Shown: positions 1-45,079 of the stretch, in pieces
Layout: each line of letters begins with the position of its first letter
Position numbering within the stretch: position 1 is the first letter of the stretch
Source of the DNA: Nitrospira sp.
GTDB taxonomy: Bacteria; Nitrospirota; Nitrospiria; Nitrospirales; Nitrospiraceae
Length of the DNA stretch: 45,079 nt
Reading direction: 5' to 3'
NCBI GenBank assembly: GCA_020853775.1
Contig: JADYYH010000057.1
Span: 1 to 45,079 of the forward strand
Notes under the pieces: model-generated
What the model was told of the DNA's origin: nothing
The model's database searches: none
Seen by the model: the letters and a program-made list of their open reading frames with translations, nothing else
Position numbers and translations under genes: made by a program

Positions 1-43
1 AGAACACGGTGCTATCATGCCGCTTCTTTTGGGGTAAAGTTCC

Positions 44-59
44 ATTCAACCGTTTGAAT
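44..59. promoter_or_regulatory. palindrome upstream of the stress-protein gene, possible operator
   Basis: A 16-bp inverted repeat, ATTCAA-CCGT-TTGAAT, lies 57 bp upstream of the first start codon. The arms are perfect and the spacing resembles CRP/FNR-type sites, but the half-site is not the usual TTGAT or TGTGA. A regulator site is an inference. No clear -35/-10 pair was recognised next to it. Confidence 0.3.
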
Positions 60-116
60 TCTTGGCGGTTCTCTGATCTCATCCCCCTATAGAGTGTTTG
101 CCTAGGAGGCGTTTCG

Positions 117-2228
117 ATGTACAAGACGATCTATATCCCGGTCGATAATTCCGACCATTCCAATACAGCCGTCGATGTCGGAGTTGAGCTGGCGAAAACC
201 TATGGCTCGAAGATCGTGGGTAGCCATGTCTACGCGGCGAAGATGCACGATAAGCGATTTAAGCAAATGGAGGCTGGCCTTCCGGAAGAATATCACGACG
301 AGAAAGAGCTCGACCGCCAACGCCAAATCCATGACTCGCTGATTACCCGCGGACTTCAGATCATCACGGACTCCTACCTCGACTATGTCGATAAGAAATG
401 TAATGAGGCCAACCTGCCGGTGGAACGTCGCTCATTGGAAGGACGCAACTGGAAGGTGTTGGCGGAAGATATCAACACCAACGCTTACGACCTCGTGATC
501 ATGGGCGCCTTGGGAGTCGGAGCCGTCAAGGACAGTGTGATCGGCAGCAACACCGAACGCGTGCTGCGACGTGTGCGCAACTCCGACATGCTGATCATCA
601 AGCAGCCAACCCCCGTCGGCACTGGGAAAATCGTCGTCGCCGTCGACGGTAGCCCCTACTCCTTCGGCGGGCTCATGACCGGGTTGGCGCTCGGCAAAGC
701 CTTCAATGTGCCGGTCGAGGTTATTTCCGCTTTCGATCCCTACTTCCATTATGCGGCCTTTCACAGCATCTCCGGCGTCCTCAATGAAGAGGCCGGAAAA
801 GTGTTCCGCTTCAAAGAGCAGGAAAAATTGCATGAGGAAGTCATCGACAGCGGCTTGGCCAAGATCTACCAGTCGCATCTCGACATTTCCCGCGAAATTG
901 CGCAAGCCGAAGAGACGGATGTCAAAACGACCCTGCTCGACGGCAAAGCCTTCGAAAAAATCATTCAATACGTGCGGAAAGAGAACCCTTGGCTCCTCAT
1001 CGTGGGCCGGATCGGTGTCCACAGCGACGAAGACATGGACATCGGCAGCAACACGGAAAATCTGCTCCGCGCGGCTTCATGCAATATCCTGGTCTCCAAC
1101 CGGAAATACGTGCCCCCGATCGACACCCAGGCGGAATACACCATTGCCTGGACGGAAGAAGCCTTGCGCCGAATGGAACGCATCCCGGTGTTTGCCCGCG
1201 GAGTAGCCAAAACCGCCATTCACCGCTACGCCATTGAAAAAGGGCACACGATTATCAGCAATACGGTTGTGGATTCCGCCGTCGGCCATATCTTGCCGAA
1301 AGGCGCGATGGACGCCATGCGCGCCTTGGGTGGAAACCTGGACGCTGCCGGTATTGATCGCGACAAGATGCAAGCCGACGATTCCGTCGCACAAGATCTG
1401 ATGGGCTCCACGCTGAGCGGAATGATGACGCAAGTCGTAGAAGAAAAGCCGGCCCTCAGTCCCGGCACACAGGCTTACCTGGACCGCATGAGCCAGAATT
1501 ACTTTGTCTGTGACGGGTGCGGCTATATCGGCAAGGGCGACACCCCGGTCAAATGCCCCGTGTGCAGCGCTGAAGGCGATCGATTCAAACAGGTCGACAA
1601 GTCGATCTTCGAAGCGGCGGCCAAAGCGGAGGGCGGGCTCGAGACCGATGTCGCCTATGACGACATCCCGATGCAGTGGACAAAGGATGCCAAGGAAGCG
1701 ATTCGCGCGGTACCTGCCGGATTCCAACGTCGCCGGGCCAAAGCGAAGATTGAAAAGAGCGCCCGCAAACTGGGCATGACGACCATCACACTTGAATATG
1801 CCGCCCCCATGATTCAAGAAGCGGCCTCAGAAGACTACACTCCTATCTTTGCCAATAAAGGAACCGGCACCGCAGCCCAGCCTTCGGCGGACCTGGAAAC
1901 AACCAACGGGACCGACGCGCATGCGGCAAACGGGACTACAGCGGAACAGCCCAAGACGCCTGAGGAAACGTCCTCACCCTATACATGGACCCCGGACGCG
2001 CAGGGTCGTTTAGATCGTGCACCGGAAGGGTTCATGCGGGAATGCACCAAAGCGTTGATCGAGAAGCATGCCGATAAGATCGGCACGACGGTCATCACCC
2101 TGGAAGTGGCGACGGAAGGGATTGAGCAGGCCAAAGGCTACATGGCCGATGCCATGAAGACCGGCAACCTGAAGGACATGATTGCCAATCTGACCGGCTC
2201 CTCCAGCAAAACCGGGGCGAACCGCTAA
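117..2228 (+). CDS. tandem universal stress protein fused to a zinc ribbon and three PCP_red domains
   Basis: Cytoplasmic protein of 703 aa. Two UspA domains (about 1-160 and 170-335) each keep the nucleotide-binding G-x2-G-x9-GS signature, in GALG...GS near residue 131 and GRIG...GS near 297, so ATP binding is likely. A rubredoxin-like ribbon follows with C465, C468, C480 and C483. Three copies of a W-x3-A-x7-P-x-F/G...K/A-x2-I-x3-A-x3-G unit start at W345, W521 and W624. I match these to PCP_red (PF08369), the small domain at the C-terminus of protochlorophyllide reductase subunit B. A plain tandem Usp is about 300 aa, so more than half of this protein is added. A strong AGGAGG at 104-109 sets the start. 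The stop codon overlaps the next ATG (TAATG), so the radical SAM partner is probably translated with it. The function of the fusion is unknown; sensing redox state or a tetrapyrrole is only a guess. Confidence 0.9.
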   Translation: MYKTIYIPVDNSDHSNTAVDVGVELAKTYGSKIVGSHVYAAKMHDKRFKQMEAGLPEEYHDEKELDRQRQIHDSLITRGLQIITDSYLDYVDKKCNEANLPVERRSLEGRNWKVLAEDINTNAYDLVIMGALGVGAVKDSVIGSNTERVLRRVRNSDMLIIKQPTPVGTGKIVVAVDGSPYSFGGLMTGLALGKAFNVPVEVISAFDPYFHYAAFHSISGVLNEEAGKVFRFKEQEKLHEEVIDSGLAKIYQSHLDISREIAQAEETDVKTTLLDGKAFEKIIQYVRKENPWLLIVGRIGVHSDEDMDIGSNTENLLRAASCNILVSNRKYVPPIDTQAEYTIAWTEEALRRMERIPVFARGVAKTAIHRYAIEKGHTIISNTVVDSAVGHILPKGAMDAMRALGGNLDAAGIDRDKMQADDSVAQDLMGSTLSGMMTQVVEEKPALSPGTQAYLDRMSQNYFVCDGCGYIGKGDTPVKCPVCSAEGDRFKQVDKSIFEAAAKAEGGLETDVAYDDIPMQWTKDAKEAIRAVPAGFQRRRAKAKIEKSARKLGMTTITLEYAAPMIQEAASEDYTPIFANKGTGTAAQPSADLETTNGTDAHAANGTTAEQPKTPEETSSPYTWTPDAQGRLDRAPEGFMRECTKALIEKHADKIGTTVITLEVATEGIEQAKGYMADAMKTGNLKDMIANLTGSSSKTGANR

Positions 2229-3631
2229 TGGGAAAATCATTGCCGGTTCTGAACTTCCCGTTTCTCGGAGACAAGCTGGAGTCTCTTCAGCAGCAGATCT
2301 CGAAGTTCATCTCGCCGACCTCTCCGGCCGCAGCGCCGAATGATGGCCGGACGGTCGATGACTTCAAGCCCTATCTCGTTGCGCTGAATCTCACCAAGCG
2401 ATGCAACCTCAAGTGCGACCATTGTTATCTGGACGCCACGACGAAAGCCGGCGGCGGTTCGGATGAACTCAGCACGGAGGAATGCTTCCGCCTCATCGAT
2501 CAAATTGCCGAGGTGAATAAAGGCTGTCTGCTGGTCATCACCGGCGGCGAACCGCTTGTGCGCCCGGACATTCTCGATATTGCCCGTCATGCGGTGGGAC
2601 TCGGGTTTATTGTCGTGTTCGGCACCAACGGCATGTTGATCAACGACCGGATGGCCAAGACGCTGGTTGAAATCGGCGTGATGGGCGTCGGCATCAGCAT
2701 CGATTCGCTCAATCCTGAGAAGCACGATCAGTTTCGCGGAGTACCGGGCGCCTTTGCCAGTGCATTGGCCGGTATTGAGGCCTGCAAACGTAATGGCCTT
2801 CAATTCCAAGTGCATTTCAGCGCCCAGCCCATGAACTATCAGGAGCTTCCTGCGGTGGTGGAATGGGCACATACCCTGGGAGCACGAGTGCTCAATGTCT
2901 TTTTCATGGTTTGCACCGGACGCGGCGAAGAACTGACGGACATCACACCCCAACAATACGAAGAAGTCTTGGGCTACCTGGTGGATTGCCAGGACCAATA
3001 CAAAGACATGTTGGTCCGGGCCCGTTGTGCCCCGCACTTCAAACGGCTGGCCTATGAAAAAGATCCTAATTCCCCGCTCACCAAGGCGACGGGTTATATG
3101 GGCGGCGGATGCCTGGCCGGAACCAACTACGCGCGGGTCACGCCGAACGGCGAACTCACGCCCTGCCCCTACATGCCGCTGTCGGCCGGTAATGTTCGTG
3201 AGACGAGTTTTGCCGATTTATGGGAACGGTCGGATGTGTTCAATTCCTTCCGCTACCCTCAGCTCAAAGGCAAATGCGGTGACTGCGAATATACCGACAT
3301 ATGCGGCGGCTGTCGGGCTCGTCCCTACGTGGATCATGGCGACTGGCTGGACGAGGATCAATGGTGTCTCTATACGCCGAAAGGCGGCGAGAAGATCAAA
3401 GTTGCCTTCAACACGCCTGAAGAAAGCGAAGTCGCCTGGGATGAAGCCTCTGCGCTTCGACTCAGCCGGATTCCGTATTTCCTCCGCGCCATGGTGAAGA
3501 AGGGCGTGGAACGTCATGCCCGTGAAAACGGGATCGCCCTCGTGACCATCGAATTGATGGAAGAGCTGCGGAAGAAGCGGTTCGGCAACGACGCGCCCGT
3601 CTTCAATTTCGATATGAGGGGGAAGGACTAG
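2228..3631 (+). CDS. radical SAM/SPASM protein with C-terminal PCP_red domain
   Basis: 467 aa, cytoplasmic. The radical SAM cluster motif CxxxCxxC is C59, C63 and C66 (KRCNLKCDHC), followed by a GGEPL motif. The C-terminal half has a SPASM/twitch arrangement (GGCLAG, TPCPYMPLS, CGDCEYTDICGGC, WC) for auxiliary Fe-S clusters. Its wording is close to the NirJ/AhbC/AhbD proteins that modify heme precursors, as I recall them. After SPASM, residues from W404 form a PCP_red domain of the same type as the three in the upstream stress protein (IPYFLRAMVKKGVERHAREN). The gene starts inside the upstream stop codon. The substrate cannot be read from the sequence; a tetrapyrrole is plausible from family and from the domain, a peptide is the alternative. 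Confidence 0.88.
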   Translation: MGKSLPVLNFPFLGDKLESLQQQISKFISPTSPAAAPNDGRTVDDFKPYLVALNLTKRCNLKCDHCYLDATTKAGGGSDELSTEECFRLIDQIAEVNKGCLLVITGGEPLVRPDILDIARHAVGLGFIVVFGTNGMLINDRMAKTLVEIGVMGVGISIDSLNPEKHDQFRGVPGAFASALAGIEACKRNGLQFQVHFSAQPMNYQELPAVVEWAHTLGARVLNVFFMVCTGRGEELTDITPQQYEEVLGYLVDCQDQYKDMLVRARCAPHFKRLAYEKDPNSPLTKATGYMGGGCLAGTNYARVTPNGELTPCPYMPLSAGNVRETSFADLWERSDVFNSFRYPQLKGKCGDCEYTDICGGCRARPYVDHGDWLDEDQWCLYTPKGGEKIKVAFNTPEESEVAWDEASALRLSRIPYFLRAMVKKGVERHARENGIALVTIELMEELRKKRFGNDAPVFNFDMRGKD

Positions 3632-3694
3632 AGCCGGCGAGAGACACGCCTTCGGTAGACCCGCTACCTTCGCGATCCGCCCAGCCGATCTATC

Positions 3695-4210
3695 ATGGAT
3701 TCCGTACAAAGCATCTTCCTCGACCTGAACCAGCTGATTCCCATCATTAATCACTGGTTCCATCTCCTCTCGGCGGTGATCTGGATCGGTGGGCTCGCCT
3801 TCATCGTAATGGCCGTCAAGCCGGGCCTTGCTGAAGCCGCCCTGCCCAAAGAATATGTCCGCCCGATCACCGATGCTTTTTATAAGCATTACAAGCGGGT
3901 AGCAGGGATTCTGCTGGTCGTTCTGCTGTTCACCGGCGGCATCAACCTCCATTACGTCAATCAGATCTTCGTCTCTCAGACCGGCCAGGGCATGCAGAAC
4001 CATCCTAAGTATCTGTGGATTTTCTGCATCAAGCTGATTCTGGTCCTCTGCCTCCTCACGCTATTCCTCTATACCGTCATTTTCAAATCGGATCAGGACG
4101 AGGAAGAGGAAGGCGAAAACTACGAATCGATCCCATTTCAACGCGCCGCACTCTGGATGGGCTTCTTCATCATCCTCTGCGCCGCCGCCATGAAGCACTT
4201 GCATCAATAG
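3695..4210 (+). CDS. four-helix integral membrane protein, CopD/HemJ-like
   Basis: 171 aa with four predicted membrane helices (about 17-42, 68-88, 107-128 and 150-166) and an acidic cytoplasm-type loop DQDEEEEGE between the last two. The first helix carries HWFHLLSAVIWIGG, the H-x6-W-x-GG pattern seen in CopD-type and related heme-associated four-helix membrane proteins. It follows the radical SAM gene by 63 bp on the same strand, so it may be the third gene of that operon. The family assignment is tentative and heme binding is an inference from the conserved-looking His residues. Confidence 0.65.
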   Translation: MDSVQSIFLDLNQLIPIINHWFHLLSAVIWIGGLAFIVMAVKPGLAEAALPKEYVRPITDAFYKHYKRVAGILLVVLLFTGGINLHYVNQIFVSQTGQGMQNHPKYLWIFCIKLILVLCLLTLFLYTVIFKSDQDEEEEGENYESIPFQRAALWMGFFIILCAAAMKHLHQ

Positions 4211-4375
4211 TCACGCGGCCAACATTCTCTTTTCCCGCCCACAACTCTCCGCCACCGGCTTTCTTGCTGGGCCGCTGCTCCACGAACATCCCCGCAGTTC
4301 CACCTCCCTGACAGCACGCCTTTTAAAATCTATTGGCATTCATCGAGCGATCCAGGTACCCTTCGTCCGCGCATA
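4211..4375. other. intergenic, no gene recognised
   Basis: The gap between the membrane protein and the cytochrome gene is 328 bp. Short ORFs here have no ribosome site or recognisable protein character. The only signal I can support is the sigma-54-type element at 4376-4391. I see no GTATC-type enhancer pair upstream of it. Confidence 0.5.
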
Positions 4376-4391
4376 TGGCATGTGAGTTGCT
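4376..4391 (+). promoter_or_regulatory. sigma-54 (RpoN) -24/-12 promoter for the di-heme cytochrome gene
   Basis: TGGCATGTGAGTTGCT matches the RpoN consensus TGGCAYR-N4-TTGCW at every defined position, with GG at 4377-4378 and GC at 4389-4390. The predicted start of transcription is near 4402, giving a leader of about 137 nt to the ATG at 4539. No enhancer site is evident, so the activator is unknown. Confidence 0.6.
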
Positions 4392-4538
4392 TACTGCTAC
4401 GGACAGGGCTGCGAGTTTTCCCGCTCCACCGATGCCGCCCTTGCCCATACAAGAATGCCGTCGTCTCGGTTCCTTGAGCATCGAAGTGACCCTGCATAGC
4501 CCGACTCATTGCTCTCGTCCTTCATGAGGAGATGAATC

Positions 4539-6314
4539 ATGCGCATCCGTCTTCACCGCTCCTTGCTCCTGACCGCGCTCCTACTGGCACTGTCTCCCCT
4601 ACATTGCCGAGCGATCGATCCACCCCTCACACAAAATCCTGTTCAGTCTGTCAACCAGGGATTGTCGGACCAGGACCTGCAGCAGTGGTACCATCTGTCG
4701 GCCGGAACGCAGTTGATTCCCTATGATTGGCTGGTGGCATTACTCGATGACTCGCTGGCCAAAACATTCGCGGTAACCGGTCTCGTCGATGATCCCCGTC
4801 ATCCCGACAAACTCCCGGTCGGCTTTGCCAAAACCGAAGGGGCGAGCGTCCCTGTTCCTCAAGTCGGCTTCACCTGTTCGTTTTGTCACACGACCCAATT
4901 TCGTTACAAGGAACACACCATCAAAATCGAGGGCGGCCCCTCGCTCCAAAATAACGCGACGTTGGTGAGAGCCCTGGTCCAACGACTAGGCGCGCTGGCT
5001 CCTCCCGATATGTCCGCATTCCTCAAGAGTCTGAAAGAAGAGGCGCCCCCTGAACCGTTTAAGACCTTTGCCACTCGCGTCTTGGCCAGCCGTGGAGAAG
5101 CCGTGACTGCCTATACGCTCACGAAGCTCGCCCAGGATGTACGGCTCCTGACTCAAGCACTCATTTCTCGTAGCGGAAGAGATATTTCTCCTGAACAATG
5201 GGGGCCAGGCCGATTCGATGCGCTCGGCCGCGGTGGCAATACGGTCTTTGCACCGCTCAATCCCGACAATCTCAGACCCGCCAACGCCCCCGTCAGTATT
5301 CCTCCCCTGTGGGGCGTGTGGGAGTTTGACTGGGTTCAGTGGGCCGGCTCGATTCAACATCCGTTGGCAAGGAATATCGGGCAGGTGATCGGGGTCAATG
5401 CCGGGCTTTTCACTTGGGCGCGTCCCGGTATTGCCATTCCCTCAGACAAGAGCAAACTGTTCCACTCGTCCGTCGATGTCACCTCACTGACAACGCTCGA
5501 AAATCTCGCCCGCCGACTACCGCCGCCGCAGTGGCCGTCTGTCTTCCCTCCCATCAATCGAGAGTTGGCCGCCCGCGGCAAAGACCTGTACCACGGTAAC
5601 AAGGCCAAGGGCGTCCAGAACCTCTGTGCCCATTGCCATGTCCCCGCAAAGATCCCCAACTCTTCCGGCAATGGCCCAAGCCTAGCCATCACGATGGTGC
5701 CGCTACAGGAAATTGGCACGGACGCTCTCTACCTGGAGAATTTTTCCCAACGTACCGTCGACACAGGTTTCTTGGGACGCGGACGGATTTCCGCGCGGGA
5801 AGCATCGGAATACATCACGAGCGAGTTAATGGCCGTCAACAACACCGGCACCGAGAACTATCGCGAACGGCCGAACACTTGGCGGGATAAGGCCCAATAC
5901 ATCGCCCGCCCCCATCTAGGCATATGGGCCACCGCGCCCTACCTTCATAATGGCTCCATTCCGACCCTCTACGAACTGCTCTCACCCGCACGAGAGCGTC
6001 GCGCCTGTTTCGTTCTCGATCCGAACATGGAGTTCGACCCTGAAAAGGTGGGTTTTGTGACGCCAGACTGTGCCGGCCCCGGTCAATCACCAAGCCAAGC
6101 CCCACGGCTTGAATTCCGGACCGCATGGCCGGGGAACAGCAACCGCGGTCACGAATTCGCGAACACCCCGGATTGTGACAGCGCAAAAAGCAATGGGATC
6201 TTGGGATGCGAGTTGCCGGTGAATGATCGCTTGGCCATCATCGAATACCTCAAGACATGTGATCTCGACAGGCTGGTGTTGCCGCACGCGCCGGTCTGCC
6301 GGAATTTCGACTAG
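4539..6314 (+). CDS. exported di-heme c-type cytochrome (RoxA / di-heme peroxidase-like)
   Basis: 591 aa with a signal peptide (about 1-26, cut near CRA-ID). Two heme c attachment motifs are present: CSFCH at 113-117 and CAHCH at 363-367. The block around WATAPYLHNGSIPTLYELLSP is typical of the large RoxA-type and di-heme peroxidase-related cytochromes of 550-700 aa. It should act in the periplasm or outside the outer membrane as an oxidase/oxygenase or peroxidase. RoxA cleaves rubber with O2, but the family is wide and the substrate here cannot be named. A sigma-54-type promoter lies at 4376 and a GAGGAG ribosome site precedes the start. A sensor kinase begins 68 bp downstream and a FadL-like channel after that. 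Confidence 0.85.
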   Translation: MRIRLHRSLLLTALLLALSPLHCRAIDPPLTQNPVQSVNQGLSDQDLQQWYHLSAGTQLIPYDWLVALLDDSLAKTFAVTGLVDDPRHPDKLPVGFAKTEGASVPVPQVGFTCSFCHTTQFRYKEHTIKIEGGPSLQNNATLVRALVQRLGALAPPDMSAFLKSLKEEAPPEPFKTFATRVLASRGEAVTAYTLTKLAQDVRLLTQALISRSGRDISPEQWGPGRFDALGRGGNTVFAPLNPDNLRPANAPVSIPPLWGVWEFDWVQWAGSIQHPLARNIGQVIGVNAGLFTWARPGIAIPSDKSKLFHSSVDVTSLTTLENLARRLPPPQWPSVFPPINRELAARGKDLYHGNKAKGVQNLCAHCHVPAKIPNSSGNGPSLAITMVPLQEIGTDALYLENFSQRTVDTGFLGRGRISAREASEYITSELMAVNNTGTENYRERPNTWRDKAQYIARPHLGIWATAPYLHNGSIPTLYELLSPARERRACFVLDPNMEFDPEKVGFVTPDCAGPGQSPSQAPRLEFRTAWPGNSNRGHEFANTPDCDSAKSNGILGCELPVNDRLAIIEYLKTCDLDRLVLPHAPVCRNFD

Positions 6315-6382
6315 CAACCGATGCGTGACCAGCCCGTGCCGCATGAGCATGACGGAGATGCATTGAAGAAGGCCACCCACGC

Positions 6383-9100
6383 ATGACCGACCTTCTTTCC
6401 AGTGACCACTCGATTCTGGAGCGTCCGTTCATGGAGTTTCGCCCTTTCGGCTTGAACGATAAGGGCGAAAAGATTTCCGATATCAGCGGCGTCGTTGTCC
6501 AATCAAATGTGGACTACCTGTGCGATTACCTCAGTCGCACCGCCGGGGCACAAGCCGCCGACGCGGCGGTCGATGAACTGTGTCGCCTTCTAAACGCACG
6601 ACTGCCCGATCGCACATACCACGTCACGCCTGATTTTCTCCGCAACATCTGGAATAGCTACTCCTACGAATTTGTCTGTTACCTGAGGGAATTCTGCGAA
6701 CAGTTGTCCGGCGATCCCCGGTTCCACGTCAACGTGGGAACGGACCGTAAGGTTCCACCGCTGATCCAGATCCTCTGCCGCCCGTTTTCGACCCAACAAC
6801 TCTATAAAATGTGGCCCTACTTCGGCCGGAAGTATGTCCGGGATGTCTTGGAGTTCGAGGTGGGCCGGGTGACGAGACGCTCGGCCGTGCTTCGCATGAC
6901 ATTTACCGAACGGGCCCTGGTCCAATTCGGGCCCTATCGAAAACGCTGCGTCGATGTGATTTGCCTGTCCTGCAAAAGCAGCATCGCACGCGTACAAACT
7001 CAACTGCACGGCATACCCGCCGCCACCGTCAAGGATCTCTCGTGCACCGCCCATGGCGATCCGTACTGTGAATGGGAGTTTACCTGGACACCGCAAGTCC
7101 GCAGTTCCATCCCGGTGGCCATGTCGATGGTGGTAGCCGCCAGCACGTTCACCTACGTCCATTTGCGCTGGCCCGACGTTCCCACATTCGAAGCGCTCGG
7201 GCTTGCAGCCGTTCCCGCTTCTCTCTTGTGGTGGATGATTACCAGCCATATGCGGCAGGCGACCAAACCTCTTCAGCGTCTGATCAAAGATCAAGAACAG
7301 GTCGTCGATGCCAGGCATGAAGAACTCCGTGAGGCCTATCTTGAGCAACAAAGCACCGCCGTGATGTTACGTCGAAAGGTCAACGAACTCACGACACTTC
7401 ACCGCGCGGGACTCTTATTCAGCTCAACATTCGACCGCGAGGAACTTCTGACCAATGTCTTGGACACCATCGTCCGCGATTTGCACTACGATCGCGCCAT
7501 GGTGACGCAATTCGATCGCGCCAAGCAGGTTTCACATGACTTTCGCGTGCGGGGCATGCCGCAGGAAGTGGCGGATTTTTTGCGCACGCAGGAAGTGTCC
7601 GTGACCGATCCGGAGACGGTGGAGGGTGCCGTGTTTTTGCGTGGCGAACCGGTGCTGACGAATAACGTACATGAGATCTGGGATCGGCTACACCCGTTCG
7701 ACCAGAAATTGATCACCATGGTCAATGTGAAATCCTTCATCACCGTTCCGCTCAAAACCCACGATGCCGTGATCGGTTCGCTCTCGGTCAATCGCACGCA
7801 CAACCAGGCACTGACGCAGGACGATCTCGATATGTTGATGACGCTGGCCAGCCAGGTCGCCATTGCTCTGGATAATGCGCAAGCCTATCGAGAAATCGAG
7901 GCACTTAACGCCGGCCTGGAAGTCCGGGTTCGTGAACGGACCGCCGAGTTGGAAGCCGCCAACGCCCAGCTCAAACAAATGGATCGGCTCAAATCCAAAT
8001 TCCTCGCCCACGTCTCGCACGAATTACGGACTCCCCTCACGAGCATTGTCGGGTTTGCAGACAATATGCTGGAAGGATTAGTCGGATCGCTCAACCTGAA
8101 GCAGGAGCAGTATCTGACTCGCATCAGAGCCAATGGAACCAGGCTCGCACGGATGATCACGGATTTGCTCGACCTCTCCCGCGTCGAGGCCGGCAAACTC
8201 GTGCTCTCCTTCGACCACGTGGCGCTTCAACCCATGGTCAGCGACGTCATCGAGCAACTGCTTCCGCTCGCGATCGCCAAACACTTGCAGATCGAACTGC
8301 GGAGCCCTGATCCGGCACTGCTGGTCTGGGCGGACCCGGATCGTGTCAGCCAGATTTTGACGAATCTGCTGGATAATGCTATCAAGTATACTCCGGACGG
8401 TGGACATATTTACGTAGACCTGTCGGTCGGTGATCATGAGATGGCCCGGGTCGTCGTCCGTGACACCGGTCAAGGCATCCCCGCCGACGCCCTGCCCAAG
8501 CTCTTCGATCCGTTTTTCCGCGTGCACCATCAAGAGCGGAGCCAAACGAAGGGGTTAGGCCTCGGCCTGGCGATTGTGAAAGATCTGGTGGATCTGCACG
8601 GCGGCAGCATCATGGTGCACAGCACGGTGGATGAAGGCACGGAGTTTACGTTCACGTTCCCTCTACACTCGCGTACGCCGGAGCCTGCCGCTGCCGTACC
8701 TGCCACCCGGCGCAGATTGCTGGTGGTCGATGACGACGCGGACATCTGCGACCTTCTGCGGGATCGCCTGGAGTCGGAAGGGTTTCACGTCGACACGGCG
8801 GCAGACGGCAAGACAGCGTTGCGCATTCTGGCGGAGACGCCGATTGATGGCGTCCTGCTGGATATCGCCTTGCCGGAAATAGACGGCTTTGAAGTATTAC
8901 GGCAACTGCGCCCGCAACAACCAACGTTGCCGGTCGTGATGATGACCGCCGTTGAGGCGTTGGATCGCGCCATAGCCGCCGTAGAAGCCGGCGCACAAGG
9001 GTACCTTCTCAAACCATTCGACGCCGCCCGGTTACGACAGATTGTTGATCACTGGTTCCTTGCCGCCTCCGGCAAAACCGATCCGATGATAGGACGATAA
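6383..9100 (+). CDS. hybrid histidine kinase: V4R-like, two TM, GAF, HisKA, HATPase, receiver
   Basis: 905 aa. The N-terminal part (about 30-235) ends in LSCTAHGDPYCEWEF, the cysteine-containing signature of V4R-type small-molecule domains. Two hydrophobic helices follow (about 243-261 and 273-290), then a coiled coil, a GAF domain (about 340-500), HisKA with phosphoacceptor H546 (SHELRTPLTS), and HATPase_c with N-box LLDNAIKYT and glycine boxes DTGQGIP and GLGLGLAI. A C-terminal receiver (about 775-897) carries acceptor D827 and a KPF lysine. The V4R-like domain precedes the helices and probably lies in the cytoplasm. The gene sits between a cytochrome and a FadL-type channel, so it may sense a hydrophobic or aromatic substrate; this is inferred. 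An atypical start without strong ribosome site was kept because no better in-frame ATG is evident. Confidence 0.88.
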   Translation: MTDLLSSDHSILERPFMEFRPFGLNDKGEKISDISGVVVQSNVDYLCDYLSRTAGAQAADAAVDELCRLLNARLPDRTYHVTPDFLRNIWNSYSYEFVCYLREFCEQLSGDPRFHVNVGTDRKVPPLIQILCRPFSTQQLYKMWPYFGRKYVRDVLEFEVGRVTRRSAVLRMTFTERALVQFGPYRKRCVDVICLSCKSSIARVQTQLHGIPAATVKDLSCTAHGDPYCEWEFTWTPQVRSSIPVAMSMVVAASTFTYVHLRWPDVPTFEALGLAAVPASLLWWMITSHMRQATKPLQRLIKDQEQVVDARHEELREAYLEQQSTAVMLRRKVNELTTLHRAGLLFSSTFDREELLTNVLDTIVRDLHYDRAMVTQFDRAKQVSHDFRVRGMPQEVADFLRTQEVSVTDPETVEGAVFLRGEPVLTNNVHEIWDRLHPFDQKLITMVNVKSFITVPLKTHDAVIGSLSVNRTHNQALTQDDLDMLMTLASQVAIALDNAQAYREIEALNAGLEVRVRERTAELEAANAQLKQMDRLKSKFLAHVSHELRTPLTSIVGFADNMLEGLVGSLNLKQEQYLTRIRANGTRLARMITDLLDLSRVEAGKLVLSFDHVALQPMVSDVIEQLLPLAIAKHLQIELRSPDPALLVWADPDRVSQILTNLLDNAIKYTPDGGHIYVDLSVGDHEMARVVVRDTGQGIPADALPKLFDPFFRVHHQERSQTKGLGLGLAIVKDLVDLHGGSIMVHSTVDEGTEFTFTFPLHSRTPEPAAAVPATRRRLLVVDDDADICDLLRDRLESEGFHVDTAADGKTALRILAETPIDGVLLDIALPEIDGFEVLRQLRPQQPTLPVVMMTAVEALDRAIAAVEAGAQGYLLKPFDAARLRQIVDHWFLAASGKTDPMIGR

Positions 9101-9104
9101 CGCC

Positions 9105-10493
9105 ATGCTGGTCCCTCGCAGGTTCCGCCACATCCTGATACGGGCACTGACTCTCATGCTCCTGGGCGTTGTACTGGTGAGCCCCGACGCTCGGGCGCAG
9201 ACCCCGCGTCTCCAAGGGCAATCAGCGTCCGCCGCCGCCATGGGCAATGCCTTCGTGGCCCAAGCGGATGACCCTTCTGCACTGCATTACAACCCCGCCG
9301 GCATGACCCAGTTACACGGATTTCAAACCTTGTTCGGGACTTCGCTGATCGGCGGAACGACTCAATTTACGAGTCCCACCGGCGTTCAGGCCACGGGTGA
9401 TCGGAATGGAAGCCTGGCCTGGCCGCCTCCTGGCCACGTGTATCTGGTCGCAAATCTCAAAGATCTCGGTTTCTCGGCGCTCGGAGATTTCAGCGCCGGA
9501 ATCGGATTCAATAATCCCTTCGGCTCGCTGACGAGATACCCCAACGATGGGCCGTTTCGCAGCGCGCTGACCTTCACGACACTGCCGCTACTCGATATCA
9601 AACCTACCCTTGCCTATAAGCTCAACGATCAGCTGTCGTTCGGCTTGGGTGCGGACATCTATACCTTCTCGGGCCTCTTCGGGGAGGGACACCTGGAACA
9701 GAAATCGGTCTGGCCCGGAGGATTCGGCATTCCGACCGGCTCGCTCGTCGAAATCAACGGGAGTGATACCACGGCTGGGTTCAACGTCAGCCTCCTTTAC
9801 ACGCCGTACCGCAACAGCGAGGGGAAACCGCTTGTTAATATCGGGATGGTGTATCGCAGCCAGGCAACTCTCCATCTCACCGGCACCCTGCTGAGCAATG
9901 GGGCATTAGTGGCCAACACCGCGGCGACCTTTGTCCTCCCGCAAGTCTTCTCCGGCGGCATCGCAATTTGGCCGGTGCGCACGCCTGATCGCGAATGGAA
10001 GCTGGAATTCGACGTGGACTATGTCGGCTGGAAATCGAACCGGACCCTTGATATCCATTTGTCCAACGGCGGCCTACTGCCCTTTCCGCAAAACTGGCAA
10101 AGCGGCTATACGGCGATGTTCGGCACCGAATATCGATGGCTGCATCTCTCCTCCCTGCCGGAATGGGACGTCGCCTTGCGCGGCGGATACATGAACCAGC
10201 AAACCCAGATCCCGGACCGCACCTTCAATCCCGGCGTCCCCTCGGCCAACTCGCACATTCCCTCAGTCGGCATCGGGTTGGCCTGTCATCCCAATGGATT
10301 GTTTCTGGGACTCATCCGATGCGGCGATTTGGGGATTGGTCCGCTCAAGCCAAAGCTCTTCGCGATCGATCTGGCATACCAAGCCGCCTTGTATGAAGTG
10401 CGAACCGTCTCCGGCAATCAAAACCCGACGGTCAACGGCCGTTACGATACCCTCATCCACGCCGGCTCACTCTCATTTCGGTTCAACTACTAG
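9105..10493 (+). CDS. FadL/OMPP1/TodX-type outer-membrane transport protein
   Basis: 462 aa with a signal peptide (about 1-31, DARA-Q). The mature N-terminus (SASAAAMGNAFVAQADDPSA, then NPAGM) is the hallmark of FadL-family beta-barrels that admit hydrophobic compounds. The chain ends in aromatic FRFNY, as expected for barrel insertion. It begins 4 bp after the hybrid kinase stop and is probably co-transcribed with it. With the cytochrome and the sensor it suggests uptake and oxidation of a hydrophobic molecule, which is an inference from context. Confidence 0.87.
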   Translation: MLVPRRFRHILIRALTLMLLGVVLVSPDARAQTPRLQGQSASAAAMGNAFVAQADDPSALHYNPAGMTQLHGFQTLFGTSLIGGTTQFTSPTGVQATGDRNGSLAWPPPGHVYLVANLKDLGFSALGDFSAGIGFNNPFGSLTRYPNDGPFRSALTFTTLPLLDIKPTLAYKLNDQLSFGLGADIYTFSGLFGEGHLEQKSVWPGGFGIPTGSLVEINGSDTTAGFNVSLLYTPYRNSEGKPLVNIGMVYRSQATLHLTGTLLSNGALVANTAATFVLPQVFSGGIAIWPVRTPDREWKLEFDVDYVGWKSNRTLDIHLSNGGLLPFPQNWQSGYTAMFGTEYRWLHLSSLPEWDVALRGGYMNQQTQIPDRTFNPGVPSANSHIPSVGIGLACHPNGLFLGLIRCGDLGIGPLKPKLFAIDLAYQAALYEVRTVSGNQNPTVNGRYDTLIHAGSLSFRFNY

Positions 10494-10879
10494 GGCGCGT
10501 GGCTCAGACCTAGTCAGTCTGCCTCTTCACGCCGGTTGTTCAGGCCACTCACAGGCACGGTGATTGCGTCTCTTCTCGACAGAGCGTCCGCGGAAGGCAT
10601 GTGACCAACACAAGCTGTGCAGAACATCGCGGCGTGGCGTAGAGCCGGTTTCTTGTCGCCGGTTGCGTTCAACCGGCCGCACCTCACGCCTCCTGGATCG
10701 TGCCCATCCAGCGCTGAGCAAACCGTCTTCATCTCCACGCCATCTGCCGCGTCTTCATTCCTCACGGAGACGCGGCACTTGTACTCCCACTGCCGCTCTT
10801 GCCTGCACGCTGCAACCTATCCCTCCATCGGCCATGACTGAAATAGCTCGTTCAATCGAGCAAAATCCTTACTTCTTCC
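10494..10879. other. intergenic, no convincing gene
   Basis: This is the first part of a 629-bp gap. Open frames of 60-112 aa exist on both strands, but they are Arg/Ser/Pro-rich frame shadows without ribosome sites. A GCCGGTTG-CGTT-CAACCGGC hairpin (10658-10677, 8-bp arms) is visible but has no T-run, so I do not call it a terminator. Confidence 0.5.
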
Positions 10880-10916
10880 GTATCAGATCAGATACGGCAT
10901 GAATCTGATCCGATAC
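10880..10916. promoter_or_regulatory. paired 16-bp GTATC-N6-GATAC sites, enhancer candidate (pair A)
   Basis: Site 1 is GTATCAGATCAGATAC (10880-10895) and site 2 is GAATCTGATCCGATAC (10901-10916). Their starts are 21 bp apart, placing both on one face of the helix. They end 120 bp upstream of the -24 GG of the sigma-54-type element at 11036. The same arrangement recurs at 26284 and 26989. I read them as binding sites for an enhancer-binding protein not encoded in the window. Confidence 0.65.
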
Positions 10917-11035
10917 AGTCCAAGTCGTAGTACGTATATTCAGCCGGGGCCGAATAGAATGAGCGGGACTGCGCATGTCCTTAGAATCTCTACAGATCCG
11001 TTATTGAACTGAGAACGGGCAAACCTGCGCTCGCG

Positions 11036-11050
11036 AGGCACAACCTTTGC
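11036..11050 (+). promoter_or_regulatory. sigma-54-type -24/-12 promoter, locus A
   Basis: AGGCACAACCTTTGC has GGCAC and TTGC with the invariant GG/GC 12 bp apart; only the leading T is replaced by A. Predicted start of transcription is near 11062, 61 nt before the ATG at 11123. Support comes from the enhancer-like pair A upstream and the matching layout at locus B. Confidence 0.6.
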
Positions 11051-11122
11051 GCCTCGAGCCGTGAAAGCAGTTTCCCTAGGAAGCGCACACCGATGGGAGC
11101 ACAGCGAATACAGGGGGGCACT

Positions 11123-11299
11123 ATGTTTGCGCTCCTCTTCCTGTTTCTCGGGGTTCTCTTCCTTCTCGCAGCAGCGGGCCGCATCTGGATCGATGCGACA
11201 CCAGTCGATTCACCCACCATCGATTCAGCGGCTGCGGACAATGCCGGCGAGTCTGTCGCAATGGACCGTCCCTCCAAAGGCGACGATTCGGCCGTCTAG
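11123..11299 (+). CDS. small single-pass membrane protein (58 aa)
   Basis: The 58-aa product begins MFALLFLFLGVLFLLAAAG, one hydrophobic helix, followed by a polar Ser/Asp/Ala-rich tail. The start follows a GGGGGG ribosome site at 11113-11118 and lies 61 nt after the predicted sigma-54 start point. An in-frame upstream ATG at 11093 is less well placed. Family unknown. The helix-plus-polar-tail design is shared with the 41-aa ORF at 26509, which has the same type of control region, although the sequences do not align. Confidence 0.55.
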   Translation: MFALLFLFLGVLFLLAAAGRIWIDATPVDSPTIDSAAADNAGESVAMDRPSKGDDSAV

Positions 11300-11511
11300 C
11301 GCAGATGCTTCCCCCGTCAGACTGCTATATGAACCCAGGAGAAAGGTGTGCCGGGAATCAGATAGATCATCCGTGGGAACCGTAAAGGCGGTCACTTCTG
11401 ACGGAGAAACGATCAGGCTTGCAATCATCTCGCAGCGGATCTGTCTTGGCAGCCACTACAGCCATTTCCTGCATTCCGGAGTGGCTTGAAGGAGGCCGGA
11501 AGGAGCCAGCC

Positions 11512-11661
11512 ATGGATGGTTACTCAGGTTCCGTAGTCCTTTCTCGCTGGGTTTCTTCTCTTCGCGCTACCGATCTACCTATAACAGAGGCAAATTATCG
11601 TGCGGGTGCTGCCGGGCATAATCGTCGGCACGTCATGCTATATCACACAGGCGAGGAATGA
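11512..11661 (+). CDS. possible small protein (49 aa)
   Basis: An ATG follows AGGAG (11501-11505) by six bases, and a second purine run (AAGGAGG) lies just before it. The 49-aa product has no membrane helix and resembles nothing I know. The ribosome site is the main argument for it; the coding nature is uncertain. It lies between the 58-aa ORF and the protease gene on the same strand. Confidence 0.3.
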   Translation: MDGYSGSVVLSRWVSSLRATDLPITEANYRAGAAGHNRRHVMLYHTGEE

Positions 11662-11697
11662 ATACCCTTGAGCACCATGGTCCTAGAGGTGACGGTC

Positions 11698-12393
11698 ATG
11701 AAAAATATCCACAACGGTGTGCCCTCACTCAAGCAATTATGTATGGCGGGCAGTATTGCTGCTCTAACTTGCTTCCTCTCGCATGCCTCGGAGCTCATCG
11801 CAAACGACATGTGCTTCTCCGACGGCACATTCGGTAGCCTCGACGTGACTCAAGTGAAACAAGAGGAAGGGCCATGGTGTTGGGTGGCAAGCACCAAGGT
11901 CTTCGTCGATCGCTTTGACATGAGATCACCGCGGCTGGGGAGCCCCTATAAACAGTGCGAGCTTTACAACATTGGACAGCCGGAGAGAACAAGGGCTCAC
12001 GATTGTTGCAGCAGTCCGGCGCCACGAGGAGAGGCCGAATGTCTCGAGACGGGATGGCCAGATTACATCATGGCACCTCTTGGCATAACGGCTGCTGGTC
12101 AATGGGATCATCTTTCCTGGCAAGCGATCAAAGAACAAATCTGTCCCTCCGATGGACAAAAGGGACAGCCATTTATTTATGTCACTCAAGGCATATCTTG
12201 GCCACCTATTGCTCACACTAATGTCATAAAGGGTTTCATCGAGGATCCGGAGACCGGCACAAAGAAAGTAAGTGTAGATGATCATGAGATCACTGGTTTT
12301 CAAGATCTTGACTATGACTGTTGGTACGTTGAAGTCTGCGCGGGTCACGCTAAAAGGCTTGGAGACCAGATCATTACCTGGACAGGACATTGA
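11698..12393 (+). CDS. exported papain-like cysteine protease
   Basis: 231 aa from the ATG at 11698, chosen because AGAGGTGA precedes it and because it gives a clean signal peptide (to about residue 26). Upstream in-frame starts at 11668 (TTG) and 11677 are weaker. Q55-x5-C61 in VKQEEGPWCWVAS reads as oxyanion Gln and nucleophile Cys of papain-like/C39-like proteases (the pattern Q...WCWAAS). H173 in AHTNVIKGF is the likely catalytic His, with an Asp pair in VDDH following. The mature part has about ten more Cys, suggesting disulfides outside the cytoplasm. It leads a run of three genes for exported proteins. Substrate unknown; the TpsA exoproteins downstream are possible targets, but that is only proximity. 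Confidence 0.7.
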   Translation: MKNIHNGVPSLKQLCMAGSIAALTCFLSHASELIANDMCFSDGTFGSLDVTQVKQEEGPWCWVASTKVFVDRFDMRSPRLGSPYKQCELYNIGQPERTRAHDCCSSPAPRGEAECLETGWPDYIMAPLGITAAGQWDHLSWQAIKEQICPSDGQKGQPFIYVTQGISWPPIAHTNVIKGFIEDPETGTKKVSVDDHEITGFQDLDYDCWYVEVCAGHAKRLGDQIITWTGH

Positions 12394-12430
12394 GGCAACG
12401 ATTAAGCAACAAACTGAAAAGGAACTGCCC

Positions 12431-13219
12431 ATGCGAAGCATCACCTACAATTTCGGTTTGTTTGCGATGATCATGACGGTGATTTTGCTACCTTGCCAAT
12501 CCTATTCTGAAGATGGCCATTCTTCCCAAGAGGACGCTAAACAGGCGCTGCTCTCATTTATTGTACCTAACGCTCCTCCTGAAGCTTTGCAAGCAGCCAT
12601 TGGAGGGAAAAAGGCACTATCTCGTCTACTTAAGCAAAATGAAAGTCATGCGCGAGACTTAGGATTCTCCTCTGCTGCGGAAGCTGATGATAGTCAGACT
12701 GAATTGGGCGAACCGTTCCCATTCTTTTTTATTAGTGTAGACAAATTGAAATCATATACAGAAAAGGCGAACCCAATCCCGTTATTTATTTCTAGCTTAC
12801 AATTTCTATATCCACTCAATGCAGTCGGCTCCGGCAATGGCCCCCCTCTTTCCTCGCTCACCGTCGCCAGGGTTCCCAAACGTGTTGCCCCTAACGAAGA
12901 ATGGCGCGCGATCGGATGGGGAGCCCCAAAACTCATCCGCTTTCTGGTTTCGGCGCAACAAAAAGGTCACGCCTCTTCATCGCGTTTTATCGTGCGCATT
13001 GAAGAACTTGGTCGATATTTTCTGGGCGACTTAAGGGATAAGGAATTGTTCATCATACCTTTAATCGATGATGGGAAATACGGTTTCCTTGCAGGGACCC
13101 CCTTATCCGCTGAAGTCGCCTTTCTGAAACTTGTTCAAGAGGCACAAAGAATCTCCAGGTCGGCTTATCGTAACGAACCAATGAGTACAGACAATTCAAA
13201 AACCAGGAGGTCACCATGA
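12431..13219 (+). CDS. exported protein of unknown function
   Basis: 262 aa from the ATG at 12431, which has AAGGA eight bases upstream and yields a signal peptide (MRSITYNFGLFAMIMTVILLPCQSYS). The open frame extends back to 12278 over the protease gene and that part is not used. The mature protein has no motif I recognise; it has a run of strands with FFFISVDKL, RFIVRIEELG and ELFIIPLIDD. Codon use is more A/T-rich than in neighbouring genes. It starts 37 bp after the protease and overlaps the following lipoprotein gene by ATGA. The tail RSAYRNEPMSTDNSKTRRSP is polar. A partner or inhibitor of the protease is one possibility, with no direct evidence. Confidence 0.6.
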   Translation: MRSITYNFGLFAMIMTVILLPCQSYSEDGHSSQEDAKQALLSFIVPNAPPEALQAAIGGKKALSRLLKQNESHARDLGFSSAAEADDSQTELGEPFPFFFISVDKLKSYTEKANPIPLFISSLQFLYPLNAVGSGNGPPLSSLTVARVPKRVAPNEEWRAIGWGAPKLIRFLVSAQQKGHASSSRFIVRIEELGRYFLGDLRDKELFIIPLIDDGKYGFLAGTPLSAEVAFLKLVQEAQRISRSAYRNEPMSTDNSKTRRSP

Positions 13220-13521
13220 GAGATGCTTTTCATCCAGCGGTCAGAGCGAGAAGTTTATTAATGGTGTCTATTATGATAACCGGACTATCGCTAACAGGAT
13301 GCATTCGAACTTACGTGAACTGCGCTGACGGCTCGAATCCAGAAGAGGCGGGAGGCTGTTATACGCGGGCGGTCATGCCCGGAGATACGGCGGAAGGGCA
13401 GCCCTGCATTGGCGGCAATAAATGCAGATTTGAAAATCAGCCGGGCTGCAACTCTTCGAACCCCAGTCTAAAATGCAAGACTGTTAACAAAAGCGGGAGT
13501 TGCGAGTGTAAGTGCCTGTAA
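13216..13521 (+). CDS. small Cys-rich lipoprotein
   Basis: 101 aa. A signal peptide ends in the lipobox LTGC (Cys about 29), so the mature protein should be lipid-anchored. It has nine or more further Cys, ending CECKCL, which implies a disulfide-knotted small domain. The start overlaps the upstream stop (ATGA), and AGGAGG precedes it. Family unknown. It is the third member of the protease run. Confidence 0.65.
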   Translation: MRDAFHPAVRARSLLMVSIMITGLSLTGCIRTYVNCADGSNPEEAGGCYTRAVMPGDTAEGQPCIGGNKCRFENQPGCNSSNPSLKCKTVNKSGSCECKCL

Positions 13522-13673
13522 TACGCAGCGTTGCATCGGCCCAGACCCAATTGATATCTGGTTTGATGCGCCGGTGAAAACTTTGGGTGACGGACGAAGA
13601 ATTTATAAGAGGAGCGCGCGATGGAGAGGTCTGCAAGGACGTACGGAACTGCATGCCGCTGGGAGAAGATACC

Positions 13674-16600
13674 GTGTTAATCCGTTTCGGCACTGCGGGC
13701 CTCACAGTGCTCGCAGCCGCGGTCACAAGCCAGTTATTGCTATCTGTACCCGTTCAGGCACAAGTTGCGCCCATCACTTCATCAGGGCTCAATACCCAGA
13801 TCAGCGCTCCGATCAACAATCCAGCCGGACAGGTGCAGTACAACATCACGGGCGGAACCAGACCAGCAAACGGGCCCAACCTCTTTCATAGCTTTGGCGA
13901 ATTCAGCATTCCTACTAATAACCTCGCTAACTTCCTAAATGAAACGGCTCTGCCCACCTCCAATATTCTTGGTCGCGTCACAGGCGGCAACCCCTCAACC
14001 ATCTTCGGAATCCTCCAAACCACCGGATTCGGTAATGCCAATCTGTTCCTCATGAATCCGGCAGGGATCGTATTCGGCCCGAATGCCTCCTTGAATGTCG
14101 GGGGATCGGTGAGTTTCACAACGGCTGACTATCTACGATTGGCTGACGGCGCACGATTCACCGCGATTCCCGGACCTCAGGATGCGTCCGTCTCCAGTGC
14201 GCCGGTTGCCGCCTTTGGCTTTCTCGGAACAAACCAAGCTGCCATTACCGTTCAAGGCGGACAGCTGGCGGTCACAGAAGGGCAACTCATCTCACTCGTC
14301 GGTGGAGACATTACGATCGAGGGAGTCACACCAGCCTCCGAGACCGTCCAGCCTGCTCGAATCTACGCCCCTGGCGGCCAGATCAACTTGGTGAGCGTGG
14401 CCTCACCTGGTGAGGTCCTCACTCCCAGCCTGCAATCCGAGCAGAACATCAATGGGCAATCCTTCACGAACATGGGCAACATTTCACTCTCAGGGGGCCC
14501 GGCATTGGATGTCTCGGCGAATGCTGCCGGCACGATCAAAATCCGTGGTGGCCACCTCGTGATCGACCATGCTTCCATGGTAGCAGATACGGCCAATGCA
14601 ACTGGTGCGGCAATCGCGATCGACATCAACACTACCGAAGGGGTGCTCATATCGACTGTTGACGCTCCGGCTTTAACCGCCAGAACAACCGGTGCAGGCA
14701 ATGCCGGCGAGGTTCGAGTCTCCTCCGGCCAGATGGACATCAGCGGAACCGCAGTCGACAGCTTTCTCTATTCAATCATTGATACGCACACTTCAGGGTC
14801 AGGAAATGCGGGCAACGTTCGCATCAACACCGGTGATCTAACAGTCAGAGGCGATCCTCTTGGCGGTCTTACACTATTTATTGAGAGCGGGACCAGTGGG
14901 ACCAATCCAGGACGCGGCGGCGATGTGATGATTACAACACACACGATTGAGACCCAAGATACAAGCATCTCTACGGGCAACCTCTCAGCCTTCTTGCTTG
15001 GCCAGGGAGGCGCGAGTTACGGCGGCAATGTCAGCATTACAGCAGATAGCGTCAAGATGACACTTTCCCAAATCGTGACCGACTCATTCGACTTCGAGCA
15101 GCAGATCGGAAGGGCCGGCGATATCACCATCAATGCTCGTGACATCAATCTGAACAACACAGCATTCAGCGCTACCGGTCAGGAGCGAGGCGGCGCCATC
15201 ACAATCGACACAAATCACCTGGTGGCGGACAATTCTCAGATCGTCGCGCAAACCGTTCACGAGCCTGGCGGAAACATCACTATCACCGGGGATATCATCG
15301 AATTAACCGAAGGAAGCAGTTTCGTGTCTAGCACAGGAGGTGACGGAAATGCAGGCCTGATTACGATAACAGCCAATGATCACATCGGACTATTACGCGG
15401 GAGTGCTGCCGATCGGCCAAGTGGAGTATTTAGCAATTCATTCGGGACCTTCGGATCTCTTGGAAGTGCCGGAGATATCGCGCTGATCACCCCAAGATTA
15501 GAAATGGCCGGTGGGGCGCGTATTAACACGACCACCGCGTCCAGCGGTCGTGGCGGCAATGTGACGATCCATGCTACCGACTCAGTTTCCATGGCGGGCG
15601 AGACCGGTGGTTTCGCTCCAGAACCCCTATTCTCGCTTGGAATCCTTCAGCCAAGCGGGATCTTCACCCTGACTATCGGTGGCAATTGTTTAGGACCTTG
15701 TGGCAATGCTGGGAACGTTTCGATTTCGACCAGCGCTCTCACGATGGGGAACGGAGCTCAGATCAATAGCGGCACGAGCAGTACAGGGCAAGGTGGGAGT
15801 ATCACCGTGAATGCCCGGGATACCATCTCCATCAATGGCACATTGAGCAATGGCCAGCCGGCTGGCATGCTAAGTCGTACAATTGGATCTGAACCGGATT
15901 CTGGGACCGGCGGGAATATACTTCTTAATGCTGGCCAGTCTGTTTCATTAACCAATGGCGCCGGCGTTTCAGCCAGCAGCACCGGCCCTGCGAATGCCGG
16001 TAACATTGCCATCAATGCCGGCGCGCAGTTCTTCAGCCAAAATGCCGCCGTGACGACAGCAGCAGCCCAGGCCAGCGGCGGTAATATCACCGTGCAGGCC
16101 ACCGATTCCATCCGACTCATTAACAGTCAATTGAACACCTCGGTCCAGGGCGGCCCCAATACATCGGGCGGAAACATCCTCCTCGATCCGGCCATTGTCA
16201 CCCTCCAAAATAGCCAAGTTACGGCTCAGGCCGTGCAGGGGCAAGGCGGCAACATCAGCATCATCGCAGGGACCTTCCTTGCCGACCAGACCAGTATCGT
16301 GAACGCGTCGTCTCAATTCGGACTGAGCGGTACCGTGACTATTCAATCCCCGGTTTCCAGCTTGAGCAACACGCTGGCGCCCCTGCCGCAACGCCCCCTG
16401 CTGGCTCAGCCGTTGCTCACCCAGCGGTGCGCAGCGCAAATAGGCGGCCAATTGAGCAGCCTCGTGCTGGCCGGACGGGAAGCGCTCCCGGTCGAACCGG
16501 GCGGATGGCTGATGAGCCCTCTCGCCAAGATGACAGGCGACGAGCCGATCTCGCATGGTCACGTCGCCACAAATGAAGTGTTCAAACTTCCGCTTGAAGA

Positions 16601-16682
16601 GCCTATGCGACCAGGGTCGGATCAACGTAACTGGTGGTTACCACGAGAGGGCACCGACCAAGCAGCCGGTTGCGGGTCCTGA
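13674..16682 (+). CDS. TpsA-type exoprotein, filamentous-hemagglutinin-like (copy 1)
   Basis: 1002 aa from the GTG at 13674, which has GGGAG eight bases upstream and gives a signal peptide ending VPVQA-Q. An ATG at 13653 is the alternative. The TPS domain begins ITSSGLNTQI and contains LFHSFGEF, NLFLMNPAGIVFGPNA and LNVGGSV, the haemagglutination-activity domain that TpsB recognises. The body is a Gly/Asn/Thr/Ser-rich beta-helix with repeating GN(A/I)...I units. The C-terminal 200 residues closely match copy 2. Two Cys are conserved at the end, in QRCAAQ and in the last five residues (AAGCGS). The protein should be secreted to the cell surface through the TpsB at 20294. A 19-codon ORF (13621-13680, AGGAG before its ATG) ends overlapping the GTG and could couple translation. 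Confidence 0.87.
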   Translation: MLIRFGTAGLTVLAAAVTSQLLLSVPVQAQVAPITSSGLNTQISAPINNPAGQVQYNITGGTRPANGPNLFHSFGEFSIPTNNLANFLNETALPTSNILGRVTGGNPSTIFGILQTTGFGNANLFLMNPAGIVFGPNASLNVGGSVSFTTADYLRLADGARFTAIPGPQDASVSSAPVAAFGFLGTNQAAITVQGGQLAVTEGQLISLVGGDITIEGVTPASETVQPARIYAPGGQINLVSVASPGEVLTPSLQSEQNINGQSFTNMGNISLSGGPALDVSANAAGTIKIRGGHLVIDHASMVADTANATGAAIAIDINTTEGVLISTVDAPALTARTTGAGNAGEVRVSSGQMDISGTAVDSFLYSIIDTHTSGSGNAGNVRINTGDLTVRGDPLGGLTLFIESGTSGTNPGRGGDVMITTHTIETQDTSISTGNLSAFLLGQGGASYGGNVSITADSVKMTLSQIVTDSFDFEQQIGRAGDITINARDINLNNTAFSATGQERGGAITIDTNHLVADNSQIVAQTVHEPGGNITITGDIIELTEGSSFVSSTGGDGNAGLITITANDHIGLLRGSAADRPSGVFSNSFGTFGSLGSAGDIALITPRLEMAGGARINTTTASSGRGGNVTIHATDSVSMAGETGGFAPEPLFSLGILQPSGIFTLTIGGNCLGPCGNAGNVSISTSALTMGNGAQINSGTSSTGQGGSITVNARDTISINGTLSNGQPAGMLSRTIGSEPDSGTGGNILLNAGQSVSLTNGAGVSASSTGPANAGNIAINAGAQFFSQNAAVTTAAAQASGGNITVQATDSIRLINSQLNTSVQGGPNTSGGNILLDPAIVTLQNSQVTAQAVQGQGGNISIIAGTFLADQTSIVNASSQFGLSGTVTIQSPVSSLSNTLAPLPQRPLLAQPLLTQRCAAQIGGQLSSLVLAGREALPVEPGGWLMSPLAKMTGDEPISHGHVATNEVFKLPLEEPMRPGSDQRNWWLPREGTDQAAGCGS

Positions 16683-16722
16683 AAACGGCCACGTCGACCA
16701 GCGGGTAGCCTAAAAAGCTTCT

Positions 16723-19700
16723 ATGGTCAGTAGACGAATAGGGTCGCGTCAGATGGACTGTCCACAGCTGTTGGCTGCGCTGCTCGGCTGTTGGCTCATC
16801 CAATCTATTGTGCCCGATGTCGGCTACACTCAGACGCCTGGCCCCATCACGTCTTCGGGGTTGAATACAACCGTGACGCAACGCGGCCCCGTCTCTGACA
16901 TCACCGGCGGTACGCGGCCCGGCGGCGGGCCGAATCTGTTTCACAGCTTCGGTGAATTCGACATCCCCGCGAACCATGTCGCCAACTTTGTGAACGACGC
17001 CGCGCTCCTCACCTCCAATATTTTCGGGCGCGTCACCGGCGGCGATCCATCGACTATCTTCGGCACCCTTCAAACCACCGGCTTCGGCAGCGCCAATCTG
17101 TTCTTAATGAATCCGGCGGGCATTGTGTTCGGCCCCAATGCATCCTTGAATGTCGGAGGCTCGGTGAATTTCACGACAGCGGATTATCTGCGGTTAGGAG
17201 ATGGGGCCCGGTTTACCGCCATTCCCAGCTCGCACGATGTCGCCCTCTCTAGCGCACCGGTGGTCGCATTCGGATTTCTGGGATCGAACCCGGGAGCGAT
17301 CACGGTGCAGGGCGGCCGACTGGCGGTGTCCGAGGGGCACGCGCTCGCACTCGTCGGGGGGAACATCGACATTCGCTCCGGCTTGCTGGAGAATGGTACA
17401 TCTCAGCCCGCTCGACTGTCGGCTCCCGCGGGACAGATCAGTCTACTGAGCGCGGGATCTGCCGGTGAACTGACAACAACTGGTCATGCCGGGGCCTCTG
17501 GCAATCCGGCCGTTCAGGGGACCGCTCTGGGATCGATTTCGCTCACCCAAGGCACCGTGCTGACGACGAATGCCGAGTCCGGCGGCCGCATTGCCATCCG
17601 CAGCGGACAATTCACCATGGAAAATGCCCGCCTTGAGGCGAGCACGTCGTCCACTGCCCCGCATGCCGCCTCGGCCTCGTCGGCCGAGGCGATTTCTATC
17701 CAAGGCGATGCCGTGACCCTCTCGCAGGGGACGAGCGTCATCGCCTCCACCAGCGGCGGCACAGTAGGAGATATCCGCGTTGAGGCGGGCACCTTGCGCA
17801 GCAACGTCGCCCGAGACGGCACGCCTCTACCCGGCGCCGCGCCCGTCACCATCGAAAGTACCAGTGCAGGCCAAGGCGGCGCCGGATCGATTTTCATCGG
17901 CGGTAAGGCAGGAGAGCCGGCGGACGCGGTCTTGTTGAGCAATACCCGCATCGTGACGGGAGTCGGCCAGACCGCAGACCCGATGGCGGCGCCCGGCAAC
18001 ATCGAGATGACGGCGCGGCAAGTCGAGTTGGCGAACGGGACCCTCCTCCGGTCCGACACCACGGGCGGCGCAGATGCCGGAGCCATCAGGTTGAACGTGG
18101 ACAGCCTGAAAACCCAGGCGGGACCGGATGGGCGTGTCACGTTCTCGGCGGACAGCAATTGTGGGACCCAATGCTTCGGCGGGCAAGCCGGCGACATTAC
18201 AATACAAGGTCTTCCTGACCCCGCACACAGCGTCACGCGACACTACTCATTTATTTTCACACCCCACCTGGGGCGCACGGATCCGTTGACCGTCTATGTT
18301 GCGCGGCGGCTGGACGTGCAGGGGGCCGATCTCCATTCACAAGCCACAAGTAACGCCCCTGGGGGGAAAGTGATCCTGCGGGGGCAAGAACAGGTGGCGT
18401 TGACCGATACGACCGTGTCAGTCGCCACGCAGGATTTCTACCTGGACGGGACGAAGCCCAACGGTCAGCCGGCACGGTACCAGGGGTTGAGTAACATCGA
18501 CATTCTGTCATCGGACATCGTCCTGAACGATAGCACCATCAAGGCCGATGCGCTGGTGTCGGATATCGGCGCCTGCCCTACGTGCCAGGGAGGACCAACC
18601 GCGGGAGAAATTTGGTTGCGGGCGGACAACTCCGTGACCGCTAATAATTCGTTCATCACCAACACGAGCCGGGGAAGAGCCCAAGCCGGTCTCACGAAAA
18701 TCATCGGAGACAATTATTTTACCGAAGGCGCCATCTGGGACACGCTCTACCCCGACGCACCGACGCGTACGGTCCGGTTGACCAATTCGGAGGTCACGGT
18801 CGAAGCTCAACATTCCGGGCTGCCGGGGTACCTGAGAATTCGGGCCGACAACGTCATCCTCGACCATACCATCTTGAACTCGCGAGCCAATGATGTGTCC
18901 AACGTCAGAGATTCTGCCGGTCAATTGATCGATGTCGTCGGCGCGGGCGAACGGAGTCCCGCAAGCACGGATAACAGAAGCGTCCAGGGGAGCACGCTCA
19001 TTTCCGCAAGAGTCCTGGACATCACGGGCGGAGGCATTGTCGCGCCCACCAGAGGCAGCCGCATCGGCAGCCTCATTCAGCTGCAAACCGATGTGCTGAC
19101 GACCAGGCCGGGAACCGGACCGGGAGGGACGCTGGCCGCGCGAAGGATCTTGAACCCGGATGACCCGGCTCGCGTGGTCATTTCCAGCAGCAGCACGGGC
19201 ACCGGTGGCGCAGGAATGATCTCCATCAGCGGATTTAGACCGCCGGCGCGCGGGGATACGCCCTTGCCGCCCGGTACTTCCGTCAACCTCACGGGAACCG
19301 ACCTGCTCACCAACACCAATATCGATGCCCTGGGTGGGAAAATTCTCCTGAAAGCAAAAGGTACCGTCGAGCTGCACGATTCGACGATTTCAGCCAATGT
19401 GACGGATGTGCGGCCGCAGTCGATGACCCTGCAAGAGCAAGGCGGCAACATCGATGTGATCGCCGGAGACTTTTTGATGCAGGGAGGCAGGGTGTCGGCC
19501 CTGTCCCGCGGTACTCAGAACGGCGGCAATATTACGATGACTGTTCAGGGGCCGATCGTGGTGAGTGACGGTGCAAGTGTTTCCGCCAGCAATACCGGTT
19601 CGGCCAACGCCGGCGATATCGTCATCAAGGCCGGCTCCCATTTGCAGATGCAGCAGGCGTCCGTCACGACACAAGCGGATCAGGCCAGCGGCGGCAACAT

Positions 19701-20292
19701 CACGCTTCAGGCCACCGACTCGATCCGACTCGTGAACAGCCAGCTCAACACCTCAGTCCAGGGCGGACCCAGTACGTCCGGCGGGAACATCACCATCGAC
19801 CCGGCGGTCGTGACGCTTCAGAACAGCCAGGTCCGGGCTGAAGCGGTCCAAGGGCAGGGCGGGAACATCACCATCATTGCCGGGACCTTTCTGGCCGACC
19901 CGACGAGCGTCGTCAGCGCGTCATCTCAGTTCGGCCTGAGCGGCACGGTGAATATTCAATCGCCGGTGTCGAGCTTGAGCAACACCTTGGCCACCTTGCC
20001 GCAGCAACCACGACAGGCGCAGAATCTCCTCCGACAACGCTGCGCAGCCCAAACCCATGGTCAATTGAGCAGCTTCGTCATGGCGAGCCGGGATGCCCTT
20101 CCGGTCGAACCAGGCGGATGGTTGATGAGTCCCCTGGCGTTTCCAGTCAACGAGGGGTCTTCTGCGCCGGTCGCCCCGCAGGCGTTTGATCTCTTGGGGC
20201 AGACGCAAGCGCTCGCAGAGCCGCGGGGTGAACAGTTGAATTCTTCGCGCCAACGAAGCGTCTCCGAGTGGGCGGCCGGTTGCCGATCATGA
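16723..20292 (+). CDS. TpsA-type exoprotein, filamentous-hemagglutinin-like (copy 2)
   Basis: 1189 aa. Same plan as copy 1: signal peptide (start at 16723 or ATG 16753), TPS domain with ITSSGLNTTV, LFHSFGEF, NPAGIVFGPNASLNVGGSV, a long beta-helix and a C-terminal region (from about DSIRLVNSQLNTSVQGG) very similar to copy 1. The middle is different and longer, and includes YTPD-type and Cys-containing inserts (DSNCGTQCFGG, GACPTCQGG). It also ends with QRCAAQ and AAGCRS. The gene is 40 bp after copy 1 and one base before the tpsB start. The two are ancient tandem duplicates, judging by about 80 percent nucleotide identity in the shared 3' region by eye. Likely a surface adhesin or biofilm matrix protein; the ligand is unknown. 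Confidence 0.88.
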   Translation: MVSRRIGSRQMDCPQLLAALLGCWLIQSIVPDVGYTQTPGPITSSGLNTTVTQRGPVSDITGGTRPGGGPNLFHSFGEFDIPANHVANFVNDAALLTSNIFGRVTGGDPSTIFGTLQTTGFGSANLFLMNPAGIVFGPNASLNVGGSVNFTTADYLRLGDGARFTAIPSSHDVALSSAPVVAFGFLGSNPGAITVQGGRLAVSEGHALALVGGNIDIRSGLLENGTSQPARLSAPAGQISLLSAGSAGELTTTGHAGASGNPAVQGTALGSISLTQGTVLTTNAESGGRIAIRSGQFTMENARLEASTSSTAPHAASASSAEAISIQGDAVTLSQGTSVIASTSGGTVGDIRVEAGTLRSNVARDGTPLPGAAPVTIESTSAGQGGAGSIFIGGKAGEPADAVLLSNTRIVTGVGQTADPMAAPGNIEMTARQVELANGTLLRSDTTGGADAGAIRLNVDSLKTQAGPDGRVTFSADSNCGTQCFGGQAGDITIQGLPDPAHSVTRHYSFIFTPHLGRTDPLTVYVARRLDVQGADLHSQATSNAPGGKVILRGQEQVALTDTTVSVATQDFYLDGTKPNGQPARYQGLSNIDILSSDIVLNDSTIKADALVSDIGACPTCQGGPTAGEIWLRADNSVTANNSFITNTSRGRAQAGLTKIIGDNYFTEGAIWDTLYPDAPTRTVRLTNSEVTVEAQHSGLPGYLRIRADNVILDHTILNSRANDVSNVRDSAGQLIDVVGAGERSPASTDNRSVQGSTLISARVLDITGGGIVAPTRGSRIGSLIQLQTDVLTTRPGTGPGGTLAARRILNPDDPARVVISSSSTGTGGAGMISISGFRPPARGDTPLPPGTSVNLTGTDLLTNTNIDALGGKILLKAKGTVELHDSTISANVTDVRPQSMTLQEQGGNIDVIAGDFLMQGGRVSALSRGTQNGGNITMTVQGPIVVSDGASVSASNTGSANAGDIVIKAGSHLQMQQASVTTQADQASGGNITLQATDSIRLVNSQLNTSVQGGPSTSGGNITIDPAVVTLQNSQVRAEAVQGQGGNITIIAGTFLADPTSVVSASSQFGLSGTVNIQSPVSSLSNTLATLPQQPRQAQNLLRQRCAAQTHGQLSSFVMASRDALPVEPGGWLMSPLAFPVNEGSSAPVAPQAFDLLGQTQALAEPRGEQLNSSRQRSVSEWAAGCRS

Positions 20293-20293
20293 C

Positions 20294-22090
20294 ATGTCAC
20301 GCCGGCATTCCAGCACAGAGGTGGATGAATTGCGGGTTCATCGACTCAATTTACGCTCTCTCTGCGCGAGCCTGGTGATGTGCCTCTGTCTTATGGAGGA
20401 GGCAGCGCTGGCTCAAATAGCGCCCCCGCTCCCGCCGATCTTCGATCCGACCGGGCGATCGGGGAAACCGCCTGCCCCGTTAAAAGAAGATTTCAAAGCT
20501 CCTCCGACGGAGCCTCCCAGTTCGATTCTGCCGGAGGTGCCGGCGACACCACAACAACCGTCCGGCAATCGATTGGGAAGTATCCGCGTCTTCGTGCACG
20601 ACATCCACGTGTCCGGCAGCACCGTTTTTTCCGATACTGAGCTGGCCGAGGTCATCGCCCCCTATCGCAATCGTGAACTGACCAGCGACGATCTCGAACG
20701 GGTCCGGCTCGCCCTCACCCTCTTGTACGTGAATAACGGCTACCTCACCTCCGGAGCCGTCATCCCCGACCAGGACGTCTCGTTGGGCACCATCGTGATT
20801 CAGATGGTGGAGGGCAAACTGTCGCGCATCGATGTCGAAGGCAACGAATGGTTTCGCAGTTCGTATCTGCGCGATCGAGTCGCGCGAGGCCTGTCGACGC
20901 CACTCAGCATCCAGCCGCTTCAGGAGCGCATCCAATTGCTGCAGCAGGATCCGCGTATCGAACGGATCAATGCCGAATTGAGACCGGGAGACGTTCGGGG
21001 CGAGAGCGTCCTGAACGTGCGAGTGAAAGACGCTACCCCCTTCAAAGCCTGGCTGGAATTTAATAACTATCAAACGCCGGTGGTGGGCGCAGAGCGGGGC
21101 CTGGCGACACTGGCGCATCAGAATCTCACGGGCCATGGTGATCAGTTCGTGTTTACCTACGGTCGTTCCAGCGGGGTGAATCCAATCATCGATACCTCCT
21201 ACAGCCTACCCCTCAACTCGTATGACACCACGCTCACGGCCTATTATCGGAAGAACGCGTTTCTGGTCGTGGAGGATCCGTTCCGGACCCTCGACCTGAA
21301 TGTCGATACCCAGATCATCGGTCTCGCGCTCCGTCAACCGGTGTATCGTACCGTTACCGACGAGTTGGCGGTGTCTCTCGTGGGAGAACATCTGTATCTC
21401 AAGACGACCTCCGCCTTCGATGCGCCCGGCCTCCCGTCTCTGTTTATTCCCGGCTCATCCAACACCGGTGTGGCCACCGTCAGTGCCCTGCGGTTCCTCC
21501 AGGAATACACCCATCGCTCTCCGTCATTGGTCTTCGCCGCCTTGTCCCGGTTCAGCGTTGGTCTGAATGTGCTCGGAGCCACCGTCAATACCGGACCTCT
21601 GCCGGACGGCCAGTTTTTTTCGTGGTTGGGGCAGGCCCAAGTCGTGAAACGATTGGATGACTGGTGGGGCGTGCAGTTGTTCGGGCGCGTGGCGGCCCAG
21701 GTGGCGAACGACCGGCTCTTTCCTCTGGAACAAATGCCTGTCGGCGGGCGCTTCAGCGTGCGCGGATATCGAGAAAACACGCTTGTGCGGGACGATGCCG
21801 TGCTGGCTTCATTCGAATCGCGATTTCCCTTACTGCGGTTCGCATCCGGGGAAGACCGGCTGCAATTCGCGCAATTCGTCGATTTCGGCCATGCGTGGAA
21901 CGCCAAAGGCGAGACACTCGACCCGCAAACCCTGGCAAGCGTCGGCGCTGGCTTGCGTTGGATGATCCTGCCTCAGGAACGGGCCCGCTTCGAAGTGTAC
22001 TGGGGACAGCAGCTCAATCATGTCCGTGGCGGCGAGGGCAACCTCCAGGACCACGGCATCCATCTGCAACTCGTCGTGCAGGTGCTGTAA
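20294..22090 (+). CDS. TpsB outer-membrane pore of two-partner secretion (ShlB/FhaC/HecB type)
   Basis: 598 aa. Signal peptide (to about ALAQ), a Pro-rich linker (PPLPPIFDPTGR), two POTRA domains (about 95-245) and a 16-strand barrel. The lid-loop motif VRGYREN (about 488) is diagnostic of the Omp85/TpsB superfamily. The chain ends LQLVVQVL. The start codon follows the TpsA copy 2 stop by one base, so translation is probably coupled. It should export both TpsA proteins, which share the same TPS-domain sequence. Directly after the stop codon lies a 120-bp palindromic repeat. Confidence 0.92.
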   Translation: MSRRHSSTEVDELRVHRLNLRSLCASLVMCLCLMEEAALAQIAPPLPPIFDPTGRSGKPPAPLKEDFKAPPTEPPSSILPEVPATPQQPSGNRLGSIRVFVHDIHVSGSTVFSDTELAEVIAPYRNRELTSDDLERVRLALTLLYVNNGYLTSGAVIPDQDVSLGTIVIQMVEGKLSRIDVEGNEWFRSSYLRDRVARGLSTPLSIQPLQERIQLLQQDPRIERINAELRPGDVRGESVLNVRVKDATPFKAWLEFNNYQTPVVGAERGLATLAHQNLTGHGDQFVFTYGRSSGVNPIIDTSYSLPLNSYDTTLTAYYRKNAFLVVEDPFRTLDLNVDTQIIGLALRQPVYRTVTDELAVSLVGEHLYLKTTSAFDAPGLPSLFIPGSSNTGVATVSALRFLQEYTHRSPSLVFAALSRFSVGLNVLGATVNTGPLPDGQFFSWLGQAQVVKRLDDWWGVQLFGRVAAQVANDRLFPLEQMPVGGRFSVRGYRENTLVRDDAVLASFESRFPLLRFASGEDRLQFAQFVDFGHAWNAKGETLDPQTLASVGAGLRWMILPQERARFEVYWGQQLNHVRGGEGNLQDHGIHLQLVVQVL

Positions 22091-22092
22091 TA

Positions 22093-22212
22093 GGATGGTG
22101 AACAAGTCCGCCAGCTTTGTTCTCGCATCGCTCAGAGGCTCAACGTACCGCAAGGGTACGCCTTGCCTCCTCGCATCGCTGCGGCCGCGCTGGACGGCCT
22201 TTTTGACCATCC
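22093..22212. repeat. 120-bp imperfect palindromic intergenic element (copy 1)
   Basis: The ends are GGATGGTGAACAAGTCCGCC and, read on the other strand, GGATGGTCAAAAAGGCCGTC. The centre is GTACC-GCAAG-GGTAC. Most of the length can fold into one long hairpin that ends in CTTTTTGACC on the plus strand, so it may also stop transcription after tpsB. A diverged copy in opposite orientation is at 41765-41948. The wording matches an intergenic repeat I associate with Nitrospira genomes. It is probably a MITE- or REP-like element; it has no ORF. Confidence 0.7.
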
Positions 22213-22310
22213 TTCACGTGTCTCCTGTGTTGACTATTGAAGTCACGGCCATGCAATAGAGGTTTTCAGCATCCTGCCTGATAAGGCGCCCGCGACGGAA
22301 AGGGTTTGCA

Positions 22311-24623
22311 ATGAGAACCTGGGCTCATGCACACATTCCACAGGCATTCGGCCTCTGCATCATGTTCCTGCTTTCCTGTGCGTTGTCTTTCGCTGCCGAG
22401 ACCAGCCCGTCCGCCGATGAGCTCATGCAACGCGGTCGTTCGGCTGCCCAGCAGGGATCACTGGAGGAGGCACTGGTCGCCTGGAAGGAAGCCGCACGGC
22501 TATACGATCAAGCCGGCCAGACTAAAGGGCACCTCCAAGCGCTCACGCATGCCGCCTATGCCGCCCGCACCCTGGGCCATCTGAACCAGGCCTTTCTCCA
22601 ACAGGAATTGGCCCTGCACCTCGCTCGCCAGACGGGTGATCCCCACTGGCTGGCGCTCACTCTTTCCGAGCTAGGCAAAACCTATGTGACGAACCATCAA
22701 TACGACACGGCGTCGGAGTATCTGTCGCAAGCGAACGAGATTGCGCAGTCTCAGCGTCTCAAGGCGCTGTCGGCCGCGCTCCAGAATGATCTCGGCATCG
22801 TCCGGGCCTTGCAGGGCCAGTCCCAGGAAGCGCTGGCCGCATTTCAAGCCGGCGCAACACGAGCGCAGGAAGAAGATCTTCGCATGTTGGCCGTTCGTGC
22901 CCATGTCAACGCTGCGAGGGTCGCCGTTCGACTGACACGATTCGAAGAGGCCGCATCGGCCTTAAATGAGGCCGGCAAGATTCTCTCGGCGGCTCCGGCG
23001 TCGCACGAGAAAGCGGATGGACTCGTCAACCTGGCCTTGGGATATCGCGATCTCGCGCCGGTGCATCCCGACGCTCACGCCGGCTCACTGACGAAGGCTG
23101 CGGCCCTGCTGCAAGAAGCGGCCACGCTGGCGGAAACGCCCGGTAATGCGCGCCTCGCCTCATACGCCTATGGGTACCTCGGGCAGCTCTATGAGACTGA
23201 ACGACGGTTCAATGAGGCGCTGCAATTCACCCGAAGAGCCGTCTTTGCCGCGCAATCCGCCCGCGCTCCTGAATCGCTGTACCGCTGGCAATGGCAAAGC
23301 GGCCGTCTGCTCACGCGCCTGGGCAAGCTCGATGATGCATTGTCGGCCTATCACGAAGCTGCGATAACCCTGCAACCGATCAGAGCTGAGGTGACGTTCG
23401 CGTCACAGACGTCGCTGGATCCCGGCTACCCCTCGATTCGCTCGTTGTATTTTGAGTTGGCCGATCTGCTGCTGCAACGAGCGGCTTTGATGGGGGATGA
23501 CCGTGAGGCTGAGCCCTATTTGAAGGGCGCGCGGGACGCGATTGAAGCCTATAAGGCGGCCGAGCTCCGGGACTATTTCCGCGACGATTGCGTGGACCAG
23601 ATGCAGGCTCGTATCACCAAACTCGACGCCGTCTCCACTTCGACCGCCATCATTTACCCCATCATCTTCAGCGATCGCACCGAACTGCTCGTGAGTTTCC
23701 CTGACGGCCTCCATCGATGGTCCGTGCCGGTGACGGCGGCGGCCCTGACCGACGAGATCCGCAGCTTCCGCCGTATGCTGGAAAAACGGACCACCCGCGA
23801 GTACTTGCCCCATGCTCAGCAGCTCTATGACTGGTTGTTGCGGCCCCTTGCCGAGGACCTTCGCACACACCACGTGGATACCTTGATTTTTGTTCCTGAT
23901 GGCGCGCTTCGGACGATCCCGATGGCCGCACTCCACGATGGCACCCAGTTCCTCATCGCCCAGTACGCCGTGGCGATGACTCCCGGTCTGGATTTGACCG
24001 ACCCTCGCCCCATCAATCGAACCAAGGCTCAACTCCTCTCCAGCGGGTTGACCCAAGCGGTACAAGGCTTTCCTCCCCTACCACATGTCGCCGATGAAAT
24101 GGATCAGATCCAGTCGCTGTTTAAAGGCGTGCAACTGCTCGATCATAACTTCGTCACGACGCGACTCGAAGGCGAGTTGAAGGATGGCCGCTACAGCATT
24201 CTGCACATTGCCACGCATGGCCAGTTTGCCACGGACGTGAATCAGTCCTTTTTGCTGACGTTCGACGATCGGCTGACCATGTCACAGTTAGAACGGCTGG
24301 TGGGTCTGTTTCGCTTTCGCCAGGAGCCCCTGGAGCTGCTCACGCTGAGTGCCTGTCAGACCGGCATCGGGGACGACCGCGCCGCGCTGGGCCTCGCCGG
24401 AATCGCGGTAAAGGCAGGAGCCAGAAGCGCGCTCGCCACGCTCTGGTTCATCAATGACGACGCCTCGTCCGAACTCGTCTCGGAATTTTACCGTCAACTG
24501 CATGACGCGTCGATCTCGAAGGCGCGAGCCTTGCAAAAGGCACAGCTGAAATTGCTCTCGGATCGCGTCTATGAACATCCGGCCTACTGGGCGGCGTTTC
24601 TGTTATTGAATAATTGGCTATGA
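22311..24623 (+). CDS. exported TPR-CHAT caspase-like protease
   Basis: 770 aa. Signal peptide (about 1-28, LSFA-A), about eight TPR units (to roughly residue 400) and a C-terminal CHAT domain (about 490-770). The catalytic dyad of the caspase/separase clan is intact: H636 in HIATHGQF and C682 in LSACQTGIGDD. The wording AALGLAGIAVKAGARSALATLWFI is classical CHAT. In cyanobacteria and some other bacteria, secreted CHAT-TPR proteins lie next to TPS exoproteins and DUF928 genes, as here. It likely acts in the periplasm or outside and may process or release TpsA or a partner. The start has GGAAAGGG upstream. The stop overlaps the next gene (ATGA). Confidence 0.88.
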   Translation: MRTWAHAHIPQAFGLCIMFLLSCALSFAAETSPSADELMQRGRSAAQQGSLEEALVAWKEAARLYDQAGQTKGHLQALTHAAYAARTLGHLNQAFLQQELALHLARQTGDPHWLALTLSELGKTYVTNHQYDTASEYLSQANEIAQSQRLKALSAALQNDLGIVRALQGQSQEALAAFQAGATRAQEEDLRMLAVRAHVNAARVAVRLTRFEEAASALNEAGKILSAAPASHEKADGLVNLALGYRDLAPVHPDAHAGSLTKAAALLQEAATLAETPGNARLASYAYGYLGQLYETERRFNEALQFTRRAVFAAQSARAPESLYRWQWQSGRLLTRLGKLDDALSAYHEAAITLQPIRAEVTFASQTSLDPGYPSIRSLYFELADLLLQRAALMGDDREAEPYLKGARDAIEAYKAAELRDYFRDDCVDQMQARITKLDAVSTSTAIIYPIIFSDRTELLVSFPDGLHRWSVPVTAAALTDEIRSFRRMLEKRTTREYLPHAQQLYDWLLRPLAEDLRTHHVDTLIFVPDGALRTIPMAALHDGTQFLIAQYAVAMTPGLDLTDPRPINRTKAQLLSSGLTQAVQGFPPLPHVADEMDQIQSLFKGVQLLDHNFVTTRLEGELKDGRYSILHIATHGQFATDVNQSFLLTFDDRLTMSQLERLVGLFRFRQEPLELLTLSACQTGIGDDRAALGLAGIAVKAGARSALATLWFINDDASSELVSEFYRQLHDASISKARALQKAQLKLLSDRVYEHPAYWAAFLLLNNWL

Positions 24624-25381
24624 CAGAGTTAGAGAAAAAAGGCACTCATTGGGCTAGCTGGCGCCAGTGCGTTATCGCTCCGATACTTGGAGCCACAGTC
24701 CTTTTCGCCGCGTCGCTGAGTGAGGCGACTGCGGCAGAGGTACAGGCAGAGCATGACCTCCCGCAGTACAATGTGCCGCAGAAGATGACCCCCCGAGCCC
24801 GCTTAGGGGGAAGTTTGCGGGGCGGCGAAGGCGAAGATCCTGCGGTCGCTGCGCTTGTCCCTGACCATGTCGGCATTACCGTCAAACAACATCCGGCATT
24901 GAACTGGTTCTTATCCAAGCAGACTTCGTTGCCGATCACCTTCACACTGATCGATGAGCGCTCCATCCATGCCTTGGTTGAACGGCCCCTGGCTCCCCCC
25001 CATCAGGCCGGAGTGCACACCGTCAAGCTCGACGATTTGGGATTCGCGCTGCAAGCCAACGTGCAATACCGCTGGTATATCTCGGTGATCAAAGATGCCG
25101 GGTCGCCTTCACAGGATATCGTGACCGGCGGAATGATCGAACGCTGCGAGTTCAACGAGTGTTCGATATTGGGCGCCATGACGACCTGTACCCGCGACGC
25201 CGTCATGGCCAGTGCTGTCAAGGGATTTTGGTACGACGCGATGGGCTGCCTCTGCGATCTCATCGCATCCGATCCGGCAGACACGACCCTGCGGAAACAG
25301 CGTGCCGCCTTACTCAAGCAAGTGGGCCTGCACGATGTGGCGGACTGGGATCTCGCGCAATCCCATGCCCGGCAGCGGTGA
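24620..25381 (+). CDS. DUF928 family exported protein (copy 1)
   Basis: 253 aa from the ATG that overlaps the CHAT stop codon; the TTG at 24614 is less likely. After a signal peptide (to about ATAA) come the DUF928 marks: PRARLGGSLRGG, ALVPDHVGITVKQHPALNWF, YRWYISVIKD and DIVTGGMIERCE. The family has no known biochemical role, but is found in TPS/CHAT loci. The C-terminal part AVKGFWYDAMGCLCDLIASDP looks helical, followed by a short HTH-free tail. Translational coupling to the CHAT gene suggests a joint function. Confidence 0.82.
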   Translation: MTELEKKGTHWASWRQCVIAPILGATVLFAASLSEATAAEVQAEHDLPQYNVPQKMTPRARLGGSLRGGEGEDPAVAALVPDHVGITVKQHPALNWFLSKQTSLPITFTLIDERSIHALVERPLAPPHQAGVHTVKLDDLGFALQANVQYRWYISVIKDAGSPSQDIVTGGMIERCEFNECSILGAMTTCTRDAVMASAVKGFWYDAMGCLCDLIASDPADTTLRKQRAALLKQVGLHDVADWDLAQSHARQR

Positions 25382-25384
25382 CGA

Positions 25385-26125
25385 ATGCCTTACGTTCGAA
25401 TCTTTTTCCTGATAATCCTCACGATCACCTGGCTGACCGGCGAGCCTGCGTCACGATTTCTTGGCAGCCCCCCAGGCAGCATTGCCGCCGAACCGAGTGC
25501 CCTTCCCAAATGGCGCATGCCAGAGTACAAACCAAGAAAGGCCGACACGCCAAGGGCTCGCCTCGGCGGACACATCCGCGGAGTGGAATCAGGAGGCCCT
25601 GTCCTCATTGCTCTCGTGCCCGATCACATTGCCTTTACGGTCAAGACTGATCCCACCCTGTGTTGGTATCAGTCTTTGCACACGTCTCGACCGATGGTCC
25701 TCACAGTAGTCGATTCCCGTGGAATCCGCCCTATTCTTGAACAGTCACTGCCCTCGCCTGGTCGTCCGGGGATTCACTGCCTGAGACCGCGAGAATATGG
25801 GGTCGAATTCAGAGCAGAAGAATCCTATCGATGGTATGTGACGGTGGTAATGGACCCCACCAGACCATCCCTCGACGTGGTCGCCGGTGGCATGATCGAG
25901 CGCATCTCCCTGGACGAAGCATGCGCCCTCGGCATGCCCTGCCCTTCATCTGCTTGTGATACCGACGGCATCTATCGCTACGCCGAGTCAGGTCTGTGGT
26001 ACGACGCCATTGCTTGTCTGGTCGACCTGATGGAACAGGACTCTGATAAAGATCGTGTGCGGCTGATGCTCGACCATCTGCTGCACCAGTCCGGCGTACA
26101 TCTGCCAGGAGAGTCGTCGCCTTAA
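25385..26125 (+). CDS. DUF928 family exported protein (copy 2)
   Basis: 246 aa, starting three bases after copy 1. Signal peptide (to about ASRF/IAA) and the same pattern: PRARLGGHIRGVESG, ALVPDHIAFTVKTDPTLCWYQ, YRWYVTVVMDPTRPSLDVVAGGMIERIS and a helical ESGLWYDAIACLVDLMEQDSDK. Roughly 40 percent of positions agree with copy 1 by eye, so it is an old tandem duplicate. It is the last gene of the TPS/CHAT run. Confidence 0.82.
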   Translation: MPYVRIFFLIILTITWLTGEPASRFLGSPPGSIAAEPSALPKWRMPEYKPRKADTPRARLGGHIRGVESGGPVLIALVPDHIAFTVKTDPTLCWYQSLHTSRPMVLTVVDSRGIRPILEQSLPSPGRPGIHCLRPREYGVEFRAEESYRWYVTVVMDPTRPSLDVVAGGMIERISLDEACALGMPCPSSACDTDGIYRYAESGLWYDAIACLVDLMEQDSDKDRVRLMLDHLLHQSGVHLPGESSP

Positions 26126-26283
26126 TCTCGACATCAGACGTACTGGCGCCTTTCATCCTTCGCCGTCAATGTTTCGAGTCGTACTCCGGCTCACCGCCCT
26201 TCGCCATGACAGGACATGTAACCAGTCGATTGATGGAGCTCATCTGATGTTCCACAGTTAGGGACAGCGCTCTGCCCGTTCTG
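26126..26283. other. intergenic, nothing recognised
   Basis: The 3' flank of the DUF928 run. No gene and no clear terminator hairpin was seen before the enhancer-like sites at 26284. Confidence 0.4.
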
Positions 26284-26320
26284 GTATCTCATCAGATACG
26301 CCTTGCATCTGATCCGATAC
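26284..26320. promoter_or_regulatory. paired 16-bp GTATC-N6-GATAC sites, enhancer candidate (pair B)
   Basis: Site 1 is GTATCTCATCAGATAC (26284-26299) and site 2 is GCATCTGATCCGATAC (26305-26320), starts 21 bp apart as in pair A. The second sites of A and B differ by one base only. The pair ends 96 bp before the -24 GG of a consensus sigma-54 promoter. Confidence 0.7.
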
Positions 26321-26415
26321 AGTAAGCCGCGCACCGCGTGAGACCGCGCCGTTTTCTCCCCCAGACTTTCGAAAGATTTTATCCATCGAACCGGAGTCGT
26401 GTGCACCAATCGTCG

Positions 26416-26431
26416 TGGCACGGCTGTTGCT
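26416..26431 (+). promoter_or_regulatory. sigma-54 -24/-12 promoter, locus B
   Basis: TGGCACGGCTGTTGCT is a full match to TGGCACG-N4-TTGCW, with GG at 26417-26418 and GC at 26429-26430. Predicted start of transcription near 26442, a leader of 67 nt before the ATG at 26509. Confidence 0.8.
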
Positions 26432-26508
26432 GCACAGGGCGACGTAGACCATTTTGGGGCGGCCGTAGAACAAGAGAGTCCCCCCTTCGAAATAGAAAGG
26501 AGCCTGAC

Positions 26509-26634
26509 ATGGAACTCGTCATGGGCGGTCTCCTGGTGGGCGTCAGTGGCATGTTAGCCGTATTGATTGTCGCGGTATGGAAAGACAGCGCCGCGCATCA
26601 CTCCGAGGCGCATCCCTCACAGCGGAGGATATAG
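26509..26634 (+). CDS. small single-pass membrane protein (41 aa)
   Basis: 41 aa: a hydrophobic helix (about 5-24, GGLLVGVSGMLAVLIVAVW) and a polar His/Ser/Arg tail. AAAGGAG lies seven bases before the ATG. It is the first gene after the locus-B sigma-54 promoter. Too short for family assignment; the placement and ribosome site make it credible. It may be a small regulator or assembly factor of a membrane complex, which is a guess. Confidence 0.6.
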   Translation: MELVMGGLLVGVSGMLAVLIVAVWKDSAAHHSEAHPSQRRI

Positions 26635-26692
26635 CCGTCTGACGTTCTTTTGGAGGAAGCGGCGCCTCCTACAATATGAAGCTAGAACGGGT

Positions 26693-26722
26693 CGAGAGGC
26701 GTACACCTCCATACGCCTCTCG
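26693..26722. promoter_or_regulatory. perfect 11-bp inverted repeat before the RHH gene
   Basis: Arms CGAGAGGCGTA (26693-26703) and TACGCCTCTCG (26712-26722) flank the loop CACCTCCA. It ends 17 bp before the ATG at 26740. As DNA it could be the operator of the ribbon-helix-helix protein just downstream. As RNA the loop CCTCC could pair with the AAAGGAG ribosome site at 26727-26733. No T-run follows, so a terminator is unlikely. Confidence 0.5.
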
Positions 26723-26739
26723 TGCAAAGGAGTTGCACC

Positions 26740-27021
26740 ATGAACCGATTCATCTATTTGAGACCCCAAAAACGGCAACGCATGACCGTCAGCCTGCCAG
26801 CAGACCTTTTAGAACGCATGCGCGACGCCGCGTACTGGACCTCCGGGACTACCATGGCCGGGCTCATATCCTCGGCAATTGAAGATCTACTCCACAGTCT
26901 GGAATCGCAGAATGGCCGCCCCTTCTCTCCGCGGCTCCAAGACCTCAAGCCAGGCCGGCCGCGATCCTCAAGATCGACTCAGCCGTCTGTATCTGAAACC
27001 ATACAACCTGTATCCCGTTAG
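26740..27021 (+). CDS. ribbon-helix-helix (CopG/Arc-type) DNA-binding protein
   Basis: 93 aa from the ATG at 26740, which has AAAGGAG seven bases upstream; the GTG at 26722 lies inside the inverted repeat. Residues 15-51 fit an RHH fold: strand RMTVSLP, helix ADLLERMRDAAYWTSG, helix TMAGLISSAIEDLL. The tail is basic and disordered (PGRPRSSRST). Probably a small transcriptional regulator, perhaps autoregulated through the inverted repeat. It is 105 bp after the 41-aa gene. Its last codons overlap enhancer pair C. Confidence 0.7.
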   Translation: MNRFIYLRPQKRQRMTVSLPADLLERMRDAAYWTSGTTMAGLISSAIEDLLHSLESQNGRPFSPRLQDLKPGRPRSSRSTQPSVSETIQPVSR

Positions 27022-27025
27022 ATAC
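26989..27025. promoter_or_regulatory. paired 16-bp GTATC-N6-GATAC sites, enhancer candidate (pair C)
   Basis: Site 1 is GTATCTGAAACCATAC (26989-27004) and site 2 is GTATCCCGTTAGATAC (27010-27025), starts 21 bp apart. They overlap the 3' end of the RHH gene. The outer arms match pairs A and B while the six inner bases differ, which argues for a two-fold binding site and not a copied repeat. They end 114 bp before the weak -24 element at 27139. Confidence 0.6.
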
Positions 27026-27138
27026 GCAGAGCTGCTTCAAGATTCTCCTCCTCGCCTTCCTTCGTGCCATGATCTTCCAAATCGCCTAGATCCTTCCGGA
27101 ATCCCAACCCGCCGTTTCATTCTCCAGATGCGTAGCGC

Positions 27139-27153
27139 AAGCATGCCTTTTGC
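27139..27153 (+). promoter_or_regulatory. possible sigma-54 promoter before the TonB receptor genes, locus C
   Basis: AAGCATGCCTTTTGC has a good -12 (TTTTGC) and a degenerate -24 (AGCAT for GGCAC). Its position fits the pattern of loci A and B: about 115 bp after the paired sites and with a predicted start near 27165, 76 nt before the ATG at 27241. On sequence alone it would be weak. Confidence 0.4.
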
Positions 27154-27240
27154 GTCAGATTTTTGTGGGCACAGCCGGGCTCGCTTCCTTTCTCTGTCAG
27201 ACAACGTCCGATGTCGCCGTTAGAGGGCTCAAGGTATGCC

Positions 27241-29328
27241 ATGCGCACTCGTACCACAGGAGCCGAACCCATCGTTCGCCGTTCCACTGCCCCCACTCAA
27301 CGTGAGATCGCTTTGGCCCGACCAACCACCCCTCGCTGGCACCACTTTACACGCATATTGGGTAGAGGTCTCATGAGCGTATGTTGGGCCATCGCCATCG
27401 ACACGTACTCGCCAGTCTCCTCCCATGCTGTTCCGCAAGCAGACATCCCGGCAAACGAAGAACTTGAACTGCTCAAAGAAGAAGAGACGGTCAGGATCGC
27501 GACGCGTCATGAACAACCGATCTCACAGGCTCCCTCAAACGTGTACGTCATTACGGATGAAGACATTCGGCATTCCGGCGCCACCGACCTCCCTTCTGTC
27601 CTTCGTCGCGTGCCCGGCCTGGATATTATGCAGGTCACGGGAGCCGACTTTAATGTGAGCGCCCGGGGCGACAACCAGCTCTTCGCCAATAAAATTCTCG
27701 TCATGGTAGATGGTCGATCGATCTACATCGACGGCGAGGGGCTCGTGTTCTGGAAATCACTCCCCGTGACGCTGCCGGAGATCAAACGTATTGAGGTCCT
27801 CAAGGGACCGGCCTCCGTGGTCTACGGATTCAACGCCTTCGATGGAGTCATCAACATCATCACGAAGTCTGCACAGGAGATGAAGGGCACGACGCTGCAG
27901 TTCGGCGGCGGGGAACTGGGCACCATTTCGAGCGCAGCCGTCCAGGCCGGTTCGGCAGGCAAGCTCGACTATCGCCTGTCCATCGGGCATGACCAGAATC
28001 AACAATGGCGGAACAATGACGCATTGGCGTTTCGATCAAACAAGTTCAACGCGCAAACCCAATACAACTTCTCGGGTGACGCCACGTTACGCGTCGCGGG
28101 TGGATTCATCGATACCAACCGGTTTGACGGCCCCGTCTCAAATGTGCAAATCCCCCGCTCCCAATTCAATCAAGGCTATTCCGATGTGCACTACCAGTAT
28201 CGGAGCTTCTCTCTGCGCGGCTGGTGGCAGGGCAACGATATCCCCGTAGAGTCTTCCACACATCCGCTCCTCGCCCCATTTGTACGGCAGACCAATTCGA
28301 CGGGTGGGTCGAATGTCTCTTTCAGCACTCAGACCTATAACATCGAAGCCCAACACAGTCTCGACTTCAGCCCCACCAACAGGCTCAGTTATGGCGTCAA
28401 TTATCGCTACAACTCAGTCGACGGTGCGGCCGTCTCGCAATTGGGCCGGGAGGATCGACTCGGATTCCATCTGCAGGATGAGTGGAAGATTCTCTCGCCG
28501 CTCACCCTCGTCGCGGGAGTCCGCTATGACCTACATGCCCGAATCAGCGGCACCTGGAGCCCGCGAGTCGCCCTGATCTATACGCTGACGCCCGAACATA
28601 CGTTTCGCCTCAGCGGGTCAGTGGCCTATCGGCCTCCGACTCTGTTCGAGTCGAATCTTGACCTGCGAATCCTCCCGACCATTCCGCCCCTCTTCCCCCC
28701 CATTCCGCTGTTCGGTTCACAAACGCTGAACCCGGAACAAATTATTTCCTATGAAGCCGGCTATCAAGGTTGGTGGCTCAAACATCGACTCCGGACTAGG
28801 CTCGATCTGTTTTTTAATCACTTGTCCGATTTGATCAATTTTCAAACCATCGGTACCACGCGCACGCTGATAAACGGCGGCGAGGCGGATATCTATGGGA
28901 CCGAAGCCGGGTTTGAATTTCTGGCAACCAGATGGTTAAGCGGCTTTGCCAACCTGTCTTATCAAAAAATCGGTCAGACCTTTACCGGCGTCTCGCGTCG
29001 TGGCGGTCCCGACTGGAAAGCCAACGTGGGGCTTCGTGGCGACTGGGACAGCGGCCTCAATGGGGAGATCGCGGTGCATTACGTTGCAGGCGCCACCTAC
29101 CCATTGATTGAATTATTTACCGCGCTCGCTCCGGTGCTACCGGGTTCGATCAGTCCCAGCATCGACAGTTATACCTTGTTGAATCTGCGCGGCGGCTACC
29201 GATTCTGGCATGACAAGGCCGAGGTCGCCGTGGCCGTCTTTAACGCCCTGAACGACCGCCACAAGGAACATCCGTTAGGAGACACACTGGGAAGCCGGGT
29301 CATGGGCTGGGTCACCTTACGGTATTGA
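27241..29328 (+). CDS. TonB-dependent outer-membrane receptor (copy 1)
   Basis: 695 aa from the ATG at 27241 (AAGGT upstream, downstream of the predicted transcript start); ATG 27373 is an alternative that would begin closer to the signal sequence. A TonB box (EEETVRIAT) precedes the plug domain, with SQAPSNVYVITDEDIRHSGATDLPSVLRRVPGLDIM and RIEVLKGPASVVYGFNAFDGVINIITK. A 22-strand barrel follows, ending VMGWVTLRY with the terminal aromatic residue. It imports a ligand such as a siderophore, corrinoid or other chelate using TonB energy; the plug wording is BtuB/FecA-generic, so the ligand is not identified. No riboswitch was seen in the leader. Confidence 0.85.
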   Translation: MRTRTTGAEPIVRRSTAPTQREIALARPTTPRWHHFTRILGRGLMSVCWAIAIDTYSPVSSHAVPQADIPANEELELLKEEETVRIATRHEQPISQAPSNVYVITDEDIRHSGATDLPSVLRRVPGLDIMQVTGADFNVSARGDNQLFANKILVMVDGRSIYIDGEGLVFWKSLPVTLPEIKRIEVLKGPASVVYGFNAFDGVINIITKSAQEMKGTTLQFGGGELGTISSAAVQAGSAGKLDYRLSIGHDQNQQWRNNDALAFRSNKFNAQTQYNFSGDATLRVAGGFIDTNRFDGPVSNVQIPRSQFNQGYSDVHYQYRSFSLRGWWQGNDIPVESSTHPLLAPFVRQTNSTGGSNVSFSTQTYNIEAQHSLDFSPTNRLSYGVNYRYNSVDGAAVSQLGREDRLGFHLQDEWKILSPLTLVAGVRYDLHARISGTWSPRVALIYTLTPEHTFRLSGSVAYRPPTLFESNLDLRILPTIPPLFPPIPLFGSQTLNPEQIISYEAGYQGWWLKHRLRTRLDLFFNHLSDLINFQTIGTTRTLINGGEADIYGTEAGFEFLATRWLSGFANLSYQKIGQTFTGVSRRGGPDWKANVGLRGDWDSGLNGEIAVHYVAGATYPLIELFTALAPVLPGSISPSIDSYTLLNLRGGYRFWHDKAEVAVAVFNALNDRHKEHPLGDTLGSRVMGWVTLRY

Positions 29329-29331
29329 GTT

Positions 29332-31398
29332 ATGCCTTCTGAATTCAAGGGAGTGCGGCATACGATGATCGCGGCATTCCTGACGGTGAGCGTAAGCCAT
29401 ATCGCCGCCGCCCAATCCCCAACGCTGCACGTCGAGGATCCCTTGGCTTTTTCTGTCAACGATGATCTGGAGCTGCTCAAGGAAGAAGAAACCGTGAGCA
29501 TTGCGTCACGGTACGAGCAACCCATTTCGCAGGCGCCGTCAAACGTCTACGTGATTACGGATGAGGATATTCGTCAATCCGGCGCAACCGATCTACCGAC
29601 CGTGCTCCGCCGCATTCCCGGGCTGGAAGTCATGCAAATGACCGGAGCCGACTTTAACGTCAGCGCGCGGGGAGACAATCAACCTTTCGCGAACAAAATG
29701 TTGGTCATGGTCGACGGCCGTTCGATCTACCTCGATGTACAAGGGAACGTCTTCTGGAAATCGCTCCCCATCGCGCTCCCCGAGATTAAGCGCATCGAAG
29801 TTCTGAAAGGTCCCGCATCGGCCATGTACGGATTTAATGCCTTCGACGGGGTGATCAATATCATCACCAAGTCACCGGAAGACATGAAAGGCACCACACT
29901 GCAATTTGGCGGAGGCGAACTCGGCACCATCAGCAGCGCCGCCATCCATGCGGGCACCGTCGGCAAATTCGGCTATCGGCTCTCTCTAGGCCGGGATCAG
30001 ACACAACAATGGAGAGACGGCGATGCCCTGGCCTTTCGGGCGCACAAATTCAATGTCCAGACGGATTATGCGCTGTCTTCGACATCGAAGCTGCAACTCT
30101 CCGGAGGCGTCGTCGAAACGAATCGGTACGACGGGCAGGTCGGCGAAGTCACCAGCAATGCCATTCGCCCTTCCTTCAGCTACGCCAACGTCGTCTACGA
30201 ACAAGGAGCCCTTCTCGTTCGTGCCTGGTGGTCGGGGTATACGGACCATGCCACGATCAGTCCGCTTCCTCCATTGGCCGGTCTCCTCAGCATCACCGAT
30301 CGTAACGGCGTATCGACCAATCCATTTTCAGGAAATACGTACAACGTGGATGTGCAACACACGTTGAATGTGGGCGCGGCGAATCACCTCTTGTATGGTG
30401 CGAACTACCGGCATAATTCGCTTTCGAGTCCAACCATCGATCAATTCAGCAGAGAGAACCGGCTGGGGATGTTTCTGCAGGATGAATGGCGTGCCACCTC
30501 GGCGATCACCATCGTGGCCGGCATCCGGTACGATCTCCACAGCCAGATCAACGGTACCTGGAGCCCCCGCCTGACGATCTTGTATCAACCGGTGGAGGGG
30601 CATACCTTTCATCTCTCAAGCTCGGCAGCCTACCGTCCCCCCACACTCTTCGAATCGCATCAGGACCAACGCGTCACCACAAACATCCCGACCGGGTTAC
30701 CCTTCCCATTACCTTCGTCGGTCTCTTCCACCGTCCCCGTGACAGGTTCCGGCGGCCTGACTCCTGAACGGATCATTTCGTATGAAGCAGGATATCAGGG
30801 GTGGTATTGGAAACATCGCCTACGCGTACGCGCAGATCTTTTTCTCAACCGTGTCTCGGATTTAATCGGGAGCCGGATCACGGCCTCCGGGACCTCTGAG
30901 TTCGTGAACGATCCCGGAGCCGCCGACATCTACGGAGGTGAAGCCGGCATCGAGGTTCTGGCCAATCGCTGGCTGAGCGGATTCGCAAACTATGCGTATG
31001 AAGAGATCGGTCAGTCCTTCACCGGCACAGTCCGTCGGGGGGCGCCACGATCGAAAGTCAGTGCCGGTGTCAGGACCGAATGGGATAACGGTCTGAGCGG
31101 AGAACTCAGTTACTACTACGTCGGCGCTGCCGCCTATCCGATCGCACAAAGCTTCACCCAACTGGGAACCATTCCGGGAGCCGGCATCACTGTCCCGGGA
31201 AATCAGGTAGGCAGCTACAATCTGCTGAATGCTCGGGCCGGGTATCGGTTTTGGCAGCAGAAAGCCGCGGCCGGGTACATGCGTGATGCGGAGGTAGCAG
31301 TATCGGTCTTCAACGCTCTCAACGATGAACACAAGGAACACCCGCTCGGCGACCTGATCCGACGGCGGGTGATGGGCTGGTTGACGCTACGATTTTAA
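29332..31398 (+). CDS. TonB-dependent outer-membrane receptor (copy 2)
   Basis: 688 aa, starting three bases after copy 1. Signal peptide (to about IAAAQ), TonB box (EEETVSIAS), plug and barrel with the same wording as copy 1 (SQAPSNVYVITDEDI, RGDNQPFANKMLVMVDGRSIYLD, SYEAGYQGWYWKHRLR), ending VMGWLTLRF. Overall similarity is high throughout the plug and the last third, and lower in surface loops, as expected for paralogs that have specialised in ligand. The two genes are evidently one transcription unit. Confidence 0.9.
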   Translation: MPSEFKGVRHTMIAAFLTVSVSHIAAAQSPTLHVEDPLAFSVNDDLELLKEEETVSIASRYEQPISQAPSNVYVITDEDIRQSGATDLPTVLRRIPGLEVMQMTGADFNVSARGDNQPFANKMLVMVDGRSIYLDVQGNVFWKSLPIALPEIKRIEVLKGPASAMYGFNAFDGVINIITKSPEDMKGTTLQFGGGELGTISSAAIHAGTVGKFGYRLSLGRDQTQQWRDGDALAFRAHKFNVQTDYALSSTSKLQLSGGVVETNRYDGQVGEVTSNAIRPSFSYANVVYEQGALLVRAWWSGYTDHATISPLPPLAGLLSITDRNGVSTNPFSGNTYNVDVQHTLNVGAANHLLYGANYRHNSLSSPTIDQFSRENRLGMFLQDEWRATSAITIVAGIRYDLHSQINGTWSPRLTILYQPVEGHTFHLSSSAAYRPPTLFESHQDQRVTTNIPTGLPFPLPSSVSSTVPVTGSGGLTPERIISYEAGYQGWYWKHRLRVRADLFLNRVSDLIGSRITASGTSEFVNDPGAADIYGGEAGIEVLANRWLSGFANYAYEEIGQSFTGTVRRGAPRSKVSAGVRTEWDNGLSGELSYYYVGAAAYPIAQSFTQLGTIPGAGITVPGNQVGSYNLLNARAGYRFWQQKAAAGYMRDAEVAVSVFNALNDEHKEHPLGDLIRRRVMGWLTLRF

Positions 31399-31404
31399 TA
31401 TGTA

Positions 31405-31424
31405 CCCGATGATACTCGGGAGGA
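31405..31424 (+). promoter_or_regulatory. small hairpin next to ribosome site of the REC-PAS gene
   Basis: CCCGA-TGATAC-TCGGG (31405-31420) can fold, and the right arm GGG is part of the GGGAGGA ribosome site at 31418-31424, eleven bases before the ATG at 31429. It could lower translation of the signalling gene relative to the receptors. Five base pairs only, so this is suggestive. Confidence 0.3.
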
Positions 31425-31428
31425 TGCC

Positions 31429-34400
31429 ATGGCACCGGCAACACTGACTCATTCCATCCTGGTTGTGGATGACGATCCTGACATTGCGCTCGGGCTACAG
31501 GATTTCCTCGACCACGACGGGTATCAGGTAAACGTCGCCATGACCTGCGCGGACGCGCTCGCCCAAGCCCATGCCCATCACTACAATGCCGTGTTACTCG
31601 ACTTGGGCCTCCCGGATGGTGATGGCTCCTCCGTCCTGCTCACGCTTCAAGAGCAACAACCGCAACTGCCGGTCATCATCCTCACGGCCTACACCAGCAC
31701 CGACCGTACGGTCGGATCGCTGACGCAGGGCGCCTTCGCCTACCTCACAAAACCGTATAACCGGGATGAATTACGCGCGGTCCTGCAGCGGGCCATAGGC
31801 GTTCAAGCCCTGGCCGTCAAAGCAGAGCATGCCGAACATGCCCTGCACGAGAGCGAAGCGCGGTTTCGATCGCTCGTCGAGGCGGCGACCGACTCCATCG
31901 TGCTGGCCGATCATAACGGGCATATCCTGTCCTGGAATCGCGCCGCCGCACAGCTTTTCGGGTATACGGATGAAGAAGTCCGCGGCAAGTCGCTCAGCAT
32001 CTTGATGCCGCCACGTCATCGCGCGGCCCACGAACGCGGCCTCGCGCGCGTCAGAGATACGGGTCAATCCCGCCTCATCGGCCGGCTCGTCGAACTGGAA
32101 GGGTTGCGGAAGGACGGCAGTGAATTTCCGCTGGAACTCTCGCTCGCCATGTGGAAAAGCGACGAGGCCGTCTTTTACAGCGGTATCATCCGCGACATTA
32201 CACAGCGACGCCGCGCGGAAGAGATTCTGGACCGCCTTCGCCATCTCCATGAGGTGATCCTCACTCAGGCCGGCGAAGGCATTTATGGTCTGGACCGCGA
32301 TGGAATCACGACGTTCGTCAATCCCACTGCGGCGCAACTACTCGGCTACGAACCGTTCGAACTGATCGATCGGCCGATGCACGGCCTGCTCCATCACTCG
32401 CGATCCGACAACAGCCCCTCTCCGGCAGAGGAGTGCCCCATCTATGCGGCACTGCAGGACGGCCTGGTGCATCGCGTGACGGCCGACATCTTCTGGCGAA
32501 AGGACGGCCGCGCAGTGCCGGTAGAATACGTCAGTACGCCGATTATCGAAAAAGGCTGCACGGCAGGCGCGGTCGTGGTGTTTCGCGATATCTCCGAACG
32601 CAAAGAAGCCGAACGCGCCGTCGAGGAAAGCCAGGAACGGTTTCGTCAGCTGGCCGAACATATTCGAGAAGTGTTCTGGATCACGAACCCGGAAAAAACG
32701 CACGTCGTCTACATCAGCCCTGGTTATGAAGACATCTGGGGTCGCTCCTGCGAGAGTCTCTACGCCCATCCCGCGTCCTGGCTGGACGCCATTCACCCTG
32801 AGGATCGGCCTCGAATCGAACAAGCCGCCATGAGCCGCCAAACGTTGGATGTGTACGATGAAACCTATCGCATTCTGCGTCCTGACGGATCCATGCGATG
32901 GATCTGGGATCGCGCCTACCCGATCCGTGACGCCTCGAATCGGGTCTATCGGATCGTAGGCTTCGCCGAGGACATTACCGAGCACAAGCGGATCGAGGCG
33001 GAATTGATCGCCAGTGAACGACGCTACCGGGTGCTTTTCGACGACAATCCGTCCATGTATTTTATGGTAGATGCCGCTGGAACTGTCCTGTCCGTCAATC
33101 GTTTCGGAGCCGATCGGTTGGGCTACGAGGTTCATGATCTGGTCGGCACTTCCGTCGTCAACGTGTTCCATCCGGACGATCAACAAGCGGTTCGCCGGAA
33201 TCTGTCCGACTGCCTCTCCGAGGTGGGACAACCCAAGCGCTGGGAACTTCGCAAAGTCCGGAAGGATGGCCACGTGATCTGGGTGAGAGAAACGGCCCAG
33301 GCCGTGCAAAGTCACGAACAGGCTCCGGTGGTCCTGATCGTCTGCGAAGACATTACCGCCGTAAAAGAAGCTGAAATCGCCCTTCACGACAGCGAGGAGT
33401 TGAAGAATCAGATCCTGCACAGCAGCGCAGACTGCATCAAGGTTCTCGACCTGGAAGGCCGACTGCAATACATGAACCATGCAGGCCAGACGCTGCTGGA
33501 GATCAAGGACCCGGGCACGTATACCAATAAACCTTGGTTGGAATTTTGGGAAGGGGATGATCGGGATGCAGCCCTGGCCGCGTTAGAAGCCGCGAAGGCC
33601 GGCGATATCGGAAAGTTCGTCGGATTCTGCCCAACCACAAATGGACAAGCGAAATGGTGGGACGTGCAGGTCACGCCCATGCTGGATACGCAAGGGTATT
33701 CCCGGCGTCTCCTGGCTATTTCGCGCGATATTACCGCCTACAAACAGGTCCAAGAATCGCTGCACGCCAGCGAGGAACGATTGGAACACGTCATTCGTGG
33801 CTCTCACGACGGCTTCTGGGACGGCCAGATTTTGCCCGAGCATCCCTGGTATGCCCCGATCACTCCGGTCTGGTGGTCTCCCCGCGTCCGCGAAATGCTG
33901 GGCTACAATGAAGAAGAGTTCCCTGACATCCTGGACAGCTGGATGTCCCGATTGCATCCTGAGGATCGCGAGGCGGTCTTTGCGCGACTGAATGCCTGCA
34001 TGGAACAAAGCATCTCCCGCTACGACGTCGAGTACCGGCTCTTGAATAAACAGAATGCATATCAATGGTTTCACGCGCGCGCGGAAGTCGTCCAGCGGGA
34101 CGCGCGAGGACGTGCTGTCAGGATGGCCGGCGCCCTGCAGGATATCACCGACCGCAAACAGACCGAAGCCCGACTACGCCTCAGCGAAGAACGCTTGCGT
34201 ATGGCTCTCACCTCGTCGGAATTCGGCATCTGGGACTGGGATGTGGCCTCCGACCATCTCTACTGGTCCGAAGGTGTCGAGATGCTGTTCGGCTTGGCCC
34301 CGGGCTCCTTTCCCGGCACCTACACCGACTATATCGGATTGATCTACCTGCTGGATCGCGGCTCGACTCTCACTCGCCTCGAACTCAGTCTTCGCGATCA

Positions 34401-34551
34401 GACCTCCGTCCATATTCGGCATCGCGTCGTATGGCCCAATAGCTCAATACATTGGCTGGCATGGAGCGGACGGATCTATCGGAATGCCGATGGACTCGCA
34501 ACGCGTGTGCTGGGCATCGTGCACGATACGACAGGACGCGTGGACGAATGA
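31429..34551 (+). CDS. receiver plus seven PAS domains, no output domain
   Basis: 1040 aa, soluble. Receiver at about 1-125 with acceptor D58 and KPYN lysine, then seven PAS/PAC units with boundaries near 143, 267, 401, 526, 651, 778 and 914 (each PAC ends like DIT.R..AE). The last PAC (GIVHDTTGRVDE) closes the protein. There is no HisKA, HATPase, GGDEF, EAL or DNA-binding part, and none in the following 57 bp. The first 380 residues (REC, PAS, PAS) are clearly paralogous to the start of the kinase at 38026. It may be a phospho-dependent scaffold or sensor that acts through one of the neighbouring kinases. It follows the receptor genes by 30 bp. Confidence 0.85.
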   Translation: MAPATLTHSILVVDDDPDIALGLQDFLDHDGYQVNVAMTCADALAQAHAHHYNAVLLDLGLPDGDGSSVLLTLQEQQPQLPVIILTAYTSTDRTVGSLTQGAFAYLTKPYNRDELRAVLQRAIGVQALAVKAEHAEHALHESEARFRSLVEAATDSIVLADHNGHILSWNRAAAQLFGYTDEEVRGKSLSILMPPRHRAAHERGLARVRDTGQSRLIGRLVELEGLRKDGSEFPLELSLAMWKSDEAVFYSGIIRDITQRRRAEEILDRLRHLHEVILTQAGEGIYGLDRDGITTFVNPTAAQLLGYEPFELIDRPMHGLLHHSRSDNSPSPAEECPIYAALQDGLVHRVTADIFWRKDGRAVPVEYVSTPIIEKGCTAGAVVVFRDISERKEAERAVEESQERFRQLAEHIREVFWITNPEKTHVVYISPGYEDIWGRSCESLYAHPASWLDAIHPEDRPRIEQAAMSRQTLDVYDETYRILRPDGSMRWIWDRAYPIRDASNRVYRIVGFAEDITEHKRIEAELIASERRYRVLFDDNPSMYFMVDAAGTVLSVNRFGADRLGYEVHDLVGTSVVNVFHPDDQQAVRRNLSDCLSEVGQPKRWELRKVRKDGHVIWVRETAQAVQSHEQAPVVLIVCEDITAVKEAEIALHDSEELKNQILHSSADCIKVLDLEGRLQYMNHAGQTLLEIKDPGTYTNKPWLEFWEGDDRDAALAALEAAKAGDIGKFVGFCPTTNGQAKWWDVQVTPMLDTQGYSRRLLAISRDITAYKQVQESLHASEERLEHVIRGSHDGFWDGQILPEHPWYAPITPVWWSPRVREMLGYNEEEFPDILDSWMSRLHPEDREAVFARLNACMEQSISRYDVEYRLLNKQNAYQWFHARAEVVQRDARGRAVRMAGALQDITDRKQTEARLRLSEERLRMALTSSEFGIWDWDVASDHLYWSEGVEMLFGLAPGSFPGTYTDYIGLIYLLDRGSTLTRLELSLRDQTSVHIRHRVVWPNSSIHWLAWSGRIYRNADGLATRVLGIVHDTTGRVDE

Positions 34552-34608
34552 CCTGGCGACATTCGTCGACCTCACACCGGGCGGGCTGATTCGACGAGGA
34601 CGCAGATT

Positions 34609-35577
34609 GTGACATGTGCATTCCTACACGTGGCGTGTGGCACCAAGGCGCCAGGAGGCTTTCGGAACAGGCTCTCCTGGGGCATGGTTCTTTTTCTATT
34701 GGCCTTGCCAATCGCGAGCCCCGTCTTCGCGACGGACGTCATCATTCTCAAATCTTCCGACATCGCGGCCTACAATCAAGCCATCACTGGCTTCAAAGCC
34801 GCCATTCCACCCGGAATCAACCTGTCCGAATACGACTTGCAAGGAGACCTGGAGAAGGGTCGGAAACTGGCGCGAAAGATCCGCGCCTCCGATCCGGCAT
34901 TGGTCTTCGCCGTCGGATTGAAGGCGTCGAAGGCCGCGCAACTCGAGATCGTCGACATCCCCGTTGTGTACGCTATGGTGTTGGACCCGGCCAAATATGG
35001 TCTCAACGCCCAGAACATGACCGGGGTCCTGCTGGAGGTTCCGGCGGAACGGCAACTGGCCATGATCCGAAACCTGCTCCCTCAACTCACACACATCGGC
35101 ACGCTCTATGACCCGGCTAAAACATCGACGCTCATTGACGAAGCCAGGCGTCTGCTGAAACTGAGCGCGACCGAACTTGTTCCCATGCAAATCAGCAGTG
35201 AGCGGGATGTTCCCGGAAGCCTGCGCGCGTTACTGCCTTCGGTCGATGCCCTGTGGCTGGTTCCCGATTCGACCGTGCTGACCGACGAATCTCTACGCTT
35301 CATATTGAATACGGCGCTGGAAGCCCGGGTACCGGTCATCGGGTTCTCACGCGAATTCGCGCGGAGCGGCGCATTACTGTGCCTGTCCGTCAATTATGCC
35401 GACATCGGACGGCAAGCCGGACAACTCACTCGCAAGCTCCTCGACGGTCAGCTGTCGCTGCCGATGAAGCCCTGGCACCCCGACCGCATCGAAACCAGCT
35501 TGAACCTCAAAACGGCCAAATTCCTCGGCATCGACATTCCTCGCGAACTCGAGCAAAAGGCCGACGAGCTGTATTGA
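34609..35577 (+). CDS. periplasmic binding protein, ABC_sub_bind (PF04392) type
   Basis: 322 aa from the GTG at 34609 (GAGGA upstream); ATG 34684 gives a shorter version with a normal signal peptide (MVLFLLALPIASPVFA). The core (MTGVLLEVPAERQLAMIRNLLPQ, IGTLYDP, LWLVPDSTVL, VPVIGFSREFARSGALLCLSVNYADIGRQAGQL) is the ABC_sub_bind fold, related to periplasmic LacI-like binding proteins. No ABC permease or ATPase gene is nearby. Its stop codon overlaps the start of a membrane histidine kinase (TGATG), so it probably serves as a ligand-binding sensor subunit. Ligand unknown. Confidence 0.82.
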   Translation: MTCAFLHVACGTKAPGGFRNRLSWGMVLFLLALPIASPVFATDVIILKSSDIAAYNQAITGFKAAIPPGINLSEYDLQGDLEKGRKLARKIRASDPALVFAVGLKASKAAQLEIVDIPVVYAMVLDPAKYGLNAQNMTGVLLEVPAERQLAMIRNLLPQLTHIGTLYDPAKTSTLIDEARRLLKLSATELVPMQISSERDVPGSLRALLPSVDALWLVPDSTVLTDESLRFILNTALEARVPVIGFSREFARSGALLCLSVNYADIGRQAGQLTRKLLDGQLSLPMKPWHPDRIETSLNLKTAKFLGIDIPRELEQKADELY

Positions 35578-37889
35578 TGAAAGGACCGCTTGTGAAAGAT
35601 CCCACCCGTCTTGCCGCACCGCCGTTCCTCCCGAACGGTCTGAAGCGGTTCGTCAGCCTCCGGACCAAGTTCGTCGTCTTTTTCAGCCTGATCATCATCC
35701 TCACCTGTTCAGGCATGAGTTGGTATTTCATCCACAGCAAACGCGTCGCCATGACCGAACGGGTGCAGGACTTGGGCAGCATCCTGGTGAAGAATCTTGC
35801 GCACAATGTCCGGTATGGCATCATTCTCGAAGATCGAGTGATTCTGGAACAATTCATTGACGGAGTCCTCGGCGTGGATGAAGTCGTGTACGCGCAGGTG
35901 ACCGGCGCCGACGGTCAGGTGTTAGCCGCAAAGAGCAAAGGCAAATTGAAGACTCCGTTGGGGACGGTGCGCGCGGCCGATCAACCGTTTTACCCGAGCG
36001 CGGCTCTGGCGGCATCGCTGATCAAGCATCCGACCCCCGAGCCGACCGTGACGCGGCTCCGGCTCATCGGCGAGAGCACCATCCCATTCCAAGATGATGA
36101 CGCGACGCTGCGCGTATCGACTGCCGGAATGCGAGAAGAAACCTTTTACGATTTTGCCCTTCCGGTGCTCAAACGCGCGGAGCCTCGACTGGAGGCGCTG
36201 GCACTTCAAGAGGAGGAGACGCACAAAACCCGTACGCCTCCATCGGTAGCGCCGGCCTTTGGCGTCGTCCAGATCGGCCTGACCGAGGTGCCGATGCAAC
36301 GGGAACTGGCGGAAGTGCTGCGAACCTTTCTGCTTCTCACCTTGGGCATCATTACGGCCGGCATTCTGTTCACCAATCTGCTTGCGCGCCGCATCATTAC
36401 GCCCTTGCGCAATCTTGCGGCAGGAGCACGGAAAGTAGGAGAAGGCGATCTCTCCACGTTTGTCGTCCCCACCACAGAAGATGAAGTCGGCCAGCTGACA
36501 GCCCTCTTTAACGTGATGACGAAGTCCCTGCAGGAACGCAATCAGGCCATCTCCGCCAACCTCGAAACCATCCGCCGTCATGTCACCCAGCTGACGACCT
36601 TGAATCAATCCAGCGCAGCGATTACGTCCACCCTCGACCTCGATCGCCTCCTTTCCACCGTGCTCCAGCTGCTCAGTGAAAATCTCGGGTTTGCCAGGAT
36701 GGTCCTGTTTTTGTGGGACAGCGAGCGCGGCATCGCCACAGTCGGACAAATGCTCGGGATGCCCCCAGAGGCGGAGGAGGCGGCGAGGCGCCTGGTCATT
36801 CCGGTGCAGGAGGACGGCGGGTTCGCCGCGGAAATCCTCCTGCACGGGAAACCCGTCCTGGTCCCGAATATTGAGACCGTCGCCGACCGTATCTCTCCTC
36901 CCGTCCTGCCCTGGCTTCGCCAGGTAGGATTGTCGTCCTTCGTCGCCGTCCCGCTCCGCAGCCAGCAGCGCATTCTCGGGTACATCGGGGCCGACCGGGG
37001 AACACAGCCCTGCACTCAGGAAGATCTTGACCTGCTCGTCACGATTGCGAGCCATGTGGCCGTCGCGGTGGACAACGCGCGGGCCTATACCGAACTGGCC
37101 ACTCTGACGGAACATCTCGAAGGACGCGTGCAGGAACGGACGCATGAATTGCAGTCTGTCAACGAACGCCTGCAAGACCACGATCAACGACGTTCGAAAT
37201 TCGTCTCCGTGGCCTCTCACGAATTGCGCACGCCGATGACTTCCATTAAAGGGTTCGTCGAGAACATGCTGGATGGACTGACCGGACAACTATCGGAGCG
37301 GCAGGAGCACTATCTGCAACGTGTCAAACACAACGTGGATCGCCTGACGAGGATCATCAATCAATTGCTCGATTGGTCGCGCCTGGATGTCGGACGCATC
37401 GACATCAAGCCGGAGTGCTTGTCCATCGATGCCTTCGTCCGGGATGTGGTGGAGAGTTTTCAGACGCTGGCGGCAGAAAAATCCATTACGCTCGACGTGC
37501 TCCCCTGCGAGCAGCCCCTCGCGGTCTATGCCGACCGTGACAAACTTGAGCAAATTCTGTGGAATCTCGTCGGTAACGCCATCAAGTTCACGCCGCATGC
37601 CGGACACGTCTCCGTGCGATGCAGTGCTCATGATGCACGCTTCGCCCAAATTACCGTCGCGGACACCGGCTGTGGAATTGCCTCTGACGAGTTGCCGCTG
37701 GTGTTTAACGAATTTTCCAAGGTGGAATCCGCCATGCCGACCTCGCAAGGCGCCCAGCTCGGCCTCTTCATCACGAAAAGCCTCGTCACCCTGCACGGCG
37801 GTCAGATGTGGGTAGAGAGTCGATTGGGTACGGGAACACAGTTCTCCTTCACCTTGCCGCTCGCCACCACACCACCGCCCAAACTGTAG
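35577..37889 (+). CDS. membrane histidine kinase: periplasmic sensor, HAMP, GAF, HisKA, HATPase
   Basis: 770 aa from the ATG at 35577; the open frame upstream lies over the binding-protein gene and is not used. Helix at about 33-52, periplasmic region to about 250, second helix about 252-271, HAMP (RRIITPLRNLAAGARKVGEGDLS), GAF (about 350-500), coiled coil, HisKA with H548 (SHELRTPMTSIKGF) and HATPase_c (N-box LVGNAIKFT, DTGCGIAS, QLGLFITKSL). The G2 box is QLGLFI, slightly degenerate for GLGL. There is no receiver. It is coupled with the upstream binding protein, which probably docks on the periplasmic loop. Output may go to the REC-containing proteins on either side. Confidence 0.88.
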   Translation: MKGPLVKDPTRLAAPPFLPNGLKRFVSLRTKFVVFFSLIIILTCSGMSWYFIHSKRVAMTERVQDLGSILVKNLAHNVRYGIILEDRVILEQFIDGVLGVDEVVYAQVTGADGQVLAAKSKGKLKTPLGTVRAADQPFYPSAALAASLIKHPTPEPTVTRLRLIGESTIPFQDDDATLRVSTAGMREETFYDFALPVLKRAEPRLEALALQEEETHKTRTPPSVAPAFGVVQIGLTEVPMQRELAEVLRTFLLLTLGIITAGILFTNLLARRIITPLRNLAAGARKVGEGDLSTFVVPTTEDEVGQLTALFNVMTKSLQERNQAISANLETIRRHVTQLTTLNQSSAAITSTLDLDRLLSTVLQLLSENLGFARMVLFLWDSERGIATVGQMLGMPPEAEEAARRLVIPVQEDGGFAAEILLHGKPVLVPNIETVADRISPPVLPWLRQVGLSSFVAVPLRSQQRILGYIGADRGTQPCTQEDLDLLVTIASHVAVAVDNARAYTELATLTEHLEGRVQERTHELQSVNERLQDHDQRRSKFVSVASHELRTPMTSIKGFVENMLDGLTGQLSERQEHYLQRVKHNVDRLTRIINQLLDWSRLDVGRIDIKPECLSIDAFVRDVVESFQTLAAEKSITLDVLPCEQPLAVYADRDKLEQILWNLVGNAIKFTPHAGHVSVRCSAHDARFAQITVADTGCGIASDELPLVFNEFSKVESAMPTSQGAQLGLFITKSLVTLHGGQMWVESRLGTGTQFSFTLPLATTPPPKL

Positions 37890-37927
37890 AGCCGCTCGTC
37901 CCCCGACTCGACATCGCTCTACTCCCT

Positions 37928-37943
37928 GTATCCGATCCGATAA
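37928..37943. promoter_or_regulatory. single GTATC-N6-GATAA site before the REC-PAS kinase
   Basis: GTATCCGATCCGATAA matches the sites of pairs A-C at nine of ten arm positions and has the inner CGATCC shared with the second sites of A and B. No partner is present 21 bp to either side and no sigma-54 element follows. It may be a diverged site or chance. Confidence 0.35.
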
Positions 37944-38025
37944 TAGCCGCATTGTTTTGCACGGCCACCACCGGACTGGCCCCGATTATCCGTCTGTCAG
38001 AATGTTTCCCTTCACTGGAGAATCA

Positions 38026-40863
38026 ATGAGTTGTTCATCCACGTCGGATACGTATCAACCTGCTGATTTCGGCATGGGTATTGCGGACATCACTCACGCA
38101 GGATCTTTCACAAGCCAGAGTGGCCTCACCGTGCATACCGCCGTACTCATTGTTGACGACGATCGGGATATCCGGGAATCCCTCACCGACATGCTGCGGC
38201 ATGAAGGTTATCTGGTCGAGAGCGCGGGGTCTGGACATGAGGCGCTGTCACAGGCCAAACACCGGCAGTACGGCGCGGCCATCCTCGATATTCAGCTGCC
38301 GGATCTCAACGGACTCTCGGTGCTGAAAGTGCTGATGGAGTTGGACGCCTCGCTCCCCGTGATTATTCTGACGGGAAACGCCACGTCCGAGAACACCATC
38401 GGTTCGCTCGCCAAAGGCGCATTTGCCTATCTGACCAAACCGTACAACGCGCAGGAACTGAAGGCCGTCATTCGCCGAGCCGTTTCAGTCAAAGGGCTCG
38501 CGGTACGCGCCGAACATGTCGAGGACGCGCTGCATGCCAGCGAAGAGCGATTTCGCGCGCTGGTGGAATCGGCAACCGACGCCATGGTCCTGGCTGACCA
38601 CTACGGCCATATCATCTGGTGGAACGGGGCGGCGGAACGGATGTTCGGATATTCCAAACGGGAAGCCCTCGGGCAGTCTCTCGTCATGCTGATGCCGGAA
38701 CGCTTCCGTGCGGCGCACGACGCCGGGATCATGCGCCTTCGCAACGGATCGCCCGCGAAAATGATCGGGAAAACCGTTGAATTGGTTGGTCTGACCAAAA
38801 CCGGAGACGAGTTTCCCATCGAGCTCTCCTTGGCCTCCTGGCGCGCCAAGGAGGGCGCATTTTTCAGTGGAATCATCCGCAACATCACCCGACGCAAAAA
38901 GGCCGAAGACTCCGTTGTCCGGCTCAGTCACCAGAACGCCTTGATTCTCGATGCCGCCGGAGAAGGCATTTTCGGGCTCGACCTCGAAGGACGCACGACC
39001 TTCGTGAACGCCACGGCGGTGCGAATGCTGGAGTGGAGTGCTGCCGAATTGATCGGCAAACCCTTAGTGCCGCTCCTGCATAGACGTGATGATGCGGCTA
39101 CCGAGCCGGGCTCGGACCCCTTATGTCTTTCCGCGGCAGTACGCGACGGAGCCGTGCACCGCGTTCAAAACGACCTGTTCATCAGCAAAAGCGGGGCGTC
39201 GTTCCCGGTCCAATACGTCACCAGTCCGATCCGTGAACAGGATCGTCCCGTGGGCGTGGTGGTGGTCTTTCAGGATATTACCGCCCGGAAGCAGCTGGAA
39301 GGTTTGCAGCAGGCGCAACTTTCCATCAGTCATATCCTCGCGCAGACCGGCACGCTGGAAGAAGTCGTTCCACAATTGCTCCGTGTAATCGGAGAAATGG
39401 GCCCATGGGACATGACCCTTTTCTGGCACAAAGAGTCGATGAACGAGCGGCTGGCCTGTGAGGCCACGTGGATCCGGCCATCGTGCCGATGGGATGAGTT
39501 CGCCGCGATCTGCCGGAACAGCGAGTTCCCTCCGGGAATGGATTTTCCTGGCCTGGTCTGGAGCACGAAACTCCCGCTGTGGATCCCCGACGCGTTGACG
39601 GATGCTCGCTTCACGCGCGCCCCGACGGCCGCCCGGCTGGGGATACACGGAGCCTGCCTCATCCCCATCCGGACCGGGAGTGTCATCCATGGTGTGCTGG
39701 AACTCTATGCCGACAAGCCTCGCCCTCCTGATCGCCAACTCATCCACATCCTGACCGATACCGGCATGAAGATCGGACAATTTATCGACCGCGCGCAGGC
39801 CGGTGCTGCATTACGCGCGACCCATCGTATGACACAGAATGTGCTGGCCAGTCTGCCAGGCGCTATTTTGCTCTGTGGCCGAGATTTACAGATCCAGTAT
39901 GCCAATACCCTGGCGCATCACTACTTCGGCGTTGCGGGCGCATCCTTAGTGAGCCGACCTTTGTGTGAATGCCTCGCGCTCAGTGAAGCCGCGACGCAAC
40001 AATTGCTCAAGGAATGGGCGAGGCTCAATGCCGACTCACCGCACCAGACTCCCGAGCGCGAATGCCAAGTCGCCTCACGGCTCTATCGGTATCGCTTCTT
40101 CCCGGTGGCCACGCCCGACACCGCCCAATATCAGATCGGCATGGTGCTGTGGGATGTCACCGACGACAAACATCTCCAGGATCAACTGATCCAATCGGAA
40201 AAACTCACCAGTCTGGGCACGATGGTGTCGGGGATGGCGCACGAGATCAACAACCCCGCCCAGGCCATACTCAGCATGGCCGAACTGATTCAAGAGGAAA
40301 AAGACCCGGCGATGATTCAGGAATTTGCCGCCGACATCGTGGGCTACGCACGCCACGTCTCCAATGTGGTGCGCGATTTCGCCGGCTATGCCCGTTCCGC
40401 CGGCGGTGATGGGGAAACGGAGATCGATGTGGCCGAGCGGCTGATGGAGGCGGTCAAAATGGCGCGCCGCGGCCCCCATTTCGGCTACGTCGATGTCGTC
40501 ACCCGGTTCGACGGCCCCACGTTTCTGCTCGCGCGCAAGAGTGAAATCGATCAGGTCTTCGTCAACCTAATCAATAATGCCACCCAAGCCATGAACGGGA
40601 CCGGGAGCCTGACCTTAGGCGCGGTTCAAGACGGTGCGTGGATCGAGGTGACGATATCCGACAACGGGCCGGGCATTCCTGCTGCCGTGCGACCGCGTAT
40701 TTTTGATCCGTTCTTTACGACCAAGGCGCCGGGAAAGGGGACGGGGTTGGGTCTCAGCATCGTGCATAAGATCGTGACCCGGCATGCAGGCACGATTACC
40801 GTGGACAGCACCGAAGGGCAAGGCACCACGTTCAGGCTACGTTTTCCGGCCTTGTCGCAGTGA
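38026..40863 (+). CDS. hybrid histidine kinase: receiver, PAS, PAS, GAF, PAS, HisKA, HATPase
   Basis: 945 aa from the ATG at 38026 (GGAG six bases upstream); ATG 38002 is an alternative. Receiver first (about 40-160; D88, KPYN), then two PAS units closely related to those of the 31429 protein, a GAF-like segment (about 430-590, LSISHILAQTGTLEEVVPQLLRVIGEMGPWDM), a third PAS (about 605-715) and a kinase core of the HEINNP type with H739. HATPase has NLINNATQAM, DNGPGIP and GKGTGLGLSI. No transmembrane helix, so cytoplasmic. A kinase with a leading receiver is typical of branched phosphorelays, and the 35577 kinase could be upstream of it. A single GTATC site lies in the leader. Confidence 0.88.
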   Translation: MSCSSTSDTYQPADFGMGIADITHAGSFTSQSGLTVHTAVLIVDDDRDIRESLTDMLRHEGYLVESAGSGHEALSQAKHRQYGAAILDIQLPDLNGLSVLKVLMELDASLPVIILTGNATSENTIGSLAKGAFAYLTKPYNAQELKAVIRRAVSVKGLAVRAEHVEDALHASEERFRALVESATDAMVLADHYGHIIWWNGAAERMFGYSKREALGQSLVMLMPERFRAAHDAGIMRLRNGSPAKMIGKTVELVGLTKTGDEFPIELSLASWRAKEGAFFSGIIRNITRRKKAEDSVVRLSHQNALILDAAGEGIFGLDLEGRTTFVNATAVRMLEWSAAELIGKPLVPLLHRRDDAATEPGSDPLCLSAAVRDGAVHRVQNDLFISKSGASFPVQYVTSPIREQDRPVGVVVVFQDITARKQLEGLQQAQLSISHILAQTGTLEEVVPQLLRVIGEMGPWDMTLFWHKESMNERLACEATWIRPSCRWDEFAAICRNSEFPPGMDFPGLVWSTKLPLWIPDALTDARFTRAPTAARLGIHGACLIPIRTGSVIHGVLELYADKPRPPDRQLIHILTDTGMKIGQFIDRAQAGAALRATHRMTQNVLASLPGAILLCGRDLQIQYANTLAHHYFGVAGASLVSRPLCECLALSEAATQQLLKEWARLNADSPHQTPERECQVASRLYRYRFFPVATPDTAQYQIGMVLWDVTDDKHLQDQLIQSEKLTSLGTMVSGMAHEINNPAQAILSMAELIQEEKDPAMIQEFAADIVGYARHVSNVVRDFAGYARSAGGDGETEIDVAERLMEAVKMARRGPHFGYVDVVTRFDGPTFLLARKSEIDQVFVNLINNATQAMNGTGSLTLGAVQDGAWIEVTISDNGPGIPAAVRPRIFDPFFTTKAPGKGTGLGLSIVHKIVTRHAGTITVDSTEGQGTTFRLRFPALSQ

Positions 40864-40906
40864 GGGGAAGGGAGCACAAGCCGCCGACGGGGCCAGGCCG
40901 GCAGTC

Positions 40907-41671
40907 TTATGCGCGGGAACGAGAGGCAGAATAGGCGCGCTTAAACACGGATCGTAATCCGAAGTAGGCGAACGAGTCCTTCAGATTGGAATAGAGGCGT
41001 TTAAACGCGCCCATGTCGGGATTGGTCACGTACTCCAGGGTCAGCACGATCCGCTCCTCTTGAGCGCCGAGCGGCGTCACGGCATGCCAGAGCTTGTCGC
41101 CGTTGAAGATCACCAGATCTCCAGGCGCCGTGGCCAATTCCATATGTACCGGCTGCTTTCCCGGCACATCTTTGAACAGGTCGCACACGAGGCGGCACTG
41201 TTTCGACTGATCCAATAATCCCAGCAGGATCGTGTACCGCGCCCCTTTATAGTAGGAGGTATCGTAATGGTACCCGATGTGGTCGCCGGCCTCCGTGTAG
41301 TAATACAGCGCACAGGAATGCGGATCGTTGTCTGGGCAGAGCAGAAGATTGACCTTGGTCAACCGGTTGAGCATGGCTCGAAAGGCATCGGAGCGATACA
41401 GGTCCATGAACTGCGGCGCCTGCTCCCTCACCGTATAATAACTAACGCTGCCACCCTTCTTATGGCCGGGAATATAGTTCCGGTTCAGCCCGGATTTCAG
41501 CGTCTGCGCCTGTGACGTCAGCTCGGCCTCGACGAACTCCTGCGGCAGAAACTGAGGAATGTACAGAAACTCGTTCTGCGCCCAGTAGTCCCGCTCCAAT
41601 CGATCGAGATCCAGGGCCGCAATAGCCCGATCCACTGCTTCGGTCACGCCGCTCATACAGGCTTGCGTCAT
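40907..41671 (-). CDS. 2-oxoglutarate/Fe(II)-dependent oxygenase
   Basis: 254 aa. Facial triad H135-x-D137 (GYHYDTSYY) and H196 (KLWHAVTP) with the 2-oxoglutarate arginine R207 (EERIVLTLEY), as in prolyl-4-hydroxylase-like and related double-stranded beta-helix oxygenases. Cytosolic, no signal peptide. GAGGGAAG lies just before the ATG. It lies convergent to the kinase at 38026 and 333 bp before lolA in the same direction. The substrate is unknown; hydroxylation of a small molecule or protein side chain is typical. Confidence 0.82.
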   Translation of the reverse strand: MTQACMSGVTEAVDRAIAALDLDRLERDYWAQNEFLYIPQFLPQEFVEAELTSQAQTLKSGLNRNYIPGHKKGGSVSYYTVREQAPQFMDLYRSDAFRAMLNRLTKVNLLLCPDNDPHSCALYYYTEAGDHIGYHYDTSYYKGARYTILLGLLDQSKQCRLVCDLFKDVPGKQPVHMELATAPGDLVIFNGDKLWHAVTPLGAQEERIVLTLEYVTNPDMGAFKRLYSNLKDSFAYFGLRSVFKRAYSASRSRA

Positions 41672-41764
41672 ACTTCCCTCGCCACGTCTTGATTTACGAT
41701 TTCCCGCTCATCATTGTGTCGCGTTTGTTTCTTGGGCTCCTAAATAATTCTTCGTGCGCTCGCA
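41672..41764 (-). other. upstream region of the oxygenase gene
   Basis: No gene. It should hold the oxygenase promoter, but no convincing -35/-10 pair is seen. A weak -24/-12 match read on the minus strand (TGGCGCTCATTATGC at about 41830-41817) lies inside the repeat next to it. Confidence 0.3.
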
Positions 41765-41948
41765 GGATGCTCAACACGGCCGTCCAGCGAGGCCGCAGCG
41801 AGGTCCACGGCGCGAAGCATAATGAGCGCCACGTTTGTGGACGTCGGCGAGTCGGTGAGCCGGCAGTGTCTTGGGCCGAGTCGTACCCTTGTAGTACGTT
41901 GAGGTTCTCTGCGATCCGAGAACAATGCCGGCGGTCGTTTTCATCATC
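41765..41948. repeat. diverged palindromic intergenic element (copy 2)
   Basis: It aligns with the reverse complement of the 22093-22212 element. The first 38 bp (GGATGCTCAACACGGCCGTC...) differ at few positions, and the last 65 bp hold GTACCCTTG(T/C)(A/G)GTACGTTGAG, CGAGAACAA and GGCGG...TTCATCATC. About 65 extra bases lie in the middle. It ends five bases before the 22-bp hairpin below. Confidence 0.6.
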
Positions 41949-41953
41949 TGCTG

Positions 41954-42004
41954 GCCCGGATTATTCATGAATGCCGTCGTGAGGCATTCATGAATAATCC
42001 GGGC
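41954..42004. repeat. perfect 22-bp inverted repeat, terminator-like, after lolA
   Basis: Arms at 41954-41975 and 41983-42004 (GCCCGGATTATTCATGAATG...) are perfectly complementary, with the loop GTCGTGA. The right arm touches the lolA stop codon, so on the minus strand the hairpin follows lolA directly. There is no U-run, so it may work as a Rho-dependent or processing signal, or be a mobile-repeat relic. Confidence 0.65.
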
Positions 42005-42726
42005 TAAGGTCGGCTCAACACCGGAGCCCGTACGATTTCTACATCGGCCGGGGCCTTGAAATCAAATAGGTCGTCCTTCAATCCGCTGTTCGGCTTCAGT
42101 TCTGAAAAATCAAACGTGGCAACGTTCCCGCTCACCTCATGCAGCGCGATGGTTTTGAGGAAGTAGGTCTTGGGCTGCACCTCGATGACAATTTTCTGAA
42201 TCGCGCGCTCCGGCTCGGCCCGTCCCTGCTTCGGAGTCAGCGAGACCAGGAGAATCCCCCCGGCTCCCCGCTCCTTGTTCGGCATCGGTTGGATATCGAA
42301 TTCCTCATCCAGCTTGGCGACACCCTGCAAGAGCTGCAACGGCGCCTGTGACGCGGCCATATAGGTAAGCTTGCCGACCAGCACCTGCTTGTGCTCCGGT
42401 ACGTACATTTTCACATCGTCTTTGTTGACGTAGATTTCTTCCGTGGCCGGTTCGATATAATCCCACCGCAATTTGCCAGGCTTCTTGATGTAAAAGTGGC
42501 CGGTCGAAATCACCGGCGTGGAGAATCCTTCGATCCTGGTTTTCTGCGTGAAAGACGCCTGCAAATCCTTGGTCTTTTCATACCGCGACTGAATGTTCTT
42601 CACCACTTCCTGCACTTCGTGCAGCGCCTGGAGGTCGACCGCCGGCTCATCCGGCTTCACCGGTTGCGCAAGGGCCGGCATTCCCGTCGCGAGCAGCCAC
42701 ACAAGAACGAACCATATCCGCATCAT
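42004..42726 (-). CDS. lolA: LolA periplasmic lipoprotein carrier
   Basis: 240 aa. Signal peptide (GMPALA-Q). The mature part has the LolA-family elements: IQSRYEKTKDLQASFTQKTR, a STGHFYIKKPGKLRWDYIEP block, and LEFDIQP-like core strands. LolA shuttles lipoproteins from LolCDE to LolB through the periplasm. The gene start overlaps the ftsK stop (ATGA), and the cluster ftsK-lolA is common in many Gram-negative bacteria. Slightly longer than the E. coli protein (203 aa), with an extended N-terminal helix. Confidence 0.88.
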   Translation of the reverse strand: MMRIWFVLVWLLATGMPALAQPVKPDEPAVDLQALHEVQEVVKNIQSRYEKTKDLQASFTQKTRIEGFSTPVISTGHFYIKKPGKLRWDYIEPATEEIYVNKDDVKMYVPEHKQVLVGKLTYMAASQAPLQLLQGVAKLDEEFDIQPMPNKERGAGGILLVSLTPKQGRAEPERAIQKIVIEVQPKTYFLKTIALHEVSGNVATFDFSELKPNSGLKDDLFDFKAPADVEIVRAPVLSRP

Positions 42727-45079
42727 GCCTCATCTCCACCAACCGGGCCGCGACGACCCAGCACTTCACGGCGTCCATCACGACCGGCGGCGCCGACGAC
42801 GCCCTCCGCCTCCATCTGTTCAATCATGCGCGCCGCCCTGGGATACCCCACTCGCAAGCGGCGCTGGATCAACGAGGCAGACGCCTGGCCCGTCGACAGG
42901 ACCAGGTCCTTCGCCTGTTCATACACTTCATCTTTCGCCTGTTCCTCTTCCGCCTCTTCGATCTTGAGCGATTGCAGCTCGCGGCAATATGAGGGCAAGG
43001 CCTGCTTCTTCACGAACTCGACCACTCGCCGCACATCATCATCCGACACAAACGACCCGTGGATACGCATCAACTTCCCGGTTCCCGACGCGAGGTACAA
43101 CATGTCACCCCGACCGAGCAGCGCTTCTGCGCCGTTGGCGTCAAGAATCGTGCGGGAGTCGGTTTTCGATGACACTTGAAACGCGATACGGGCCGGAAAG
43201 TTCGCCTTAATGAGGCCGGTCAGCACATCCACCGACGGCCGCTGCGTCGCGAGCACCAGGTGGATGCCTGAAGCGCGGGCCATCTGGGCCAGACGGGCGA
43301 TCTTGTCCTCGACATCCTTCGGGGCCACCATCATGAGATCGGCCAGCTCATCGATCATGACCATGATGTATGGGAGGGGTTCCGGCGGACTCGGCTTGAC
43401 CGAATCAGTCGGCCCGTTCTCGCCGGCTGGTTCCGCATCTTCGCCCTTTGAGAGCCGTTCCTCTTCGGACAGGAACGTCAGTTCGACCTGCTCGGCTTTC
43501 CCCGACTGCCAGACATCCGACACCGCGCCCTGCACTTCAGAAATGCGGCGATTGTAGGCATCGATGCTGCGCACTCCCGCTTCGGCCAGCAGCTTGTACC
43601 GCCGTTCCATTTCCTGCACCACCCAGCCGAGCCCGCGCGCCGCGGACTTCGGATCGGTGATGACAGGGCGAAGCAGATGCGGAATCCCGTCGTAACTTTG
43701 GAATTCCAGCATTTTGGGATCGATGAGGAGCAACTTCACTTCATCCGGCCGCGCGCTGAACAGGATACTGAGCAACATCGTATTGAGGCCGACGCTCTTG
43801 CCGGCCCCGGTGGCACCCGCGACCAGCAGGTGCGGCATGGTCTTCAGATCGGCACAGACCGCGCCGCCGAAAATGTCTTTCCCGAGTGCCAGACTCAATT
43901 TCGAACGTGAGCGTGAAAAGGCGTCGCTGGTGACGACTTCCTTCATGGACACCATTTCCCGGTGCGGGTTCGGCACTTCGATGCCGACCACCGACTTCCC
44001 CGGCAGAGGCGCCACGATGCGCAGACTGATGGCCTTGAGCGCCAGAGCCAGGTCATCGGCCAAGTTCACAATGCGTGCGACCTTCGTGCCGGGCGCCGGC
44101 TCGAATTCATACATGGTGACGACGGGCCCTGGACGCACCTCGGTGACGCGCCCCTCGATCGTAAAACTCTTCAAGGCCTTGGTCAGAATTTCAGACTGCA
44201 ACTTCAGTTCATCGTCGCTGAGACGGGCGATAGGGCCGGAGGGATCGCTGAGCAACTCCTGCGGGTCCGGCAGCACATACCCGTCGGATACGGATGGACT
44301 TGTCGCTACCGTTGCGGCCGGTTCTTCATCCGGCGTGGCACGCTTTTCCACTTTCAGCGGCGGCTGAATTTTGGGGAGAATCATGGGAACCGCGATCTGC
44401 TCGACGGCCTCGGCCACCACCTGCACCTCACGGTCGAGCTCCGGCTCTTCCATGTCGCGTGCCGGGCGCGCGACTTTCACACGAGCCCGCTTCGGTTGAG
44501 CCGCCGGTTCTTCATGCTTCACCGGCCATTCCGGCACGAGCCCCGCCATACGCTCGCGGGCGGCGGCCCACCAGTCAGGAACCCGCTGCAACAATGCCGT
44601 CAACGACAGCGGCACCGTAAACAGCAAGGCCACCATCAATCCCGTGAGCACCACAATATGCGCCCCGGTCGTGGCGAAATAACTGCGCACTCCGTCGGCC
44701 AACACTTGGCCGATGATGCCGCCGGCCAAACCGCGATTCACCCATCCACTGGAAATAGTAGGGACCGCCGTGACTTCGAGATGCAAGAGCGCGCTCAAAA
44801 ATACCATCGCAGCCAGTCCGCTGCCCGCATTCCTGAGTCGCATGGTGAGCGGGATGGGGGTGAAACAGCGCGCCCCGAGGAGTCCGAGCAGAACCGGAAA
44901 GAGATAGGCGGCTCCGCCGACCATGAAAAAACAGGCCGCCGCCGACAGCGCGCCGACCGACCCGATCATGTTTTTGGGCTGATTGCCGGCAGCTCCGGAT
45001 GCCGCGATCGATTTGGCGTCGCCGGGAACAAACGACACCAGACTGAGCAGGATCAAGAGACCGACTGCGATCAGGAGAA
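42723..45079 (-). CDS. ftsK: FtsK/SpoIIIE DNA translocase, partial (5' end outside the window)
   Basis: About 784 residues are in view; the reading frame stays open to the window edge, and the true start is beyond it. N-terminal membrane helices, then a variable Pro/Glu-rich linker, the alpha-beta translocase core with Walker A GATGAGKS and Walker B MVMIDELADLMM, and a C-terminal gamma winged helix (LVLSTGQASASLIQRRLRVGYPRAARMIEQME) that reads KOPS. It pumps chromosome DNA through the septum during division. The stop codon overlaps the lolA start. Confidence 0.93.
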   Translation of the reverse strand, partial: LLIAVGLLILLSLVSFVPGDAKSIAASGAAGNQPKNMIGSVGALSAAACFFMVGGAAYLFPVLLGLLGARCFTPIPLTMRLRNAGSGLAAMVFLSALLHLEVTAVPTISSGWVNRGLAGGIIGQVLADGVRSYFATTGAHIVVLTGLMVALLFTVPLSLTALLQRVPDWWAAARERMAGLVPEWPVKHEEPAAQPKRARVKVARPARDMEEPELDREVQVVAEAVEQIAVPMILPKIQPPLKVEKRATPDEEPAATVATSPSVSDGYVLPDPQELLSDPSGPIARLSDDELKLQSEILTKALKSFTIEGRVTEVRPGPVVTMYEFEPAPGTKVARIVNLADDLALALKAISLRIVAPLPGKSVVGIEVPNPHREMVSMKEVVTSDAFSRSRSKLSLALGKDIFGGAVCADLKTMPHLLVAGATGAGKSVGLNTMLLSILFSARPDEVKLLLIDPKMLEFQSYDGIPHLLRPVITDPKSAARGLGWVVQEMERRYKLLAEAGVRSIDAYNRRISEVQGAVSDVWQSGKAEQVELTFLSEEERLSKGEDAEPAGENGPTDSVKPSPPEPLPYIMVMIDELADLMMVAPKDVEDKIARLAQMARASGIHLVLATQRPSVDVLTGLIKANFPARIAFQVSSKTDSRTILDANGAEALLGRGDMLYLASGTGKLMRIHGSFVSDDDVRRVVEFVKKQALPSYCRELQSLKIEEAEEEQAKDEVYEQAKDLVLSTGQASASLIQRRLRVGYPRAARMIEQMEAEGVVGAAGRDGRREVLGRRGPVGGDEA

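Follow-up and report, generated by a model that had tools for sequence, protein, structure and literature searches.

Tandem GTATC-N6-GATAC palindromes found upstream of genes for envelope and secreted proteins in Nitrospira probably serve as upstream activating sequences for one or more FhlA-type enhancer-binding proteins (EBPs) that activate sigma-54 promoters. Three such operator pairs are present in the analyzed window, a 45,079-nucleotide stretch of DNA from a Nitrospira sp. genome of 4.25 Mb in 121 contigs. Nitrospira is a main nitrite oxidizer, and little on its gene regulation was found in the papers searched; these, which included few subscription journals, contained no description of the motif or of a Nitrospira sigma-54 regulon. 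The Nitrospira regulon itself is new, whereas the sigma-54/EBP type of regulon is already known. Being defined by sequence, comprising some twenty promoters and conserved in the genus, it offers testable targets and a candidate activator family and would link sigma-54 to the nitrifier surface, that is, to adhesins, receptors and exoenzymes. Along with it come two small membrane proteins and an off-consensus sigma-54-like promoter, all of them conserved.

The operators, promoter elements and genes concerned, all on the plus strand of the window, are:

10880-10916, plus strand: operator pair 1, GTATCAGATCAGATAC-5-GAATCTGATCCGATAC, with an offset of 21 bp; the second palindrome is a GAATC variant
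11036-11051, plus strand: -24/-12 element of promoter 1, AGGCACAACCTTTGC, 119 bp after pair 1
11123-11299, plus strand: gene for a small single-helix protein of 58 aa, MFALLFLFLGVLFLLAAAGRIW..., located first behind promoter 1; congeners encode similar small proteins
13587-16682 and 16723-20292, plus strand: two TPS-domain exoprotein genes
20294-22090, plus strand: ShlB/FhaC-type transporter gene
26284-26320, plus strand: operator pair 2, GTATCTCATCAGATAC-5-GCATCTGATCCGATAC; the second palindrome is a GCATC variant; kept in congeners
26416-26431, plus strand: -24/-12 element of promoter 2, full consensus TGGCACGGCTGTTGCT, 95 bp after pair 2
26509-26634, plus strand: gene for a small single-helix protein of 41 aa, MELVMGGLLVGVSGMLAVLIVAVWKDSA..., located first behind promoter 2 and conserved among congeners
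26989-27025, plus strand: operator pair 3, GTATCTGAAACCATAC-5-GTATCCCGTTAGATAC; the first palindrome is GTATC-N6-CATAC
27139-27154, plus strand: non-canonical -24/-12-like element of promoter 3, AAGCATGCCTTTTGCG, 113 bp after pair 3
27241-29328, plus strand: TonB-dependent receptor gene, target of promoter 3

The coordinates that a sequence-only reading of the window had given for the three pairs and the -24/-12 elements were all correct on re-check, as were its leaders of 61, 67 and 76 nt to the ATG codons at 11123, 26509 and 27241 (predicted starts near 11062, 26442 and 27165). Each pair consists of one perfect palindrome and one with a single mismatch, which always falls in the inward-facing arm. 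Across the window, matches to GTATC-N6-GATAC with at most two mismatches number 27, compared with 11.9 expected. Pair 3 overlaps the 3' end of an open reading frame (26740-27021), so that invariant operator arms sit within coding sequence; the small protein encoded by this frame shows a weak ribbon-helix-helix match (E=0.001, below the cut-off).

A clear excess of the motif over chance was found in the window's own genome, where perfect palindromes number 32 versus 1 for a reversed-pattern control, and the pair pattern with at most three mismatches occurs 8 times versus 0 in the control; pairs no more frequent than chance, the refuting outcome named beforehand, are thus clearly not what is seen. 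About six of the perfect single sites are apparent chance matches inside genes. Perfect palindromes were present in all 28 congeners searched (14-38 per genome versus 0-2 for the reversed control), and other genera of the order contain either 10-22 or, in the remainder, 0-7. When strict tandem pairs were sought among 84,980 genomes, about two thirds of the loci among the matches listed belonged to Nitrospira or other Nitrospirota; those outside Nitrospirota, also among the matches listed, were scattered and included several contigs of one Bacteroidaceae assembly.

The spacing within pairs is narrowly confined. With gaps of 0-30 bp allowed in 29 genomes, all perfect tandem pairs listed have a gap of 4-7 bp, the controls giving zero, and the 76 unique pairs are distributed over gaps of 4, 5, 6 and 7 bp as 9, 24, 35 and 8, respectively. 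Among pairs with one mismatch, for which offsets of 16-46 were searched, 69 of 75 have an offset of 20-23 and six one of 44-46, as expected from triple arrays. The mismatches lie in inward arms in 60 cases and in outward arms in 9, counts that include orthologs and are not independent. Offsets of 20-23 correspond to about two helical turns; thus, the 21-bp offset, previously described as fixed, holds for the three pairs in the window but is neither special nor a rule in Nitrospira genomes.

Phylogenetic footprinting in related genomes, which had been proposed as a check, revealed conservation of all three promoters. In 8 other Nitrospira genomes, pair 1 is kept 5' of the small-protein ortholog; over eight relatives, the footprint of promoter 1 comprises the pair, an element that reads [AT][CT]GGCACAACC[CT]TTGCGC or differs little from it, and a small protein with a single helix. 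The footprint of promoter 2, traced in about ten relatives, consists of the pair, an element that fits the consensus fully or nearly so, and a small protein beginning MEL[VI]MGGLLVG.... At promoter 3, aligned over 22 genomes, all 20 pair-arm positions are invariant and the offset is always 21. Downstream, the block AAGCATGC[C/A]TTTTGCG, which in the window begins at 27139 with AAGC and is preceded by C or T, is 98% identical over the 22 genomes, compared with 52% and 56% in the flanking stretches. This element has AG in place of the consensus -24 GG, one G being missing, and the AG is itself conserved. Judging from its identity relative to the flanks, the element earlier described as weak is therefore under strong constraint despite AG for GG. 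The inner six bases of the palindromes do vary between promoters, as had been noted, but are largely kept within orthologous promoters, where they are 79% identical, compared with 69% for the spacer and 45-48% for the flanks.

To relate the pairs to promoters, we used a simple score for TGGCACG-N4-TTGCW within 30-180 bp of a pair. A score of at least 13 was obtained for 49% of pairs, mostly at 70-130 bp from the pair, versus 6% of random positions, whereas about half of the pairs had no match at this score; in the window's own genome, a score of at least 12.5 was reached by 16 of the 21 sites that are paired or plausible. Three features of a sigma-54/EBP regulon are in place, namely, -24 (GG)/-12 (GC) elements at looping distance (with AG at promoter 3), a repeated dyad operator 5' of the promoter kept across species, and, as detailed below, a family of EBPs whose occurrence follows that of the operator. 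The presence of rpoN in the genome is implied by 33 full-length EBP genes, and sigma-54 polymerase would start at the -24/-12 elements. The tandem palindromes would act as upstream activating sequences: an EBP bound to them would activate, through DNA looping, sigma-54 promoters approximately 50-150 bp away. Two of its dimers would sit next to each other, separated by about two helical turns (offset 20-23 bp), an arrangement that would favour assembly of the ATPase ring. Such a circuit would switch on envelope and secreted proteins and would be conserved in Nitrospira and some other genera of the order.

The sequence-only reading had placed the EBP of an undescribed sigma-54 regulon outside the window. 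Indeed, none of the 33-35 sigma-54 activation-domain matches in the window's own genome (G000) lies on the contig, and this result, together with the excess of pairs and the footprints, supports the proposal. When the EBPs of six genomes were compared, only the FhlA-type group had relatives in all three genomes with sites and in none of the three without. When genomes were scanned with an HMM of the FhlA-type HTH (pattern GPxGAAxxLGLxPSTLxSRMxKLGIxRP), each of the 19 in which site density is raised gave strong matches and none of the 8 others did, one of these yielding a weak match (E=1e-8). Site density was associated with the presence of this HTH (Mann-Whitney p=1.8e-6; outside the genus p=6e-4; both uncorrected for relatedness). 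In G047, a genome from a different family of the order, a single FhlA-type HTH is accompanied by 10 sites; G029 encodes three FhlA-type EBPs yet has only 6 sites. Seven FhlA-type EBPs are encoded in the window's own genome and 3-9 in most Nitrospira genomes sampled. They combine a GAF or PAS sensor, the Sigma54_activat domain and the FhlA-type HTH, as expected of the FhlA-type EBP superclass. From these data, we infer that the activator is one or more FhlA-type EBPs (GAF or PAS sensor, AAA+, HTH), which would act on a small-molecule signal through the GAF or PAS domains.

Among them, the strongest single candidate is the double-GAF clade containing L025 (contig C3 of G000). L025 shares its domain make-up with Escherichia coli FhlA (two GAF domains, an AAA+ sigma-54 activation domain and a Fis-type HTH), and it aligns over the whole FhlA model; however, its 606.6 bits are under the curated cut-off of 830 and thus do not place it in the equivalog NF011958, and the targets considered here are genes for envelope and secreted proteins rather than hydrogenlyase genes. 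Every Nitrospira genome in the partially sampled EBP tree is represented in this clade except G001 and G011, from which only some FhlA-type copies were fetched, and no single clade of that tree covers all genomes with sites. Tentatively, and with less confidence than in the general reading, paralogous FhlA-type activators might share one operator type and discriminate promoters by the inner six bases, forming a branched signalling layer for the nitrifier surface that would also drive the small membrane proteins and the non-canonical AG/GC promoter. One FhlA-type EBP gene of G000 lies about 5 kb from an operator pair (L058, 1102-7722, contig C17), and similar linkage, with 6-7 kb between the HTH match and the pair, was observed on contigs of G005, G011 and G026.

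Other readings of the pairs were weighed against the proposed one. Identical phasing at several places in one genome would also be produced by dispersed copies of a repeat, or could reflect a structural or methylation motif with no regulatory role. However, inner bases and spacers differ between promoters, the gaps vary by 3 bp only, and orthologous positions are kept genus-wide while the flanks diverge; the footprints refute this explanation, the probability of which we consider negligible. If, instead, the palindromes were operators of an ordinary repressor or activator on sigma-70 promoters, the -24/-12 matches would be coincidental, in keeping with the finding of a strong match at only half of the pairs. 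Such coincidence is highly improbable, given that the matches occur at eight times the random frequency and cluster at 80-100 bp, and that the -24/-12-like element of promoter 3 is, besides the pair, the sole invariant block from operator to gene in 22 genomes.

A further reading keeps the sigma-54 regulon but assigns its activation to a different class of EBP, such as the two-component response regulators, the presence of which would then have been misjudged. This is unlikely, albeit far less so than the two preceding explanations. The genome holds many activation-domain matches, several of which are 83-95% identical in the congener G017, and the FhlA-type family is split, with one member located beside a promoter without the operator. 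Nevertheless, no other EBP of G000 has an ortholog in G017, G047 and G044 while being absent from G054, G041 and G034. Furthermore, the operator-adjacent EBP gene on contig C4 of G000 has an ortholog in just one (G007) of the 26 genomes searched and thus is not the conserved activator; its candidacy as an autoregulated master regulator was rejected. That gene (L055, 254-2530) lies 3' of an operator and a short open reading frame and encodes an EBP that carries a GAFTDA variant and whose receiver-like N-terminus matches no Pfam family. The preferred reading remains activation by FhlA-type EBPs.

Besides FhlA, two described systems can be compared with the proposed regulon. The PEP-CTERM/PrsR regulon of Proteobacteria has an operator with TTTACA at its end, positioned 32-92 nt ahead of the sigma-54 site (Haft et al. 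2006, PMC1569441); its EBP, inferred from phylogenetic profiles, is the response regulator PrsR, and its targets are PEP-CTERM proteins (PMC1569441). The likeness consists in an operator of about 17 bp, sometimes repeated, 5' of -24/-12 elements at many scattered genes for surface or secreted proteins, and one Nitrospira target is an XrtA-system polysaccharide deacetylase. By contrast, the Nitrospira operators are GTATC-N6-GATAC pairs and the candidate EBP is of the FhlA type. No PEP-CTERM tails were detected at the loci by a crude pattern scan, and none of the 8 conserved EBPs scanned matched the PrsR model at E <= 1e-140. A PrsR/PEP-CTERM regulon was rejected on both motif and targets.

The second comparison is with Nitrospira moscoviensis, in which NifA-like and sigma-54-dependent regulators flank nxrAB (PMC6606698). 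Likewise, an FhlA/NifA-like EBP gene (GAF/AAA+/FhlA-type HTH) is located directly upstream of an NxrA-like gene in the window's own genome (L366, 10318-15820, contig C11). However, the region upstream of this nxrA-like gene contains a -24/-12-like element and no GTATC pair, and regulation of nxrA via the GTATC operator was rejected for this reason. An FhlA-type EBP beside nxrA without the operator means that the family as a whole has no single specificity and that its members need not all use the operator. The NxrA-like gene (molybdopterin, Tat signal) has a formate/nitrite transporter gene nearby.

As judged from the genes behind the operators, the regulon appears to control TonB-dependent receptors, two-partner-secretion (TPS) exoproteins, lipases, peroxidases, proteases and conserved small membrane proteins. 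Three smaller open reading frames separate the small gene behind promoter 1 from the TPS cluster in the window, whereas a TPS gene lies directly 3' of the promoter 1-type small gene in N. defluvii; promoter 1 therefore probably reaches the cluster, and the TPS exoprotein genes with the ShlB/FhaC-type transporter gene (13587-22090) are its probable distal targets. Elsewhere in the window's own genome, an operator and a sigma-54-like element precede genes for a Tle1-like phospholipase, a patatin-like protein, an animal-type haem peroxidase, a metallopeptidase-like protein, a CSLREA/choice-of-anchor protein, the XrtA-system polysaccharide deacetylase and several proteins with no recognized domain, and a gene for a trypsin-like protein lies behind an operator with a weak -24/-12 match. 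Operators in N. defluvii are found at orthologs of several of these targets (patatin-like, Tle1-like and metallopeptidase-like) as well as at genes for a TPS exoprotein, its transporter and a tyrosinase-like protein, the last three named by eye from sequence. The envelope and secreted protein targets fit with sigma-54 as a controller of the bacterial exterior, a general view set out in PMC3162934.

The region 13587-26125 of the window encodes, besides the two TPS-domain exoproteins and the ShlB/FhaC transporter, a CHAT/TPR protein and two DUF928 proteins. This combination of proteins is known mainly from cyanobacteria.

Outside the genus, sites with -24/-12 elements in G047 precede genes for a TonB receptor, a beta-barrel protein and a helix-hairpin-helix protein; the TonB receptor is related to that of the window, and with its gene are found a GTATC palindrome and a -24/-12 element that is strong. 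The sole FhlA-type EBP of this genome (L375, 4748-9017, contig C38) has PAS domains and is encoded near a formate/nitrite transporter gene, a location that could hint at nitrite as the signal.
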